Source of the DNA: Flavobacteria bacterium RIFCSPLOWO2_12_FULL_35_11
GTDB taxonomy: Bacteria > Bacteroidota > Bacteroidia > Flavobacteriales > Flavobacteriaceae
Direction of reading: 5' to 3'
Assembly: GCA_001800975.1 (NCBI GenBank)
Contig: MGWK01000011.1
Location: 1-64,000 of the forward strand
Length of the DNA: 64,000 nucleotides
Shown: in pieces, positions 1-64,000 of the stretch
Position numbering within the stretch: the first letter of the stretch is position 1
Layout: each line of letters opens with the position of its first letter
Notes under the pieces: model-generated
What the model was told of the DNA's origin: nothing
The model's input: only the letters and a program-made list of their open reading frames with translations
Databases searched by the model: none
Position numbers and translations under genes: made by a program

Positions 1-903
1 AATATTGGTTTTAAAGCCAATAAGGGTGATTATATTGCAATTCTTGGCGAAAGTGGTTCGGGAAAAAGTACGTTGCTGGAAATTATTTACGGATTGCTCC
101 ACATTGAAAAGGGAACAGTACATTGGAAAGGCGAAAAGTTGCTCGGGCCTAATTTTAGGTTAATTCCAGGTGAAGATTTTATGAAATACTTGCCACAGGA
201 TTTCGACCTAATGCCATACACAACGGTTGAAGAAAATATAGGAAAATACATTTCGAGCCAGGATAAGAATAAGGACAAACGCATAAGGGAATTGCTAAAA
301 GTGGTTGATATGACCGAATTTTCCCAAACGAAAGTCAAAAACCTGAGCGGCGGCCAAAAACAACGTGTAGCCATCGCCAAAGTGATGGCCAAAGAACCCG
401 AAGTTTTATTGCTCGACGAACCTTTTAGCCACATCGATAATTTTAGGAAAAATAAGCTGAGAAGAGACCTTTTCAAGTATTTAAAATCGAAAAATATTTT
501 GTGCATTGTGGCAACACATGATACCACAGATGCACTTTCTTTTGCCGATAAAATTTTAGTGATCAAAAACGGAAAATTAATTGCGAACAACACACCTGAA
601 AAATTATACACAAATCCTAAAAGTGCCTATATCGCTTCTTTTTTTGATGAAATCAATAAAATTCCGGTAAGTGAAATTGATTCAAATGACACTTCAAAAA
701 AATCAGTTTTGTTATATCCCAATCAGATTAAATTGACAGAAAAAGAAGGGATTAAAGCAATGGTTGAGGCTTCTTATTTTAAAGGAAGCCATTATTTAAT
801 TGAAGCAATTTTAAACAAAACTACCTTGTTTTTTGAACACCATTCAGCGTTGGAAATCAATCAACAAATATTTTTGAAATTAGCAATCAGCGAATCCAAT
901 TAG
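1..903 (+). CDS. ABC transporter ATP-binding protein (5' partial)
   Basis: ATP-hydrolysing subunit of an ABC transporter. The frame is open from base 1, so the true start lies outside the window; 300 residues are visible. Walker A (GESGSGKST) is at bases 46-72, followed by a Q-loop (LPQD), the ABC signature LSGGQKQR, Walker B with LLLDEP, and the H-loop ATHD. After about residue 220 the chain continues with a beta-rich TOBE-like tail, as in importer ATPases of the PotA/CysA/FbpC type. The substrate cannot be told because the permease and binding protein are not in the window. Only about 25-30 N-terminal residues seem to be missing. The stop lies four bases from the stop of the convergent kinase gene. 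Confidence 0.9.
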   Translation, partial: NIGFKANKGDYIAILGESGSGKSTLLEIIYGLLHIEKGTVHWKGEKLLGPNFRLIPGEDFMKYLPQDFDLMPYTTVEENIGKYISSQDKNKDKRIRELLKVVDMTEFSQTKVKNLSGGQKQRVAIAKVMAKEPEVLLLDEPFSHIDNFRKNKLRRDLFKYLKSKNILCIVATHDTTDALSFADKILVIKNGKLIANNTPEKLYTNPKSAYIASFFDEINKIPVSEIDSNDTSKKSVLLYPNQIKLTEKEGIKAMVEASYFKGSHYLIEAILNKTTLFFEHHSALEINQQIFLKLAISESN

Positions 904-907
904 CCAT

Positions 908-2266
908 TTATTTATTTTCGATTGGCAATGAAATGAAAACGCCAGTTCCCTTATTTTCATTGCTTTCAATCCAAATGGTTCCTTTATTGATTGTTAAAAA
1001 TTCTTTACAAAGTTTTAATCCTAAGCCAGTTCCGCTTTCATTGTCAGTTCCTAAAGTGGATACTGTTGCATCTATTTCAAAAACGTTTAATTGAGAATCT
1101 TTAGCCATGCCAATTCCGTTATCAACTATTGCGATGGCGCAAGTATTTTTGATTTTGTCAACCTTATCCAAAATAATTTCAATTTCTCCGCCATTTGGCG
1201 TAAATTTTATGGCATTTGATATAATATTTCTAATTACCGTATCTATCATATCAGAATCTGCATAAACAAATAGTTCCCTATCAAAATTACAGCGCAACGT
1301 CAGATTTTTCAACTTGACTTGAGAATTAAAAAGACGCAGATTGTTAAGCACAATTTTATGAAGATTTAGTTGGGAAGGTTCATAAATAATTAATCCGGCG
1401 TTGGCGCTGGCCCATTTTAATAAATTATCCAATAAGTTGAAGGTGTTTTTACTGTTTTGGTAAAGAGCTTTGGTTAGTTTCTCTCTTTTTTCTTCACTGA
1501 TTTTATTTTTATTTAGCCAAAGAAGTTCTCCAATTTGATGAAGACCTCCAAACGGGCCCCTTAAATCGTGTGCAATAATTGAGAAAAACTTATCCTTGCT
1601 TTTGTTTAATTCAGTTAGTTTTAGATTGTCTTTTTCTTTTAAAATAAAAATTAACAGTAAAGGAATGACCAAGTTAAGAATTAAGAAAAATATGAGCGGT
1701 AAAATCAACATATAATTTATTGAAGTCACTTCTGTGCCAACCTCAAAAAAAGCGCCCAATGAGCGCATTAAAAGCGCCAACGACGCCAATGCCAATATGT
1801 ACCCAGTGAGAAACTGAATTTTTGTTTTCCCTTTTTCGGTTAAAAGAATATAGGCGGTAAATGCATACATCATTGAAACACTTAAAGAGACAACAGTAAT
1901 CCTTTCGCTGGCTGAAGAGGAACTAAAAAAACTTAATGCAATGGAAAAAAATATCGGAATTAATAGAAATCGTTTAAAATGTTTTGAATCAAATTTACGC
2001 TCGATAAAGGAAATACAATAAATTTCATAAAAAACAATAAATAAATTTATAGTGGTATTTATAATAATTTCTATCGGTTTTGGCGCACCGTCTCGCAATG
2101 AAATCATAATTAAAAAAACGATGCCCAACAATCTAGACAACATAAAAATATTAATGATGGGGTTTTTTACCTTATATAATTTAATATAAGTTGCAAAAAG
2201 GGCAATAATAAATATATTTGCTGCGGCGGAGAAAACAAACAAGGTTCTTACGTCAATATCTATCAT
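908..2266 (-). CDS. Membrane sensor histidine kinase
   Basis: Two-component sensor kinase of 452 residues. The first 215 or so residues are hydrophobic and look like seven membrane-spanning segments (7TM sensor type). They are followed by a HisKA region with the phospho-accepting histidine in AHDLRGP near residue 235. An HATPase_c domain follows, with an N-box (NIISNAIKF), DNGIGM and GTGLGL. No receiver domain and no adjacent response regulator are present, so the partner is unknown. It is the last gene of a leftward group after dut (gap about 55 bases). The signal sensed cannot be inferred. Confidence 0.9.
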   Translation of the reverse strand: MIDIDVRTLFVFSAAANIFIIALFATYIKLYKVKNPIINIFMLSRLLGIVFLIMISLRDGAPKPIEIIINTTINLFIVFYEIYCISFIERKFDSKHFKRFLLIPIFFSIALSFFSSSSASERITVVSLSVSMMYAFTAYILLTEKGKTKIQFLTGYILALASLALLMRSLGAFFEVGTEVTSINYMLILPLIFFLILNLVIPLLLIFILKEKDNLKLTELNKSKDKFFSIIAHDLRGPFGGLHQIGELLWLNKNKISEEKREKLTKALYQNSKNTFNLLDNLLKWASANAGLIIYEPSQLNLHKIVLNNLRLFNSQVKLKNLTLRCNFDRELFVYADSDMIDTVIRNIISNAIKFTPNGGEIEIILDKVDKIKNTCAIAIVDNGIGMAKDSQLNVFEIDATVSTLGTDNESGTGLGLKLCKEFLTINKGTIWIESNENKGTGVFISLPIENK

Positions 2267-2322
2267 TTAATTTTTGTTTTTGGGGTAAACTAAATTATTT
2301 TAAAAATTTTAATGGTTAAAAA

Positions 2323-2757
2323 TTAAACACCGGTACTTCCAAATCCGCCTGCACCGCGTTTGGTTTCGCTTAAAACTTCAACTTCTTCCCAATTTGCCCG
2401 TTCATGTTTAGCGATTACTAATTGCGCAATGCGTTCGCCATCATTTATCACAAAATCTTCATTAGAAAGGTTGACCAAAATTACGCCAATTTCGCCTCTA
2501 TAATCGGCATCCACAGTGCCGGGCGCATTCAAAACCGTAATGCCGTTTTTTGCCGCGAGTCCGCTACGCGGACGAACTTGGGCTTCAAAACCAACAGGAA
2601 GCGCAATAAACAATCCGGTTTTTACAATGGTGCGTTCCAATGGTTTTAGGGTGATGGATTCCGAAATATTGGCACGCAAATCCATTCCTGCGGAAGCATC
2701 CGTTTCATAGCTTGGCAATGCGTGTTTCGATTTGTTGGTAATTTGTATTTGCATCAT
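2323..2757 (-). CDS. dut: dUTP diphosphatase
   Basis: Trimeric dUTPase, which hydrolyses dUTP to dUMP and pyrophosphate, keeping uracil out of DNA and supplying dUMP for thymidylate synthesis. At 144 residues it is full length. All five conserved motifs are visible in order: [25 protein letters not shown] (with the catalytic Asp), ERIAQLV, and the flexible C-terminal arm [10 protein letters not shown]. It sits three bases after the esterase gene in the same direction, so the two are probably co-transcribed. A second ATG one codon downstream could equally be the start. Confidence 0.97.
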
Positions 2758-2760
2758 ATT

Positions 2761-3609
2761 TTATTTTTTTATGTGATAAAGCCAGGAAACGACTTCTAAA
2801 AATTCACTTCTCCAAAAGGCTTCGTTGTGTTTACCTTCAGGATTAATTTTTGTTTTTAAGTTTTTGGGTTTAAATCCGGTTTTCAACAAGAGTTTTTCCA
2901 TTTTTTGCGTGTCTTTATCCGCGTCATCACCTTCTTTTCCGCCCACCAACAAAAATAGTTTTACGTTTTTTAAATTCCCTTTTTCTTGAGTGAAATCTAC
3001 AACATTTTCAGAATACCAAAATGAAGTGGACAATGCGCCAATTTTTCCGAAGGTTTTTGGATATTGAAGTCCGCCGTAATACGAAATCAATCCGCCCAAA
3101 GAACTTCCCATTAAACCTGTGTGTTTCTGCTGTTTTTTGGTTCTGTAATGGTTATCAATATAAGGTCTAAGCGTTTTCACAATAAAATCTACATAAATTG
3201 CGCCTTTTCCGCCGCCATATTTTTTATTTTCCCAGGGCGTATATTCGTTAATGCGTTCTTCGCCTCCATTTTCAATACCCACCACAATAAATCCCTTTCC
3301 TGTTTTTTCGTACAATTTATTTAAGGTTTCATCAACTTCCCATTCACCCGCATAAGAAGTTGCCGCGTCAAATAAATTTTGGGCATCGTGTATATAAATC
3401 ACGTGATATTTTTTTGAAGTATTGTGATAATTGGGCGGTAAATAAATCCAAACTTTATGGCTGATTGCATTGAGGTTGGGAATGACAAATTCCTTTTTCA
3501 GCAAGAAAACATTTGATGCGGCGGTCGATTTTTTTTCAGAAGTATTTTGGGAAAAAACAACTGAGCTTGTTAACAAAATGGCTAAGATAATCGTAAAATA
3601 ATATTTCAT
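2761..3609 (-). CDS. Secreted alpha/beta-hydrolase esterase (esterase D/enterochelin esterase type)
   Basis: Predicted exported serine esterase of 282 residues. A hydrophobic signal peptide covers about residues 1-20 (cleavage near VFSQ). The fold resembles the Fes/esterase D family: an oxyanion-side stretch (YIHDAQNLFD), the nucleophile elbow GSSLGG with Ser near residue 168, and a C-terminal EGKHNEAFW that would supply the histidine. The substrate is not known; relatives include siderophore esterases and carbohydrate acetyl/feruloyl esterases. It lies between the flippase (22-base gap) and dut (3-base gap) in a leftward group. No siderophore gene is nearby. Confidence 0.82.
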   Translation of the reverse strand: MKYYFTIILAILLTSSVVFSQNTSEKKSTAASNVFLLKKEFVIPNLNAISHKVWIYLPPNYHNTSKKYHVIYIHDAQNLFDAATSYAGEWEVDETLNKLYEKTGKGFIVVGIENGGEERINEYTPWENKKYGGGKGAIYVDFIVKTLRPYIDNHYRTKKQQKHTGLMGSSLGGLISYYGGLQYPKTFGKIGALSTSFWYSENVVDFTQEKGNLKNVKLFLLVGGKEGDDADKDTQKMEKLLLKTGFKPKNLKTKINPEGKHNEAFWRSEFLEVVSWLYHIKK

Positions 3610-3631
3610 TTTTTACTTTTTAATGATGAAT

Positions 3632-5086
3632 TTATCTTTTAATCATTGCTAAAAGTTCCTTTTTTTCATTCCAAAAAATGAGCATTGCAAAAACAAAGAC
3701 CAGCAAAATGGAAACAAAATAATTTTCCCTAAAATAGGTAAATGAAATGAATGACAGCACGATGGAAACCAATAAATAACTGCCCGATTTTTTTAAATCA
3801 TAAGGAACCGGATATTGCTTATCGCCAATAAAATAAGACAACACCATCATACTTCCATAAGCAAAAAGTGTTGCCCAAGCCGATGCAATATAACCAATTA
3901 CGGGTATCAAAGCCACATTTATAATAACGGTAATTACTGCGCCAATGATAGAAAATAACATTCCGTAACGTGTTTTGTCGGTTAATTTGTACCAAACAGA
4001 CAGGTTGTGGTAAATGCCCAAAAATAAATTGGCCAACAACACAATAGGCACAATAGCAATGGCATCCCAATACTGTTGGTTGATAAAAAGTTGTTTAATA
4101 AAATCGAGAAAAACCACGATTCCCACAAAAACCAAGGCGCCTACAATGATAAAATAGTTTAAAATGCGGGCGTAAGTTTCCCGGGCATCTTTATGGTCGG
4201 AATGGTTAAAAAAGAACGGTTCCGCACCCAAACGAAAGGCCATAATGTATAAATTCATAAAAATCGCCAGTTTATAACAGGCTGAATAAATTCCCATAGC
4301 CGTTTTATCCATCATTTGCCCGATTAAAAATTTGTCCAAATTTTCATTGATCACATAAGCAATTCCCGCGACAGCAATTGGCCAGCTGTAAATCAGCATT
4401 TTTTTAAACAGCACACCGTTAAAATGCCATTTAAACTTCAACAAAAATGGCAAGAGTAAAATTAAGGAAGCCGCACTTCCAAAGAGGTTGGCGATAAATA
4501 TAAAATTAACGATAGAAGTACTTTCAAATAAGGTGTTTAAAAATTCTGGAATGTATTTACCGCTGGCCTTAAATTCAGGAATAAACTTCAAAAAAACCAA
4601 GTTAATGGCCACAATGATCCCCACATTAATCATTTTAATCGCGGTGTATTTTATAGGTCGGTTTGCGGCGCGCAAATAAGCAAAAGGAACCACCGAAACA
4701 GCGTCTATCGCCAATATGCCAATAAATAATTTGAATTGCATCGGATTTTGGCTGAAGTCGAATAAATTGGTAAAGAACCCTGAAAATGAGAAAGCAATTG
4801 CAACAAATATGATTGCGGCAACAAAAACACTGATGAATGAGGTTGAAATTATCGCATCTTTTTTTTCTTCGGCCTTATAAAACCTAAAAAAAGCGGTTTC
4901 CATACCAAATGTTATTACCACCGTAAATAAGGCAATCCAAATATAAAAGTTGGTGTTTTCTGCATAATTGCTTGCAGGCAAGGCATCGGTATGTATGCGA
5001 ACCAGCAAGAAGTTAATTACTCTCGGCAAAACCGCAGCAATTCCGTAAATTATGGTGTCTTTAAAAAATCGTTTTAGCGCGCTCAA
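3632..5086 (-). CDS. Oligosaccharide flippase / polysaccharide biosynthesis membrane protein
   Basis: Integral membrane protein of 484 residues with about 12-14 hydrophobic segments. The opening (residues 1-50: KRFFKDTIIYGIAAVLPR and following) is typical of the MATE/MOP superfamily Wzx-type flippases, which move lipid-linked sugars across the inner membrane. No glycosyltransferases are adjacent, so the cargo is unknown. It heads the leftward group flippase-esterase-dut-histidine kinase. A lipid II flippase role is less likely than an O-antigen/exopolysaccharide role but cannot be excluded from sequence alone. Confidence 0.85.
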   Translation of the reverse strand: MSALKRFFKDTIIYGIAAVLPRVINFLLVRIHTDALPASNYAENTNFYIWIALFTVVITFGMETAFFRFYKAEEKKDAIISTSFISVFVAAIIFVAIAFSFSGFFTNLFDFSQNPMQFKLFIGILAIDAVSVVPFAYLRAANRPIKYTAIKMINVGIIVAINLVFLKFIPEFKASGKYIPEFLNTLFESTSIVNFIFIANLFGSAASLILLLPFLLKFKWHFNGVLFKKMLIYSWPIAVAGIAYVINENLDKFLIGQMMDKTAMGIYSACYKLAIFMNLYIMAFRLGAEPFFFNHSDHKDARETYARILNYFIIVGALVFVGIVVFLDFIKQLFINQQYWDAIAIVPIVLLANLFLGIYHNLSVWYKLTDKTRYGMLFSIIGAVITVIINVALIPVIGYIASAWATLFAYGSMMVLSYFIGDKQYPVPYDLKKSGSYLLVSIVLSFISFTYFRENYFVSILLVFVFAMLIFWNEKKELLAMIKR

Positions 5087-5230
5087 TTTGAGTTTAAAAT
5101 AAAAAAGTTAATGGTTAAAAGTTAAAAGTTTAAAAGTACGAAACTAATAATTTAATCTAACAAATTAATTTAAGCGGGTTTTAAAATGCGAGTTTCATAA
5201 TTTTAGGAGCACATTTAAGTTAGTTTTTTT

Positions 5231-5238
5231 TACTTTTG
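5231..5238 (+). promoter_or_regulatory. Bacteroidota -7 element for gpsA
   Basis: TACTTTTG matches TAnnTTTG, the -7 element used by the Bacteroidota primary sigma factor. It ends 20 bases before the gpsA ATG, giving a short leader. No clear -33 TTG is seen at the usual distance. Confidence 0.5.
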
Positions 5239-5258
5239 GACTCTAAAAAGGTTAATAA

Positions 5259-6254
5259 ATGATTACAAACCCTAAAATTGCCGTTTTTGGCGGCGGAAGT
5301 TGGGCAACAGCCATTGTAAAAATGTTGTGTGAAAATATGGAACAGGTTGGCTGGTATATGAGAAACCAAGCCGCTATAGATTATATTAAAGAAAATGAAC
5401 ACAATCCAAATTACCTAAGTTCTGCGGCACTTGATGTGAATAAATTGTATTTATCAAGTGATATTAATGAGTTGGTGCGTTATGGTGATATTTTGATTTT
5501 TGCCATTCCTTCGGCATTTTTGAAAGAGGAATTGGATAAAATAACACAAAGTCTTTCTTCAAAAATTGTGTTTTCGGCCATCAAAGGAATTGTTCCGGAA
5601 ACTGGATTAATAGTGGGTGAGCACTTTCATAAATTCTTCAAAATTCCGTTTAAAAATATTGGCGTAATTGCTGGTCCTTGTCATGCGGAAGAAGTTGCGA
5701 TGGAGCGTTTATCCTATTTAACCATTGCTTGTCAGGATGCCGAAAAAGCTGACCTTTTGAGCAAATACCTGTCAAGCCATTACATAAAAACAAAAACTTC
5801 GGATGATATTATTGGTACTGAATATGCTGCCATGCTTAAAAACATTTATGCCATAGCGGCCGGTATGGCACATGGATTGGGTTATGGAGATAATTTTCAG
5901 GCGGTTTTAATGTCAAATTCCGTTCGAGAAATGAAGCGTTTTATACGAAAAGTTCATAGAATGAAACGCAATATCAACAACTCTGCCTATTTGGGCGATT
6001 TATTGGTTACGGGTTATTCCGTTTTTAGCCGAAACAGAATGTTTGGAAATATGATCGGGAAAGGATACACCGTAAAAAGCGCCATGATGGAGATGAGTAT
6101 GGTTGCCGAGGGTTATTATGCCACAAAAAGCGCCTTTTTAATCAATGAAAAAAACAAAGCCAGAACACCTATTATTGATGCGGTTTATGGGATATTATAC
6201 GAAAATAAAAACCCAAAACAAATTTTTAAAGAACTAACGGATGTATTGGATTAA
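5259..6254 (+). CDS. gpsA: NAD(P)H-dependent glycerol-3-phosphate dehydrogenase
   Basis: Reduces dihydroxyacetone phosphate to sn-glycerol-3-phosphate, the backbone for phospholipid synthesis. At 331 residues it is normal length. The N-terminal Rossmann motif is GGGSWATA (residues 10-17), followed by the conserved AGPCHAEE and the catalytic-lysine segment MLKNIYAIAAGMAHGLGYGDN. The C-terminal half contains LGDLLVTGYS and SRNRMFG, with VAEGYYATK near the end. It is monocistronic, divergent from the flippase across 172 bases. Confidence 0.97.
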   Translation: MITNPKIAVFGGGSWATAIVKMLCENMEQVGWYMRNQAAIDYIKENEHNPNYLSSAALDVNKLYLSSDINELVRYGDILIFAIPSAFLKEELDKITQSLSSKIVFSAIKGIVPETGLIVGEHFHKFFKIPFKNIGVIAGPCHAEEVAMERLSYLTIACQDAEKADLLSKYLSSHYIKTKTSDDIIGTEYAAMLKNIYAIAAGMAHGLGYGDNFQAVLMSNSVREMKRFIRKVHRMKRNINNSAYLGDLLVTGYSVFSRNRMFGNMIGKGYTVKSAMMEMSMVAEGYYATKSAFLINEKNKARTPIIDAVYGILYENKNPKQIFKELTDVLD

Positions 6255-6275
6255 TTAAATATCCCAATCAAATCA

Positions 6276-6485
6276 GTACTTAAAGTGCCTAAAGTTTGAA
6301 GTACTTGGAGTTAAAATAAAAATGAAATAAATTTTCATTAGCCAAAAAATCATAATTTGATCAAATACAAATAGTTTGTATGAAAAAGTTAAAAAATGAA
6401 GCGTTTACATCATTCTTAAAATTAGGAACTATTTAACTTTTGGCATTTTAGGCACTCTAAACTTTAGGCACTAATTACTTATAAA
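6276..6485. repeat. Imperfect inverted-repeat element upstream of csp
   Basis: The 314 bases between gpsA and the cold-shock gene contain no gene. AGTGCCTAAAGTTT (6284-6297) recurs as its exact reverse complement at 6459-6472, with weaker pairing continuing on both sides. AGTACTT occurs four times between 6277 and 6555. The spacing of about 160 bases suggests a small non-autonomous or repeat-derived element. No terminal target duplication was recognised. Confidence 0.5.
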
Positions 6486-6568
6486 ATATTTTTTTAAAAA
6501 ATAACTCAATAAAATTCAAAAACAACCGCAATTATTAGTACTTTAGTACTTTAATAAATTTTTTAACA

Positions 6569-6760
6569 ATGAAAAAAGGAACAGTAAAATTCTTCAACCA
6601 AGCTAAAGGATTTGGATTTATCACAGAGGAAACTTCAAAAAAAGACTACTTCGTACACATTTCAGGATTAATTGACAAAATTAGTGATGGAGATGAAGTT
6701 CAATTTGAACTAGAAGAAGGAAAGAAAGGGTTAAGCGCAGTAAATGTAAAAGTAATTTAA
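6569..6760 (+). CDS. Cold-shock domain protein
   Basis: Single cold-shock domain protein of 63 residues that binds single-stranded RNA/DNA and acts as an RNA chaperone. RNP1 (KGFGFIT, residues 14-20) and RNP2 (YFVHIS, about 28-33) are intact, and the opening KKGTVKFFNQAKGFGF is diagnostic. The family often has long regulatory leaders, and there are about 310 non-coding bases upstream, but no promoter or leader structure could be fixed. A strong terminator follows 28 bases after the stop, so it is monocistronic. Confidence 0.96.
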   Translation: MKKGTVKFFNQAKGFGFITEETSKKDYFVHISGLIDKISDGDEVQFELEEGKKGLSAVNVKVI

Positions 6761-6787
6761 TATTTATTCGTTGTCTTTAAAGAAATT

Positions 6788-6816
6788 AAAACCAGTCAAT
6801 ATTGACTGGTTTTTTT
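6788..6816 (+). terminator. Rho-independent terminator after csp
   Basis: A perfect 24-base palindrome (arms AAACCAGTCAAT / ATTGACTGGTTT, 6789-6812) is followed by a run of T. It lies just after the csp stop. Confidence 0.9.
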
Positions 6817-6852
6817 ATGCAATTGAATGTGAAGTTTTTATATTTTTTTGGT

Positions 6853-6898
6853 TGATATATATCATAAAAACACAAATGAGCCTTTTGTAAATTTACAA
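6853..6898. promoter_or_regulatory. Two palindromes upstream of the HemG-like gene
   Basis: TGATATATATCA (6853-6864) and TTGTAAATTTACAA (6885-6898) are perfect palindromes of 12 and 14 bases, 56-100 bases before the next ATG. They could be operators for a dimeric regulator, but AT-rich palindromes also arise by chance. Confidence 0.3.
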
Positions 6899-6953
6899 TC
6901 TTTTAAAATTATATTGAAAAAATTATATTGAACATTAATTTTAAACAACAGCA

Positions 6954-7481
6954 ATGAAACCTAAAATAGGAATAATTTACTCAACGGTTGACGGACAAAC
7001 GCTGAAGATTTGCAATAAAATAAGAGAAGTCCTTCAACAAAATGATCAAGATGTTGATTTAATTTCAATAGATGATTTTAATGAAGATATCACGAAATAC
7101 GACAAACTCGTTATTGGGGCAAGTATACGATATGGCGTGCATAACGATAAAGTAATAGAATTTATAAAAACGAATAAGACCCAACTCGATTCCATAAAAA
7201 CAGCATTCTTTTCAGTGAATCTTGTCGCCAGAAAACCCGAAAAAAGTTCACCTGAAACAAATCCGTACGTGGTTAAATTTTTTAAAACCATCGATTGGAA
7301 ACCTACTGTTGTTAAAGTTTTTGCAGGAAAACTGGACTATAAAAAATATTCTTTTTTTGATAGGAAAATGATTCAATTAATCATGTGGATGACTAAAGGA
7401 CCCACAAATACCGATGCTGAAATTGAGTACACAAACTGGGAAAAAGTCAATGAATTTGCGATATCACTTATTGCTTTATAG
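6954..7481 (+). CDS. hemG: Flavodoxin-like menaquinone-dependent protoporphyrinogen IX dehydrogenase (HemG type)
   Basis: Flavodoxin-fold protein of 175 residues, the usual HemG size (E. coli HemG is 181). HemG oxidises protoporphyrinogen IX to protoporphyrin IX in haem synthesis, using FMN and passing electrons to menaquinone. The N-terminal FMN phosphate loop is YSTVDGQTLK (residues 9-18). The segment GASIRYGVHND (about 55-65) and the aromatic C-terminal half (FFSVNLVARKP, IQLIMWMTKGPT) match the family pattern. No other haem gene is adjacent. The next gene, a hybrid kinase, starts 97 bases later. A general flavodoxin is the alternative. Confidence 0.8.
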   Translation: MKPKIGIIYSTVDGQTLKICNKIREVLQQNDQDVDLISIDDFNEDITKYDKLVIGASIRYGVHNDKVIEFIKTNKTQLDSIKTAFFSVNLVARKPEKSSPETNPYVVKFFKTIDWKPTVVKVFAGKLDYKKYSFFDRKMIQLIMWMTKGPTNTDAEIEYTNWEKVNEFAISLIAL

Positions 7482-7578
7482 GTTTTCATTCACTAAATTT
7501 TAATTCAATTATTTTTATATATATTTACGTCATATCGGTTGCATGAAGCAGAGTAATTAAAATTAGCATACCCTAAAT

Positions 7579-10428
7579 ATGAAGATTCTACAACATTATA
7601 TTCAGGATACTTTATCCTTCATTTCCGAAAATGGATATGAAACCAACCATGCTAAATTCTTAAAATCAACTGCTGTTTTTTTAGCAAAGTTATTTGACGT
7701 TAATTGCGTATTGATTGATAAATATTCACCAAAAAAACCAACAGTTACTGAAACTGCAGTTGTATATTTCAAAGGAAATTTGTTACCAAACATCACCTAC
7801 AAATTAGAAAATACACCTTGTGAAAATGTAATCAACAATAAAGTATGCAGCTATTCAACCAATGTTAAGTCTCTTTTCCCAAAAGATGAATTATTGACGC
7901 AAATGAATGTCGACAGCTATATTGGAATCCCTTTATGGAGTTCAAATAAAGAGCCAATAGGATTAATTGCGCTTATGGATGACAAACCCATTATTGAAGA
8001 AAAAAATATTGAAACAGTATTAGGAATAATAGCAATAAAAATAGAAGAAGTCCTTGAAAAAATGTTTTTTGTGAGCCAATTAAATTTAAAAATTAAATCG
8101 TTAAAAATCGCAAAAGAGGTTGCTCAAGAGAATGAGGAAAAATTCAAAAAATTATCGAATCTTACATTTGAAGGAATTTTAATCCATGAAAAGGGTGTAG
8201 TAATTGATTGCAATGCTTCTTTTTTAAAAATGTTTGGATACAATCGTGAAGATTTAGTAGGCCATGATATTACAAAAATTATTTATCCAGAGAATTATCA
8301 TAAAATTATTGCTGAAAATAGAACTAAAAATGAGATACTTCCTTATGAAATTGAAGGTATTAAAAAAGACGGCACTGTTTTTCCAATTGAAATAGAAGCT
8401 AGAAATATTTCTGTCAAAGACAATAAAACATTTAGAGTTGCGGCTATTAGAGACATCACGGAACGTAAAAAATCTGAAGTTGAAAACAAAAAACGCTCCA
8501 TTGCGGTTGAACAAAGTGCAAATTCTATCGTTATTACTGACCCAAAAGGAAATATAGAATATACAAACTCAAAATTTACTGAAATAACAGGGTATACCGC
8601 CCAAGAAGTTATTGGAAAAAACCCAAGAATTTTAAATTCAGGAACGCAAACGAAAGAATTCTATTCACAGCTTTGGCAAACAATAGCTGCAGGGAATATT
8701 TGGAGTGGAGAATTTCAAAACAAAGCCAAAAATGGAAATCTTTACTGGGAACGAACAACTATTACACCTATTAAAAATGAAGTGGGTGAAATCTCATCTT
8801 ATTTAGCCATAAAAGAAGATATCAGTAAAAATAAAGAAGATGAAGAAAAGTTGTTAAAATCAAGTGCAGAAATTGAAAAAAGTGAGCGAAAATTTCGTGA
8901 ACTTTTTGAAAAATCGGGGGATGCCATATTAATCATTAAAAATGGAATCTTCACGGATTGTAATCAGGCAACTCTTGACTTGCTGGGTTACAAGAAATTT
9001 GAAGATGTTATAAATTCCCATCCCTCAAAATTATCACCTAAATTACAGCCAGACGGTTTAAAATCTTTTGAAAAAGCAGAAGAATTAATAAAAATTACAT
9101 TAAAAAAAGGCACACATCGTTTTGAATGGTGGCATTCCAAAAGCATTGGAGGCATATTTCCTGTTGAAGTTTTACTGACCACCATTGAGAACGAACCAAA
9201 TAATCAAGTAATTCATTGCGTTTGGAGGGACATTACCAAGCGTAAACAAGCTGAGCAGGACTTACTAATAGCCAAAGAAAAAGCAGAAGAAAGTGACCGG
9301 CTAAAAACGGAATTCATTCAAAATATGTCCCATGAAATAAGAACCCCAATGAACGGTATTTTAGGCTTTTCAGAATTATTGGATAACCCTATTTTATCAG
9401 TTGAAAAAAGAAAACACTTTATTGAAATTATTAAAAACAGCTCCAACCAATTGCTGCATATTATTGATGATATTTTGGAAATTTCGGAACTTGAAACGAA
9501 ACAAGTTAAGGTGGTAGAAAACACGGTTTGCTTGAATGACTTTTTATACGAATTGTTTACTGTTTTCAATATAAAAGTAACAAAAAATGAAACTTTTCTG
9601 ATTTTAAAAAAGGGACTTTCAAACCAAGAAAGCACCATACTTACCGATAAAAATAAGCTGAATAAAGTTTTAAGCAATTTGCTGGAAAACGCCTTAAAAT
9701 TTACAATTAGAGGCACAATAGAATTGGGATATTTACGAAAAGGAAATGAACTGGAAATTTTTGTAAAAGACAGCGGAATTGGAATAGACCCAGAAAAACA
9801 AGAACTCATTTTTGAACGATTTTCACAAGCAGAAAAGGACTTATCCAAAAATGTTGGAGGATTAGGGCTTGGACTCTCCATCGCAAAAGAAAATGCCGAG
9901 TTGTTGGGCGGAAAAATCTCAGTAATTTCAAAGTTGGGAGAAGGTGCCGCTTTTTTTGTTAACATACCGTATAAACCGATAAATTTGATTTTAAAAATTA
10001 AAAAAGAAAAAGAAAACCCCACTGTGAACAAAGAAAAATATACCATTTTAATCGCAGAAGATGAAGAAGTAAATTTTATGTTTTTAGAAATATTACTGGT
10101 GGATAAAATTAAACTTTCCTGCAATATAATTCACGCTAAAGACGGATTGGCAGCTGTTGAGTTTTGTAAAAACAACCCAGCCATTGAATTGGTTTTAATG
10201 GATATAAAAATGCCAAATATGAATGGGAACGAAGCGACAAAACTGATAAAAGAATTTCGCCCCAACTTGCCCATAATTGCGCAGACAGCTTATTCAACAA
10301 CTGAGGAAAGAGAGAACGCAATTTTAGCAGGTTGTAATGATTTTATAACAAAACCAATTAGCAAAGGCGCCTTGAACGATGTGATAAACACCTATTTATT
10401 CGCGAAGAAAATAAAGGAAACACCTTAA
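7579..10428 (+). CDS. GAF/PAS hybrid sensor histidine kinase-response regulator
   Basis: Cytoplasmic hybrid kinase of 949 residues with no membrane segment. In order it has: a GAF-like domain (about 20-160); a helical linker; three PAS domains (about 195-310, 310-430 and 440-560), each ending in DI(T/S)-type motifs; HisKA with MSHEIRTPMNG (His near 587); HATPase_c with NLLENALKFT, DSGIGID and GGLGLGLSIA; and a C-terminal receiver (about 820-940) with AEDEE, the phospho-acceptor VLMDIKMP, and KPIS. PAS2 contains a GNIWSGEFQNKAKNG motif also found in a PAS domain of the kinase at 57313-61752. With no output domain, it must signal through an HPt or another partner not in this window. Confidence 0.93.
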   Translation: MKILQHYIQDTLSFISENGYETNHAKFLKSTAVFLAKLFDVNCVLIDKYSPKKPTVTETAVVYFKGNLLPNITYKLENTPCENVINNKVCSYSTNVKSLFPKDELLTQMNVDSYIGIPLWSSNKEPIGLIALMDDKPIIEEKNIETVLGIIAIKIEEVLEKMFFVSQLNLKIKSLKIAKEVAQENEEKFKKLSNLTFEGILIHEKGVVIDCNASFLKMFGYNREDLVGHDITKIIYPENYHKIIAENRTKNEILPYEIEGIKKDGTVFPIEIEARNISVKDNKTFRVAAIRDITERKKSEVENKKRSIAVEQSANSIVITDPKGNIEYTNSKFTEITGYTAQEVIGKNPRILNSGTQTKEFYSQLWQTIAAGNIWSGEFQNKAKNGNLYWERTTITPIKNEVGEISSYLAIKEDISKNKEDEEKLLKSSAEIEKSERKFRELFEKSGDAILIIKNGIFTDCNQATLDLLGYKKFEDVINSHPSKLSPKLQPDGLKSFEKAEELIKITLKKGTHRFEWWHSKSIGGIFPVEVLLTTIENEPNNQVIHCVWRDITKRKQAEQDLLIAKEKAEESDRLKTEFIQNMSHEIRTPMNGILGFSELLDNPILSVEKRKHFIEIIKNSSNQLLHIIDDILEISELETKQVKVVENTVCLNDFLYELFTVFNIKVTKNETFLILKKGLSNQESTILTDKNKLNKVLSNLLENALKFTIRGTIELGYLRKGNELEIFVKDSGIGIDPEKQELIFERFSQAEKDLSKNVGGLGLGLSIAKENAELLGGKISVISKLGEGAAFFVNIPYKPINLILKIKKEKENPTVNKEKYTILIAEDEEVNFMFLEILLVDKIKLSCNIIHAKDGLAAVEFCKNNPAIELVLMDIKMPNMNGNEATKLIKEFRPNLPIIAQTAYSTTEERENAILAGCNDFITKPISKGALNDVINTYLFAKKIKETP

Positions 10429-10466
10429 ATAATTAACAAGAAGTTATTTTAAAGCGCTAGTTTAAA

Positions 10467-11543
10467 CTAAAATAGCAGACAAGATGGCGTTGGAGAATCT
10501 AAACTATTTAAAAAAGTTAAATACCCAGTTTTTCTGTCTACACTAAAAACACCAATATTTTTGCTTCTCTGGTTGGCAACCAACAAATAATTTCCGTCTG
10601 GAGATAACGTAAAATTGCGTGGCCAATCTCCATTGGTGCTTAAGGTTTGTGTTTTTTGAAGTTCCCCGTTTTTTTTGTTTATTTTAAACACCGCAATACT
10701 GTTTTCTCCTCGGTTGGATCCGTATAAAAACTGTCCGTCTTTTGACAAATGAATATCGGCACAAAAACTTTTTCCGTCAAATCCAGCATTCAATGTGGTG
10801 ATGTTTTGAACAAAATCGTAGCTGTCTTTTTTCTTCTTCAATACAGAAATTGTAGAATTTAATTCGTTGATCACATAGATAAATTTACCTTTTTTTGAGA
10901 TTTCAAAATGCCGCGGTCCTGCATTGTTGGGAACTTCATAATTGGCTTTTAATTGAAATTTATGATCGGCATTTGCCAGTTGATATTGGGAAAAATTGCT
11001 GAGGCCAAGGTCGGCAATAAAAAGGTTGTTTTTAAAAAATTTGGCCGAATGTGCGTGTGATTGCTTAGCTTCTTTGTTGTGATCTATGACTTGTGTTGCG
11101 GGTGTAATTTCGCCATTTTTTGATATTGAATGCAAAGAAACAGTTCCACCGGTATAATTGGAAACGGCAACTTTGGAATTGTCTTTATTCAACTGAATAT
11201 GGCAAGGATGTGCACCGTTGCTGCTCACTTTATTGATAAATTTGAGCGTTCCGTCTTTTTCTGTGGAATAAGCATTTACAAAGCCGCTTTTTGCCCCTTT
11301 AAAGTTGTCAACTTCGCCAACCGAATACATAAATTTTTTGTCGGATGAAAAGGTGATAAATGACGGATTTACGGCTTCAATAGCCAATTTTTTATTGGTG
11401 AGTTCACCAGTTTTCAAGTTAAAATTGTAAAGATAAATTCCTTCACTGTTTGCGTCTGTATAAGTGCCAACGTACAATGGAATGTTTTGGGCAGTTGCAA
11501 GAATAGAACTAATCAATAAAACAGCTAAGAAGTATGGTTTCAT
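10467..11543 (-). CDS. Lactonase-family seven-bladed beta-propeller protein
   Basis: Exported protein of 358 residues with a signal peptide (about 1-18, cleavage near ATAQ). The mature part starts LYVGTYTDANSEGIYLYNF, typical of the lactonase/YbhE family related to 6-phosphogluconolactonase. It carries repeated propeller blades with conserved AHPCHIQ, GPRHFEI and NWPRNF-like segments (here GDWPRNFTLSPDG). Because it carries a signal peptide, a periplasmic sugar-lactone or related role is more likely than the cytosolic pentose-phosphate step. It follows the 133-residue hypothetical gene by 21 bases in the same direction. Confidence 0.88.
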   Translation of the reverse strand: MKPYFLAVLLISSILATAQNIPLYVGTYTDANSEGIYLYNFNLKTGELTNKKLAIEAVNPSFITFSSDKKFMYSVGEVDNFKGAKSGFVNAYSTEKDGTLKFINKVSSNGAHPCHIQLNKDNSKVAVSNYTGGTVSLHSISKNGEITPATQVIDHNKEAKQSHAHSAKFFKNNLFIADLGLSNFSQYQLANADHKFQLKANYEVPNNAGPRHFEISKKGKFIYVINELNSTISVLKKKKDSYDFVQNITTLNAGFDGKSFCADIHLSKDGQFLYGSNRGENSIAVFKINKKNGELQKTQTLSTNGDWPRNFTLSPDGNYLLVANQRSKNIGVFSVDRKTGYLTFLNSLDSPTPSCLLF

Positions 11544-11564
11544 CTTTAAATTTTTATTGGATAT

Positions 11565-11966
11565 TTACTTTGCTAAGATACCTCGCTTATTTAACAAAGG
11601 AATCATACGTAATGCGCTTTCTTTTATGGTTCCTTTTTCAAACAAGTATTTTTTGTCGAACATCGCATTTCCTTCAAAAAAGGTAACATTAAAAAAATTG
11701 GAAAGTTTTAAAACAGCTTCTTGAATCAATTCAACTTTTGCAAAGGATTTTGCAGGAAGTTTTTCAATTTTATGACGTAATAATGAAGTTTCTGTCAGTT
11801 GGTCTTCATCATAACCTTTTGAAACTACCAACACCATTTCTAAATCAACTTCTTTATTGTTAATGATATAAGCATTCCAATCTTCACACTGAAAAATGTC
11901 GTTGTATTCTTTCACAATGGCCATAAAAACCTCAGTAACTTCGGGAATTTGGATGTCGGTTTTCAT
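11565..11966 (-). CDS. Conserved hypothetical protein
   Basis: Protein of 133 residues that I do not recognise. It is soluble and acidic, with no signal peptide or membrane segment. The middle (residues 25-60) has a beta-rich stretch (WNAYIINNKEVDLEMVLVVSKGYD) and the C-terminal half is mixed helix/strand ending MIPLLNKRGILAK. It lies 21 bases upstream of the lactonase-fold gene and may be co-transcribed with it. Codon use resembles its neighbours, which supports a real gene. Confidence 0.8.
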   Translation of the reverse strand: MKTDIQIPEVTEVFMAIVKEYNDIFQCEDWNAYIINNKEVDLEMVLVVSKGYDEDQLTETSLLRHKIEKLPAKSFAKVELIQEAVLKLSNFFNVTFFEGNAMFDKKYLFEKGTIKESALRMIPLLNKRGILAK

Positions 11967-12053
11967 TCTTTTGATATCAGGAATCAGGTATTGGGTATTA
12001 AAATTTTTAAGTTACTTATAACATTTAACTTTTTAACTTCTAACGAACGTAGT

Positions 12054-13073
12054 TTAATAAACCGATTTAAACTGTTCTAAAAATCGAACGTCGTTTTCGT
12101 AAAACATTCTGATATCAGGAATTTGGTATAATAACATCGCAATGCGTTCAATGCCCATTCCAAATGCGTACCCAGAATAAATTTCAGGATCGATGTTGGT
12201 GTTTTTAAGCACATTTGGATCTACCATTCCGCAACCCATAATTTCAAGCCAACCTGTTCCCTTGGTAATTTTATAATCGGTTTCTGTTTCCAGTCCCCAA
12301 TAAATATCAACTTCAGCGCTTGGCTCTGTAAACGGAAAATAAGAAGGGCGCAAGCGTATTTTGGATTTTCCGAACATTTCTTTGGTAAAATACAACAGCG
12401 TTTGTTTTAAATCGGCAAAAGAAACGTCAGTGTCAATATACAAACCCTCCACTTGGTGAAAAATGCAATGTGCACGTGCCGAAATATCTTCATTTCTAAA
12501 AACGCGTCCGGGAGAAATGGTGCGAATTGGCGGTTTATGACTTTCCATATAACGCACCTGAACAGATGAAGTATGCGTGCGCAATAAAATATCTGGGTTT
12601 TTTTCAATAAAAAAGGTGTCCTGCATATCACGTGCCGGATGGTATTCGGGCAAATTCAATGCGGTAAAATTGTGCCAGTCATCTTCAATTTCCGGACCTT
12701 CAGAAACGGTAAAACCAATGCGTGAAAACACATCGATAATTTTGTTTCTCACCAAAGATATTGGATGGCGCGAACCCAATTCAATAGGTTCGGCAGGGCG
12801 CGTTAAATCACCATAAATCCCTTTTTGCTCGCTCGAATTTTCTAACACTTCCTTTAACTGGTCAACTTTATCCTGCGCTGCATCTTTTAACGTATTTAAT
12901 GCCTGTCCAAACTCTTTTCTTTCTGCTGGAGCTACGTTTTTAAATTCAACAAATAAATCGTTAAGCAATCCTTTTTTGCCTAAAAATTTAATTCTGAAAG
13001 ATTCAATTTCATCTTTGGAAGTGGTATTAAATGCCAATACTTCACCAATCAGTTCTTTTACTTTAGCTAACAT
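12054..13073 (-). CDS. pheS: Phenylalanine--tRNA ligase alpha subunit
   Basis: Charges tRNA-Phe as the catalytic alpha chain of the alpha2-beta2 enzyme. At 339 residues it is full length. The N-terminal coiled-coil region (1-90) is followed by class II motifs: [23 protein letters not shown], the motif 2 region [22 protein letters not shown], and motif 3 [16 protein letters not shown]. The pheT partner is not adjacent, as is common in flavobacteria. A TAnnTTTG promoter element lies 20 bases upstream. Confidence 0.97.
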
Positions 13074-13092
13074 TATACAGAAAATTAGGATG

Positions 13093-13100
13093 CAAATTTA
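13093..13100 (-). promoter_or_regulatory. Bacteroidota -7 element for pheS
   Basis: TAAATTTG on the minus strand fits TAnnTTTG and ends 19 bases before the pheS ATG. Confidence 0.5.
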
Positions 13101-13199
13101 CATAATTTTATTTTTATAAAATTGAATTAATCTTTTGAAAAACATTAAAATTCACGGTGAAAATGATATCTTGCATTTGAAAATAAATGTCCTTAAAAA

Positions 13200-16100
13200 A
13201 TGAACAGAAATCCGCTGCCCGATTTAAAGAATTATGAGTTTGAAGAGGTTGCATTTAACCAATTAATGCAAAACAGAATTAACAAAGTGCTCATAGTTTG
13301 TTCTAACTACGATTATTATATGTTGGAGGAAGACGGCCGGATTGACGAACGTATTTTTAATGAATATATGGCGCTGAATTTAAGATATCCGCCAAGTTTT
13401 ATTCACGCCAACTCCGCCAAAAGAGCGATAGGAATGTTGAGTTCCGATAAAATTGATTTGGTTATTACCTGGTTAGATATTGGCAACTACAAGGCTTTTG
13501 AAACTTCAAAATTGATAAAAGAGTCTTTTCCCACAATACCAATTGCTGCCCTAAGCCATTATTCTTCTGAATTAAGAAAAAAAGTGCTGAGCGAAAATAC
13601 AGGAATTATCGATTTTGTATTTCATTGGAACGGCAATGTTGACATTTTTTTGGCCATTATAAAACTTACCGAAGACCGGATGAATGCCGAAAAGGACATC
13701 AATCAAATTGGTGTTAAGGCCATTTTGCTGGTGGAAGATTCCTTGAAATTTTACTCGAGGTATTTGCCCATTATGTACAAAATTATATTAAAACAAACGC
13801 GTTCATTTATGTCTGAAGGCTTAAATGAACACAGGGCAATGATGTTGATGAGAGGCCGTCCAAAAATTTTGCTGGCAACAAACTATGAAGAGGGATTGTC
13901 TCTTTTTGAAAAGTACAAGCACAATTTGTTGGGGATTATTTCAGATGTTAGTTATTTTAAAGATGGAAAACGAGATCCTGATGCAGGGTTTGAATTTTTA
14001 AAATATGTAAGAAGTTTGGAACGCTATTTTCCGTTTTTGGTGCAATCTTCAGATAAAAATAATGAAAAATTGGCGCTGGAACTGAAAGGAAAATTTTTAT
14101 ACAAGCACTCTGAAACATTAGGCAAGGAAATAAAAAATTACATCACTAAATATTTTTCGTTTGGGGCTTTTGAATTTTGGGATCCTTTTCAAATGAAAGT
14201 TTTGGCAACGGTAGAAGATTTAAACAGTTTTCAAAGAGCATTAACTACGGTAACTTTAGAGTCTATAGTTTATCATGCCAAAAGGAGTGAATATTCAAAA
14301 TGGTTAAGGTCGAGGGCGCTTTTTCCATTGGCCAATTTATTTAGCAATGTAGAATATGAGGATTTTGACGATCCGGAAGAAATCAGAGATTTTTTACTTA
14401 GAGCCATTAAAGCCTATCGAATATACAGATCAAGAGGCGTTATTTCAAAATTCAGCAAAAACACTTACGATGAATATTTAGGGTTTGCGAGAATTGGAGA
14501 AGGATCTTTGGGAGGAAAAGGGAGAGGCTTGGCATTTATAGATTCGTTTTTGAAACGCCATAAATTGTTCAATAAATACAAGGAAGTCAATATTTGTATT
14601 CCACGCACTGTAGTGTTAAGTACGGAAGTATTTGATGAGTTTATGGAAAAACATGAACTGATAGGATTTGTGGCCGATTGTAATGATGATGAAGAAATAT
14701 TAAATAAATTTATTTCAAAACCATTGCCAAAATGGGTAATAGAAGATATTAAGGTTTTTTTAAACGTAAGCAAATCACCTATTGCAGTGCGCTCTTCCAG
14801 TGTTTTGGAAGATTCCCACTATCAACCGTTTGCCGGCGTATTTTCTACCTATATGATACCAAATACAGACAAAGAAAGAATGGTGGACATGGTTGCCAGC
14901 GCCATTAAGTCGGTTATGGCATCTGCTTTTTTTCAAAACAGCAAAATATATTTAAAAGCAACTTCCCATACCATTGAAGAGGATAAAATGGCGGTGATTT
15001 TACAGGAAGTTACCGGAAAACAATATGATGATGTTTATTATCCGAACATTTCCGGTGTTGCCCGTTCCATAAATTTTTATCCGATTGACCAGGAATTGCC
15101 CAATGAAGGTACTGCAAATATTGCGTTAGGGTTGGGTGAAATTATTGTTGGCGGCGGAAACACTTTGCGATTTTCGCCCTACCATCCAAAAAAGGTGCTG
15201 CAACTCTCCAATCCGGGCTCTACCCAGCGCGACACGCAGCAATATTTTTTTGGATTAGATATGAATCCTGACAGTTATGTCGCTTCAACCAGCGAAGCCA
15301 TCAATAAAAAGAAAATTTCCATCAGAAATGCCGAAAAACATGGTTCTTTAAAATTTGTGGCTTCCACCTACGATTTACAAAACAACATCATCAAACCCGG
15401 CGTTTTACACGATGGCATTCGCGTGATTACTTTTGATAACATCTTAAAATACAACACCTTTCCGTTACCCGAAATTCTGCAAGATTTATTGCGTATTGGG
15501 CAACGTGAAATGCGAAACCCTATTGAAATGGAGTTTGCCGTAAATTTGGATGTTCCGCAGGGGCAGCCAAAAGAATTTAGCTTTTTGCAAATCAGGCCTA
15601 TTATTGAGAGCATCGAAACCCTGAGCACACTTCCTGAGAAGTTTGATGTTGAAGATACCATAATTTATTCGGAATCGGCTTTGGGTAATGGAAATTATGA
15701 GAATATTCACGATCTTATTTACGTTAAACCTGAAACTTTTAACGCTGCAAATACAAGAAAAATAGCCGAAGCTGTTGAGCAAATCAATAAAAAATTCGCA
15801 GAAAAGGACAAAAACTATATTTTAGTCGGGCCCGGCAGATGGGGTTCAAGCGATCCATGGTTGGGAATTCCTGTGATTTGGCCGCAAATAGCATCAGCCA
15901 AAATAATTGTGGAAGCCGGACTTAATAATTTTAGAATTGATCCAAGCCAGGGAACACACTTTTTCCAAAATTTAACGTCTTTTAAAGTGGGTTATTTAAC
16001 CATAAACCCTTTTATGGATGATGGATTTTTTAATTTGGATTATTTAAACAAACAAAAGGCGATTTATGAAGATGACTATTTAAGGCATGTTCGTTTTAAA

Positions 16101-16232
16101 GAACCATTAACCGTTATTATCGAGGGAAAAAGCAATAAGGCAGCAATTTTTAAGGAAGGGATTAAGCCAAACAGGTTTCAAAATTCCTCAGAAAAATTAA
16201 ACGACGATGTGCCTCCTGGAGGTTTTATGTAA
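13200..16232 (+). CDS. Receiver-like / PEP-pyruvate-binding (PPDK_N) domain protein
   Basis: Protein of 1010 residues. Residues 28-160 form a degenerate receiver-like fold without the paired acidic residues. Residues 172-320 form a second receiver-like domain with VEDS (Asp180) and a possible phospho-acceptor Asp249 in IISDVSYF. From about 430 a PPDK_N ATP/pyruvate-binding domain begins (GSLGGKGRG 435-443; VRSSSVLEDSHYQPFAGVF). The phosphohistidine swivelling domain and PEP-binding TIM barrel of PEP synthase/PPDK are absent. Instead there is a family-specific C-terminal part with VGPGRWGSSDPWLG and DPSQGTHFF. It is annotated in relatives simply as PEP/pyruvate-binding domain protein. It is unlikely to be a complete PEP synthase and may be a regulatory or phosphotransfer enzyme. 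It is transcribed alone and ends in a strong terminator. Confidence 0.85.
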   Translation: MNRNPLPDLKNYEFEEVAFNQLMQNRINKVLIVCSNYDYYMLEEDGRIDERIFNEYMALNLRYPPSFIHANSAKRAIGMLSSDKIDLVITWLDIGNYKAFETSKLIKESFPTIPIAALSHYSSELRKKVLSENTGIIDFVFHWNGNVDIFLAIIKLTEDRMNAEKDINQIGVKAILLVEDSLKFYSRYLPIMYKIILKQTRSFMSEGLNEHRAMMLMRGRPKILLATNYEEGLSLFEKYKHNLLGIISDVSYFKDGKRDPDAGFEFLKYVRSLERYFPFLVQSSDKNNEKLALELKGKFLYKHSETLGKEIKNYITKYFSFGAFEFWDPFQMKVLATVEDLNSFQRALTTVTLESIVYHAKRSEYSKWLRSRALFPLANLFSNVEYEDFDDPEEIRDFLLRAIKAYRIYRSRGVISKFSKNTYDEYLGFARIGEGSLGGKGRGLAFIDSFLKRHKLFNKYKEVNICIPRTVVLSTEVFDEFMEKHELIGFVADCNDDEEILNKFISKPLPKWVIEDIKVFLNVSKSPIAVRSSSVLEDSHYQPFAGVFSTYMIPNTDKERMVDMVASAIKSVMASAFFQNSKIYLKATSHTIEEDKMAVILQEVTGKQYDDVYYPNISGVARSINFYPIDQELPNEGTANIALGLGEIIVGGGNTLRFSPYHPKKVLQLSNPGSTQRDTQQYFFGLDMNPDSYVASTSEAINKKKISIRNAEKHGSLKFVASTYDLQNNIIKPGVLHDGIRVITFDNILKYNTFPLPEILQDLLRIGQREMRNPIEMEFAVNLDVPQGQPKEFSFLQIRPIIESIETLSTLPEKFDVEDTIIYSESALGNGNYENIHDLIYVKPETFNAANTRKIAEAVEQINKKFAEKDKNYILVGPGRWGSSDPWLGIPVIWPQIASAKIIVEAGLNNFRIDPSQGTHFFQNLTSFKVGYLTINPFMDDGFFNLDYLNKQKAIYEDDYLRHVRFKEPLTVIIEGKSNKAAIFKEGIKPNRFQNSSEKLNDDVPPGGFM

Positions 16233-16282
16233 AAAATCAATTTGAAAATTTAGAAAGAATGGAGGGAAAATCCGTTGTTTTT

Positions 16283-16320
16283 ATAGCGCAAAAAGGTCTT
16301 TTTTGCGCTATTTGTTTTTA
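16283..16320 (+). terminator. Terminator after the PPDK_N protein gene
   Basis: A 12-bp perfect stem (ATAGCGCAAAAA / TTTTTGCGCTAT) with a five-base loop is followed by a T-rich run, about 50 bases after the stop. Confidence 0.85.
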
Positions 16321-16399
16321 TTCAGCGAAAACGTTTGAGAAAAATGCGAAAATAAAAAATAATTGACCTTTTTTTAATTAAAAATTAATATAATATCCG

Positions 16400-16407
16400 T
16401 AATTTTG
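16400..16407 (+). promoter_or_regulatory. Bacteroidota -7 element for gdhA
   Basis: TAATTTTG fits TAnnTTTG and lies 54 bases before the gdhA ATG, implying a leader of roughly 45-50 bases. Confidence 0.45.
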
Positions 16408-16461
16408 CACCTGATTATTTAAATATTTAATAAATTTCACATACGATTAAACTATATTATT

Positions 16462-17799
16462 ATGAATGTAAAAAATATATTGACTAACCTTGAAACCAAA
16501 CATCCCGGTGAAAAGGAGTATTTGCAGGCTGTTCAGGAAGTGTTAGAATCAATTAAAACAATTTATGATGAAAATCCTCAATATGAGGCTGCTAAAATTA
16601 TTGAACGATTGGTAGAACCAGACCGAATTTTAACTTTTAGAGTTTCTTGGGTAGATGATGAAGGAAATGTTCAGATCAACTTAGGACACAGAATACAATT
16701 TAACAATGCAATTGGACCATACAAAGGTGGTATCCGTCTTCACCCAAGTGTAAATTTAAGCATCCTTAAATTTTTAGGATTCGAGCAAACATTTAAAAAT
16801 GCCTTAACAACGTTGCCAATGGGTGGCGCTAAAGGAGGATCTGATTTCAATCCGAAAGGAAAATCAGATGCGGAAATTATGCGTTTTTGTCAAGCCTTTA
16901 TGTTAGAGTTATGGCGCGTTATTGGCCCTAACCAAGACGTTCCCGCAGGAGATATTGGAACAGGTGGTAGAGAAATAGGCTTTATGTACGGAATGTATAA
17001 AAAATTACAATTTGAAAATTCAGGTGTTTTCACCGGTAAAGGGTTAAATTGGGGCGGAAGTTTAATAAGACCGGAAGCAACAGGTTTTGGAGCAACTTAT
17101 TTTACAAATGAAATGCTTTCAACAAAAAACGACACTTTTAAAGGTAAAACTGTTTCTGTTTCAGGTTTTGGTAATGTGGCTTGGGGTGTTGCCCTAAAAG
17201 TTACCGAACTTGGAGGTAAAGTAGTTACCATTTCTGGTCCTGACGGTTATATTTATGATGAAAGAGGTTTAGATGCCGAAAAAATCGATTATTTATTGAT
17301 GCTTAGAGCTTCAAACAATGACATCGTTTCTCCTTATGCTGAGGTATTTCCGGAAGCTAAATTTGTTGCGGGTAAAAAACCTTGGGAAGTTGCAGTTGAT
17401 ATTGCAATGCCTAGCGCAACCCAAAATGAATTAAATGGTGAGGACGCAAAATTATTGATTGCAAATGGCGTAAAATATATTGCAGAAGTATCCAATATGG
17501 GATGTACTCCTGAAGCGATTGATTTATTTCACAAACATAAACTTCCATTTGGCCCTGGAAAGGCAGTTAATGCAGGAGGTGTTGGCGTATCTGGTTTAGA
17601 GATGTCACAAAATGCAATGAAATTAAACTGGACTGGTGAAGAAGTAGATGCCAAATTGCATCAAATTATGTCTTCTATTCACATTGCCTGTACAAAATTC
17701 GGAACTGAAAATGATGGATACATCAACTATGTTAAAGGAGCGAACATTGCTGGCTTTATAAAAGTTGCCGATGCGATGCTAGATCAAGGTATTATCTAA
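16462..17799 (+). CDS. gdhA: NADP-specific glutamate dehydrogenase
   Basis: Hexameric glutamate dehydrogenase that assimilates ammonium by reductive amination of 2-oxoglutarate. Its 445 residues match the NADP-type class (E. coli GdhA 447). It shows the substrate region YKGGIRLHPSVN, the catalytic-lysine motif PMGGAKGGSDF, DVPAGDIGTGGREIGFM, the Rossmann segment SGFGNVAWG, and the C-terminal NAGGVGVSGLEMSQN. It has its own promoter element and a perfect terminator, so it is a single-gene unit. Confidence 0.97.
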   Translation: MNVKNILTNLETKHPGEKEYLQAVQEVLESIKTIYDENPQYEAAKIIERLVEPDRILTFRVSWVDDEGNVQINLGHRIQFNNAIGPYKGGIRLHPSVNLSILKFLGFEQTFKNALTTLPMGGAKGGSDFNPKGKSDAEIMRFCQAFMLELWRVIGPNQDVPAGDIGTGGREIGFMYGMYKKLQFENSGVFTGKGLNWGGSLIRPEATGFGATYFTNEMLSTKNDTFKGKTVSVSGFGNVAWGVALKVTELGGKVVTISGPDGYIYDERGLDAEKIDYLLMLRASNNDIVSPYAEVFPEAKFVAGKKPWEVAVDIAMPSATQNELNGEDAKLLIANGVKYIAEVSNMGCTPEAIDLFHKHKLPFGPGKAVNAGGVGVSGLEMSQNAMKLNWTGEEVDAKLHQIMSSIHIACTKFGTENDGYINYVKGANIAGFIKVADAMLDQGII

Positions 17800-17816
17800 C
17801 ATACATTTAAAATGCA

Positions 17817-17853
17817 AAAGCCGGTCTAAAATTATTTTAGACCGGCTTTTTTT
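17817..17853 (+). terminator. Terminator after gdhA (bidirectional)
   Basis: A long perfect stem (AAAGCCGGTCTAAAAT / ATTTTAGACCGGCTTT) is followed by T7. It sits between convergent gdhA and the 174-residue gene and can serve both strands. Confidence 0.92.
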
Positions 17854-17868
17854 ATGCTTAATTTGTAA

Positions 17869-18393
17869 TTATTCCGATTTTGAACCTTCGAATTGTTGCT
17901 CTTTTAACTTAAACAAGATATTGAAAGTAGTTAAACTTCCGTAAATTCGGGTAATGTATTGTTGCAAATCAACTTTATCCAAATCATCTAATTTGCTCGA
18001 ATTTATTTTTTGTTCCATCACTCGCAATCGATCTCTTACCATCACAATTTTATGAAAAAAGACATCGATTGGAATTTCTTTGCTGGCCAATTTTGGGTCT
18101 TTCGGTTCCATAACCAATTTTCCGCCTTTCCATCGGTCGCCCAAATGAACAACTTCCGAAATGTCTGACCATTGTTTCAGCATATTTTTTAAGGCAGCTT
18201 CAACATCATAAAAACTGACGGTATCCACCTCACCTTCAACACATTCAATTATTTCAAACTTGCTGTCAATGGCGATGGTTTCCAATCCGTTTTCAATAAA
18301 TGTCACCCAATAGTCTTTGGCGCTCACGTTGGTTACCACGCCCAATCCAAATTCTTCGTGTTTAATTCGAGATCCAATTCCCAGTATTTTCAT
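17869..18393 (-). CDS. Conserved hypothetical protein (CarD/Tudor-like N-terminus)
   Basis: Soluble protein of 174 residues. The first 55 residues (GIGSRIKHEEFGLGVVTNV, then YWVTFIENGLETI) look like the small SH3/Tudor-like barrel found at the end of UvrD-type helicases and in CarD proteins. The remainder is charged and helical (about 110-170). No catalytic motif is evident. It is the third gene of a leftward group after holB and the DoxX-like gene (gap 10 bases). The function is unknown; an interaction role with RNA polymerase or DNA enzymes is only an inference from the N-terminal fold. Confidence 0.82.
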   Translation of the reverse strand: MKILGIGSRIKHEEFGLGVVTNVSAKDYWVTFIENGLETIAIDSKFEIIECVEGEVDTVSFYDVEAALKNMLKQWSDISEVVHLGDRWKGGKLVMEPKDPKLASKEIPIDVFFHKIVMVRDRLRVMEQKINSSKLDDLDKVDLQQYITRIYGSLTTFNILFKLKEQQFEGSKSE

Positions 18394-18403
18394 TTTTGAA
18401 GTA

Positions 18404-18802
18404 TTAATTTAACAAATAGAGTCCGAAAATAGTTAAAATAAAATAAATGGCAATAGTCATGGCACCAGCATAATCTTTTGCCAAACGTTGTCCAATCAAC
18501 AACATAATTAAAGTAATGGCAGCGAATTCCAGTCCAACTTTTGCCACAGTTCCATCACCTTCGGCAAAAATATAATAACCGCCAATAAGCATTAAAATAC
18601 TTGCTCCGATTTCAAAAATCAACAAAGTCATCAATAAAAGCGGAACCATGTTTTTAAGCGGGGAATTTTTAAAATGGCCAGTGATAAAACCCACGTTTCC
18701 TTTCCAGTCGGTCAATTTATCGATGCCCGATTGTAAAAAAGTGATGATCAAAAACAGTAAAACCAATATTTCGGCGGAGTGATTGTTGAAAATAGACATC
18801 AT
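18404..18802 (-). CDS. DoxX-like membrane protein
   Basis: Small inner-membrane protein of 132 residues with four hydrophobic helices (about 8-28, 50-75, 88-105 and 112-130). The DoxX-family signature FLQSGIDKLTDWKG follows the first helix. Family members are often linked to redox or thiosulfate/quinone functions, but this one has no such neighbour. It lies 13 bases after holB and 10 bases before the next gene, so it is probably co-transcribed. Confidence 0.85.
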   Translation of the reverse strand: MMSIFNNHSAEILVLLFLIITFLQSGIDKLTDWKGNVGFITGHFKNSPLKNMVPLLLMTLLIFEIGASILMLIGGYYIFAEGDGTVAKVGLEFAAITLIMLLIGQRLAKDYAGAMTIAIYFILTIFGLYLLN

Positions 18803-18815
18803 AAATAATGAGTTT

Positions 18816-19955
18816 TTAATCTTCTTTAATATGCAGAAGTCGGGTTAATTTTATGGACAAATCGAGTAAAATTATTTTGGCGTTTCCGTTGCGTTCTATA
18901 TGGTAAATGGCTTCATTCAATTCCTTGTCAATTTCAATAATATTGCCGCTGTGCACAAAAGGCGCAAAATTTTTCAGGTTGAAATTGGGTGTTTTCGGTT
19001 GTAAAAACACCAGTGAATCCGCATTGTAATTCAGCAATAACGCCTGCCTGAAAAATTGCAGGCAATAGTTTAAAAATCGTTTCTGGGTTTCCCTTCCGGT
19101 TTTTGAAATGGTGTCGCTCCATTCAATCAACAATTGAATTACGGCGGCATTTCCTTTCGCTTTAAACGCGGCTCTTACCCAAGTGATAAACCATTGTTCA
19201 AATTGTTCGTCGGAAGTGTCGTTGTGCAATAAATGCAGCGCTTTGTTAAAATCTCCATCAGCCTGAATGGCAATTTGTTCCGCAATTGGCGGGTCGGTGC
19301 CCTCTATTTCAATCAAGCCTTTTACAATGTCATTTTCCGACAATAAAGGAAAATGTAAGACCTGGCAACGCGATTTTATGGTTGATATAATTTGGTCTTC
19401 GTTTTCGGCAATCAATATAAATACCGTTTTCTCAGGAGGTTCTTCCAGTAGTTTCAATAATTTATTTGATGCTGAGGCATGCATTTTGTCGGCCATCCAA
19501 ATAATCATAATTTTAAAACCGCCTTCGTATGATTTCAGTTTTAAGGCTTTTACAATCTCTTCGGCCTCGTCAACGCCAATTTGGCCTTGTTTATTTTCAA
19601 CGCCGATCGATTGCAGCCATTCAAATAAATTACCATAGGGATTCAACGCCACAAAACTTCGCCATTCATCCAAAAATAAATTGCTTACGGGCCTGCTTTT
19701 TACCACTTCATTGGTTGCCACTGGAAAAGCAAAATGCAAATCGGGATGCATTAATTTCGAACATCTCAAATTGCATGATTCCACGTCGCTGCTGCCTTTG
19801 CATAAAATATATTGGGCATAGGCAATGGCAATCGGCAAAGTTCCCGTGCCTTCTTTGCCAATAAATAGTTGCGCATGGGAAATCCGCCCGTTATCGGTAG
19901 ATTTCATCAAGTGATTTTTCAAATGCGTCTGTCCTAAAATTTCTGAAAATTCCAT
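18816..19955 (-). CDS. holB: DNA polymerase III subunit delta'
   Basis: Clamp-loader subunit of 379 residues. The N-terminal AAA+ region begins FSEILGQTHLKNHL. Its P-loop position reads GKEGTGTLP, lacking the Lys-Thr pair, as expected for a delta' subunit that does not hydrolyse ATP. A cysteine cluster (CKGSSDVESCNLRC) forms the zinc module, and the sensor 1 region contains ASNKLLKLLEEPPEKTVFIL with TIKSRCQ (SRC motif) after it. The length fits Bacteroidota delta'. It heads a three-gene leftward group. Confidence 0.93.
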   Translation of the reverse strand: MEFSEILGQTHLKNHLMKSTDNGRISHAQLFIGKEGTGTLPIAIAYAQYILCKGSSDVESCNLRCSKLMHPDLHFAFPVATNEVVKSRPVSNLFLDEWRSFVALNPYGNLFEWLQSIGVENKQGQIGVDEAEEIVKALKLKSYEGGFKIMIIWMADKMHASASNKLLKLLEEPPEKTVFILIAENEDQIISTIKSRCQVLHFPLLSENDIVKGLIEIEGTDPPIAEQIAIQADGDFNKALHLLHNDTSDEQFEQWFITWVRAAFKAKGNAAVIQLLIEWSDTISKTGRETQKRFLNYCLQFFRQALLLNYNADSLVFLQPKTPNFNLKNFAPFVHSGNIIEIDKELNEAIYHIERNGNAKIILLDLSIKLTRLLHIKED

Positions 19956-20055
19956 TGAAGCGAAAGTAAAACTTTTTTTCTTTTTTAAATCTTTTCCAAA
20001 CGCAATCTTTTAATTTTTCTGTTATGGATTTGATTATTTGTTTTAGACTTTTCAA

Positions 20056-20086
20056 CTTCCGTCTTCAGTCTTCGGTCTTCAGACTT
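20056..20086. repeat. CTTC-type dispersed repeat, copy 1
   Basis: Runs of CTTCCGTCTTC and GTCTTCGGTCTTC between holB and pgk. The same degenerate motif family recurs at 46348-46392 and, inverted, at 49817-49847. Confidence 0.6.
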
Positions 20087-20138
20087 TTGTTGTGAAATCG
20101 CTTTCGTAAAAAACTATAACCCTGAACCTAAATTCCCT

Positions 20139-20146
20139 TATATTTG
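20139..20146 (+). promoter_or_regulatory. Bacteroidota -7 element for pgk
   Basis: TATATTTG matches TAnnTTTG and ends 21 bases before the ATG at 20168. It overlaps an in-frame TTG at 20144, which therefore is not the start codon. Confidence 0.55.
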
Positions 20147-20167
20147 TGGTATAAATATTTATTAGAG

Positions 20168-21355
20168 ATGAAAACACTACAAGACATTAATTTTAAGGAT
20201 AAAAAAGCATTGATTCGCGTTGATTTTAACGTGCCTTTAGACGAAAATTTTAAGGTGACTGATGCCACCAGAATTGCCGCTGCAAAACCAACAATCGATA
20301 AAATTTTAAAAGATGGCGGGGCGGTTATTTTAATGTCGCATTTGGGAAGGCCAAAAGGTGTTGAAGCCAAATATTCCTTAAAACACATTGTTGATGAGGT
20401 TGCTCAAATACTTGAAGTTCCCGTGAAATTTGTTTCGGATTGTGTTGGTGAAGTAGCGGAAAAAGCTTCAGCAGATTTAAAAATGGGTGAAGTTTTGTTG
20501 CTTGAAAACTTACGATTTTATGCAGAAGAGGAAAAAGGCGATGAGGCATTTGCCAAACAACTTTCAAAATTAGGAAACGTTTATGTAAATGATGCGTTTG
20601 GAACAGCTCACAGAGCGCACGCTTCCACCACAATTGTCGCTAAATTTTTTCCTGAAAATAAATATTTCGGCAGTTTGATGGCGCAAGAAATCACCAGCAT
20701 AAAAAAGGTATTGGAAGACAGTGAAAAACCTGTTTTGGCGGTATTGGGCGGTTCAAAAGTTTCTTCAAAAATAACGATTATCGAAAATATTTTAGATAAA
20801 GTAGATCATTTAATTATTGGCGGAGGAATGAGTTTTACCTTTGTTAAAGCGCTTGGAGGCAAAGTTGGAAATTCAATTTGTGAAGACGACAAACAAGAAT
20901 TGGCGCTTGAAATTTTAAAGAAAGCCAAAGAAAAAGGCGTTCAGGTTCATATTCCTGTTGATGTAATTGCAGCGGATGATTTTAGCAACGACGCAAATAC
21001 GCAAATATGCGATATCGATAAAATTCCTGATGGATGGCAAGGATTGGATGCCGGACCAAAATCGAGAGAACTTTTTCATAAAGTGGTCATGGAATCTAAA
21101 ACCATTCTTTGGAACGGACCTGTTGGTGTTTTTGAAATGGAAAATTTCGCCAATGGAACCATTGCTTTAGGAAATTCTATTGCTGAAGCCACAAAAAATG
21201 GCACTTTCTCTTTAGTTGGCGGCGGAGATTCTGTTGCGGCGGTTAAACAGTTTGGTTTTGAAGACAAAGTAAGTTATGTATCTACCGGAGGCGGCGCGAT
21301 GCTTGAAAGCTTGGAAGGTAAAGTATTGCCCGGAATAGAAGCGATACTAAAATAA
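20168..21355 (+). CDS. pgk: Phosphoglycerate kinase
   Basis: Glycolytic enzyme that transfers phosphate from 1,3-bisphosphoglycerate to ADP. At 395 residues it is full length. Substrate-binding motifs RVDFNVPLD (about residues 17-25), MSHLGRPKG and [10 protein letters not shown] are present. The nucleotide site GGSKVSSKI is followed by the hinge NGPVGVFE and the C-terminal GGGDSVAAV and STGGGAMLE. The ATG at 20168 is chosen over the in-frame TTG at 20144 because the latter lies inside the promoter element. A hairpin terminator follows about 75 bases after the stop. Confidence 0.98.
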
Positions 21356-21369
21356 GTTTTATTTTTACT

Positions 21370-21552
21370 GTTTATTTGTTGAATCGTTTAACTGTTTAAA
21401 AGGTAAATTTTTAAACATAAAAATATTAAAAAAACCATTTTCTGCAAGTTAGAAAATGGTTTTTTATTTTTATACATTTGAATTCGATAATCACAGAGCT
21501 AAACAAATACACGATTTCACAGTTAAACAGTTAAACGATTCAACAAATAAAC
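21370..21552. repeat. 30-bp perfect inverted repeat around the pgk terminator
   Basis: Bases 21370-21399 (beginning GTTTATTTGTTGAATC) and 21523-21552 are exact reverse complements over 30 bases. They bracket a terminator hairpin, so the whole 183-base intergenic stretch could form a large cruciform or stem. The core TTTAACTGTTTAA belongs to a dispersed family with copies at 22616-22645, 34261-34290 and 36504-36527. Confidence 0.75.
21429..21466 (+). terminator. Terminator after pgk
   Basis: Stem AAAAACCATTTTCT / AGAAAATGGTTTTT with a seven-base loop and a T-rich tail. Confidence 0.88.
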
Positions 21553-21559
21553 AACAACA

Positions 21560-22597
21560 ATGAAATACACCACGCTGCCAAATACCAACATAAAAGTGAG
21601 CAAAATTTGTTTGGGAACCATGACATTCGGACAACAAAATACCGAAAGCGATGCCCATGAACAATTGAATTATGCAGTTGAAAAAGGCATAAATTTTATT
21701 GACACTGCTGAAATGTATTCAATTCCCGGAAAAAAAGAAACGCAGGGAAGTACGGAACGGTTTATTGGAAGCTGGCTGAAAGATCAAAAAAGAGAAGAAT
21801 TGATTGTGGCTTCCAAAGTGGTTGGCCCAAATGATTATTTTAAGTATATACGAGAAAATTTAGGCTTTTCAAAAGAAGTGCTTCACGATGCTTTGGAGAA
21901 AAGTTTAAGCAGGTTACAAACTGATTACGTGGATCTTTACCAATTGCATTGGCCGGAAAGAAATACCAACTTTTTTGGCAAACGGAATTATAAACATGAT
22001 GAAAATGAAAAATGGGAAGACAATTTTAAAGAAGTCATAGAAGTATTGGACGGATTCGTTAAAGCTGGGAAAATTCGCCATTACGGCGTTTCCAACGAAA
22101 CTTCTTGGGGATTAATGAGGCATTTAACGGAAAGTAAAGTCAACAAAACAACACGCTGTAAAAGCATTCAAAATCCGTATTCATTATTAAACAGATCTTT
22201 CGAAATTAATTTGGCTGAAGTTGCCCAACGTGAAAATGTTGGTTTGTTGGCCTATTCTCCATTGGCTTTTGGCATGTTGTCGGGTAAATACCTTAATGGA
22301 AACCTGCCTGAAAACACGCGATTAAAATTATTTCCTGCATATTACAGATACAGCAGTGAACAATCAAAATTTTTAACCCAAAAATATGCCGAATTGGCGA
22401 AGGAATTAAACTTGAGTATGGCGCAAATGGCATTGGCTTTTGTGAATCAGCAACCTTTTTTGACCTCAACAATTGTTGGTGCAACTACGATGCAACAATT
22501 AAAAGAGAATATTTCAAGTATTGACGTAGCGCTTTCCGAAGAAATCTTGAAAAAAATCGATGAAATTCACGAACTGCAGCCAAATCCTGCACCGTAA
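21560..22597 (+). CDS. Aldo/keto reductase (Tas-like)
   Basis: NADP(H)-dependent oxidoreductase of 345 residues with the (beta/alpha)8 fold. The N-terminus (TTLPNTNIKVSKICLGTMTFG) and insertion pattern closely resemble E. coli Tas. Catalytic tetrad residues are visible: Asp and Tyr in FIDTAEMY, Lys in VASKVVG, and His in LYQLHWPER. The C-terminal cofactor region reads STIVGATTMQQLKENI. The physiological substrate is unknown. It stands alone downstream of the pgk inverted-repeat region. Confidence 0.93.
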   Translation: MKYTTLPNTNIKVSKICLGTMTFGQQNTESDAHEQLNYAVEKGINFIDTAEMYSIPGKKETQGSTERFIGSWLKDQKREELIVASKVVGPNDYFKYIRENLGFSKEVLHDALEKSLSRLQTDYVDLYQLHWPERNTNFFGKRNYKHDENEKWEDNFKEVIEVLDGFVKAGKIRHYGVSNETSWGLMRHLTESKVNKTTRCKSIQNPYSLLNRSFEINLAEVAQRENVGLLAYSPLAFGMLSGKYLNGNLPENTRLKLFPAYYRYSSEQSKFLTQKYAELAKELNLSMAQMALAFVNQQPFLTSTIVGATTMQQLKENISSIDVALSEEILKKIDEIHELQPNPAP

Positions 22598-22615
22598 AAA
22601 AGTTAAAAGTTGAGA

Positions 22616-22645
22616 TGTTTAATCGTTTAACTGTTTAATCGTTTA
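22616..22645. repeat. GTTTAATCGTTTAACTG-type dispersed repeat
   Basis: Two near-tandem TGTTTAATCGTTTA units lie between the convergent aldo/keto reductase and trpS genes. Same family as the arms at 21370 and 21523. Confidence 0.6.
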
Positions 22646-22700
22646 GTTTTTAAAAACTTAAAACTAACTAACAAACTGAAACCAAGAACTAAAAACTATA

Positions 22701-23669
22701 TTAGTATCCCAGTTTTTTGCGAACTCTTTGTAACACTTCAAAAGCGACTTTACGTGCTTTTTCTGCGCCGATGGCCAGGGCTTCATCAATTTCCTTTAAG
22801 TTGTTCATATAATAATTGTAGCGTTCTTTTTCAACAGCATATTTAGCAACCAACAACTCGTAAAAAGCTTGTTTTGCGGTTCCGTAACCGTAATTTCCGC
22901 CTTCATAATTTGCCCTCATTTCAACAATTTGCGCAGGTGAAGCGATCAATTTATACAAGGCAAATAAATTACAGGTGTCCGGATTTTTAGGCTCTTCGAG
23001 CGGTGTGGAATCGGTTTGGATTTTCATGATTTGTTTGCGCAATTCTTTATCGGATAAAAATAAATTGATGATATTTCCGCTTGATTTACTCATTTTTCCG
23101 CCATCAGTTCCGGGAACATACATGGTCCCTTCCTGTATTTTAGCATCTGGCGGAACCAAAGTATCACCCATTTGATGGTTAAATCTGTTGGCAACATCAC
23201 GCGTCATTTCCAAATGTTGCAACTGGTCTTTTCCAACAGGAACTATTTCCGCATCATACAATAAAATATCGGCAGCCATCAACATTGGATAAGAAAATAA
23301 ACCGGCATTTACATCTTCCAGCCTGTCGGCTTTGTCTTTAAAACCATGCGCCAAGGTTAAGCGTTGGTAGGGAAAAAAACAGCTTAAATACCAAGAAAGT
23401 TCAGTTACTTCAGGAATATCGCTCTGACGATAGAAAACGGTTTTGTTTACATCCAAACCAAAAGCAAGCCAAGTTGCGGCAGTGCTATAAGTGTTTTGAC
23501 GTAATTCTTCTCCATTTTTTATTTGGGTTAACGAGTGCAAATCGGCTATAAATAAAAACGAATCGTTGTTCGCATCGTTCGCCATAGTAATTGCGGGTAT
23601 AATAGCCCCTAATAAATTTCCTAAATGCGGTGTTCCCGTACTTTGAACGCCTGTTAAAATTCTTGACAT
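22701..23669 (-). CDS. trpS: Tryptophan--tRNA ligase
   Basis: Class I synthetase charging tRNA-Trp, 322 residues from the ATG at 23669. The HIGH-type motif is TPHLGNLLGA (near residues 11-20), and KMSKS appears intact in GGKMSKSSGNII. The conserved HGFKDKADR and AGLFSYPMLMAADIL segments are present. An upstream in-frame non-ATG start at 23705 is rejected because the TAnnTTTG element at 23688-23695 lies inside that extension and the MSRILTGVQ opening is the family norm. Confidence 0.97.
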   Translation of the reverse strand: MSRILTGVQSTGTPHLGNLLGAIIPAITMANDANNDSFLFIADLHSLTQIKNGEELRQNTYSTAATWLAFGLDVNKTVFYRQSDIPEVTELSWYLSCFFPYQRLTLAHGFKDKADRLEDVNAGLFSYPMLMAADILLYDAEIVPVGKDQLQHLEMTRDVANRFNHQMGDTLVPPDAKIQEGTMYVPGTDGGKMSKSSGNIINLFLSDKELRKQIMKIQTDSTPLEEPKNPDTCNLFALYKLIASPAQIVEMRANYEGGNYGYGTAKQAFYELLVAKYAVEKERYNYYMNNLKEIDEALAIGAEKARKVAFEVLQRVRKKLGY

Positions 23670-23687
23670 TATTTCAAATTTAAGGAG

Positions 23688-23695
23688 CAAAAATA
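23688..23695 (-). promoter_or_regulatory. Bacteroidota -7 element for trpS
   Basis: TATTTTTG on the minus strand, 18 bases before the trpS ATG. Confidence 0.5.
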
Positions 23696-23735
23696 CATAT
23701 TTCAAAAAGAAAATAAGAATAGAATTAAAAATTAC

Positions 23736-23743
23736 TATTTTTG
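23736..23743 (+). promoter_or_regulatory. Candidate -7 element before the acyltransferase repeat region
   Basis: TATTTTTG fits TAnnTTTG. It ends six bases before the first repeat-unit ATG at 23750, so a transcript from here would begin almost at the first micro-ORF and run through both repeat copies into the acyltransferase gene. Confidence 0.4.
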
Positions 23744-23749
23744 GAGCTT

Positions 23750-23927
23750 ATGAACCGAGCATTCCAAATTTTGAATTATAAAATAATGCTAAATAGCGAA
23801 CAGCATATGCTACAGCTAAAAAAATAAAATGATAGCATATGAACCGAGCATTCCGAATTTTGAATTATAAAATAATGCTAAAAGGCGAACAGCATATGCT
23901 ACAGCTAAAAAAATAAAATGATAGCAT
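23750..23927 (+). repeat. 89-bp tandem direct repeat with two 25-codon open frames
   Basis: Copy 1 (23750-23838) and copy 2 (23839-23927) differ at only three of 89 positions. Each copy starts with ATG and holds an open frame of 25 codons plus stop (23750-23827 and 23839-23916; peptides begin MNRAF and end QLKK). An 11-base spacer AATGATAGCAT follows, and the acyltransferase ATG lies exactly at the point where a third unit would start. Each copy also has the palindrome AGCATATGCT. All three differences change an amino acid (Q/R, N/K, S/G), so the sequence gives no sign of purifying selection on the peptide. It may be a leader-peptide system or merely a duplicated leader. Confidence 0.9.
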
Positions 23928-24671
23928 ATGAAATTTTTTAGGTACCTTTTTATCCTTGTTTGGCGCATCTGGTTTTATTGTTGGTTATTATTAACCATAA
24001 TTCCGGTTTTTCCAGTGTTGTTGGTAGTCACCTCTTCTGAAAAAATGTATCCTGCCTTTTATAAAATTGCCAGGGCCTGGGCCAAAACCTTGCTTTTCGT
24101 GATGGGTTTTAAAATAGATTTAATTGAAGAGCAAGTTTTAAAAAAGGAAAAAAGTTTCATGTTTTGCCCTAATCATACTTCTATGATTGATGTTTTCGTT
24201 ATGCTGGCAATTACAAAGAATCCCTTTGTTTTTGTGGGAAAAATCGAATTGACAAAAATACCGATCTTCGGATTTTTTTATAAGAGAACCTGTATTATCG
24301 TCGACAGAAGTGATTCAAAAAGCAGAAATGCTGTTTTTGATAAAGCCAGAATAAGATTAGATGGTGGCCTTGATATTTGTATTTTTCCGGAAGGATTGGT
24401 GCCGGATGATGAAAGTGTGGTGCTAAGCGATTTTAAAAATGGCGCATTCAGACTGGCGATTGAATATCAAATTCCCATTGTGCCTATTACCATGTACGAC
24501 TGTAAAAAACTATTTTCCTATACTTTTTTTAGCGGAAGTCCCGGAAAATTACGCGTAAAAGTGCATTCATTTATCAATACAGAAGGACTAACCATAAAAG
24601 AGGGCAATTCATTAAAAAAGCAAACTTTTAATGTTATTTATAATGAGTTGATTGATGATATGAAAGCGTAA
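23928..24671 (+). CDS. 1-acyl-sn-glycerol-3-phosphate acyltransferase (PlsC family)
   Basis: Membrane-bound acyltransferase of 247 residues that adds the second acyl chain to lysophosphatidate in phospholipid synthesis. A hydrophobic N-terminal segment (about 5-35) is followed by the catalytic HX4D motif NHTSMID (His83, Asp88), the block near residue 120 with YKRTCIIVDR, and the FPEG motif (about 153-156) within IFPEGLVPDD. The C-terminal VPITMYDCKKL fits the family. The start is set by the end of the tandem 89-bp repeat just upstream, whose last bases form its translation initiation region. Some relatives are ornithine-lipid or lysophospholipid acyltransferases. Confidence 0.9.
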   Translation: MKFFRYLFILVWRIWFYCWLLLTIIPVFPVLLVVTSSEKMYPAFYKIARAWAKTLLFVMGFKIDLIEEQVLKKEKSFMFCPNHTSMIDVFVMLAITKNPFVFVGKIELTKIPIFGFFYKRTCIIVDRSDSKSRNAVFDKARIRLDGGLDICIFPEGLVPDDESVVLSDFKNGAFRLAIEYQIPIVPITMYDCKKLFSYTFFSGSPGKLRVKVHSFINTEGLTIKEGNSLKKQTFNVIYNELIDDMKA

Positions 24672-24679
24672 AAATAATT

Positions 24680-24764
24680 GGTTGGGCGTTCCTTCGGTCG
24701 GGTCTTCACTACTCGCTTCCCGAAAAATCGGGAGAGCTCAAACATGTCGTTCAATCCCTAACGC
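24680..24764 (-). repeat. Modular hairpin repeat (family A), copy 1
   Basis: Short copy between convergent genes. Read on the minus strand it opens GCGTTAGGGATTGAACG, has a hairpin CCCGA-TTTT-TCGGG, then GCGAGTAGTGAAG and CCCGACCG, and ends at AACGCCC. The second hairpin is shortened. Confidence 0.8.
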
Positions 24765-24770
24765 AAAAAA

Positions 24771-26711
24771 TCATCTTCTTATCAAGCTTAAATTTCCGCG
24801 TTTTTCTCGGTATTCGCCATATTGATCTGTATACGTCACCAAGTACCAATAATCAGTTGCCGGAAGCCTTTCTCCATTGTAAAATCCGTCCCAGCCATCG
24901 CCATTCAAATCAACATCAGCAACCAATTTACCAAATCGATCGAAGATATAAATAGCCGATATTCGGATGCTGTTTAAGTCATTTCCAAGCACTTTCCATG
25001 TGTCGTTTTGTCCATCGCCATTGGGCGTAAAAAATTTGGGAAACCCTAAAATTGCGATGTCCAATTTAGAAATGCCACAGTTGGTTTTGTCTCGCAAATA
25101 CAGAAAGTGAATTCCTGGTTCTAAATGTTCAAAAGAGGTCCCGTCCTGAAATTCATCAAAACGATCAAGATTAAACTCATAATTGCTGATATTCGGAAAA
25201 ATATTAATCATAATTGAGTTGTTATCAGAATCATCAACGACAGTAAGATTGTTCAAATTTATCGGAGAAGTTGCAGAAACGGTATTTCCCAAAACTTCCA
25301 ATTTCACCTCCGTTCTGGTTGGCGTTGTGCACCCGTTTTCGGTGGCATCAATATAATAAGTTGTTTTTGTGGATGTTGGCGTTGTTGTAAAGGAACTTCC
25401 TGTTTCAAAAGGAAATCCGCCAGTTGGCGTGGCGTACCAGTTAATTGTTGCGGTTGCTGATGATGCAGTGGCATTCAATGTTCCTGAATTTCCTTCACAA
25501 ATAGTAACGTTTGGCGCTGATATTATGGACGGAATAACATTAACTGTAGCAATTACTGGCGTTCTTTTTCCCGTAACACAGCCATTTTCCGATGCCAAAA
25601 CATAGTAAGTTGTGGTTGCCGAAAGAATCGGTGTTGGAAAATTTGGCCCCGAATGTAATGGTGTTGTGCTGGTTGAAGAATCAAACCATAAAACGGTTGC
25701 GCCTAAAGTTGCAGTTGCCGATAAGTTAAAAGTTCCTACACCGCATCGCGTTGCCGGTGTTGTTGCAGTTATTGCAGCCACAGAAATTGTTGTGCTTTCC
25801 GGAAGTTTCAAAACGGGATCACCAAGCGTTCCTCCATATTCAACAATGTAACCTTTGGGCTGATAATCGCCCGTGGCTGCACCAGTATTGCTTAAATCGT
25901 TCCAGGAACCTGGTTTGCCAACACCGGGAGCGGTGACGTGGGCATAATCTTCATCTCCGGCTTGATTAGGTTCACCACTATTCCAAAAGGCAAAATTTGG
26001 TGTTGAGCCATTTATTCCACCATTCCAAAAAACGGTGCCGTTTTCCGGACCTGTAACCCATTTCCAAGTTCCTTCAGAAGCTGCGTCACTTCCGCCAATC
26101 CAGCCTGCGCCTGCAGCTTGTTCCCCGGAAAGTTTTGCTTCTTCCGCAGAGGTAATGGTCGCCAAATAGCCCTTTAATCCATAATAAGTTCTCGCTTCGG
26201 CAGCAGTTTTTGCATTTTGCCAAGTAATTCCTACATCAGAAACATATTCATAAAAATGGCCTGTTGATGGCAGGTAATTGGCATCTCCAATGGTGAATGA
26301 AAATTTTTTTTCGCCCGAAACGGTTGGTGAACTGCTTTCAAAAACGACATCCTTAACAGCGGCGACAATATCTATATAAGTTGCAGTTGCCGAAAGGGAA
26401 CTTTTCAAGGTTAATTTTCCTTCAGAAGCATTCCAAGAGGCTGTAATATTGGGATGAATTCCCGAAGGAAGAGTTAATTTGTCTTCTCCGTTTTTATATC
26501 CTTCAGAAACCTGAATGTAAAAAGCAGCGACTGTTGTGTCGTCCGGGTCGGTAATATTAAAAGAAGTAACCACTTTCATTTGGGTCAAGGGACAATAAAT
26601 TTGATCTCCGCTTGCTGAAATGTTAGGTGCAATATTTTGTGACCAGCAGTAATTTGTAAAAAACAAGGCCAACAGGGAAAAAAACAAGATGCTATGTTTT
26701 TTGAACGGCAT
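24771..26711 (-). CDS. Type IX-secreted C-type lectin-like protein with type B sorting domain
   Basis: Exported cell-surface or released protein of 646 residues. It has a signal peptide (about 1-25), a beta-sandwich region (30-145), and a C-type lectin-like domain (about 155-275) with AGWIGGSDAASEGTWKW, FWNSGEPNQ and WNDL. Ig-like/PKD-like repeats of about 75-80 residues follow (310-465; cysteine pairs and GNSGTLNATASS). The C-terminal gliding-motility-type sorting domain (about 555-646) contains FFTPNGDGQNDTWK, IYIFDRFGKL, GWDGFYNGERLPATDYWY and a final KRGNLSLIRR. The type B domain directs secretion through T9SS. It is likely to bind glycans or be an adhesin; no enzyme domain is present. 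Confidence 0.9.
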   Translation of the reverse strand: MPFKKHSILFFSLLALFFTNYCWSQNIAPNISASGDQIYCPLTQMKVVTSFNITDPDDTTVAAFYIQVSEGYKNGEDKLTLPSGIHPNITASWNASEGKLTLKSSLSATATYIDIVAAVKDVVFESSSPTVSGEKKFSFTIGDANYLPSTGHFYEYVSDVGITWQNAKTAAEARTYYGLKGYLATITSAEEAKLSGEQAAGAGWIGGSDAASEGTWKWVTGPENGTVFWNGGINGSTPNFAFWNSGEPNQAGDEDYAHVTAPGVGKPGSWNDLSNTGAATGDYQPKGYIVEYGGTLGDPVLKLPESTTISVAAITATTPATRCGVGTFNLSATATLGATVLWFDSSTSTTPLHSGPNFPTPILSATTTYYVLASENGCVTGKRTPVIATVNVIPSIISAPNVTICEGNSGTLNATASSATATINWYATPTGGFPFETGSSFTTTPTSTKTTYYIDATENGCTTPTRTEVKLEVLGNTVSATSPINLNNLTVVDDSDNNSIMINIFPNISNYEFNLDRFDEFQDGTSFEHLEPGIHFLYLRDKTNCGISKLDIAILGFPKFFTPNGDGQNDTWKVLGNDLNSIRISAIYIFDRFGKLVADVDLNGDGWDGFYNGERLPATDYWYLVTYTDQYGEYREKRGNLSLIRR

Positions 26712-26844
26712 GAAGAATGGGTAATTTTTATTAAGATGTAAAAATAAGCAATAGTTTTTAAGGGGAAAGCTTGTTTTAGTTAAAAAAAATTGAATTAATT
26801 ACTTAAAAATTAATAGTTAACAGTGGTGCGGAAGACGTAGCTTA

Positions 26845-27312
26845 CTATTTTTTCCAAATAATTTTTACCGCTGATAAATGCTCCAGCTCCAAGTGAATTT
26901 CAGGCAATTTATGAAATCCATTTTTTAGGTAAAACGGAACAGGTGATTTATAGCCATCACCATTTTGTTTTAAATAATCGGTTTTGTCAATTACCCAACC
27001 GTTAAGTTCCGATTCCCTTTTTTTGGCTTCATTCAATAACATGGTTCCAAAACCTTTTACGTGAATTTCGGAAGCTAAAATCATGGCGAACCACTTTTCA
27101 GTATTCCTGTCAAAATCAAAATACCAACCTTTTATAGCGCCATTTTTGTTGATTAAAAGCATGTGATGCTGGTTAGCTAATGCATTTAAATAATTTTCAA
27201 AATCAGAAAGGCTTTTGTGTGTCAAATTTTTTGGATATTCAGCATTCCAAAGTTCAAAAACTACTTTTATTTGAGAATTGTCAAGGCAATTTGTTATTAT
27301 TATTTTAATCAT
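26845..27312 (-). CDS. GNAT-family N-acetyltransferase
   Basis: Protein of 155 residues with the GNAT fold. The acetyl-CoA-binding region reads VKGFGTMLLNEAKKRE (about residues 89-104), close to the Q/RxxGxG/A consensus. The C-terminal half, with YKSPVPFYLKNGFHKLPE, matches the common ...FYxKnGF motif of these enzymes. The substrate is unknown. It is the downstream neighbour of the CDF transporter (38-base gap, same strand). The short gap suggests, but does not prove, co-transcription. Confidence 0.86.
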   Translation of the reverse strand: MIKIIITNCLDNSQIKVVFELWNAEYPKNLTHKSLSDFENYLNALANQHHMLLINKNGAIKGWYFDFDRNTEKWFAMILASEIHVKGFGTMLLNEAKKRESELNGWVIDKTDYLKQNGDGYKSPVPFYLKNGFHKLPEIHLELEHLSAVKIIWKK

Positions 27313-27350
27313 ATAATAATTGATATTGGATTAATGTTACCAACTTTAAA

Positions 27351-28226
27351 CTAAATTGTATCCGGTTCAATATGAATTAAAACATCATTTATTTCTGGCA
27401 ATTTCTGCAACAATTCATCCTTTAATCGATGCGCTATTTTATGTCCTTCTGAAACACTAATTGCTCCGTTTACAATTAAATGAAGATCTACATGAAATGA
27501 AATTCCAGCCTTTCTCACCAGGCATTTTTCTGTATCAATTACCCCTTCAACACCCACAGAAATCGTTCTAATTTCTGATACCAAATCGTCATATAAATGT
27601 TCGTCCATAATTTCGCCGAGTGCCGGTCTAAAAATTAAGTAGGCATTGTAAATAATGAATCCAGAAGCAAATAAAGCCGCCCAGTCATCGGCTTTTTCAT
27701 AGCCTTCACCCATAAAAATGGCAATAGATATTCCAATAAACGCCATTAACGACGTAATTGCATCACTCCTGTGGTGCCAGGCATCTGCTTTTAGAGAAGA
27801 GCTTTTTGTCTCATTGCTTTTTTTGGATACTACCCTAAAAAACAATTCTTTTATCACCACAATTATAGCCAAAACCACCAGTGTATATTTTTTAGGGGCT
27901 ATTTGTGGCGTTTGCAGATTCTGGATACTTTCATAAGCAATGATGGTTGCGGATAAAACCAGAAATCCAACCACGGCAAACGTAATTAAAGGCTCTGCCC
28001 TTCCATGGCCATAGGGATGATTGCCATCGGCTGGTTTTGTGGCATATTTTAGTCCAAACAAAACTAAGATGGAAGAAAAAACATCGGTGGTAGATTCAAT
28101 AGCATCAGCGATTAATGCGTAAGAATTTCCAAAAATTCCGGTAATTCCTTTGGCAATGGCAAGCAAAGCATTGCCAACAATGCTGAAATAGATGGTGTTA
28201 ATTGCTTTTTGTTTGTTCGTTTTCAT
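27351..28226 (-). CDS. Cation diffusion facilitator transporter
   Basis: Inner-membrane divalent metal/proton antiporter, probably for zinc, iron, manganese or cobalt; 291 residues from the ATG at 28226. About six membrane helices are seen. The paired metal-site motifs are in helix 2 (ADAIESTTDVFS) and helix 5 (DAWHHRSDAITS), giving a DxxxD and an HxxxD pattern. HPYGHGRAEPL, the conserved loop, lies between. The cytosolic C-terminal domain ends LIHIEPDTI. An upstream in-frame TTG at 28250 is a weaker start. Confidence 0.93.
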   Translation of the reverse strand: MKTNKQKAINTIYFSIVGNALLAIAKGITGIFGNSYALIADAIESTTDVFSSILVLFGLKYATKPADGNHPYGHGRAEPLITFAVVGFLVLSATIIAYESIQNLQTPQIAPKKYTLVVLAIIVVIKELFFRVVSKKSNETKSSSLKADAWHHRSDAITSLMAFIGISIAIFMGEGYEKADDWAALFASGFIIYNAYLIFRPALGEIMDEHLYDDLVSEIRTISVGVEGVIDTEKCLVRKAGISFHVDLHLIVNGAISVSEGHKIAHRLKDELLQKLPEINDVLIHIEPDTI

Positions 28227-28382
28227 TTTTGTTGAGGTGTTCAAATTCAATTTGAAATGCCCTATTTTTAGCGGGTAAAGATAAGGATTTCATCAAGTAT
28301 CATTTAGATTAAATTAAATAAATACATATGATAACAGCAATTTATTATATGAATTATGCAATTATAATGTTGAATTTTATTT

Positions 28383-28476
28383 GCATTAGGGATTGAAGTG
28401 AAAATCCTTATTAACGGTTTTTCACCGTTAATAAGATTGAAACGTAAAGCCTGGTCGCTTTTTCAGCGGAATGCCC
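28383..28476 (+). repeat. Modular hairpin repeat (family A), degenerate copy 2
   Basis: Opens GCATTAGGGATTGAAG, then a perfect 12-bp stem (CTTATTAACGGT / ACCGTTAATAAG, 28407-28435) with loop TTTTC. A second small hairpin CGCT-TTTTC-AGCG and a terminal AATGCCC follow. It is followed at 28489-28515 by another short hairpin motif (TGCCT/AGGCA then AGTTTTCAAC). Confidence 0.75.
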
Positions 28477-28516
28477 AAATTTTAAATCTGCCTCCGGAAG
28501 GCAAGTTTTCAACCTA

Positions 28517-29581
28517 CTAAAACCACTTTTTCTTTTTAAAATAGAAAATCATGGAAACTGCCAAAATCAGCATAACGCCCAACATCATAAAGTAACCATA
28601 TTTTAAATGAAGCTCAGGAAGATAGTCGAAATTGGTTCCGTAAACACCGGCAATAAAGGTTAACGGAATAAAAATTACAGAGAAAACGGTTAAAAATTTA
28701 ATAATGTCATTCAGCTTGCTGCTTATGGTGGTGTGATAAACCTGAAGTTGGTCGGCAAGAATTTCACGATAGCTTTCCAATGACTCAATGGCCTGGTTAA
28801 CATTGTTTTTTAGATCTTCAAAATTTACAAAAACTTTATCCTCCAATAATTCCGAATCCAATTTTAACAGTTCAACCACTATTTCACGGCAGGGTTTAAT
28901 GGATTTGTTTAAATAAATAATTTCCTTCTTAAAATTGTTGATTTCCTTTAGGGTAGATTCCTTTGCATTGTTCAGCAAATATATTTCCAGCGATTCAATT
29001 TTTTCGCCAATTTGGCTTATGATATAATTATAATTGTCAAAAACAATGTCCATTAAAGCAAAAGCCAAATAATCGGTCCTGGCGCTTCGAATTCTTTTTT
29101 TGTTTTTCCGCATTCGTTCTCTTATGGGATCGAAAATGTCGCCTGTTTTTTCCTGGAATAACAGTAAAATATGTTCTTTAATAATAATTACAATATTTTC
29201 AGAAGAAATGAAATTTCGTTTTTCATCATACTGCAACATTTTTAAAGAAATATAGAGGCAATTGTCATATTCCTGAATTTTTGGACGCGCATGGGTATTC
29301 ATGACATCGGCAAGAATTAGTGGATCCAACTCAAATTTGCTTGCAATCTCATCCATAATTTTTACATCATGCAAACCATAAATATTGAGCCAGGTGGTGG
29401 TGGCCGTTTTGTTGAATTTCACCACCTCATTTACATCTTTTGCTATAAATTCATCAAGATTTTCAGAATCGTAATCAATAACTTCCAAAATAACATCCTC
29501 ACTTTTTTTCTCGCCTTTAAAATGGATTTCATAGGGCGACAATCCTAAATGTTCTTTTTTTGTTTTTAAATACCTGGCCAT
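28517..29581 (-). CDS. corA: CorA-type magnesium/cobalt transporter
   Basis: Pentameric channel of 354 residues. The N-terminal cytosolic domain (about 1-240) includes MNTHARPKIQEYDNCLYISL and a long helix. Two C-terminal membrane helices follow (about 295-315 and 330-350). The loop signature after the first helix reads YGTNF (about 313-317) where most CorA proteins have YGMNF; the codons are TAC GGA ACC AAT TTC. The family is clear, but the Met-to-Thr change in the GMN selectivity motif could alter ion preference. It is alone, with the CDF transporter about 290 bases downstream. Confidence 0.9.
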   Translation of the reverse strand: MARYLKTKKEHLGLSPYEIHFKGEKKSEDVILEVIDYDSENLDEFIAKDVNEVVKFNKTATTTWLNIYGLHDVKIMDEIASKFELDPLILADVMNTHARPKIQEYDNCLYISLKMLQYDEKRNFISSENIVIIIKEHILLLFQEKTGDIFDPIRERMRKNKKRIRSARTDYLAFALMDIVFDNYNYIISQIGEKIESLEIYLLNNAKESTLKEINNFKKEIIYLNKSIKPCREIVVELLKLDSELLEDKVFVNFEDLKNNVNQAIESLESYREILADQLQVYHTTISSKLNDIIKFLTVFSVIFIPLTFIAGVYGTNFDYLPELHLKYGYFMMLGVMLILAVSMIFYFKKKKWF

Positions 29582-29724
29582 ATTTATTTGAAATTATTAA
29601 AGGGTTTACAAACTTTTTACAAGCTGAAATCTATCTGACTTTCAAAAAAAGAAAGCGATTAAAATTAGTCAATTTTGTTTTAAAGTGCTCATTTTATTGC
29701 ATGAAATCAATTTACGGAGTTGCG

Positions 29725-31248
29725 CTATTTTTTTCTTAATTCATAAAGATCTTTACGTCTTTCTTTCAAATTTCTGACGGTTCCCAGTTGATTTAATTCT
29801 CTTAGGGAATCAATATCCACATCGGCAATTAAAATCATTTCAGTATTGGCAGTTGCTTCGGCTTTAATACCGTTGGTTGGAAAGGCAAAATCACAAGGCG
29901 TAAACACCACGGATTGCGCATATTGTATGTCCATATTGTGGACTTTCGGCAAATTTCCAACGCTTCCGGCAATGGCAACATAGCATTCGTTTTCTATGGC
30001 TCTTGCCTGCGCGCAATTTCGAATCCTTGAATAGCCATTTTGCGTGTCTGTTAAAAATGGGACAAACAATATGTCCATTCCTTCATCGGCCAAAAGCCTT
30101 CCAAGCTCTGGAAATTCGACATCATAACATATCAAAATACCTATTTTTCCAGAATCGGTATCAAATGTCTGAATTTTGCTTCCGCCTTGCATTCCCCATA
30201 CATTGGCTTCATTTGGCGTGATATGCAATTTTTCAAAACGTTCTACTGTTCCATCTCTTTTGCACAAATACCCAACATTGTACAATTTAGCATCAACCAT
30301 TTCAGGCATACTTCCTGTAATGATATTGATATTGTAAGAAATGGCAAATTTTGAAAATTTATCAACTATGGCTGAAGTATGTTTTGCAAGTTCCCGGATG
30401 GCTTCAGACTCTGTTAAATGGTTATTTTCAGCCATTAAAGGGGCATTAAAAAATTCAGGAAAAAGCGCAAAATCAGACCGATATCCAGAAACCGAATCAA
30501 CAAAAAATTCAGCTTGCTGCAGCAATTCATCTAAATTTTTATAAGCCCTCATTTGCCATTGTATAAGTCCGAGACGCACTATTTTTTTCTTGGTGGTGGC
30601 TGAACTTAGGTCTTCTTCTTCATAGTAAATATTGTCCCATTCCAACAGCACCGCATAATCATTGGATGCCTTATCGCCTTCAAGATAATTTTTTAGGATT
30701 TTTGCCGGGTGAAAATCATTTGAGATCTGAAAATTAAATACAGGGTCATGAATCTCCTTTTTCTTCACTTTATCAATATATTCTTTTGGGGTAAGTTTAT
30801 CGGAATACAAGTGATAATTGGGAATTCTGCCGCCAAAAGCAACGCCTCTAAGGTTTAGTTTCTCACACAATTCTTTCCTGTAATCATAAAGTCGCCTACC
30901 CAAACGAAGTCCGCGGAATTCAGGTTTAATAAAAACATCAATGCCATACAACATATCACCATCAGGGTTATGGGTGTTAAATGTATAATTTCCAGTAATT
31001 TGCTTGTAAGTATGAACCCTTTCAACCCTGCTATAATCCACCATAATGGACAATGCGCAACCGGCAATTTGATTGTTTACTTTTATAACAACCTGGCCTT
31101 CAGGGAATCGGCTAATAAGCGATTCCATTTGGCGTTCACTCCAAAAAGCATCGGGAATACCGATGTAGGATTCAATCATCGCTTTTTTAAGTTCCTGATA
31201 ATCGTCGATGCTTAAAAAAGACAATTCAATATTTTCTATTTTTTTCAT
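29725..31248 (-). CDS. GNAT acetyltransferase-carbon-nitrogen hydrolase fusion
   Basis: Bifunctional protein of 507 residues from the ATG at 31248. Residues 1-200 form a GNAT domain (acetyl-CoA loop GLRLGRRLYDYRKE). Residues 215-505 form a nitrilase-superfamily amidohydrolase with the catalytic triad visible: Glu near 264 (LFPEFF), Lys near 339 (EKLHITPNE), and Cys near 373 (ILICYDVEFPE). Such fusions are known in Bacteroidota and other bacteria; the substrate is not established. The two domains probably act on a common amide or amine. An upstream in-frame TTG at 31281 is rejected in favour of the ATG. Confidence 0.93.
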   Translation of the reverse strand: MKKIENIELSFLSIDDYQELKKAMIESYIGIPDAFWSERQMESLISRFPEGQVVIKVNNQIAGCALSIMVDYSRVERVHTYKQITGNYTFNTHNPDGDMLYGIDVFIKPEFRGLRLGRRLYDYRKELCEKLNLRGVAFGGRIPNYHLYSDKLTPKEYIDKVKKKEIHDPVFNFQISNDFHPAKILKNYLEGDKASNDYAVLLEWDNIYYEEEDLSSATTKKKIVRLGLIQWQMRAYKNLDELLQQAEFFVDSVSGYRSDFALFPEFFNAPLMAENNHLTESEAIRELAKHTSAIVDKFSKFAISYNINIITGSMPEMVDAKLYNVGYLCKRDGTVERFEKLHITPNEANVWGMQGGSKIQTFDTDSGKIGILICYDVEFPELGRLLADEGMDILFVPFLTDTQNGYSRIRNCAQARAIENECYVAIAGSVGNLPKVHNMDIQYAQSVVFTPCDFAFPTNGIKAEATANTEMILIADVDIDSLRELNQLGTVRNLKERRKDLYELRKK

Positions 31249-31365
31249 ATTTGAAGGGAGGATTTGCTGCTGTTTGCACAAAAGAAAATCATAAACAGCC
31301 TATTTTGGTAAAAATACGATTTTTTGGGAGATGATTAATATTGAGAATGAGGATTTTAAATGTTT

Positions 31366-31482
31366 TGGGCCTGCCCGCCTTTTTGGTGGGCGTTCCCGCT
31401 AAAAAGCGGTCGGGCTTTCCGCTGTAAGTCCTCGTCACGCCCAAAAGCGTGTCTGTGGGCTTTACGCTTCAATCCCTAACGC
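31366..31482 (-). repeat. Modular hairpin repeat (family A), copy 3
   Basis: Full copy between tRNA-Ala and the fusion gene. On the minus strand it opens GCGTTAGGGATTGAAGCG and has hairpin CACGC-TTTTGG-GCGTG. It continues with AAAGCCCGACCGC, hairpin CCGCT-TTTT-AGCGG and AACGCCCACC, ending in GGCGGGCAGGCCC. Confidence 0.85.
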
Positions 31483-31498
31483 GAATTCAAATAAAAAT

Positions 31499-31530
31499 TA
31501 AAAAACCGCCTCAGTTATGAGACGGTTTTT
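31499..31530 (-). terminator. Terminator after tRNA-Ala
   Basis: Hairpin with arms AAAAACCGcCTC / GAGaCGGTTTTT (one mismatch) and T/A tails on both sides, immediately downstream of the tRNA on the minus strand. Confidence 0.8.
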
Positions 31531-31534
31531 TAAA

Positions 31535-31609
31535 GTGGAGAAGATCGGGCTCGAACCGACGACCTCTTGGCTGCCAGCCAAGCGCTCTAGCCAACTGAGC
31601 TACATCCCC
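31535..31609 (-). tRNA. tRNA-Ala (anticodon GGC)
   Basis: Cloverleaf on the minus strand. D arm GTAGCTCAGTTGG; anticodon stem CTTGG/CCAAG with loop CTGGCAG (anticodon GGC); T stem GTCGG/CCGAT with loop TTCGAGC; discriminator A. The G3:U70 wobble pair, the main alanine identity element, is present. Acceptor position 6-67 is a T-T mismatch as I fold it. CCA is not encoded. Confidence 0.95.
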
Positions 31610-31870
31610 AATTTTTTAATTTTCAACCTGTGGCTTTCTTGTTGAAACCTACATTTAAAATGTAGTGGCGCAAAAATACATAATTTTTTTAAATGTGTTT
31701 GAAAATTTTTAAACGTTCTTCTACGATAAATTATTAAATCGAAAAAATTTAGATAATGTTTAGTTACCGAATCATTTTGAAAATTCCTGCACCATAAATT
31801 TTAACGTCGCTTTTTTGAATGCAAAACCAATATTGTAAAGATTGTTACTTTTTAAGTCCTATTTTTCCTT

Positions 31871-31878
31871 TAAATTTG
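31871..31878 (+). promoter_or_regulatory. Bacteroidota -7 element for osmC-like gene
   Basis: TAAATTTG fits TAnnTTTG, 19 bases before the ATG at 31898. Confidence 0.5.
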
Positions 31879-31897
31879 TAATAAATAATAAAAAATC

Positions 31898-32317
31898 ATG
31901 ATCAATAAAATTGAAGTAAGCTGGAAAGGCGAAATGCTTTTTGAATCTGTGGCACCTGAAGGAAAAGTTATGATTGATGCCGCTGAAGAGTCTGGCGGAC
32001 AAGGGAAAGGATTGCGCCCAAAAGCAATGATGTTAACTTCTTTGGCGGGTTGTACGGCCATGGACGTTGCTTCTTTATTGAAAAAAATGCGTGCTGAAGT
32101 TGAAGATTTTAAAATTGAAGTGGAAGGAAATCTTACTGAAGAGCACCCAAAATTTTACGATAAGGTAAAAGTTACCTATCTTTTCTTCGGCAAAGATTTT
32201 CAAAAAGACAAAATTGAAAAAGCAGTAAATCTATCTGTTGAAACTTACTGCGGAGTGATGCATATGTTCAGACAATTTGCCGAAGTAAGCATCGAAATTC
32301 AATATATCGATAAATAA
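31898..32317 (+). CDS. OsmC-family protein
   Basis: Protein of 139 residues related to OsmC/YhfA, thiol peroxidases that detoxify organic hydroperoxides. The core shows the first conserved cysteine in LTSLAGCTAMDVASLLKKM (about 48-66). The second is in VETYCGVMHMF, near residue 119. The spacing and length fit the YhfA-like branch, whose substrate is less well defined than that of Ohr. It is transcribed alone, 121 bases ahead of a separate recJ promoter. Confidence 0.92.
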   Translation: MINKIEVSWKGEMLFESVAPEGKVMIDAAEESGGQGKGLRPKAMMLTSLAGCTAMDVASLLKKMRAEVEDFKIEVEGNLTEEHPKFYDKVKVTYLFFGKDFQKDKIEKAVNLSVETYCGVMHMFRQFAEVSIEIQYIDK

Positions 32318-32431
32318 AGTTTATTTGTTGATGTGCTTATTAGTTTAAAAGTTGAAAAGCTCAAGGCAATTGGCAATTGGCAAAAATACCAACATACCAC
32401 AATCCAAAATACTAATAGACTAAAAATTGCT

Positions 32432-32439
32432 TACTTTTG
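32432..32439 (+). promoter_or_regulatory. Bacteroidota -7 element for recJ
   Basis: TACTTTTG fits TAnnTTTG, 15 bases before the ATG at 32455. It overlaps the in-frame TTG at 32437, arguing against that start. Confidence 0.5.
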
Positions 32440-32454
32440 GAAAAAAGCAATGCT

Positions 32455-34155
32455 ATGCGATGGAAATTAAAACCGGAAACAAACCGGGAAATCACTTCAA
32501 AACTAGCCCAGGATTTGGGAATCGAATATACGTTGGCCAAACTGTTGGTTCAGCGAAATATTGAAACCTACGACCAGGCCAAATCCTTTTTTCGCCCCAA
32601 TTTAAAAGACCTTCACAATCCTTTTTTAATGAAGGATATGGACAAAGCTGTTGAACGCATCGAACGTGCAATGACCGAAAACGAAAACATTTTGGTATAT
32701 GGTGATTATGATGTGGATGGCACCACGTCCGTTTCCATGCTTTCATCCTATCTAAAAACATTTTATCCAAATATTGCCACTTATATCCCAGACAGATATG
32801 CCGAAGGTTACGGCATTTCCTTTTTGGGAATCGATTTTGCCCAAGACAATGACATTTCTTTAATTATTGCGTTGGACTGTGGCATAAAAGCGATCGATAA
32901 AGTGAACTATGCAAAAGAAAAAGGCATCGATTTTATTATTTGCGACCACCACCGTCCGGGAAATGAAATTCCTGATGCTGTTGCGGTTTTAGATCCAAAA
33001 CGTACCGATTGTGAGTATCCTTACGATGAATTGTGCGGTTGCGGTGTGGGTTTCAAGCTAATTCAGGCATTGGCAAGCAAGAGAAACCAAACCATAGACG
33101 ATTTGGTACCTTATCTGGATTTGGTGGCGACAGCCATTGCTGCAGACATTGTTCCCATCACCGGAGAAAACAGGATTTTAGCTTATTTTGGGTTGCAGGT
33201 AATCAATTCCAATCCGAGAAACGGCATAAAAGCGATGATTCACCAAATAAAAAAGGCTGAATTGAACATTACCGATGTGGTGTTTATTATTGCGCCAAGA
33301 ATTAATGCCGCAGGTAGGATTAAACATGGAAATTACGCTGTTGAATTGTTGACCGAACTGGACTTTGATTCGGCCGTTAAATTCGCTTTGGAAATAGAAC
33401 AAAACAACAACGACCGTAAGGATTTGGATAAATTAATTACCAGTGAAGCCTTGCTCCAAATTGAAGAAAATAGTGAGCAGCATAATTATTCAACAGTTGT
33501 TTATGCCGAAAATTGGCACAAAGGCGTTATTGGGATTGTGGCTTCCAGACTTATAGAAACTTATTACAAACCAACCTTGGTTTTCACAAAAAGCGGCGAC
33601 AAGTTGGCGGCATCGGCACGTTCCGTAAAAGGATTTGACGTTTATGAAGCGCTGGAGCAATGCTCAGAATTTATTGAGCAGTTTGGCGGACATAAATATG
33701 CGGCCGGACTCACTTTGAAAGAAGAAAATTACCAAAATTTCAAATTGAAGTTTGAAGAAGTTGTAAAAAACACGTTGCCTGAGGAATTGAGAACGCCCGA
33801 AATTGCGATTGATGCAGAAATTAGCCTTTCTGAAATTACGCCTAAATTTTTCAGAATCATGAATCAACTGTCGCCTTTCGGTCCGCAAAATATGAAACCC
33901 GTTTTTATGTGCGGTGGATTGCGGGATAACGGCTATGGCAAGAAAGTTGGCTCAGACGAAACGCATTTAAAACTGAATCTTTTTGAAGGCACCAACCAAA
34001 CTACCTACAACGCCATCGGTTTTGGCATGGGCGACAAACATGAAATCACGCAAAATAAAAACGCGTTTAAAGCCGCTTTTTGCATCGATGAAAATGAGTG
34101 GAATGGCTATAAAACGCTGCAGCTTTTGCTGAAAGATCTAGAAGTTGAAAGTTGA
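32455..34155 (+). CDS. recJ: Single-stranded-DNA-specific exonuclease RecJ
   Basis: 5'-3' single-strand exonuclease for recombination and repair, 566 residues from the ATG. DHH-family motifs are present: GDYDVDGTTS (motif I, about 82-91), LDCGIK, the DHH motif ICDHHRPG (near 162), LVATAIAADIVP, and the DHHA1 segment with APRINAAGRIKHGN. The C-terminal GGHKYAAGLTL and OB-type part are intact. The ATG at 32455 is preferred over TTG 32437, which lies in the promoter. A dispersed hairpin repeat and a convergent terminator follow. Confidence 0.96.
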   Translation: MRWKLKPETNREITSKLAQDLGIEYTLAKLLVQRNIETYDQAKSFFRPNLKDLHNPFLMKDMDKAVERIERAMTENENILVYGDYDVDGTTSVSMLSSYLKTFYPNIATYIPDRYAEGYGISFLGIDFAQDNDISLIIALDCGIKAIDKVNYAKEKGIDFIICDHHRPGNEIPDAVAVLDPKRTDCEYPYDELCGCGVGFKLIQALASKRNQTIDDLVPYLDLVATAIAADIVPITGENRILAYFGLQVINSNPRNGIKAMIHQIKKAELNITDVVFIIAPRINAAGRIKHGNYAVELLTELDFDSAVKFALEIEQNNNDRKDLDKLITSEALLQIEENSEQHNYSTVVYAENWHKGVIGIVASRLIETYYKPTLVFTKSGDKLAASARSVKGFDVYEALEQCSEFIEQFGGHKYAAGLTLKEENYQNFKLKFEEVVKNTLPEELRTPEIAIDAEISLSEITPKFFRIMNQLSPFGPQNMKPVFMCGGLRDNGYGKKVGSDETHLKLNLFEGTNQTTYNAIGFGMGDKHEITQNKNAFKAAFCIDENEWNGYKTLQLLLKDLEVES

Positions 34156-34200
34156 AAAGTTATATGTTAAAAGTTAAATGTTTTTTTAATCCAAATCAAA

Positions 34201-34232
34201 CTCCCTTTCCTTCGGAAAGGGTTGGGGATAGG
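34201..34232. repeat. Short dispersed hairpin motif
   Basis: Perfect 8-bp stem CCCTTTCC / GGAAAGGG with loop TTC, followed by TTGGGGATAGG. This motif resembles short palindromic repeats I associate with Bacteroidota intergenic regions; only one copy is in the window. Confidence 0.5.
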
Positions 34233-34260
34233 ATAGTTAAATGTTATAAAAATTAAATTT

Positions 34261-34290
34261 AAACGATTAAACAGTTATGCGATTAAACAA
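34261..34290. repeat. GTTTAATCG-type dispersed repeat
   Basis: Inverse orientation copy (AAACGATTAAACAGTTA...) of the family at 21370 and 22616, between recJ and the S9 peptidase. Confidence 0.55.
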
Positions 34291-34293
34291 TAA

Positions 34294-34331
34294 AAAAAAC
34301 AGATAGAGAATTTTTCCCCTACCTGTTTTTT
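34294..34331. terminator. Bidirectional terminator between recJ and the S9 peptidase
   Basis: Imperfect hairpin with arms AAAAAACAGaTAG / CTAcCTGTTTTTT, flanked by A and T runs, usable from either strand between convergent genes. Confidence 0.7.
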
Positions 34332-34348
34332 ATGATTTGGTTTTTAAA

Positions 34349-36256
34349 TTACAATGTTTCTTTCAGCCATTTGAAAAATTCACGTTGCCAAACCAAACTG
34401 TTCTGATTGTCTAAAATCCAGTGATTTTCTTCAGGAAAATATAATAATTTACTTTTGAGGCCTTTCAATTGTGCTGCCTGAAAAGCTTCCAATCCTTGTC
34501 CGATTGGCACCCTAAAATCTTTTCCGCCCTGAATGATCATAATAGGCGTATTCCACTGGTCAACTTTTTCTACAGGGTTGAATTCAGTATAGGCTTTTTG
34601 CGCATCAACATTGTTTTTATCCCAATAAGCGCCACCCAAATCCCAATTCACAAAGAACAATTCCTCCGTGGTTCCGTACATGCTTTTCCAGTTGAAAATA
34701 CCATCGTGAGAAATAAAACTTTTGAATCTTCCTTCATGAATTCCAGCCAAATAAAATACGGAATAACCGCCATAACTTGCGCCTATGGCACCCAAACGAT
34801 TTGCATCCACATAAGGTTCCTTGGCCATTTCATCAATGGCAGATAAATAATCCTGCATATTTTGTCCGCCATAATCCTTGCTGATTTGTTCGTTCCACTC
34901 CACCCCATAACCCGGCATTCCCCTTCTGTTTGGCGCAACAATAATATAACCGTTTGCTGCCATTAACTGAAAGTTCCATCGTAAAGAATAAATCTGGCTT
35001 AAAGCGCCTTGTGGTCCGCCCTGACAGTATAAAATCGTAGGATATTTTTTTGCAGGATCAAAATCTGGCGGATAAATAATCCAGGTCAGCATTTCTTTGC
35101 CGTCTGTTGTTGTAATCATTCTTTTTTCAACCTTACTCAACTTAATCGTATTGTAAAAAGCGTCGTTTGAATGGGTTAATGGCGTCATTTTTCCGTCTTT
35201 TAAATTAACGGTGTATAACTCAGGCGCATGGTTCATATCTCTTCTGCTCACCACAATCGTATGTTTTGATTGGCCCACAATGCTGTGAACATCAAATTGT
35301 CCGTTTGTAATTTGTTTCAGCGAGCTGCTTTTCTTTCCTGAAACAGGAATTCCGATTTCAAACAATTGAACTGTTCCCAAAACCGGCGCCACAAAATAAA
35401 TTTTATCGCCCTTGTCTTGCCACACAAAGCTGTCAACGGTTCCGTCCCAGTTTGCGGTTAAATTGATGGAAGCGCCATTTACAGTGACAATAATGTCTTT
35501 TTTATCCGATTCATAACCATCTCTGCGCATTTGCAGCCAGGCCAATTGGCCTTTGGAAGAAAATGCCGGATCTGTGTCGTAACCTTTGTTTTCGGAAGTT
35601 AAATTTGTGGTGGTTTTTGTTTCCAGATTGTATTGGTAAATATCGGTATTGGTGCTGGAGGCATAAGCAGCGCCGCTTAATTTTTTAGACACATATAAGA
35701 TATTTTTGCTGTCGGGACTCCACAAATAATCTTCAGATCCGCCAAATGGTTTTTGCGGACTGTCGAAAGGTTCTGTGGCCATAATATCGATTGGTTCAGA
35801 AGCAATTTCTGTAATCGGTTGATACATGATATGGCTGTAAGCGCCGTCTTCCCATGTGTCCCAATGTCGATAATTGAGTTCGTCATAAATTTGAACATTT
35901 GAATTGGAAGCATCCGGATAAAATTCTTTACCTGTAATGTTTTTAAGTTTTACTTCCGCAGTCGAAATTTTGTATTTGCCATCGGGCGAAACACTTTTAT
36001 CGGCAATTAGCGCTTTATAATCAGTAATTACCTGAATATCTCCACCGGCAATTGGCATTTGATAAGTTGTGGTTGATTTGCTGTTTGTTTCTAGGCTGTA
36101 ACCGGTAATGCTGTAAATAAGGCTGTTGCCATCTTTGGTGAAACCTATTTCTGAAACTTTGTTGAGTTGAAGAAGCTTTTCTGGTGTCATTACCTCTTGG
36201 GCCGACATCACAAAAAACGCAAATGAAAATAAAAAAGGGATTACTATTTTATGCAT
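34349..36256 (-). CDS. S9-family prolyl oligopeptidase-like serine peptidase
   Basis: Exported peptidase of 635 residues: signal peptide (about 1-19), an N-terminal beta-propeller (20-370) with TolB/WD-like blades (SPDGKYKIS, WSPDSKNILYVS), and a C-terminal alpha/beta hydrolase domain. The catalytic triad is visible as Ser in GASYGGYS (near 493), Asp in GGKDFRVP (near 580) and His in ENHWILD (near 609). It resembles acyl-aminoacyl or dipeptidyl peptidases of the periplasm. It is transcribed alone. Confidence 0.94.
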   Translation of the reverse strand: MHKIVIPFLFSFAFFVMSAQEVMTPEKLLQLNKVSEIGFTKDGNSLIYSITGYSLETNSKSTTTYQMPIAGGDIQVITDYKALIADKSVSPDGKYKISTAEVKLKNITGKEFYPDASNSNVQIYDELNYRHWDTWEDGAYSHIMYQPITEIASEPIDIMATEPFDSPQKPFGGSEDYLWSPDSKNILYVSKKLSGAAYASSTNTDIYQYNLETKTTTNLTSENKGYDTDPAFSSKGQLAWLQMRRDGYESDKKDIIVTVNGASINLTANWDGTVDSFVWQDKGDKIYFVAPVLGTVQLFEIGIPVSGKKSSSLKQITNGQFDVHSIVGQSKHTIVVSRRDMNHAPELYTVNLKDGKMTPLTHSNDAFYNTIKLSKVEKRMITTTDGKEMLTWIIYPPDFDPAKKYPTILYCQGGPQGALSQIYSLRWNFQLMAANGYIIVAPNRRGMPGYGVEWNEQISKDYGGQNMQDYLSAIDEMAKEPYVDANRLGAIGASYGGYSVFYLAGIHEGRFKSFISHDGIFNWKSMYGTTEELFFVNWDLGGAYWDKNNVDAQKAYTEFNPVEKVDQWNTPIMIIQGGKDFRVPIGQGLEAFQAAQLKGLKSKLLYFPEENHWILDNQNSLVWQREFFKWLKETL

Positions 36257-36291
36257 AATTTTTTCTTTTTGGGTTTTATGAACTTAATCAA

Positions 36292-36299
36292 CAAATTTA
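36292..36299 (-). promoter_or_regulatory. Bacteroidota -7 element for the S9 peptidase
   Basis: TAAATTTG on the minus strand, 35 bases before the ATG. Confidence 0.45.
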
Positions 36300-36388
36300 T
36301 TGATTTTAATTTTCATTTCTGTTGGTGAATTTGTAATTATTTACCTTTTTTTGATAAGATATAATGATTATAAATAGCAATTCAATTT

Positions 36389-36498
36389 GCGTTAGTGATA
36401 GCAGCGACATACTTTTTTGAAATGCAATGAAAAAAAAGATATAGCGGATAGCGCGACCTGAAAGGAAACGCCCACCGAAAAGGCGGTCAGGCTCAAAA
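36389..36498 (+). repeat. Modular hairpin repeat (family A), divergent copy 4
   Basis: Opens GCGTTAGTGATAGCAGCGACAT, then an A-rich middle, GATAGCGCGACC, GGAAACGCCCACC and GGCGGTCAGGCTC. The flanks are recognisable but the first hairpin is decayed. A GTTTAATCG-type repeat (36504-36527) follows directly. Confidence 0.6.
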
Positions 36499-36548
36499 TA
36501 AATGGTTTAATCGTGTAATTGTTTATTTTTGATTGAGATGCCAAATAC

Positions 36549-37595
36549 TTAAAAAACCTCCTTTATCAGGTACAAATAAACCGGATAATGATCGCTGTAG
36601 CCACCTGTAAATCCGCCATTTCCAAAACTTCTGAAAGGATAGCCTTTGTATTTTCCGGTTTGTGTGGTTAAATATTGCGGCTTAAAAATGGCCGGTTTGT
36701 ACATTTTATAGGACGAAAAGTCGTTTGTGGTTGTTAACAACGGCGAAGTAAACATAATTTGGTCGAAGAGGTTGATATTGTCCCTATAAGCCAAGGTATT
36801 TTGTCCGCGTTTAAACATATCTTCCATTGGGTTATAAATGTCGCCATCTTGCACCTCCGATTTTTTGGCTTTCGTTTTTAAAATGTTTTTCAGGCTGCTG
36901 TTGCTGGGGTCATCATTTAAATCGCCCATCAAAATAATTTTAGGATTTGCATCAGTTTCTTTTATTTTGGCGATTATTTGGGTATTTAAAAACGCCGCTT
37001 TTTCTCTCTTTGATCGGCTTTTTGCTTCACCGCCAAGTCTTGAAGGCCAGTGATTTACAATAATATGAATGAGCTCGTCGCCCAAATAGCCTGAAACCAA
37101 CAATTGGTCTCGAGTATAAATGCGATAGCCGTCATCGCCCCACAAACGCAATTCAAAAATTTCGTGATAAATGGGTTTAAAAAAGTTTGTTTGATACAAA
37201 AATCCCACATCAATGCCTCTGATATCGGGAGAATCGTAATGAATTATGCCATATTGTTTGTCCTTTAAAAAGGAAGTGTTCACCAAATCTTCCAAAACAC
37301 CATAATTTTCAATTTCTGCAACGCCAATAATTACCGGACTGTTTTTGGCTTCTGCCAAGCCAATTTCAGAAAGCACTTTTGCCATATTGTTCAGTTTCAG
37401 CTGATAAATAGCAGCACGGTTTTCTTTAATTTCCATTATCGGACTGGTTTCGTCAAGTTTTAAAGTGTCGTCAACAATATCAAAAAGGTTTTCCAAATTG
37501 TAAAAAGCGATGGTTTTGATGTCATATTTTTTTTGGCTGAAAGCAGCCTGAACCACCATCAAAATAAGTAGCACAAGAAGTGTTAGACGTTTCAT
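36549..37595 (-). CDS. Secreted endonuclease/exonuclease/phosphatase-family protein
   Basis: Exported EEP-superfamily phosphoesterase of 348 residues with a signal peptide (about 1-20, cleavage near AFSQ). The metal and active-site residues are present: Glu near 93 (GVAEIENYG), His in NHWPSRLGG (about 180), Asp/Asn in LMGDLNDDPS (about 224), and the terminal Asp-His pair in YSDHYP (about 334). Family members are DNases, RNases and phosphoinositide or sphingomyelin phosphatases; the pattern here fits secreted nucleases. It is divergent, across 144 bases, from the TonB receptor and DUF5689 lipoprotein genes, suggesting a shared role in releasing and importing phosphoesters or nucleic acid. Confidence 0.9.
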   Translation of the reverse strand: MKRLTLLVLLILMVVQAAFSQKKYDIKTIAFYNLENLFDIVDDTLKLDETSPIMEIKENRAAIYQLKLNNMAKVLSEIGLAEAKNSPVIIGVAEIENYGVLEDLVNTSFLKDKQYGIIHYDSPDIRGIDVGFLYQTNFFKPIYHEIFELRLWGDDGYRIYTRDQLLVSGYLGDELIHIIVNHWPSRLGGEAKSRSKREKAAFLNTQIIAKIKETDANPKIILMGDLNDDPSNSSLKNILKTKAKKSEVQDGDIYNPMEDMFKRGQNTLAYRDNINLFDQIMFTSPLLTTTNDFSSYKMYKPAIFKPQYLTTQTGKYKGYPFRSFGNGGFTGGYSDHYPVYLYLIKEVF

Positions 37596-37739
37596 AGCAT
37601 TTTTTTAAGCGACTAAGATAGGAACAAATTATAAACGAAATACTTAGCAGAATGCTATATTTCAATAAGATGTCGCAATTATTTTTTTGATTTTTGGCGA
37701 TGGTAAGCTAAAAAAGACTAATTTCATTAAAAATTGTCT

Positions 37740-40493
37740 ATGAAAATAATAGTTGTTGCCGCTATTGTATGTCTTTTGTATGCCATTAATTCAGGTGCAC
37801 AAACCCTTTCTTCCATCAACGGAAAAGTTGTTGAAGCCACTTCTGAAGAACCTTTAAAGGGTGTTTCCCTAAAAATTGCGGCACTTAATATTTTTGCGGA
37901 AACGAATTTAAATGGAGAATTTATCCTTGAAAATATTCCTCTTGGAAGTTATACGCTACAAATTAGGTTCGAAGGTTACGAAACGCAAGATTTTCCTATC
38001 AATATTCTTGACGCGAAAACCTACGAATTAGGCGCTATTTTTTTGCAAAAAGCGATTGTTGAAACTACTGAAACAAGCCTTATTTTCTTAACGGAAGAGG
38101 ATTTATTGGATGAAGAAGGAAAAACCTCCGATTATATTGCGGGATTGTTCCAGTCTTCCAAAGATGCCTATTTACAGGCCGCAGTTTTCAATTTCAGTCA
38201 GGCTTGGTTTAAGGTTCGCGGGTACGATTCCAGTTACGGAACCATTGCCATCAATGGCATTGAAATGAATAAATTGTACGATGGCCGTCCGCAATGGAGC
38301 AATTGGGGAGGATTGAACGATGCGTTTAGAAATCAGGAATTTTCCAATGGAATTGCGGCTTCCGACCATGCTTTTGGCGGCATTTTGGGCGCCACAAATT
38401 TCAGCACCAGAGCATCTGATTATCAGGCGGTAAAAAAAGTTTCGGTTTCTTCAACCAATAAAAGTTATACCGGCCGCGCGATGGCGACTTACGCTTCCGG
38501 ATGGAACAAAAACGACTGGGCTTTTGTAGTCTCTGCCTCGCGAAGAATGGCGCAGGAAGGTTATATTGAAGGAACTTCTTATAATGCCTGGTCGGGGTTT
38601 TTGGCGGTGGAAAAAAGATTCACCAAAAACCACAGCTTAAATTTTACGGCTTTTGCAACGCCCAATAAACGTGGAAAATCGTCGCCAAATACCCAAGAAG
38701 TGTACGATTTAAAAGGTTACCAATACAATGCTTATTGGGGAAATCAGGAAGGCGACAAGCGGAATTCGAGAATCAAGGAAATTTTTGAACCAGTTTTGAT
38801 GCTCAGCCATTTTTATGAAAGCGAAAGCACTACGATAAAATCTTCCTTGGCTTATCAGTTCGGGCATATGGGCAACAGCCGATTGGGTTATTTTAATGCG
38901 CTAAATCCCGACCCGACGTATTGGAAATATTTGCCGAGCAATTTTTTGAGATACCCTGAAAATCCGGATTACACAAATGCTTATTTAAGCGAACAGGAAT
39001 TTTTGAAAAACGGACAAATAAAATGGAATGAACTCTATCAGTCAAATGCCGACAATGGCAATTCGCTGTATTATTTGTATGAAGATCGGGTTGATGACAC
39101 GCAATTTTCGGCTAATTCGCTCATCAACGCAAAATTTAACGATCATCTGAATTTCAGCGGAGGCGTTTCCTTCAAAAATTTAAAGTCTAAAAATTATGCA
39201 AATATGCTGGATTTGTTGGGCGGAAACGGTTTTGTGGATTTAGACCAATATGCCCTGGGCGATGCACAGCAAAACGATTTAAACAATCCGAACCGAACCA
39301 TTCTTGAAAACGACAAATTTCAATACAATTATAATGTGAATGCTTTTACGGCAAGCGCTTTTGGGCAAGTTCAGGGAACTCAAAACAACTTCGATTATTT
39401 TGTGGGATTGAACGTAATAAGCACCAATTACCAGCGGGAAGGCTTGTTTAAAAATGGCACTTATTTTGAAAATTCCTTCGGAAAAGGAGAAAAACAAAAA
39501 TTTATGGATTTCGGCCTAAAAGCAGGCGCCACCTATAAAATCACGGGGCGACATTTGATCATCTTAAATGGCGCTTATACCACAAATGCGCCCACCATTA
39601 AAACCGCATTTTCCAATTCACGGGTCAATAACAGCATCACGCCCGATTTAACGAGCGAGAAAATTGTTACCGGAGATTTAAGTTATGTATTTCGGGCGCC
39701 AAAAATCCAATCCAGATTAACGGCTTATTACACCAAATTTAGCGATGCCATAGAAACTTCCTTCTTTTTTGCGGAAGGTTTGTTGGGAGATCAGGCCGAT
39801 TTTGTGAACGAAATTATTACAGGTGTCGACAAAACGAATATGGGCGCGGAATTAAGTTTCGAATATCAGGTTTTGCCAACCGTAAAACTGCTTGCTGCAG
39901 GTTCTGCTGGGCAATTTACGTACAGCAACAATCCGCAATTGTACTTGATTTCTGAAAGTTTTTCAGATTTAAACAGCAATTTCGGAACGGCTTATTTGAA
40001 AAATTACCACATTTCCGGAACGCCACAACGTGCCTATTCTTTTACTTTTGAATACCGCGATCCGGCTTATTGGTTTTTTCAGATAAACGCCAATTATTTG
40101 ACCAACAATTACCTTGATATTTCTCCATTGCTGCGAACCAATAATTTTTATCTGGATTCCGACAGCGTGCCTTTTTTGGATGATGAAACCGGTTTGCAGG
40201 TTACCCAGGAACAGGTTGACCATTTGTTGAAACAGGAAAAATTTGACCCAACTTTTTTGGTGAATGCCGTTGGCGGAAAATCGTGGAAAATTAACGACTA
40301 TTATCTCGGGTTTTTTATGGGCATTAACAATATTTTGGGGGAATTGTTTAAAACTGGCGGATTTGAGCAATCGCGGAAATCCAATTATCCCGAATTAAAA
40401 CAAGACAAACAATTGGAGAAACCCATTTTCGGACCAAAATATTGGTACGGCGGAAAGACCTCCTATTACCTTAACTTATATGTAAGATTTTAA
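37740..40493 (+). CDS. TonB-dependent outer-membrane receptor
   Basis: Outer-membrane gated beta-barrel importer of 917 residues. A signal peptide (about 1-21) precedes a carboxypeptidase-regulatory-like domain (25-105) with INGKVVEATSEEPLKGV and GEFILENIPLGSYTL. A plug domain follows (about 120-230, with FKVRGYDSSYGTIAINGIEMN), then a C-terminal barrel ending in aromatic F (YYLNLYVRF). The N-terminal extra domain is typical of Bacteroidota receptors. The ATG at 37740 is used; an in-frame TTG two codons earlier is less likely. The lipoprotein gene follows 11 bases later, so the two are co-transcribed. Confidence 0.93.
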   Translation: MKIIVVAAIVCLLYAINSGAQTLSSINGKVVEATSEEPLKGVSLKIAALNIFAETNLNGEFILENIPLGSYTLQIRFEGYETQDFPINILDAKTYELGAIFLQKAIVETTETSLIFLTEEDLLDEEGKTSDYIAGLFQSSKDAYLQAAVFNFSQAWFKVRGYDSSYGTIAINGIEMNKLYDGRPQWSNWGGLNDAFRNQEFSNGIAASDHAFGGILGATNFSTRASDYQAVKKVSVSSTNKSYTGRAMATYASGWNKNDWAFVVSASRRMAQEGYIEGTSYNAWSGFLAVEKRFTKNHSLNFTAFATPNKRGKSSPNTQEVYDLKGYQYNAYWGNQEGDKRNSRIKEIFEPVLMLSHFYESESTTIKSSLAYQFGHMGNSRLGYFNALNPDPTYWKYLPSNFLRYPENPDYTNAYLSEQEFLKNGQIKWNELYQSNADNGNSLYYLYEDRVDDTQFSANSLINAKFNDHLNFSGGVSFKNLKSKNYANMLDLLGGNGFVDLDQYALGDAQQNDLNNPNRTILENDKFQYNYNVNAFTASAFGQVQGTQNNFDYFVGLNVISTNYQREGLFKNGTYFENSFGKGEKQKFMDFGLKAGATYKITGRHLIILNGAYTTNAPTIKTAFSNSRVNNSITPDLTSEKIVTGDLSYVFRAPKIQSRLTAYYTKFSDAIETSFFFAEGLLGDQADFVNEIITGVDKTNMGAELSFEYQVLPTVKLLAAGSAGQFTYSNNPQLYLISESFSDLNSNFGTAYLKNYHISGTPQRAYSFTFEYRDPAYWFFQINANYLTNNYLDISPLLRTNNFYLDSDSVPFLDDETGLQVTQEQVDHLLKQEKFDPTFLVNAVGGKSWKINDYYLGFFMGINNILGELFKTGGFEQSRKSNYPELKQDKQLEKPIFGPKYWYGGKTSYYLNLYVRF

Positions 40494-40504
40494 AAATTAT
40501 CGCT

Positions 40505-42571
40505 ATGAAAAATAATAAAAAAACACTCAAAACAGCACGATTTCTTCTATTAATTTTCCTTTTTGCCGGCTGTGTAAAAGATGGGGATTTTGAAACGCCA
40601 AATGTGGATTGCAACGAACCGCAACTTACGGCAACAACCACGATTCAGCAGGTAAAAGAAATGTACAAATTTGGCGTCGGAAGCATTATTGAAACCGATA
40701 TTATTATGGAAGGATATGTGGTTTCCAGCGATAAATCTGGGAATATTTATAAGTCAATTTCCATTCAGGACAAACCCGAGAATCCTACTGCGGCAATCAA
40801 AATTTCCATCAACCAAACCAACATTTATACCCGATACAATGTGGGACGAAAAATTTATGTGAAATTAAAAGGTTTGGCGGTTGGTTACAGTTTTGGAAGC
40901 GTGCAAATAGGAAAAGCTACTGGAACTGGTTTGGAAGGTATTTTAGGGTCGGAACTCGATAAATATATTGTGCGTTCCTGCGAAGTTGCCGAAATAATTC
41001 CCAAAAAAGTTGCGATTGCAGACTTGAATAAAGACCTGCTGGAAATGCTTATAGAAATTGAAAATGTTCAGTTTAAATCGAGTGAAATTGGACAAACCTA
41101 CGGAAATGCCGACAATACCGTAACCGTAAATCGGGTGCTGCAAAGTGTTGACAATTCCTGCACTTTTTTGGATGAAGTTATATTAAGAAATAGCGGATTT
41201 GCCAGTTTTAAAAACAAGATGCTTCCCGAAGGAAAAGGAAGTGTCGTTGCTATTTTTAGCAATTATTATGACGATTTTCAATTGTATTTGCGCGATACGG
41301 ACGATGTAAAATTAACCGAAACACGGTGCGATGCGTCCAATTCGTTTCTGCCAACTATTTCTTTGGCGGAAGTTAGAGAAATGTACCAAGGAACCATGGT
41401 TGAATTTGGCGTAAGCAACAATTACGTAGTTGAAGGCTATGTGGTTTCAAGCGATGAAAATGGAAGTTTTGAGAAAAAATTGGTGATACAGGATGCTGTT
41501 GAAAATGCAACCGCCGGTATTCAGGTGTTGGTTGATTCAGAAATATTGTTTGAACAATACAACATAGGCGACAAGGTTTTTGTGAAGTTGAATAGGCTTT
41601 ATATGGCCAAAAAAGACGGCATTTTAACCGTCGGTTTTCCAAAAGGAACTGCTATAACCGAAATTTCAGCAACTCAAATTGGAGATTTCATTTACAACAG
41701 CGGTGAAAATTTTAGCATTATTCCCAGGGAAATTTCAATTACTGAAGTGTTAAATCCCGCTTTTGAAAATACGTTGGTAAAAGTAAAAAATGTACAATTG
41801 GTTCAAAACGAGCTGGGTTCGGCGTTTACCTATTTCAGCGGCACCAACAACGGATTTCGAACGTTGGAAACCTGCAACGAATCCACAAAACTATCGGTTT
41901 TCACCAACGGCAAAGCCACTTTTGCAAACGAATTATTTCCGCAGAGAAAAGGAAATATCACCGGTGTTTTAAGCAATGTTCTTGAACTGAGAGCTGTTTC
42001 CGACGTTCAGTTTTCTGAAGCCTATGCAGCTTGTGAGGTTTTTGTCCCAAAAATCATGATTACTGAAGTTGCAGATCCAAAAAACAATGTTTCTGCGCGA
42101 TTTGTGGAGCTTTACAATGCAGGAAATGGCGAAGTAAATTTAACGGGCTGGAAACTGAATAAATATTTGAACGGAGCGACAACGGTTTCCGGTTCTCCGT
42201 TGGCATTGACAGGCATCGTAATTCCGCCTGGCGGATTTGCCATTATTGCCGGCAGCGAGTACAAAATATTGTTTAATGACACCCCAAACATTGAAACAAG
42301 TTATATTTCAGGAAACGGCGACGATGTATATGAATTGATAAACAATACCGGCGCAAGAATGGATATTTTTGGAGTTATTGGCCAAGACGGAAACGGCACA
42401 AATTGGGAATATTTAGATGGAAAGGCGACAAGAAACTTAACGGTTTCTGCGCCAAATCCTATATTTACTATTAGCGAATGGGGTATTTATTCGGCCGCTT
42501 CAAATGCGAATATTACAAATCCGAATTCACCGCAAAATGCGCCAGAGGGTTTTAATCCAAGAGTGAGGTGA
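40505..42571 (+). CDS. DUF5689 / lamin-tail-domain surface lipoprotein
   Basis: Lipoprotein of 688 residues. The lipobox LFAGC gives Cys25, and KDGDFE just after it resembles the acidic lipoprotein export signal for the cell surface in Bacteroidota. Two homologous DUF5689 copies are visible (about 40-255 and 275-500). Both have a (V/I)REMY- or VKEMY-like motif, then EGYVVSSD, a second IQD stretch, and V(Y/F)VKL. A lamin-tail domain (about 515-625; MITEVADPKN, RFVELYNAG, PPGGFAIIAGS) follows. The related OB-like and lamin-tail domains occur in extracellular nucleases. It lies 11 bases after the TonB receptor. Confidence 0.88.
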   Translation: MKNNKKTLKTARFLLLIFLFAGCVKDGDFETPNVDCNEPQLTATTTIQQVKEMYKFGVGSIIETDIIMEGYVVSSDKSGNIYKSISIQDKPENPTAAIKISINQTNIYTRYNVGRKIYVKLKGLAVGYSFGSVQIGKATGTGLEGILGSELDKYIVRSCEVAEIIPKKVAIADLNKDLLEMLIEIENVQFKSSEIGQTYGNADNTVTVNRVLQSVDNSCTFLDEVILRNSGFASFKNKMLPEGKGSVVAIFSNYYDDFQLYLRDTDDVKLTETRCDASNSFLPTISLAEVREMYQGTMVEFGVSNNYVVEGYVVSSDENGSFEKKLVIQDAVENATAGIQVLVDSEILFEQYNIGDKVFVKLNRLYMAKKDGILTVGFPKGTAITEISATQIGDFIYNSGENFSIIPREISITEVLNPAFENTLVKVKNVQLVQNELGSAFTYFSGTNNGFRTLETCNESTKLSVFTNGKATFANELFPQRKGNITGVLSNVLELRAVSDVQFSEAYAACEVFVPKIMITEVADPKNNVSARFVELYNAGNGEVNLTGWKLNKYLNGATTVSGSPLALTGIVIPPGGFAIIAGSEYKILFNDTPNIETSYISGNGDDVYELINNTGARMDIFGVIGQDGNGTNWEYLDGKATRNLTVSAPNPIFTISEWGIYSAASNANITNPNSPQNAPEGFNPRVR

Positions 42572-42607
42572 TGTTTTTATTTTGATGCGAAATGTAATTT
42601 TATTATG

Positions 42608-43597
42608 CTACTTTACAAGTCTGCGCAAGGCAGCCCATTGTTTCAACATTTCCCTTGAATCCTGCGCCGGATAGCCCAACACTGTTTTACCAGCTTCAAC
42701 ATCATTCATCACACCAGAACCGCCTGCCACCACTGCGCCCGAATGAACGGTAACGTGGTCTTTAATGGAAGCGCTACCGCCAATAACAACGCCGTCGCCA
42801 AGCGTAACAGAACCTGCCAAACCGCTGTGGCCAGCCATAATGCAAGAGCGTCCCATAATGCTGTTGTGCGCAATTTGCACAAGATTGTCAATTTTACAGC
42901 CATCTCCTATTTGTGTGGCGCTAAACTTGCCTCGATCCACGCAAGAATTTGAGCCTATTTCCACATAATTTCCAATAACCACATTGCCAATGTGCGGAAT
43001 TTTAACCAAGCCCCTGCCGTCTTCACTGGCACAATAGCCAAATCCGTCTCCGCCAATGCTCACGTTGAGATGAAAAATGCAAAAACTGCCTATTTCACTG
43101 CGTTCCCTAATTACGGTTCCTGACCAAATCACCGTTCCATTTCCAATGCTGGTTTCATCAAAAATGGTCACATTTGGATACAAAACTACGCCATCACCCA
43201 ACACCACGTTTTTTCCGACATAACAGTTTGCCCCAATTTTACAGTTTTTTCCAATGGTTGCTGAAGCATGAACAACCGCAGTGGCGTGAACTGCTTCCTC
43301 AAAAACTGGCGAATCCGGACTGAATATTTCCAGCAACCTGGCCATTGCCAAATCGGCATTTTTTACTTTGATCAAGGCGCGATTTTCGCCGGGTTCAAAG
43401 TCCAGGTCTTCATTCACAATTGCCGCACAGGCTTTTGAGGTTTCCCACAAACGCACATATTTTTTGCTTCCTATAAATGAAATATGGTTGTTGCCGGCCT
43501 TTTCCAATTGTTCCGGTCCGCTTATTTGGTGGCTGGTATTTCCAACCAAAGTGCCTTTTAAGAGCTGGTTGATTTCCTTAACTGAAAATGTTTTCAT
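42608..43597 (-). CDS. lpxD: UDP-3-O-acylglucosamine N-acyltransferase
   Basis: Third enzyme of lipid A synthesis, adding the N-linked hydroxyacyl chain. Its 329 residues are slightly short of E. coli LpxD (341) but complete. An N-terminal uridine-binding domain (about 1-95, with HISFIGSKKYV) is followed by a left-handed beta-helix of hexapeptide repeats (about 100-290). The catalytic His lies in VQIAHNSIMG, and a C-terminal helical segment ends LKQWAALRRLVK. It is convergent with the lipoprotein gene; no lpx operon partner is in the window, so it may be one of two LpxD-type copies. Confidence 0.9.
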   Translation of the reverse strand: MKTFSVKEINQLLKGTLVGNTSHQISGPEQLEKAGNNHISFIGSKKYVRLWETSKACAAIVNEDLDFEPGENRALIKVKNADLAMARLLEIFSPDSPVFEEAVHATAVVHASATIGKNCKIGANCYVGKNVVLGDGVVLYPNVTIFDETSIGNGTVIWSGTVIRERSEIGSFCIFHLNVSIGGDGFGYCASEDGRGLVKIPHIGNVVIGNYVEIGSNSCVDRGKFSATQIGDGCKIDNLVQIAHNSIMGRSCIMAGHSGLAGSVTLGDGVVIGGSASIKDHVTVHSGAVVAGGSGVMNDVEAGKTVLGYPAQDSREMLKQWAALRRLVK

Positions 43598-43794
43598 GGA
43601 TTTTCTTCGGTATAAAGTTTCATTGGTTTTTATTGATTTTGTCTGATAAAAACCGGCCGCAAATTACAATAAAATTTGATTGGAAGAGAAGTCGGATTAA
43701 ATTTAGGATTTACGATTGCTTTTTCTTGATGAAACCAGCAATCAATTTAAATAAAAGCCCGCAACACAAAATCAAAATTGAACTTGGTAATTTG

Positions 43795-43802
43795 TATCTT
43801 TG
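43795..43802 (+). promoter_or_regulatory. Bacteroidota -7 element for hflX
   Basis: TATCTTTG fits TAnnTTTG. Two TTG triplets lie 9-14 bases before it. The leader to the ATG at 43890 would be about 80 bases. Confidence 0.45.
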
Positions 43803-43889
43803 CGTATTAAACGAAAAGACATCAAATTGGCAGAAACTATTTTTTGCTTCAATTTTTTAATATAAATATAGCTTCCGGCTATTTTGATT

Positions 43890-45101
43890 ATGACTGAAAT
43901 TATAGAAGATAATACGGAAAAAGTTGTTTTGATTGGGCTGATTACGCAATATCAAAATGAAGAGAAATGCAATGAATATTTGGACGAGCTGGAATTTTTA
44001 ACGCTCACCGCAGGCGGAATGGCCGTAAAAAGATTTGTCCAAAAGTTAGATACGCCCAATCCAAAAACATTTATCGGAACCGGTAAATTGGAGGATGTGC
44101 GCCAATATATTGAAGCCAACAACATTGGAACGGTTATTTTTGATGATGAATTGCGGTCCTCCCAACTGCGAAATATTGAGAAAGTGCTGAACGTTAAAGT
44201 GCTGGACAGAACCAACCTAATTCTCGATATTTTTGCGGCAAGAGCGCAAACAAGTTATGCAAGAACGCAAGTTGAATTGGCGCAATGCCAATATTTATTG
44301 CCTCGCTTGACCCGACTTTGGACCCACTTGGAACGTCAAAAAGGGGGAATTGGATTGCGTGGTCCGGGTGAAACCGAAATTGAAACTGACCGACGAATTA
44401 TTAGGGACAAGATTTCCTTGCTGAAAAAAAAACTGGAGATTGTGGACAAACAAATGGCCGTTCAACGCAAAAACCGAGGAAAAATGGTGCGCGTTGCTTT
44501 AGTGGGATACACCAATGTTGGGAAATCAACTTTGATGAATGTGGTGAGCAAAAGTGAAGTTTTTGCCGAAAATAAATTGTTTGCAACCTTGGACACGACC
44601 GTTAGAAAAGTGGTGATTAAAAATCTTCCGTTTTTGTTGACAGACACTGTTGGCTTTATCAGAAAATTGCCTACACAGTTAATAGAATCGTTTAAATCTA
44701 CCTTGGATGAGGTTCGGGAAGCTGATTTGTTGCTTCATGTAGTGGATATTTCACATCCAAATTTTGAAGATCATATGGCTTCCGTAAACAAAACTTTGGC
44801 CGAAATTGGAAGTGCCGACAAACCAACCATTATTGTCTTTAACAAAATTGATGCGTTTACGCACCAAACTATTGAATCGGATGATTTGGTGACCGAAAAA
44901 ACGGAAATTCACTTTTCTTTGGACGAATGGAAAAAAACCTGGATGAACAGGCTAAACAACAATTGCGTGTTTATTTCTGCGTTGAACAAAGAAAATATGG
45001 AAGCTTTCAAGGAAAAAGTTTTTGAAGAAGTGAAAAAAATTCACATCACGCGTTTTCCTTATAACGATTTGTTGTATGAAGAATTTGAAGAGGAGATTTA
45101 A
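43890..45101 (+). CDS. hflX: GTPase HflX
   Basis: Ribosome-associated translational GTPase of 403 residues that splits stalled or heat-damaged 70S ribosomes. The HflX-specific N-terminal domain contains KTFIGTGKLEDVRQY and GIGLRGPGETEIETDRR. The G domain has G1 GYTNVGKST, G3 DTVGFIRKLP, G4 NKID and G5 (VFISALN). The start chosen is ATG 43890 rather than the TTG two codons upstream. It is convergent with the DUF2480 gene. Confidence 0.95.
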   Translation: MTEIIEDNTEKVVLIGLITQYQNEEKCNEYLDELEFLTLTAGGMAVKRFVQKLDTPNPKTFIGTGKLEDVRQYIEANNIGTVIFDDELRSSQLRNIEKVLNVKVLDRTNLILDIFAARAQTSYARTQVELAQCQYLLPRLTRLWTHLERQKGGIGLRGPGETEIETDRRIIRDKISLLKKKLEIVDKQMAVQRKNRGKMVRVALVGYTNVGKSTLMNVVSKSEVFAENKLFATLDTTVRKVVIKNLPFLLTDTVGFIRKLPTQLIESFKSTLDEVREADLLLHVVDISHPNFEDHMASVNKTLAEIGSADKPTIIVFNKIDAFTHQTIESDDLVTEKTEIHFSLDEWKKTWMNRLNNNCVFISALNKENMEAFKEKVFEEVKKIHITRFPYNDLLYEEFEEEI

Positions 45102-45145
45102 TAAAATTCCATTAAAAAGACAGTTCTAAAAAACTCAGCAAAAAC

Positions 45146-45655
45146 TTAATTGTTGCTTTTAAAAAGCGGTACGGTAGAGCAGGCTTCGCCAAACATAATG
45201 GATTTTACCACCGGCTGTAATTTTTCAATCAGTTGAATATAAGCGGTTTCCGGAATTGGTTTGTTGGAGCAGCCTTTGATAATTACAGGTTTTCCTGCAA
45301 AATCTTTCACCTCAAAATGCGCGATGATGTCCTGAAAAATGGAAGTTTCCAAGGCGGCCAAATTTCCGACCACAATTTTTTTGGCAAAAGGAGAAACATA
45401 GGTGGTAATCAGCATATAGGCCCAAGAAGGAATAATGGCGTCAGAAGAACAAGATAATGCAACATATTCATCTTTGTACTGGCACCAATCGTGGTTTTTC
45501 AGGTGTTCCCTAAAATCGGTTTCTTTCAAAATTTGTTCGTGAAACAGCCAGTTTTTAATGTCTATGACCCTTCTTGTGCCTTTCGGATAAAAATCTTCCA
45601 GGTCAATTGTTTTCAACTTGCTGTTCGCAACCCTATTTACAATTTCATCAGCCAT
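45146..45655 (-). CDS. DUF2480-family protein
   Basis: Protein of 169 residues of the Bacteroidota DUF2480 family; biochemical role unknown. It is cytosolic, with no membrane segment. Residues 30-60 read WLFHEQILKETDFREHLKNHDW, and conserved Cys-containing stretches (LSCSSDAIIP, IKGCSNKPIP, EACSTVPL) are present. The ATG directly abuts the stop of the preceding DUF59 gene (TAAATG), so the two are translationally coupled. Its placement with DUF59 and SufE links it to iron-sulfur cluster work, an inference from context. Confidence 0.88.
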   Translation of the reverse strand: MADEIVNRVANSKLKTIDLEDFYPKGTRRVIDIKNWLFHEQILKETDFREHLKNHDWCQYKDEYVALSCSSDAIIPSWAYMLITTYVSPFAKKIVVGNLAALETSIFQDIIAHFEVKDFAGKPVIIKGCSNKPIPETAYIQLIEKLQPVVKSIMFGEACSTVPLFKSNN

Positions 45656-45976
45656 TTATAGAAACCCGAGTTCTAATTTTGCTTCTTCACTCATCATATC
45701 CTGCGTCCACATTGGGTCAAAAGTAATTTCAACTTCGGCATTTTTAACTTCCTCAATGGTTTTTACTTTTTCCTCAACTTCCACAGGCAATGTTTCTGCA
45801 ACGGGACAATTGGGTGAAGTTAGGGTCATTAATATTTTAACGTCGTTGTTTTCACTCACAAAAACGTCATAAATTAAACCCAATTCAAATATATCAACAG
45901 GAATTTCAGGATCGTAAATAGTTTTTAGTTTCGCAACTATTTTATCGCCAAGTTCTTGTGCGTGTGTGCTGTTCAT
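45656..45976 (-). CDS. DUF59/MIP18-family iron-sulfur assembly protein
   Basis: Protein of 106 residues with the compact MIP18/SufT-type domain used in Fe-S cluster maturation. It shows VDIFELGLIYDV and the conserved cysteine motif TSPNCPVAETLP, the family's signature core. The stop codon adjoins the DUF2480 start. A TAnnTTTG element lies about 40 bases upstream. The neighbouring SufE supports an assembly or carrier role for clusters; SufBCDS are not in this window. Confidence 0.93.
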   Translation of the reverse strand: MNSTHAQELGDKIVAKLKTIYDPEIPVDIFELGLIYDVFVSENNDVKILMTLTSPNCPVAETLPVEVEEKVKTIEEVKNAEVEITFDPMWTQDMMSEEAKLELGFL

Positions 45977-46013
45977 TTTAAAAGCCTTTCTTTATATTCA
46001 TTCTAAATAAGGG

Positions 46014-46021
46014 CAAATATA
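46014..46021 (-). promoter_or_regulatory. Bacteroidota -7 element for the DUF59 gene
   Basis: TATATTTG on the minus strand, 37 bases before the ATG. Confidence 0.5.
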
Positions 46022-46081
46022 CAATTATTTACCTATTCGCGTAACTATTTACGGCTAATTTCTCATCTCTTCAATAGAATA

Positions 46082-46199
46082 TTTTGGGCCTGCCCGCCTG
46101 TTTGGTGGGTGTTCCCGCCTTTTCGGCGGTCGGGCTTTTGTGGCTCGCTTCCCGTAAAAAAAACGGGAGAGCTCAAACAAACCACGCAATCCCTAACAC
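46082..46199 (-). repeat. Modular hairpin repeat (family A), copy 5
   Basis: Full copy within the 418-base gap between the DUF59 and SufE genes. On the minus strand: GTGTTAGGGATTG, hairpin CCCGT-(T)n-ACGGG, GAAGCGAG, AAAGCCCGACCG, hairpin CCGCC-GAAAA-GGCGG, AACACCCACC and GGCGGGCAGGCCC. The rest of the gap holds a REP-type pair and a CTTC repeat. Confidence 0.85.
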
Positions 46200-46257
46200 A
46201 AATTGAGTTGGAAAGTTAATGATGCGTAATATTGGTTTTTTTAGCTGAATTTCCTAA

Positions 46258-46330
46258 GCTAGCGCGAGCTTCCAGCTCGTGACTGCGTGATTAGAGTTAA
46301 CAAAAGCACAAGCGAGACGCTCGCGCTAGC
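46258..46330. repeat. REP-type inverted pair (REPIN-like)
   Basis: GCTAGCGCGAGC (46258-46269) and its exact reverse complement GCTCGCGCTAGC (46319-46330) bracket a 49-base spacer. The pairing continues imperfectly inwards, about 20 of 24 positions. Arms of this kind occur in many genomes next to REP-associated transposase genes; none is in the window. Confidence 0.75.
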
Positions 46331-46347
46331 AGATGATTTTTTTGATA

Positions 46348-46392
46348 CTTTCGTCTTCGGACTTCCCTCTTCCGTCTCCGGACTTCCGTCTT
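46348..46392. repeat. CTTC-type dispersed repeat, copy 2
   Basis: A run of TTCGTCTTCGGACTTCC and TTCCGTCTCCGGACTTCC-like units directly after the REP pair and just before the SufE stop. Confidence 0.6.
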
Positions 46393-46394
46393 TT

Positions 46395-46817
46395 TTAACT
46401 CATTTTCGACTGAAAAGCCAGCGCGTACAATTTTATTTGTTTAATCATGGAGACCAATCCGTTGGCGCGCGTTGGCGACAAATGTTCTTTCAGGCCAATT
46501 TTATCCACAAAATACAAATCGGCATCCAAAATATCTTTAGGTTTTTGGTTGTTGAAAACGCGTAACAATAGCGCCACAATTCCTTTGGTTAAAATGGCAT
46601 CGCTGTCGGCCGTAAATTTAATTTTGTCGCCTTCAATTTCAGAATGCAGCCATACTTTTGATTGGCAGCCCGAAATTAAATTTGAATCGGTTTTAAATTC
46701 ATCCTTAATCATTGGTAATGATTTTCCCAGTTCAATCATATATTCATAACGTTCCATCCAATCTTCAAACATGGAAAACTCGTCTATAATTTCTTCTTGT
46801 ATTTCTTTGATAGTCAT
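46395..46817 (-). CDS. sufE: SufE-family sulfur acceptor
   Basis: Accepts persulfide sulfur from cysteine desulfurase SufS for Fe-S cluster assembly. Its 140 residues match E. coli SufE (138). The active-site cysteine is in LISGCQSKVWL (near residue 50), and EDWMERYEYMIELGKSLP and the C-terminal GLVSMIKQIK are family features. A TAnnTTTG element lies about 20 bases upstream. The DUF59 and DUF2480 genes lie downstream in the same direction across a repeat-filled gap. Confidence 0.95.
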   Translation of the reverse strand: MTIKEIQEEIIDEFSMFEDWMERYEYMIELGKSLPMIKDEFKTDSNLISGCQSKVWLHSEIEGDKIKFTADSDAILTKGIVALLLRVFNNQKPKDILDADLYFVDKIGLKEHLSPTRANGLVSMIKQIKLYALAFQSKMS

Positions 46818-46835
46818 TTTTTAAACTTATTTTTG

Positions 46836-46843
46836 CAAAAGTA
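46836..46843 (-). promoter_or_regulatory. Bacteroidota -7 element for sufE
   Basis: TACTTTTG on the minus strand, 18 bases before the ATG. Confidence 0.5.
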
Positions 46844-46915
46844 AACACATGGTTTCTCTAAAAAAAATATTAGACAAATTAATCCCGTGCAACAGTGTGC
46901 TAACTACCGTAAAAT

Positions 46916-47842
46916 ATGAGTAAATTATTAATTATAGGAACCGTTGCTTTTGACGCCATTGAAACGCCGTTTGGAAAAACGGACAAGATTTTAGGAGGTT
47001 CCGCAACCTATATTTCCCTTTCTGCAGCACAATTTGGCATTTATTCAGGAATTGTTTCTGTAGTTGGAGGTGATTTTCCGAAGAAATATTTAGAAAAATT
47101 AAATCTGAAAAACATCAATACCGATGGCATTGAAATTATTGAGGATGAAAAAACATTTTTTTGGAGCGGCAAATACCACAACGATTTAAATTCGAGAGAT
47201 ACCTTAATTACCGATTTAAACGTATTGGCAAATTTTAGGCCTGTTGTTCCGGATAATTTTACGGATACCGATTATTTAATTTTAGGAAATTTACATCCGG
47301 CCGTTCAAATGTCAGTCATCAAACAAATTCCTGTTCGCCCAAAATTGGTGGTGTTGGACACAATGAATTTTTGGATGGACAATACCTGGAACGAGTTGAT
47401 GGAAGTGATTGCAAAAATAGATGTGATTACCATCAATGATGAAGAAGCGCGCCAGCTTTCCGGAGAATATTCTTTGGTAAAAGCGGCTCAAAAAATTCAG
47501 GAAATGGGACCAAAATATGTGGTGATAAAAAAAGGCGAACACGGCGCTTTGTTGTTTAACGGCGACAATGTGTTTTTTGCGCCTGCATTGCCTTTGGAAG
47601 AAGTTTTTGATCCAACCGGAGCAGGAGACACTTTTGCGGGCGGATTTATTGGCCATATTACCAAAACAGGAGATATTTCTTTTGAAAATATGAAACGCGC
47701 AGTGATTGCAGGCTCAAACCTGGCTTCATTTTGTGTAGAGAAATTTGGCACCGAACGCATGGAAAATTTGACGCACCCGGAAATACAAAAACGATTATTA
47801 CAATTTAAACAATTAACCCAATTTGAAATTGAATTAGGTTAA
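46916..47842 (+). CDS. PfkB-family carbohydrate kinase
   Basis: Ribokinase-fold sugar or nucleoside kinase of 308 residues. The N-terminal substrate motif reads GGSATYISLSAAQFG (about 27-41). The C-terminal PfkB motif is DPTGAGDTFAGGFIG, with the catalytic Asp within GAGD. Substrate preference is not evident; candidates include ribose, adenosine and 2-keto-sugars. It is upstream of purF, but a perfect terminator lies between them. Confidence 0.9.
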   Translation: MSKLLIIGTVAFDAIETPFGKTDKILGGSATYISLSAAQFGIYSGIVSVVGGDFPKKYLEKLNLKNINTDGIEIIEDEKTFFWSGKYHNDLNSRDTLITDLNVLANFRPVVPDNFTDTDYLILGNLHPAVQMSVIKQIPVRPKLVVLDTMNFWMDNTWNELMEVIAKIDVITINDEEARQLSGEYSLVKAAQKIQEMGPKYVVIKKGEHGALLFNGDNVFFAPALPLEEVFDPTGAGDTFAGGFIGHITKTGDISFENMKRAVIAGSNLASFCVEKFGTERMENLTHPEIQKRLLQFKQLTQFEIELG

Positions 47843-47845
47843 AAT

Positions 47846-47872
47846 GAATTCCGCACGCGTGCGGAATTTTTT
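47846..47872 (+). terminator. Terminator after the PfkB kinase
   Basis: A perfect 22-base palindrome AATTCCGCACG / CGTGCGGAATT (47847-47868) followed by T run, at the end of the pfkB-family gene. Confidence 0.85.
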
Positions 47873-47899
47873 ATTTGAATCACAATTAATGCTACTACT

Positions 47900-49801
47900 A
47901 TGAGCGACGCTATTAAACACGAATGTGGAATTGCAATGGTTAGAATGTTAAAACCATTACAATATTATAAAGACAAATACGGAACGGCGTTTTATGGCTT
48001 AAACAAAATGTATTTGTTGATGGAAAAACAGCACAATCGCGGTCAGGATGGTGCAGGTTTGGCAAGCATAAAATTTAACGTGCCTCCAGGAACACGGTAT
48101 ATTAGCCGTATCCGCTCCAATGAAGATCAGCCGATTCAAGATATTTTCGACCAAATTAACGGCCGATTAAACAATTTAAATATTGAATTTCCCGATAAAA
48201 TTGACGATGTGGAATGGCAACTGAACAATGCGCCATATATTGGAAATCTGTATTTGGGACATGTGCGTTACGGTACTTTTGGAAAAAACAGCATTGAAAG
48301 TGTTCACCCATTTTTGCGCCAAAGCAACTGGATGCACAAATGTTTAATTGTTGCCGGAAATTTCAACATGACCAATTCTAAGCGCTTGTTTAACGACTTG
48401 GTTGAAATAGGGCAGCACCCGAAAGAAATGACCGATACGGTGACCGTGATGGAAAAAATAGGTCATTTTATCGATGATGAAGTGGCCAAGTTGTACGAAA
48501 AAATTAAAAAGGAATTTGGCGTTACCAAAAAGGAAGCTTCTCCTATGATTGAGGAACGCATCAATATTAAAAAAATCTTAAAAAGATCGGCAAAAAATTG
48601 GGACGGCGGCTATGCAATGGCGGGTTTATTGGGTCACGGCGATGCATTTGTATTGCGCGATCCATCAGGAATCAGGCCTGCATTTTATTATGCTGATGAC
48701 GAGTTTGTGGTGGTTGCCTCGGAACGCCCTGCCATTCAAACTGTTTTTAATGTGGCTATAGAAGATGTTAAGGAAATTGAAAGAGGCCATGCCTTAATCA
48801 TAAAACGAAGCGGTAAAATTTCCATGGCTAAAATTAAGGAGCAACTGCCAAATAAGGCCTGTTCTTTTGAACGCATTTATTTCTCTAGGGGAAGTGATGC
48901 TGATATTTATATTGAGCGTAAAAATTTAGGGAAATTGGTTTTTCCGCAAATTGTGGAGAAAATAAAAGGCGATATCAGAAACACGGTTTTCTCCTACATT
49001 CCAAATACTGCGGAAACTTCTTTTTACGGTTTGCGCGAAGCTGCCGTAGATTTTTTGAATGTTCAAAAAACAGACGCTATTTTAAAAGGCCGACGCAGTT
49101 TGTCGGCTGAAAAAGTGACTGAAATATTGGCAGAAATGCCACGTATTGAAAAACTTGCCATTAAAGACGCGAAACTGCGAACTTTTATTGCCGATGACAC
49201 CAGCAGAGACGATTTGGTGGCGCATATTTACGACGTTACTTATGGCATTGTAAAACCAACCGACAATTTGGTGATTATTGATGACAGCATTGTGCGCGGA
49301 ACAACCTTAAAGAAAAGCATTATAAGAATTTTGGATCGATTGCATCCTAAAAAAATCATTGTTGTCTCCTCGGCGCCGCAAATCCGTTACCCTGATTGTT
49401 ACGGAATTGATATGGCAAAATTGGGCGATTTTATTGCTTTTAGAGCCGCTTTGGAATTGTTGAAAGAAACAAACCAGTACCATATTGTGCAGGAAGTTTA
49501 TAACAACTGCAAAAGCCAACAACCTTTGGAAGACACGGAAATTAAAAACGCCGTATTGGAAATTTACAGGAACTTTAGCGATGAACAAATTTCCGATAAA
49601 ATTGCCGAAATGTTAAAAACACCGGAAATTAATGCAGAAGTTGAAATCATATTTCAGTCGGTTGAAAATTTACACATTGCTTGTCCAAACCATTTGGGCG
49701 ATTGGTATTTTACGGGTGATTATCCAACTCCCGGCGGAAACCGCGTGGTAAACGATGCTTTCATTAATTTTTATGAAGGAAGCGACAAAAGGGCGTACTA
49801 A
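47900..49801 (+). CDS. purF: Amidophosphoribosyltransferase
   Basis: First committed enzyme of purine synthesis: PRPP plus glutamine to phosphoribosylamine. The 633 residues fit the long Bacteroidota form (E. coli PurF 505). The N-terminal glutamine amidotransferase domain has Cys9 in HECGIAM as nucleophile after propeptide removal, with HNRGQDGAGLAS and YLGHVRYGT. The phosphoribosyltransferase domain has the PRPP motif NLVIIDDSIVRGTTLKKSI, and the C-terminal extension contains IACPNHLGDWYFTGDYPTPGG. No pur operon partner is adjacent. Confidence 0.93.
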   Translation: MSDAIKHECGIAMVRMLKPLQYYKDKYGTAFYGLNKMYLLMEKQHNRGQDGAGLASIKFNVPPGTRYISRIRSNEDQPIQDIFDQINGRLNNLNIEFPDKIDDVEWQLNNAPYIGNLYLGHVRYGTFGKNSIESVHPFLRQSNWMHKCLIVAGNFNMTNSKRLFNDLVEIGQHPKEMTDTVTVMEKIGHFIDDEVAKLYEKIKKEFGVTKKEASPMIEERINIKKILKRSAKNWDGGYAMAGLLGHGDAFVLRDPSGIRPAFYYADDEFVVVASERPAIQTVFNVAIEDVKEIERGHALIIKRSGKISMAKIKEQLPNKACSFERIYFSRGSDADIYIERKNLGKLVFPQIVEKIKGDIRNTVFSYIPNTAETSFYGLREAAVDFLNVQKTDAILKGRRSLSAEKVTEILAEMPRIEKLAIKDAKLRTFIADDTSRDDLVAHIYDVTYGIVKPTDNLVIIDDSIVRGTTLKKSIIRILDRLHPKKIIVVSSAPQIRYPDCYGIDMAKLGDFIAFRAALELLKETNQYHIVQEVYNNCKSQQPLEDTEIKNAVLEIYRNFSDEQISDKIAEMLKTPEINAEVEIIFQSVENLHIACPNHLGDWYFTGDYPTPGGNRVVNDAFINFYEGSDKRAY

Positions 49802-49816
49802 AAAAAGTAAAAATAT

Positions 49817-49847
49817 AGTCCGAAGACGGAAGTCAGAAGACAGAGGG
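49817..49847. repeat. CTTC-type dispersed repeat, copy 3 (inverted)
   Basis: AGTCCGAAGACGGAAGTC... reads as the reverse complement of the motif at 20056 and 46348. It lies just after purF. Confidence 0.6.
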
Positions 49848-49978
49848 TTAAGGTGAAATTTTAAGTTTATTTCAAGACCAACTATTTTCATATATTTAGC
49901 ATTGGTTTAAAAACTTATTGCCAAATTGGCGATTCAGTTTTCAAGGAACAATAATATAACAGCTTCAACACCTCTATT

Positions 49979-52180
49979 TTGAAAGATATTTTACTGATTA
50001 CGCCTCCTTTTACGCAATTAAATACGCCTTATCCCGCCACGGCATATTTGAAAGGGTTTTTGAATACAAAAGGCATCAGTTCTTTTCAAATGGATTTGGG
50101 CATTGAGGTGATTTTAGAACTTTTTTCCAAAGAAAGTTTAAAAAAACTATTCGATTTTGCTTTTGAAAATGATAAGATTGTCCCTGAAAATGCACAGCGA
50201 ATTTATGCCTTGAAAGCCGATTATTTAAAAACCATTGGTGATGTCATTGGATTTTTGCAGGGAAAAAACCAAACGATTGCAAGGCAAATTTGCACGTCAA
50301 ATTTTCTCCCGGAAGCTTCGCGGTTTTCTGAACTTGATGAGTTGGAATGGGCTTTTGGAAATATGGGAATTCAGGACAAGGCAAAACATTTGGCAACCTT
50401 ATACCTCGAAGATTTATCCGATTTTATCGTGGAATGCATTGACGAAAATTTTGGTTTTAGCCGTTATGCCGAAAGATTGGGACAAAGCGCCAATGACTTT
50501 AATGGTCTGCACGAAAATCTGCAACATGAAATTACCGTTATTGATGCAATTTCGCTGAAAATTCTGGATGCAACCTTAAAGGAAATTCAACCAAAACTGG
50601 TTTGTTTTTCGGTGCCGTTTCCCGGGAATTTGTACAGCGCTTTTAGGTGTGCGCAGTTCATTAAAAAAAACCATCCTGAGATTAAAGTGGCGATGGGAGG
50701 CGGCTTTCCAAACACGGAATTAAGAAGCGTTACGGATGTTCGTGTTTTCGACTTTTTCGATTTTATTACCTTGGATGACGGCGAATTGCCGGTTGAATTG
50801 TTGCTGTCGAATGTGTTGCATCCTTTGGCGGACAATCCCGATTTTAAGCAGTTCAAAAGAACTTTTTTGAAGGAAAACGGAAAAGTGGTTTACAACAATT
50901 TGTCCATTAAAAATGATTACAAACAAGCTTACGTTGGCACGCCGGATTATGCCGATTTGTTGCTCAGCGAATATATTTCCGTCATAGAAATTGCCAATCC
51001 GATGCACAGTTTGTGGAGCGACGGCCGTTGGAACAAACTTACGATGGCGCACGGCTGTTATTGGGGAAAATGCACTTTTTGCGATATTTCTCTCGATTAC
51101 ATTAAAATATACGAACCAATCGCCGCAAAAATGTTGGTGGACCGCATTGAAGAAATGATTGCGCAAACCGGCGAAAAAGGATTTCATTTTGTGGATGAAG
51201 CCGCGCCTCCGGCCCTGATGCGGGCGTTAGCGATTGAGATTATCAGACGGAAAATCACGGTGACTTGGTGGACGAATATTCGTTTTGAGAAAAGTTTTAC
51301 CAAAGACCTTTGTGTTTTGTTGAAAGAATCGGGCTGCATAGCTGTTTCTGGCGGGTTGGAAGTGGCTTCTGACCGATTGCTGGAGCTGATTAAAAAAGGC
51401 GTAACGTTGGAGCAAGTGGCGCAGGTGACCAACAGTTTCACCAATGCCGGCATTATGGTTCACGCCTATTTAATGTACGGTTTTCCAACACAAACGGTTC
51501 AGGAAACGGTTGACAGTTTGGAAATGGTGCGGCAATTGTTTGAACTGGGCACTATAAAATCGGGATTTTGGCATCAGTTTGCGTTGACAACCCACAGTCC
51601 GATTGGTTTAAATCCAGCTGAATACGGCATTTTTCCCGACTACAAGGAAATCACTTTTGCCAACAACGACATTCAGTTTAAGGACAAAACAGGCATTAAC
51701 CACGATAAATTTAGTTTTGGGCTAAAAAAATCGATCTTCAATTTTATGCACGGCGTTGGCTTTGAATTGCCGCTGCAGGATTGGTTCGATTTTAAAATTC
51801 CGAAAACCAGCATCAAAAATGATTTTATGCAAAAATGCCTGGAAGCTGAGCCGTATTTTATGGTAAAACCTTCGGCTAAAATTATTTGGCTTGGAGGAAA
51901 ACCATTGGTTTTAGAACAAACAAAATCTAAAAAGGGAAAATCGAAACAACAACTTCAGCTCACTTTTCACGATAAAAATGACAGCTTTCAGGTGCAAATG
52001 GAAAAAGAAAACGGCGAATGGTTTTTGACTATGCTGGAACGTTTGTCCGTTTACCATAACGAACAGCTTACTTTTTCTGCTTTAAAAGCAGACTACGAAA
52101 CCCATTTTGGCGATTTCGAATTGTTTTGGTATTCCAAACCCATCAACAGTTTACGGGCGCACGGATTGCTGGTGTTATAA
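49979..52180 (+). CDS. B12-binding-type radical SAM protein
   Basis: Radical SAM enzyme of 733 residues beginning with a TTG codon (KDILLITPPFTQLNTPYP follows). The N-terminal part (about 1-290) resembles a cobalamin-binding Rossmann domain, as in the B12-radical SAM class: VAMGGGFPNTELRS and a conserved FFDFITLDDGE. The 4Fe-4S ligands are Cys360, Cys365 and Cys368 in HGCYWGKCTFCD, spacing CX4CX2C instead of the usual CX3CX2C. VSGGLEVASDRLLELIKKG follows (SAM-binding). The substrate is unknown. No other upstream ATG is in frame. It is alone, with a family A repeat downstream. Confidence 0.9.
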   Translation: MKDILLITPPFTQLNTPYPATAYLKGFLNTKGISSFQMDLGIEVILELFSKESLKKLFDFAFENDKIVPENAQRIYALKADYLKTIGDVIGFLQGKNQTIARQICTSNFLPEASRFSELDELEWAFGNMGIQDKAKHLATLYLEDLSDFIVECIDENFGFSRYAERLGQSANDFNGLHENLQHEITVIDAISLKILDATLKEIQPKLVCFSVPFPGNLYSAFRCAQFIKKNHPEIKVAMGGGFPNTELRSVTDVRVFDFFDFITLDDGELPVELLLSNVLHPLADNPDFKQFKRTFLKENGKVVYNNLSIKNDYKQAYVGTPDYADLLLSEYISVIEIANPMHSLWSDGRWNKLTMAHGCYWGKCTFCDISLDYIKIYEPIAAKMLVDRIEEMIAQTGEKGFHFVDEAAPPALMRALAIEIIRRKITVTWWTNIRFEKSFTKDLCVLLKESGCIAVSGGLEVASDRLLELIKKGVTLEQVAQVTNSFTNAGIMVHAYLMYGFPTQTVQETVDSLEMVRQLFELGTIKSGFWHQFALTTHSPIGLNPAEYGIFPDYKEITFANNDIQFKDKTGINHDKFSFGLKKSIFNFMHGVGFELPLQDWFDFKIPKTSIKNDFMQKCLEAEPYFMVKPSAKIIWLGGKPLVLEQTKSKKGKSKQQLQLTFHDKNDSFQVQMEKENGEWFLTMLERLSVYHNEQLTFSALKADYETHFGDFELFWYSKPINSLRAHGLLVL

Positions 52181-52220
52181 GTGATTTCTGTTTTTAAATT
52201 TTTCATTATTAATTCAAACC

Positions 52221-52346
52221 GCGTTAGGGATTGAACGGCATGTTTGAGCTATTTTTTGGATGCTTTTCGCAGCCAAAAAAAGCGAGTAGTGAAAGCCCGA
52301 CCGCCTTTTCGGCGGGAACGCCCACCGAAATGGCGGGCTGGCCCAA
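52221..52346 (+). repeat. Modular hairpin repeat (family A), copy 6
   Basis: Plus-strand copy between convergent genes: GCGTTAGGGATTGAACGGCAT, a long hairpin (TTTTTTGG...CCAAAAAA with inner TGC-TTTTC-GCA), GCGAGTAGTGAAAGCCCG, hairpin CCGCC-TTTTC-GGCGG, AACGCCCACC and GGCGGGCTGGCCC. Confidence 0.9.
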
Positions 52347-52373
52347 TATGTTTTTAGAACTTAATTGCTGTTT

Positions 52374-54689
52374 TTATTGCTCAATGACAATACTGTCATT
52401 TACTATTTCAAGATTTTCAATGTTTAAAGAATCTATAAGAACATCAGAAATGGTGTCTTTTACAGGTCGTGGCACATTTTTTCGCGAATTGCAATTGAAA
52501 AGTTTTAAAATATCTTTTGAAGGTTTTTTAAAACCTTGTTTTAAATAATATTGATAGGAAACATCTTTATTTAACATTCTTAAAAACTCTCCGCTGATGG
52601 GAAGTGCCGTATGAGAAGCCTGACCTAAATCCATGGTTTTAAAGTGAACTGAAGGGTTTTCTGCACCAACCCAGGCGCCAGTAACCAAGTTTGAGGTAAA
52701 TCCAATAAACCAGCCATCTGCTTGAGATTGAGAAGTTCCGGTTTTGCCTCCAATGTCATCAAACAATTGAAAATCGTACCTTATTGGAGCGGCAATTCCC
52801 TGAAATACAACACGTTTAAGCATTTCGACCATAATTTCGCCCGTTTTTTCTGAATACACTTGTGTTGTCTCTTTTACCGGTAAAATATTTAAAGAAATTC
52901 CTTCTCTGTCTAAAATTTTAATAATGGCAACCTCATGCATTGGTTTTCCGTAGTTGGGAAATGTGGTATAAGCCCTCACCATTTCCAATAAAGAAAGTTC
53001 GGCGGTGCCTAATGATAAAGAAGGAACTGCAGGGAGTTCGGTTTCAATACCCATATTTTTAGCCAAATCGATAATTTTAGGCAAACCAACTTTTTCCATA
53101 AGCTGAACGGTAACGGTATTTATTGAAGCCGCCAATGCGCCCCAAACGCTAAATTCACCCCCATAAATATAATCGGAATTTTTAGGTTCCCAGTCTTCGT
53201 ATTGTGGATATTTAATCAATTCATTTGGGTACATATCACAAGGTGAAATTCCGCTTTCAATAGCTGCCGCATAAACAAATGGTTTAAACGTACTTCCAAC
53301 TTGTCTTTTGGTGGTTACATTATCATATTGAAAATAATTTTCATCAATACCTCCAACATAGGCCTTAATGTGCCCGGTTTTCGGTTCCATGGCAATAAAA
53401 CTGGCATGCAAGAATTTCATGGAGTTTTTTATTGAATCTAAAGGTGACATGGTTACCAATCGATCTCCGTCGTGAGAGAAAATTTTCATTTTCACCGGTT
53501 TGTTCAGGCTGTCTTGGATCATTGATTCGGATAGCCCAGCTTTTTTCAGCGTTTTATACCTAGCCGAGTTTTTGATAGCGTTGGTTAAAACGATTGGGAC
53601 ATCTTGCCAAGGATCTTCATTACCCCATTGGCGATCAAATTCATATTGTAAAATTTTTAATCTTTTTGCAACCGCCTTTTCCGCATATTGTTGCATTTCA
53701 AAATTTAAGGAAGTGTAAATTTTAAGTCCGTCTTTATATAAATCATATTTTTTTCCGCTTGGTTTTCTGTTATTTTCTAACCAATCGTTCATAATTAAAC
53801 GCACGTACTCTGTAAAATAAACCGCTTGTCCTTTATGACGGGAGAGTCTTTTTGGCTGAGTAAGCAAAGGAATTGCTACGACAGAATCTTTAAATTTTTC
53901 TGAAATATATTTTTCCTGACTCATTAAATTTAAAACAATATCCCTTCTTTTTTTGGAAGCTTCAGGAAATTTTATTGGATTATAGGTATAAGTTGCTTTT
54001 AACATTCCAACCAAAACAGCGCCTTGTTCAATCGTTAATTTAGAAGTTGAAGTGCTAAAAAAGCGTTGTGAGGCACTTTCAATACCGAAAGCGGTATCAC
54101 CAAAAGGAACAGTATTAAAATAAAATTCAACAATTTGTTCTTTTGTAAAATGACTTTCCAGTTTATAGGCAGCCACCATTTCTTCGAACTTGTTAATCGG
54201 CGTTGATAAAATCCAATACGAATTTCTGGGAAAATAGTTTTTTACCAATTGCTGTGTAATAGTGCTTCCGCCTCCAGAACTTTTATCTCTAAGAATAACC
54301 GTTTTTACAATAACGCGCAACAAACTTTTTAAATCGACACCAGAATGCTCATAAAAACGAGAATCTTCAGACGATATAAGGGCTTCAACCACATGTTTTG
54401 GAATAGAATCAAAAGGGATGTTTAAGCGGTTTTCTTTATCAAAACGGTAAAGCAATACATTGTCTGAGGAATAAACTTCAGAAGCTTCCATATTTCTAAA
54501 AAGTTTTACTTCTTTACTGGTGGGAACCCTTCCGAATAAGCCAAAATAAACGGTGATTATAAAAATTATAAACAACCCGCCAAGAATTAAAATGCCTTTT
54601 TTAAAAAAGTTAAACCAGTTTTTTTTGGTGTAATTTTTAAAATTGAAATTTCGAATTAAATACTGTTTTATGTTATTGAGTATCTTCAA
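52374..54689 (-). CDS. Penicillin-binding protein 1A (bifunctional glycosyltransferase/transpeptidase)
   Basis: Class A PBP of 771 residues that polymerises and crosslinks peptidoglycan. An N-terminal membrane anchor (about 25-50) is followed by the GT51 domain with catalytic Glu in SSEDSRFYEHSG (near 106) and GGGSTITQQLVKNYFP. The transpeptidase domain has the catalytic Ser in GSTFKPF (near 465), an SxN-type motif (ASINTVTV) and KTGTSQ (near 648). The C-terminal tail (about 700-771) is charged and runs to YVSKNIENLEIV-like low-complexity sequence. It is transcribed alone from a TAnnTTTG promoter. Confidence 0.95.
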   Translation of the reverse strand: MKILNNIKQYLIRNFNFKNYTKKNWFNFFKKGILILGGLFIIFIITVYFGLFGRVPTSKEVKLFRNMEASEVYSSDNVLLYRFDKENRLNIPFDSIPKHVVEALISSEDSRFYEHSGVDLKSLLRVIVKTVILRDKSSGGGSTITQQLVKNYFPRNSYWILSTPINKFEEMVAAYKLESHFTKEQIVEFYFNTVPFGDTAFGIESASQRFFSTSTSKLTIEQGAVLVGMLKATYTYNPIKFPEASKKRRDIVLNLMSQEKYISEKFKDSVVAIPLLTQPKRLSRHKGQAVYFTEYVRLIMNDWLENNRKPSGKKYDLYKDGLKIYTSLNFEMQQYAEKAVAKRLKILQYEFDRQWGNEDPWQDVPIVLTNAIKNSARYKTLKKAGLSESMIQDSLNKPVKMKIFSHDGDRLVTMSPLDSIKNSMKFLHASFIAMEPKTGHIKAYVGGIDENYFQYDNVTTKRQVGSTFKPFVYAAAIESGISPCDMYPNELIKYPQYEDWEPKNSDYIYGGEFSVWGALAASINTVTVQLMEKVGLPKIIDLAKNMGIETELPAVPSLSLGTAELSLLEMVRAYTTFPNYGKPMHEVAIIKILDREGISLNILPVKETTQVYSEKTGEIMVEMLKRVVFQGIAAPIRYDFQLFDDIGGKTGTSQSQADGWFIGFTSNLVTGAWVGAENPSVHFKTMDLGQASHTALPISGEFLRMLNKDVSYQYYLKQGFKKPSKDILKLFNCNSRKNVPRPVKDTISDVLIDSLNIENLEIVNDSIVIEQ

Positions 54690-54721
54690 TTGATTGGTGT
54701 TGTTCGTTTAAAAAATGGAGG

Positions 54722-54729
54722 CAAAATTA
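54722..54729 (-). promoter_or_regulatory. Bacteroidota -7 element for the PBP1A gene
   Basis: TAATTTTG on the minus strand, 32 bases before the ATG. The rest of this 236-base gap has no recognised gene. Confidence 0.5.
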
Positions 54730-54925
54730 CTATAAATATTTACACGCTTTGTGTGTTAAATACAATAATTTACAAAAGTAAATAATAATTGGCATATTGG
54801 TATTTAATTTCAGAAATAGACCATCCAATAAATTGAAAGTTTCTTTGTTTAATTTGGGAACTAAAACCCATCGATATTTTGTCGCGCATCAGCTAATTTT
54901 TAGCGATAAAATACGTGCAATTTGT

Positions 54926-55849
54926 TTACTTAATGAAAAATAATACGATGCCGCCAAGCGCTATAAAAGCGCCAATAATTTCTTTTACGGTTACTTTTTC
55001 TTTGTAAAGTAAAATGGCAGGCGGAATAATTAAAACGGGTATAATTGCCATAATGGTTGAAGCAATGCCAACTGTGGTGTATTTTACCGCCAATAAGGAG
55101 GCATAAACTCCTAAAAAAGGACCAAATATAGATCCAATCACTATAAATCTCATGGAAACAGAATCGGTTACGGCTTGTTTCACTTTTGGCCATCGTTTAA
55201 TCGTTGAGATTAGAATGATAAAGCCAATAGCACCTGCAATAACCCTAATTTGAGTGGCTGCAAAAACGTTGTAATCACCCATTCCATATTTGCTCAAAAC
55301 CAAGCCTAATGCTTGGCCAATGGCTCCAAAAAAGGCAAACATCATTCCTTTGGGAGAAAAGGAAAATTGAATTTTTTTGTTTTTTATCCCTAATTTTTCG
55401 TCATCCAATTTCTTTTTTTCTGTAATGACCATCATAATTCCTAAAATGGTTATAAACATCGCTATCAAAGAAATGAGATTCATGGTTTCCCCTAAAATAA
55501 ACCAGCCTAAATAAGCGGCAATTGGAGCGCTTAACGACATGATTAACATGGAGATTCTTGCGCTTATTAATTCATACGATTTAAATAAAAAATAATCTCC
55601 AAAAACAAATCCCACCAATCCTGATATTGACATCCAAATCCACTGATGTGCTGAAGCATCAAAAGGTAAAAATAACCCTCTGGAGAAATAGGAAATTAAG
55701 GCATAAATGAAAAAAGCTATTATTAATCGCAATACGTTGACCGACAAAGATCCAGCTCTTCTGGTTGCTTGTTGAAAAGATAAACTGGTGGTGGTCCAAA
55801 AAAACGCTGTCAATAAGGCAAAAAGTTCACCTAAATGGGATGTTAACAT
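54926..55849 (-). CDS. EamA/DMT-superfamily transporter
   Basis: Inner-membrane transporter of 307 residues with ten hydrophobic helices arranged as two EamA repeats (about 8-140 and 165-305). The typical EamA opening (GELFALLTAFFWTTTSLSF) and a repeated AxxG(G/W)xxLxE-like motif (AAYLGWFILGETM and LIIPPAILLYKEKVT) are seen. Family members export amino acids, metabolites or nucleotide sugars; the cargo is unknown. It is alone. Confidence 0.9.
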   Translation of the reverse strand: MLTSHLGELFALLTAFFWTTTSLSFQQATRRAGSLSVNVLRLIIAFFIYALISYFSRGLFLPFDASAHQWIWMSISGLVGFVFGDYFLFKSYELISARISMLIMSLSAPIAAYLGWFILGETMNLISLIAMFITILGIMMVITEKKKLDDEKLGIKNKKIQFSFSPKGMMFAFFGAIGQALGLVLSKYGMGDYNVFAATQIRVIAGAIGFIILISTIKRWPKVKQAVTDSVSMRFIVIGSIFGPFLGVYASLLAVKYTTVGIASTIMAIIPVLIIPPAILLYKEKVTVKEIIGAFIALGGIVLFFIK

Positions 55850-56038
55850 ACTTAACTTTTAAGCCGCTAAAGTACTTAAAACTTCATGCTAAAATGAGGA
55901 AAATCCGCAAATATTATTTATCTTTTTTAAGGAAAGATTCATTGGTTTTGAAAGTGGAATTTTAGAAATGGCTTTTTTATAAAAATGTGAAATTTTCAAG
56001 AGTCTAATTCATATTTGATTTAACTTTATAGCTTTTTA

Positions 56039-56070
56039 AGCTACCTACGGCAGGCAAGCTTTTCAACATT
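56039..56070. repeat. Short repeat motif before the glutaminase gene
   Basis: CTACCTACGGCAGGCAAGC followed by TTTTCAAC resembles the motif at 28489-28515 (CCTCCGGAAGGCAAG then TTTTCAAC). It lies just before the glsA start. Confidence 0.45.
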
Positions 56071-56082
56071 CAACTTAAAAAA

Positions 56083-56997
56083 ATGAATTATAATAAAATA
56101 TTTTCAAAAATAGATAGACAGTTAAATAAAACGGAAGATTTGGGCAAAGTCGCCATGTATATTCCTGAGCTGGGCAATGTAGATCCAACAAAATTCGGCA
56201 TTCACTTAACCACCGTAGACCATCAACACTATCATTTTGGCGATTCAGAAGAAAAGTTTTCCATTCAAAGCATTGCCAAAGTTTTGGCGCTGGTGCTCGC
56301 CTACAAACAGGAAGGCGAAAAATTGTGGGAAAGGGTTGGCGTAGAACCGTCAGGAACCTCGTTTAATTCGCTGTTTCAGCTGGAATTTAATTTGGGAATT
56401 CCGCGTAATCCGCTCATAAATTCGGGCGCATTGGTAATTTCCGATATTTTGGTGAGCCATCTTAAAAATCCGAAAGACGATTTTATTGCGTTTGTAAGAA
56501 GTATTTCCGGGAATCCCGAAATCAATTATTGTCCGAGAATTGCGGAATCAGAGAAATTAACCGGTCATAGAAATGCCGCTTTAATTAATTTAATGAAATC
56601 TTTTGGCAACATTAAAAATGATATTGAGATGGTGCTGGATTTTTATTTCAATTTATGTTCTATAGAAATGACTTGCAGAGAGCTTTCACAGACATTTCTT
56701 TTTCTGGCGGCTTATGGCGTTAATCCATTCACCAATGAAAGAGTGATAAGCATCAGCAAATCGAAACGTGTAAATGCCATTATGCAAACGTGCGGATTTT
56801 ATGATGAAGCCGGCGAGTTTTCATTTAAGGTCGGTTTGCCTGGAAAAAGTGGTGTTGGCGGCGGAATTGTTGCCATTCTCCCGCATAAATATAGCATCGC
56901 TGTATGGAGTCCGAGGTTGAATGAAAAGGGAAATTCGAGCAAGGGAATAAAATTTCTGGAATTGTTTACCACGGAAACTGAAATTTCCATTTTTTAA
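56083..56997 (+). CDS. glsA: Glutaminase A
   Basis: Hydrolyses glutamine to glutamate and ammonia; beta-lactamase-like fold, 304 residues (E. coli GlsB 308). The catalytic serine-lysine pair lies in FSIQSIAKVLAL (near residues 66-69). Other conserved parts are NPLINSGALV, NYCPRIAESE and the C-terminal GLPGKSGVGGGIVAI. The YwbE-like gene follows 21 bases later, so the two are probably co-transcribed. Confidence 0.95.
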   Translation: MNYNKIFSKIDRQLNKTEDLGKVAMYIPELGNVDPTKFGIHLTTVDHQHYHFGDSEEKFSIQSIAKVLALVLAYKQEGEKLWERVGVEPSGTSFNSLFQLEFNLGIPRNPLINSGALVISDILVSHLKNPKDDFIAFVRSISGNPEINYCPRIAESEKLTGHRNAALINLMKSFGNIKNDIEMVLDFYFNLCSIEMTCRELSQTFLFLAAYGVNPFTNERVISISKSKRVNAIMQTCGFYDEAGEFSFKVGLPGKSGVGGGIVAILPHKYSIAVWSPRLNEKGNSSKGIKFLELFTTETEISIF

Positions 56998-57017
56998 AAC
57001 AATTAATTATAAAATAT

Positions 57018-57227
57018 ATGGAAAACACAAAGCTGAACGGAACAATCAGAAAAAATATACAACCGGGAAAAACAGTAGAAATTGTACAGAAGAACCATCA
57101 GCGATCCGGTGAATTAACCGAAGGCGTGGTGAAAAGAATTCTCACAAATGCCGCTACACATCCCCATGGCATAAAAGTACAGCTTGAAACAGGAGAAATA
57201 GGACGTGTTAAAAATGTATTTATTTGA
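57018..57227 (+). CDS. YwbE-family protein
   Basis: Small protein of 69 residues of the DUF2196/YwbE family. The whole chain fits the family: IQPGKTVEIVQKNHQRSGEL, then EGVVKRILTNAATHPHGIKVQL and ETGEIGRVKN. It is a small beta-barrel, basic, of unknown function; KOW-like nucleic-acid binding is an inference. It probably shares a transcript with glsA. Confidence 0.9.
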   Translation: MENTKLNGTIRKNIQPGKTVEIVQKNHQRSGELTEGVVKRILTNAATHPHGIKVQLETGEIGRVKNVFI

Positions 57228-57312
57228 AAAATAGGTGGCTGGTATCAAGTATCAGGTATTCGATATTTTTTAATATCAGCTTAAATCCAACAACTCAATT
57301 ACCAGTCGCTTT

Positions 57313-60300
57313 TTACCCTTTTTTAGAAAGACTTTCTATGAGTTGAAACAAAACTGTTCGGTCCAATGGTTTTGTTAAATAGGCGTCAAACCCAAGTGCC
57401 AATGCTTTTGCTTTATCCGATTCCATGGCAAACGCAGAAAGCGCTATTATAGGCAATGAAGGTCTCAACTTTTTAATTTCTTTCATGGCTTCATTCCCAT
57501 CCATAATCGGCATTTTTATGTCCATTAAAACCAACTGTATTTCAGGATGGTTTTGAGCCAATTCCAATGCCTTTTTACCATTATCGGCTTCAATAATTTT
57601 AAAATTAGTTATAGAGAATAACTCTGTGATATACATCATATTGTATTCTTCGTCTTCCGCCACTAAAATGTTTATCTCCCTATTTTTCACTTGTATTGCT
57701 GGTTTTTGTTCTTCAATAACAGAAGAAATTAAAGGTACTTTTGACTTAATAAAAGGTATTGTAAAATAAATTGTTGTTCCATTTTCGCTCGAATTTAACC
57801 AAATTTCTCCATTAAACAATTCAACTATTTTTTTGGTGATCGCTAAACCTAACCCTGTTCCTTTATGTTGTTTGCTTAAATCGAGGTTTCCTTGAGAAAA
57901 TCGGTCGAAAATTTTATTTTGTAAATTTTCTTCAACTCCAATTCCCGTATCTTTTACGTAGAATTGCAGATTATTTTCAATCAATTGGTAACCAAATGTC
58001 ACGCTTCCTGTATCTGTAAATTTAAAGGCATTTGACAGTAGGTTTGTGAGCACCTGATTTAATTTTGTTTTATCGGTTTCAACAGAACTCTTATAATTTT
58101 CAAGCCCTCTCTCGCAATTTAATATTAAATTATTTTCTTGGGCTATTGGTTTAAAAAAGGTCTCCAATTCATCTAGTAATTTATTCAAATTAACACTTTC
58201 TAAGTTTAAGGTCATTGCCCCTGCCTCAATTTTTGAAATGTCCAGAATATCGTTTACGATTGAAAGTAAGCGCTTGCTGCTTTTAATGACAATGTTAGCG
58301 TATTCTTTTTGTTTATCTTTTGTGATATTCGGATCTAAACACAATTCTGAAAATCCAATAATGCCATTCATTGGTGTTCTTATTTCGTGACTCATATTCG
58401 CTAAAAAAGCGGATTTTAATTTGTCTGATTCTTGAGCTTGGACTAAGGCCCTGTTCAATTCGTTTTCGACTTTTTTACGTTGAATGGTGGTGCTAATTTG
58501 GTCGGCGACAAACTCTAGCAATTGCACATCATTTTCATTATAGGCATTTTCATCCACATAACTTTGAACCACAATTGCCCCAATGCATTTCTCTTGAATA
58601 AATAAAGGAACACCTACCCATATTTTGGCAAAATTGCCAATCAATTCTACCCTTTTGTTTTTAATAAGTTCCTGGTGAGCCTCCTTGTTTAGGATTAATG
58701 GTTTTTTTGATTTTATGACATAGCCCGTTAACGAGTTTTTTGCTGAAAATTCTTCTACCATCTCTCTATCATCCACAAAAACTGGAGTTGTAATCATATC
58801 GGTTTCTTCATTGTGAAGTGCTAGATAAAAATTGCTGGTGTCAATTATTTTGTGCAATTCATTTCTTATAAACAAACTAAATTCCTGAAAATCACCAATA
58901 GTTAATGCTGCTTTAGAGATATTGTAAAGCACATCTTCCAATGCTTCTTTTTTTACTCTTTCTGAAATATCTGATACCACTACGTGAATGGTAAATCCGT
59001 CATCGTCTTCATTAATTCTTGTAAGCGTAACTTCAGTTGGGAAAACGTGTCCGCTTATGTGTTGTTGGTTGCATCGATATCTGTTACTTCCTTTTTCCAA
59101 AGCAATTTTCATCATTTCTTCCGCTTTTAAGAAAGAACTGGCTCCGTCAGGCTGTTTTTTTGGTGAAAGTTGTGCCGGATGTATGCTAAAAAGCGTTTCC
59201 TTGTCTAAACCAAACATTTTTATGGCAGCTTCATTGCTGTCTACAAAATGGCCGTCTTTTATAATAAGAACCGCATCAATCGCCTTTTCAAAAATATCCC
59301 TATATTTTCTTTCGGAATTTTCAAGTAATTTTTTTGAATTCATGCGTTCCGTAATGTCGTCAACCAAGGAGGCAATGCCAATTATGTTGCCCGATGCATC
59401 CTTTAAAGTTACGTTGTACCAATCACACGTTATTATTTTACCGCTTTTGGTTACATTTTCATTGGTGCTTCTATGTCCGTATTTTTGACTTAATATATCC
59501 TCCTGAACTTTTTTCATTTCGGGAGCTAAATAGTTTGGCGTAATTAAATCTTTGATATTATTTACTTTCGCCTCTTCAACAGAATACCCAAAAATACGTT
59601 CTGCTGAACTGTTCCATTCCAATACATTAAAATCTGCATCCCAAATAATGGACGCCAATGGTGTATGGTTAAATTGTTCTTTTAATCGTTGGTTGCTCTC
59701 AAAAAATAAATCTTCGGCCTTTTTACGTTCAGTAATATCTTCGGATATTGTAATATAGTTTACAACCTTTCCGAAATCGTTTTTTATAGGTGTTATTGTA
59801 TGCTGTACCCAAATTAATTTACCGTTTTTGGCTTTGTTTTGAAGTTGTCCTTGCCAAATATTTCCACCCATAATAGATTGCCACATTTGGGTATAAAATT
59901 CTTTGGGCTGTTTTTCTGATTTTAAAATGTTATACGTTTTTCCAAGAATTTCTTCTTTCGTAAAGCCATATACCTCTGTGAATTTTGGGTTTATAAATTC
60001 AATAACTCCTTTTGCATTTGTTATAGTAATAATATTTGCACTTTTTTCTATTGCCAATAAGTGTTTTCTGTTTTCTTCTTCGGCCTTTTTGTGTTCTGTA
60101 ATATCTTCTGAAATACCCTGAATATGGGTTATTTCATTGGCATTATTTCTAACAACGTCTAAATTGGCACGAATCCATTTTACATCGCCATTTTTTGTTA
60201 AAATTCGGAAAGGTTGAAACTTTAATTCGTTTGATTTTTCGTTTTTCAAAAATTTTAAGAATTTCTTACTCACCCATTCTGCATCATCAGGATAAACCAA

Positions 60301-61752
60301 TCGGTATAATTTCACATTTCCCGCTAAAAGTTCGGTATGTGAGTATCCAAATAAATTACTTGAATTTTCTGATACAAATACAATCGGAAAATCACGTTTA
60401 TTTTCACATAAAATTGCAACGGAGGAACTTTTATTGATAATATTATAAGCCGCTCTTATTTTATTGTCTTTTTCTTTTTTATCTGTTGTTTCATGAAAAA
60501 ACATTAGTACGCCGTCTTGCGACGGGATTATTCTGTTTTCAAACCATTTATCCCAGGGCATAAAATAATTTTCAAAACTTATTGGTTTTCCTGTTGTTAT
60601 TGCTTTTTGGTAATTGTCATAAAATATATCGCCTGCTTTTTCTGGAAATTCTGTCCAAAGATGTTTGCCAATAAGTCCTTCTACATTTTTACCCAATAAA
60701 TCGGCCGCTTTTTCATTTACATAAATGTAATTTGAGTCGCAATCCAGGATCACCAAACCATCTTCAATGCTTGATAGGGTATTTGATAAAAAGTTTTTAG
60801 CGGTGTTCAGTTTTTGTTCACTAAGAACGCGCTCCGTAATATCCTGTCCAATTCCTATGATTTTAACAATATGTTTATTTCCTAGGATAGCGTTTCTTAT
60901 TTCAGAGATATATTTTAGTTCTCCGCTCGAGGTGATAATTCTGTATTGTAAATTTTGGATGGGATTTTTCAAAAAAGATTCAAAGGAATAGTCTATTGTA
61001 AATTCTCGATCATCGGGATGCACAAAACCTGTAAAAACCTCAATATTTAAAAAGTCTTTCTCGGCCTCTAAGCCCAATATTTTATAGGCTTCATCAGACC
61101 AGTACGATTCATCTGTATCAAAATTGTGAAACCAGCTTCCAATTTTAGCCAATGATTGCGTTTCTTTGTGCCGGTATTCACTTTCAACAACCTCTTTTTT
61201 TGCCTTTAAGCGATCTGTAATATTTTCGATGGAAACAATGACGTTTTCAAGTGTTTTTTCATTTCCGGGACTAACTTTATATTTTATTAGGACATTGATT
61301 TCTTCGCCCTCTAATGTTTTATTGATGCTTTCAATTTCGGTCACAGTTTCTCCAAGAAGAATAGCAACCACTAATTTTGAGAAACCCCTATAGGATTTTT
61401 TTGCAAAAACCAGCTTTAAGTTTTGCAATAATTCTTGCTTAGAATTGGCTTTGTATAATTTTAAAGCAGCATCATTAATATCTTTAATCTCAATGAGATC
61501 AATTAATTTTTTAATAATTTTTGGGTTTTCGGCAATAAATGATTTTATGTCAGTATTATTTTCTTTGGCAATTTTTTCAATAAAAAGCTTGGCTTTTGAG
61601 AAATCTTCGACCCATAGGGCTACAGGGGCCTGTTCAAAAAACGTAAAATACATGTCATTATTTAACATGGCTTTTTCTTCAAAACTTTCGAAGTTAGGAG
61701 TCTCATTTTCAGCACCAACAGGAACAATCTTTATGGGATCTAAATGTTTCAT
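57313..61752 (-). CDS. Seven-PAS hybrid sensor histidine kinase-response regulator
   Basis: Cytoplasmic hybrid kinase of 1479 residues without membrane segments. It has about seven PAS units (roughly 25-180, 190-310, 315-430, 435-560, 565-690, 690-815 and 815-930). Each ends in DITER/DISER-type motifs characteristic of PAS-PAC tandem arrays. They are followed by a GAF domain (about 950-1090), HisKA with MSHEIRTPMNG (His near 1123), HATPase_c (DTGIGV, GTGLGLAI) and a receiver (about 1350-1475) with VLMDIKMPIMDG and KPLD. The fourth or fifth PAS is the homologue of PAS2 in the kinase at 7579. It probably integrates several ligands, redox or light signals. It follows a small kinase gene by 101 bases. 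Confidence 0.93.
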   Translation of the reverse strand: MKHLDPIKIVPVGAENETPNFESFEEKAMLNNDMYFTFFEQAPVALWVEDFSKAKLFIEKIAKENNTDIKSFIAENPKIIKKLIDLIEIKDINDAALKLYKANSKQELLQNLKLVFAKKSYRGFSKLVVAILLGETVTEIESINKTLEGEEINVLIKYKVSPGNEKTLENVIVSIENITDRLKAKKEVVESEYRHKETQSLAKIGSWFHNFDTDESYWSDEAYKILGLEAEKDFLNIEVFTGFVHPDDREFTIDYSFESFLKNPIQNLQYRIITSSGELKYISEIRNAILGNKHIVKIIGIGQDITERVLSEQKLNTAKNFLSNTLSSIEDGLVILDCDSNYIYVNEKAADLLGKNVEGLIGKHLWTEFPEKAGDIFYDNYQKAITTGKPISFENYFMPWDKWFENRIIPSQDGVLMFFHETTDKKEKDNKIRAAYNIINKSSSVAILCENKRDFPIVFVSENSSNLFGYSHTELLAGNVKLYRLVYPDDAEWVSKKFLKFLKNEKSNELKFQPFRILTKNGDVKWIRANLDVVRNNANEITHIQGISEDITEHKKAEEENRKHLLAIEKSANIITITNAKGVIEFINPKFTEVYGFTKEEILGKTYNILKSEKQPKEFYTQMWQSIMGGNIWQGQLQNKAKNGKLIWVQHTITPIKNDFGKVVNYITISEDITERKKAEDLFFESNQRLKEQFNHTPLASIIWDADFNVLEWNSSAERIFGYSVEEAKVNNIKDLITPNYLAPEMKKVQEDILSQKYGHRSTNENVTKSGKIITCDWYNVTLKDASGNIIGIASLVDDITERMNSKKLLENSERKYRDIFEKAIDAVLIIKDGHFVDSNEAAIKMFGLDKETLFSIHPAQLSPKKQPDGASSFLKAEEMMKIALEKGSNRYRCNQQHISGHVFPTEVTLTRINEDDDGFTIHVVVSDISERVKKEALEDVLYNISKAALTIGDFQEFSLFIRNELHKIIDTSNFYLALHNEETDMITTPVFVDDREMVEEFSAKNSLTGYVIKSKKPLILNKEAHQELIKNKRVELIGNFAKIWVGVPLFIQEKCIGAIVVQSYVDENAYNENDVQLLEFVADQISTTIQRKKVENELNRALVQAQESDKLKSAFLANMSHEIRTPMNGIIGFSELCLDPNITKDKQKEYANIVIKSSKRLLSIVNDILDISKIEAGAMTLNLESVNLNKLLDELETFFKPIAQENNLILNCERGLENYKSSVETDKTKLNQVLTNLLSNAFKFTDTGSVTFGYQLIENNLQFYVKDTGIGVEENLQNKIFDRFSQGNLDLSKQHKGTGLGLAITKKIVELFNGEIWLNSSENGTTIYFTIPFIKSKVPLISSVIEEQKPAIQVKNREINILVAEDEEYNMMYITELFSITNFKIIEADNGKKALELAQNHPEIQLVLMDIKMPIMDGNEAMKEIKKLRPSLPIIALSAFAMESDKAKALALGFDAYLTKPLDRTVLFQLIESLSKKG

Positions 61753-61853
61753 TCTATCATTCTTTGGGGTTTAAGGGGCGTAAAATACAAATTATTATTT
61801 ATGTTTTATTTTAATAAATTAAATTTTAACGGTGAATGCAATTATTTTATGAA

Positions 61854-62654
61854 TTAAATCGAAGTTGCAGGAAGAATAATTTTAAAACTTGCGCCTTTTT
61901 CTAAAGTGCTTTTAACTGAGATTTTACCTTTATGAAGGGCTACAATTTTTTTGGCAATGGCCAAGCCCAAACCAACGCATTTTTGTTTATCGGCCGAATA
62001 AGTATTAACCACATAAAATTCATCAAAAATATTCGGTAAATCAGTTTCGGCGATTCCGATTCCTTGGTCGGTTATTGTTGTTTCAACAGTATTTTTTTGG
62101 GCATTAACCGCAATGGTAATGGTTGAATTTTCATTGGAATAACGCAACGCATTGTTTAAAACGGCACGTAATGCCTGGGATATTTCAGCTTCATCAAGCG
62201 TTAAAAACAGTTCATTTGTTGAAACTTCAAAATCTAATCTGACATTTTTTTTGGAAGCTTCAGATTTAAACTCTTCTATAAGCTTGTTTACCAATTCAAT
62301 ATAATTATGGCTTTGGCATTTTAGGACAAAATTGGGTGATTGCACCCTTGAATATTTTGAAATGGTGTCGAGAAGCGCCAATGAAAATGTTGCGGAATTT
62401 TTAATAATTTGCAAGTGTTTTTCTAATTTTTCAGTCGAATAATCTGCGAGGTCTTCCAACATCATTTCAGAAAACGAAAAGATGACACCAACCGGATTTT
62501 TTAAATTATGGGTCAATTTTCCAAGAATTTTAGCCCTTGTTTCATCGGCAGCAATAAGCGCATTCGTCTTGCTTTTCAGCATTAAGCTAAGATCAATAAT
62601 TTTCTCTTCTAATTCCTGAATGTATTTGTCTGAATTTTTTCCTGATTTCACCAA
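61854..62654 (-). CDS. Cytoplasmic histidine kinase
   Basis: Histidine kinase of 266 residues with no membrane segment or sensor domain. An N-terminal coiled-coil (about 8-45) precedes a HisKA-like helix with His in LTHNLKNPVGVIFSF (near 54). The HATPase_c domain has VLNNALRYS, DQGIGIAE and GLGLAIAKKI. The start is not ATG: TTG at 62654 or GTG at 62651, since a stop lies five codons upstream. It lies upstream of the seven-PAS kinase on the same strand; they may act together. No receiver is fused. Confidence 0.9.
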   Translation of the reverse strand: MVKSGKNSDKYIQELEEKIIDLSLMLKSKTNALIAADETRAKILGKLTHNLKNPVGVIFSFSEMMLEDLADYSTEKLEKHLQIIKNSATFSLALLDTISKYSRVQSPNFVLKCQSHNYIELVNKLIEEFKSEASKKNVRLDFEVSTNELFLTLDEAEISQALRAVLNNALRYSNENSTITIAVNAQKNTVETTITDQGIGIAETDLPNIFDEFYVVNTYSADKQKCVGLGLAIAKKIVALHKGKISVKSTLEKGASFKIILPATSI

Positions 62655-62852
62655 ACTGATGTTATTTTACGTAAATATAATTTTAAAATAATTGGTTTCA
62701 AATATTTATTTCGAATTTCATTATTGCCAACAATTTGATTAGACAGTTTCAAATGAATAATTCATATGATATTACGTTCTTAAGGACATATCTTTATCAA
62801 CCACACAGTTTTTTCATTACTTTTACCTTCCATAAGTTTAAACAACAAAAAA

Positions 62853-63671
62853 ATGTCTACAGCAAAAAAAGACTATAAGAGAATTACCACCAAAAGTGTG
62901 GTGGAAATGAAGAAAAATGGCGAAAAAATTGCCATGCTTACCGCTTATGATTACACGATGGCGAAAATTATTGACAATGCCGGAATTGATATTATTTTAG
63001 TGGGCGATTCTGCATCTAATGTCATGGCTGGCCATGAAACAACCTTGCCCATAACGTTAGATCAAATGATTTACCACGCAAGTTCCGTAGTAAGGGCGAT
63101 TCATAGAAGTTTGGTGGTGGTTGATTTGCCTTTTGGAAGCTACCAGGGAAATTCAAGAAATGCGTTGGATTCTTCTATTAGAATTATGAAGGAATCTGGT
63201 GGTCATGCGGTTAAATTGGAAGGCGGAAGTGAAATTAGCGAGTCTATAACCAGAATTTTAACAGCTGGAATTCCAGTGATGGGACATTTAGGATTGACAC
63301 CGCAATCTATCTATAAATTTGGCACATACACCGTTAGGGCGAAGGAAGAAGAAGAGGCTGAAAAATTAAAAGAAGATGCATTATTGTTGGAAAAATTGGG
63401 CTGTTTTGCCTTGGTTTTAGAAAAAGTTCCTGCAAAACTAGCCCAGGAAATTGCCGAAAGTATTTCTATTCCGGTTATTGGAATTGGCGCGGGAAATGGT
63501 GTTGACGGACAAGTGTTGGTTACGCATGATATGTTGGGAATGACCCACGAATTCCATCCGCGATTTTTGCGTCGCTATATGGATTTATATGTGGAAATGA
63601 CCACGGCATTTGAAAGTTACATTACTGATGTAAAAAGCAGGAATTTTCCTAGTGATGAGGAGCAGTATTAG
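62853..63671 (+). CDS. panB: 3-methyl-2-oxobutanoate hydroxymethyltransferase
   Basis: First step of pantothenate synthesis: 5,10-methylene-THF plus 2-oxoisovalerate to ketopantoate. Its 272 residues equal the family norm. The opening [23 protein letters not shown] is diagnostic. Metal-site residues ([17 protein letters not shown]), [15 protein letters not shown] and [15 protein letters not shown] are intact. panC is not adjacent. It is separate from the following dehydrogenase gene by 141 bases. Confidence 0.97.
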
Positions 63672-63812
63672 CAATTAACAATTCATAATTAACAATTAAT
63701 AATTTATATGATTATTGGTTAAAAATCCTGTCTGAAAAGGAATTCGGAGTTTTTTTATTGAATCAAAAAAACCAATAGCTAATAACTTATAACTCAAAAA
63801 AAATATCAACAA

Positions 63813-64000
63813 ATGAAAGTCCTTCTGATAGATAGCAATCACCCAATTCTTCAGTCCGGTTTGAAAAAACTGGGATGTGTTTGTGAGGAAGATTATTTTT
63901 CAACCAAACAACAAATTGAAGAAAAAATAAGCGGTTATGAAGGGGTTGTTATCAGAAGCAGGTTTAACATCGACCAACAATTTTTAGAAAAAGCCACAAA
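63813..64000 (+). CDS. D-isomer-specific 2-hydroxyacid dehydrogenase (3' partial)
   Basis: The first 62 codons of a gene running off the window. The product opens VLLIDSNHPILQSGLKKLG and continues with a segment ending YEGVVIRSRFNIDQQFLEKAT, the N-terminal catalytic-domain pattern of the 2-hydroxyacid dehydrogenase/phosphoglycerate dehydrogenase family (GVVIRSRFxI). The Rossmann domain lies outside, so the substrate (for example 3-phosphoglycerate or glyoxylate) is not decidable. Confidence 0.85.
   Translation, partial: MKVLLIDSNHPILQSGLKKLGCVCEEDYFSTKQQIEEKISGYEGVVIRSRFNIDQQFLEKAT

What the first reader, a model, noticed from the sequence alone, without database searches (positions are those of the whole stretch)
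24680..52346. Modular structured intergenic repeat with covarying, swappable hairpins (six copies)
Copies at 24680-24764, 28383-28476, 31366-31482, 36389-36498, 46082-46199 and 52221-52346 share GCGTTAGGGATTGAA, AGCCCGACCG, GGAACGCCCACC and GGCGGGCAGGCCC blocks. Between them lie hairpins whose stems differ but remain paired: CCGCC/GGCGG, CCGCT/AGCGG, CCCGA/TCGGG, CCCGT/ACGGG, CACGC/GCGTG. Several loops read TTTTC, and one reads the complement GAAAA. Pairing kept while sequence changes is what selection on a structured RNA or DNA would produce. The copies are always intergenic, at gene 3' ends or between same-strand genes. This is the strongest undescribed-looking element here. I cannot tell whether it is already catalogued, for example as a flavobacterial RNA motif such as Flavo-1.
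Basis: seen in the sequence. Interest (0 to 1): 0.75.

Follow-up and report, generated by a model that had tools for sequence, protein, structure and literature searches.

The report
Modular three-way-junction repeat with swappable arms
The six repeats belong to one family of small folded elements with a fixed three-armed core and exchangeable hairpins, found between genes in flavobacteria and in phages, and the catalogued 'Flavo-1 RNA' is only one arm variant of it.

Summary
All six copies are present and intergenic, and their stems covary. Two of six pass Rfam's Flavo-1 cut-off, but Flavo-1 describes only one arm of a larger element. The full unit is a three-way junction: closing helix GCGTT/AACGC, a long arm on GGG/CCC, and a small hairpin after GACC. 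At least four arm kinds fit the same socket.

Covariation is strong in 83 distinct copies from 32 genomes, and was confirmed by viral-contig scans in which the pairing letters were left free. Between related genomes the element stays at the same site and strand, yet 7 of 15 shared sites hold more than one arm kind. One hairpin tip is nearly fixed in four related genomes. Same-genus genomes carry 0-65 Flavo-1 hits. Fold quality does not depend on the strand of neighbouring genes. No transposase link was seen, and the two copies scanned hold no terminator. The same core, mostly with other arms, occurs in phage contigs, 10 of 46 directly behind a terminase large-subunit gene.

Best reading: a non-autonomous element, also carried by phages, whose core fold is recognised in trans and whose arms are exchanged by recombination. 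Function and partner are not shown.

The parts
24680..24764 (-). Copy 1, core 24684-24764: closing helix GCGTT/AACGC, arm B (GTTTGAGCT..hairpin..AGCGAGTAGTG), P3 tip CCGAAGG
   Evidence: the flanking acyltransferase and Ig/CHU_C T9SS-signal genes converge on it
28383..28476 (+). Copy 2: closing helix GCATT/AATGC (compensated), arm A = Flavo-1, P3 CGCTTTTTCAGCG
   Evidence: RF01705 57.1 bits, gathering 42; antisense to the cation-efflux and CorA genes
31388..31482 (-). Copy 3 core: arm C (AAAGCCCACAG..GCGTGACGAGGACTT), P3 CCGCTTTTTAGCGG
   Evidence: Flavo-1 only 30.7 bits, below cut-off
31366..31387 (-). Tail hairpin half of copy 3 (ACC..GGCGGGCAGGCCC)
   Evidence: in the predicted folds it pairs on itself on this strand and with the P3 half as one long hairpin on the other strand
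36389..36473 (+). Copy 4 core: arm A variant, P3 CCTGAAAGG
   Evidence: RF01705 42.9 bits; orthologous site filled in relatives
36474..36498 (+). Tail hairpin half of copy 4
46107..46199 (-). Copy 5 core: closing helix GTGTT/AACAC (compensated), arm B with GTGG/CCAC, between sufE and an Fe-S assembly gene
   Evidence: arm A at the same site in G029 and G002, no element in G033
46082..46106 (-). Tail hairpin half of copy 5
   Evidence: long-hairpin fold with the P3 half
52221..52323 (+). Copy 6 core: arm B, P3 CCGCCTTTTCGGCGG
   Evidence: between convergent genes
52324..52346 (+). Tail hairpin half of copy 6, pairing with P3 as one long hairpin in the predicted fold of either strand

Best explanation
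SHOWN: one family of short intergenic elements whose constant part is a three-way junction (closing helix, foot of the long arm, small hairpin) and whose long arm and hairpin tips are interchangeable. The Rfam family Flavo-1 is one of the arms. The element stays at the same place and strand over species splits while the arm differs between species, its number per genome varies widely, and the same core is found in phage contigs. INFERRED: the core fold is what matters. It is recognised in trans, as single-stranded DNA or as an RNA of its own, by a host or phage factor that spreads or uses the element, and it does not act as part of the neighbouring messenger RNA. Arms and tips are tolerated spacers, exchanged between copies by recombination at the short conserved blocks (gene conversion), which also homogenises tips within a lineage. 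Phages are a likely carrier between hosts. The partner protein is unknown.
For: Structure: RNAalifold on 25 copies, mostly from low-copy genomes, gives the three-way junction unprompted: 24 pairs, 14 with both sides changed. 83 distinct copies from 32 genomes are 97.6% paired against 83.5% shuffled; slid partners pair in 27-46% (rerun). Scans of viral contigs with the pairing letters left free: GC 43, CG 2, TA 1 of 46 distinct elements; partner T for GCATT in the one case found; outer three closing pairs fully complementary in 21 of 23, including GGG/CCC and GAA/TTC. Exchange: 15 sites shared by two or more genomes, 7 with more than one arm kind (labels curated by eye, the script said 8); arm A against B in G010 and G005 with 132 of 135 identical bases directly upstream. 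In 247 flank comparisons (repeats of the same pair included, 50 without a detected copy) none was inverted. Tip GCC..GGC in 29 of 32 copies of four related genomes against 7 of 90 elsewhere; the string CGCCAGCTGGCG lay inside elements in 10 of 11 places on six long contigs. Independence from transcription: sense tandem 32, antisense tandem 25, convergent 23, divergent 27, far 4 in high-copy genomes; arm pairing 93-97% in all four contexts. Phage carriage.
Against: No clean empty site with target duplication in three comparisons. No transposase link seen: the RAYT-type gene in L090 has its own different repeats. Low-copy genomes keep the element at the same sites with compensating changes, which looks like a local function rather than selfish spread. 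There sense outnumbers antisense 17 to 4, p = 0.007, though by my reading these are only three sense and three antisense site families. In the G010/G005 case the 135 bases downstream align poorly, 92 of 169 columns. In only 22 of 46 phage elements does the arm alone, folded by energy, close on GNG/CNC. DNA or RNA is undecided. Conversion over 10-15 shared bases is short for RecA (recalled).
Confidence: 0.45

Rival explanations
1. Cis-acting RNA: the element works inside the messenger of its neighbours as a leader or intercistronic structure (processing, stability or attenuation).
For: In low-copy genomes it is held in sense in metH-metF, hypB-hypC and an efflux operon and upstream of dusB, and upstream of rarA in G021 and G000, with compensating changes at the same site. 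Sense 17 v antisense 4 there. G.A loops and a slight G-U excess favour the element's own strand.
Against: No excess of sense copies in high-copy genomes (32 v 25, p 0.43); antisense copies fold as well as sense ones; antisense placement is itself conserved before an aldehyde dehydrogenase gene in three genomes; the F. psychrophilum study reports Flavo-1 hits in sense and antisense of transcripts and many outside them, though several coincide with 5' regions (PMC9723704, passages seen).
Confidence: 0.22
2. Stand-alone small RNA or catalytic RNA: a conserved junction with variable arms, as in small ribozymes, expressed from its own promoter.
For: The junction letters recur with free arms in viral loci of 27 to 63% G+C (the search patterns fixed most of these letters). 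The GCATT and GTGTT forms of the closing helix gave 1 and 0 stretches against 55 for GCGTT.
Against: The passages seen of PMC9723704 give no support for regular transcription; at gathering thresholds no family other than Flavo-1 matched the elements; no promoter was shown.
Confidence: 0.12
3. Transcription terminator or insulator palindrome working on both strands.
For: Often close behind stop codons; in phage loci 10 of 46 sit 0-16 bases behind the terminase large-subunit stop, where two other phage records, L431 and L435, have ordinary hairpins (read by eye).
Against: No terminator-like site falls on copies 46082 or 52221; the junction is not followed by a T run on either strand in the copies read; 27 of 111 placed copies lie between divergent genes.
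Confidence: 0.12
4. Member of the REP/RAYT (Y1 transposase) repeat class.
For: Intergenic palindromes, mosaic build, and RAYT-sized Y1 genes in the genome.
Against: The RAYT-type gene in L090 is flanked by another repeat, CGCTGGCGCGAGCGTCCCGCTCGTGC; the element is far longer and branched. Three of the six Y1 hits are cut by contig ends, so their flanks could not be read.
Confidence: 0.07

Closest known systems
Flavo-1 RNA, Rfam RF01705 (Weinberg 2010, PMC2864571; only table passages seen)
   Same: Arm A of the element: foot helix, 3x3 loops with G.A closure, T-run stem; 33 hits over cut-off in this genome.
   Different: The Rfam model has neither the closing helix nor the small hairpin and misses other arms: 5 of 10 loci of the order scan and 3 of 16 phage loci reach its cut-off. 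In L092, L097 and L101, from other families of the order, the ends read AGC..GCT and no small hairpin is seen (read by eye).
REP / BIME palindromic repeats, GTAG and CGTC families (PMC3733652, abstract and passages seen)
   Same: Intergenic, many copies, heterogeneous; copy number varies between relatives.
   Different: 20-40 bp palindromes with an unpaired tag; here about 75-170 bases, a three-way junction, and sites kept over species with arm replacement.
Streptococcal BOX and enterobacterial ERIC repeats (recalled, no call)
   Same: Longer modular or insert-bearing intergenic palindromes found in both orientations.
   Different: Other sequence and phyla (recalled); not compared here.
phi29 packaging RNA and hammerhead ribozymes (recalled, no call)
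   Same: Three-way junctions with conserved joints; some link to phage packaging genes.
   Different: No Rfam match other than Flavo-1 on the phage loci searched; a resemblance of layout only.

Membership tests
Flavo-1 RF01705 | Score at or above gathering cut-off (42 bits) | tested here: met
   Met by 2 of 6 window copies (57.1 and 42.9 bits); 31366 scores 30.7; the other three have no hit up to E 1
Flavo-1 RF01705 | Model covers the whole element | tested here: not met
   Model ends are unpaired; closing helix and small hairpin lie outside it
REP/RAYT | Transposase gene flanked by the same repeat | tested here: not met
   Six Y1 hits in G000. ORFs listed for all six loci, flanking sequence printed for L089 and L090 only; L090 is flanked by another repeat, L089 ends at the contig end. 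So tested for one gene
REP/RAYT | GTAG or CGTC tag at the hairpin foot | not tested
   A GTAG occurs inside arm B, not tested as a tag
MITE / DNA transposon | Target-site duplication at empty/filled sites | tested here: inconclusive
   Three comparisons, no clean insertion and no duplication seen
Intrinsic terminator | G+C stem followed by a T run | tested here: not met
   None on copies 46082 and 52221; the other four copies were not scanned
Cis-regulatory RNA | Sense orientation to the regulated gene | tested here: inconclusive
   32 sense v 25 antisense in high-copy genomes, p 0.43; 17 v 4 in low-copy genomes, p 0.007, but few independent sites
Self-cleaving ribozyme | Cleavage activity | not testable with these tools
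   Needs a bench assay

The most novel reading that the evidence does not exclude
A wide-ranging class of phage- and chromosome-borne three-way-junction elements, of which Flavo-1 is one arm variant. The junction is the active part (a catalytic or packaging-linked RNA, or a single-stranded DNA signal), the arms are rewritten in place from copy to copy, and phages move it, often at the end of the terminase gene.
Probability: 0.2. Interest if true: 0.9.

Novelty: new variant of a known kind. Interest (0 to 1): 0.66.

Why it matters
Flavo-1 is listed among the most abundant small-RNA families in a 2022 review, with no function given (PMC9029176, passages seen). If it is one arm of a modular element that is indifferent to transcription of its neighbours and is shared with phages, its annotation as a small RNA should be reconsidered. 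The family also offers a natural experiment: at the same site, different species hold different arms on the same junction. That makes the mechanism of in-place exchange between short dispersed repeats, and the role of the constant junction, directly testable.

Tried and rejected
Considered and rejected or left open: RAYT/REP membership; a reverse-transcriptase link (one RVT_1 hit; only the ORFs of its locus were listed); generic mobile mini-palindromes as the source of tips (CGCCAGCTGGCG lay inside elements in 10 of 11 places on six long contigs); integron attC likeness (recalled, not tested); intrinsic terminator (two copies). One window copy by BLAST against phage records and another against plasmid records gave no match. 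Stretches of six phage records (4.3-6.6 kb each) beside terminase homologues showed no copy. The search for a precise insertion point failed. Closeness to terminase within 1 kb is weak evidence: 18 of 46 against a random mean of 12.7 and maximum of 19 in 2000 placements; only direct abutment to TerL stands out, 10 against a mean of 1.1 and maximum of 5, and those phages are related to one another. The automatic arm classifier mislabelled some copies, so 7 of 15 is curated by eye, where the script said 8. Relaxed detection gave false copies inside genes, so the context counts were redone with the strict detector: high-copy counts unchanged, low-copy sense 19 became 17. Paper searches by sequence string or topic showed nothing on the larger element in their listings (one search listed 20 of 57 papers, one search listed 8 of 9). 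Searches listed the Flavo-1 papers used.

Full report
WHAT IS THERE. All six copies were read directly. The window belongs to contig C11 of a 3.56 Mb genome in 98 contigs. One of its proteins (633 residues) is nearest to Lutibacter, 86% identical. Rfam finds Flavo-1 (RF01705) over its cut-off at 28375-28460 and 36384-36462, and below it at 31404-31496. In the whole genome 33 places pass the cut-off and 46 have E of at most 0.001; 0 of 14 control genomes pass the cut-off, though 10 of 14 have matches up to E 10.

ANATOMY. Reading 123 copies side by side gives one plan. The element begins GCGTT, has one unpaired A, then the foot of a long arm, GGG (partner CCC). After the arm come GA and a small hairpin opened by CC. 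The element closes with AACGC, followed by CC and usually A-rich DNA. RNAalifold on 25 copies (2 from the window, 22 from other genomes of the genus, 1 from another family of the order) gives this three-way junction without being told: 24 pairs, 14 with changes on both sides. Single window copies do not all fold this way by energy alone, and both strands fold well. The arm socket holds kind A (Flavo-1, with two 3x3 loops closed by G.A pairs), B (GTTTGAGC..GCGAGTAGTG), C (AAAGCCC..GAGGACTT) or D (another genomic repeat). Extra small hairpins may be added on the 5' side. An exact arm-B pattern occurs in 22 of 38 genomes of the genus and in none with the pattern reversed. Four of six window copies carry a tail hairpin half that can pair with the small hairpin into one long stem instead.

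COVARIATION. Over 83 distinct A-type copies from 32 genomes and 16 pairs, 97.6% of cells pair against 83.5% in shuffles. 190 cells are changed on both sides (shuffle mean 58, maximum 73 and 77 in the rerun), and slid partners pair in 27-46%. Shuffles do not remove relatedness, so I added tests that the detector cannot shape. Viral contigs were scanned with both letters of one pair left free: 55 stretches, and among 46 distinct elements the pair was GC 43, CG 2, TA 1. A scan for GCATT with the partner letter free found one element, and the partner was the predicted T; the GTGTT scan found none. With the outer three closing pairs left free, 23 distinct elements gave 21 fully complementary, among them GGG/CCC and GAA/TTC; six of the 23 come from loci first fetched by this scan. 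G-U outnumber A-C mispairs 18 to 8 (p = 0.076), so the folding strand is suggested, not proven.

EXCHANGE IN PLACE. The same-genus genomes compared here are 79.5-94.2% identical to one another in this region, one of them (G033) 72-78%. They hold the element at the same intergenic sites. Of 15 sites shared by two or more genomes, 7 carry more than one arm kind (labels curated by eye, the script said 8). At site 31366 the window has arm C, G029 and G010 arm B, and G022, G005 and G006 arm A. At site 28383 G010 has A and G005 has B, although 132 of the 135 bases upstream agree; the 135 downstream agree less, 92 of 169 aligned columns. In 247 flank-pair comparisons, repeats included and 50 of them without a detected copy, no copy was inverted. 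Some 'not detected' cases are detector misses: G015 and G029 at site 36389 hold divergent copies. The small-hairpin tip GCC..GGC fills 29 of 32 copies in G001, G005, G010 and G022 but 7 of 90 elsewhere (copies at shared sites are not independent), and the string CGCCAGCTGGCG lay inside elements in 10 of 11 places on six long contigs. I read this as concerted change among dispersed copies.

LOCAL CONSERVATION. Of 37 same-genus genomes, 36 have at least one Flavo-1 hit, from 1 to 65. Many low-copy genomes keep the element at the same few sites: metH-metF (8 genomes), hypB-hypC (4), an efflux adaptor-permease gap (6 here, more, absent in others there), upstream of dusB (3) (gene names read from protein ends, recalled). 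Two further sites include a high-copy genome each: upstream of rarA (G021 and G000) and, antisense, before an aldehyde dehydrogenase gene (G018, G035, G020). At rarA the closing helix is GCATT/AATGC in one species and GCGTT/AACGC in the other. These sites argue for a local use that I cannot name.

INDIFFERENCE TO TRANSCRIPTION. In genomes I classed as high-copy (13 contributing), 111 of 112 copies could be placed: 32 sense and 25 antisense between same-strand genes, 23 between convergent, 27 between divergent genes, 4 far from a gene. In low-copy genomes 29 copies gave 17 sense, 4 antisense, 6 divergent, 1 convergent, 1 far; the sense excess (p = 0.007) rests on about three site families. Arm pairing is 95.0% in sense, 96.3% antisense, 93.0% convergent and 96.8% divergent copies, and G.A loop closure 93-97%. 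No terminator-like site falls on the two copies scanned. The F. psychrophilum transcriptome paper found Flavo-1 hits in sense and antisense of transcripts, many outside them, several in 5' regions (PMC9723704, passages).

PHAGES AND RANGE. An exact 3' block pattern occurs in 17 of 296 genomes of the order (6 of 91 genera) and in none with the pattern reversed. Ten such loci show arms A, C and others on the same core, and 5 of 10 reach the Flavo-1 cut-off. In viral contigs exact patterns gave 10, 24 and 55 stretches, partly the same. The 46 distinct elements of the third pattern lie in loci of 27 to 63% G+C; the small hairpin folds in 44 of 46, but the arm alone closes on its foot by energy in only 22 of 46; arms were A 6, C 5, a further kind 13, other 22. 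One lies between capsid and prohead-protease genes (L365). Ten of 46 directly follow, on the opposite strand, the stop codon of homologous proteins. Eight of these were aligned, 26-42% identical to the first; three of eight match the terminase large-subunit profile weakly, and relatives of one in two Microcystis phages are annotated as terminase large subunit. Random intergenic placement gives a mean of 1.1 and a maximum of 5. Their arms differ (A, C, others), so exchange at one site seems to occur there too. Viral status of the other contigs was not checked beyond the collection they come from.

HOW IT MAY WORK. The fixed part is the junction; arms and tips are free as long as they pair. Since fold quality does not depend on the strand of neighbouring genes, the element most likely acts as a folded strand recognised in trans rather than inside a neighbour's messenger. 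Recombination between copies over the short constant blocks would swap arms and homogenise tips. Phages are a plausible vehicle. Open: the partner, RNA or DNA, and the use at conserved sites.

COMPARISON AND VERDICT. Flavo-1 is part of this element, so the kind is known. The closing helix, small hairpin, alternative arms, in-place exchange and phage copies were not seen in the listings of the paper searches made nor in the passages read; whole papers were not read. I rate it a new variant of a known kind.

Noticed in passing
L090 1426-1974 (G000 C71); window about 46290-46350: A RAYT-type Y1 transposase gene is flanked by inverted repeats of CGCTGGCGCGAGCGTCCCGCTCGTGC; a similar repeat lies beside copy 46082 in the window.
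   Followed up: partly
L086 (G000 C77:6118-6438): A Y1_Tnp domain (PF01797) sits inside a 1258-residue open frame that looks like a DNA methylase/restriction protein (name from recall).
   Followed up: no
L318, L237 and other relatives of the window sites: Mini-repeats CCCTTCGGCT..GCTCAGGGTAAACT and CCCGATAGCTATCGGG are found nested inside arms or hairpin tips of the element; a variant of the first also lies beside the tRNA gene at the 31366 site in relatives.
   Followed up: partly
L016 (G000 C9), copies at 794 and 1509: Two inverted copies about 600 bases apart enclose a 115-residue ORF; next to them lies an ORF that resembles a homing-endonuclease-type protein (from recall).
   Followed up: no
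L396, L400, L409, L410, L414, L416, L428: Phage contigs, several closely related, carry the element 61-132 bases upstream of a terminase small-subunit homologue on the same strand.
   Followed up: partly
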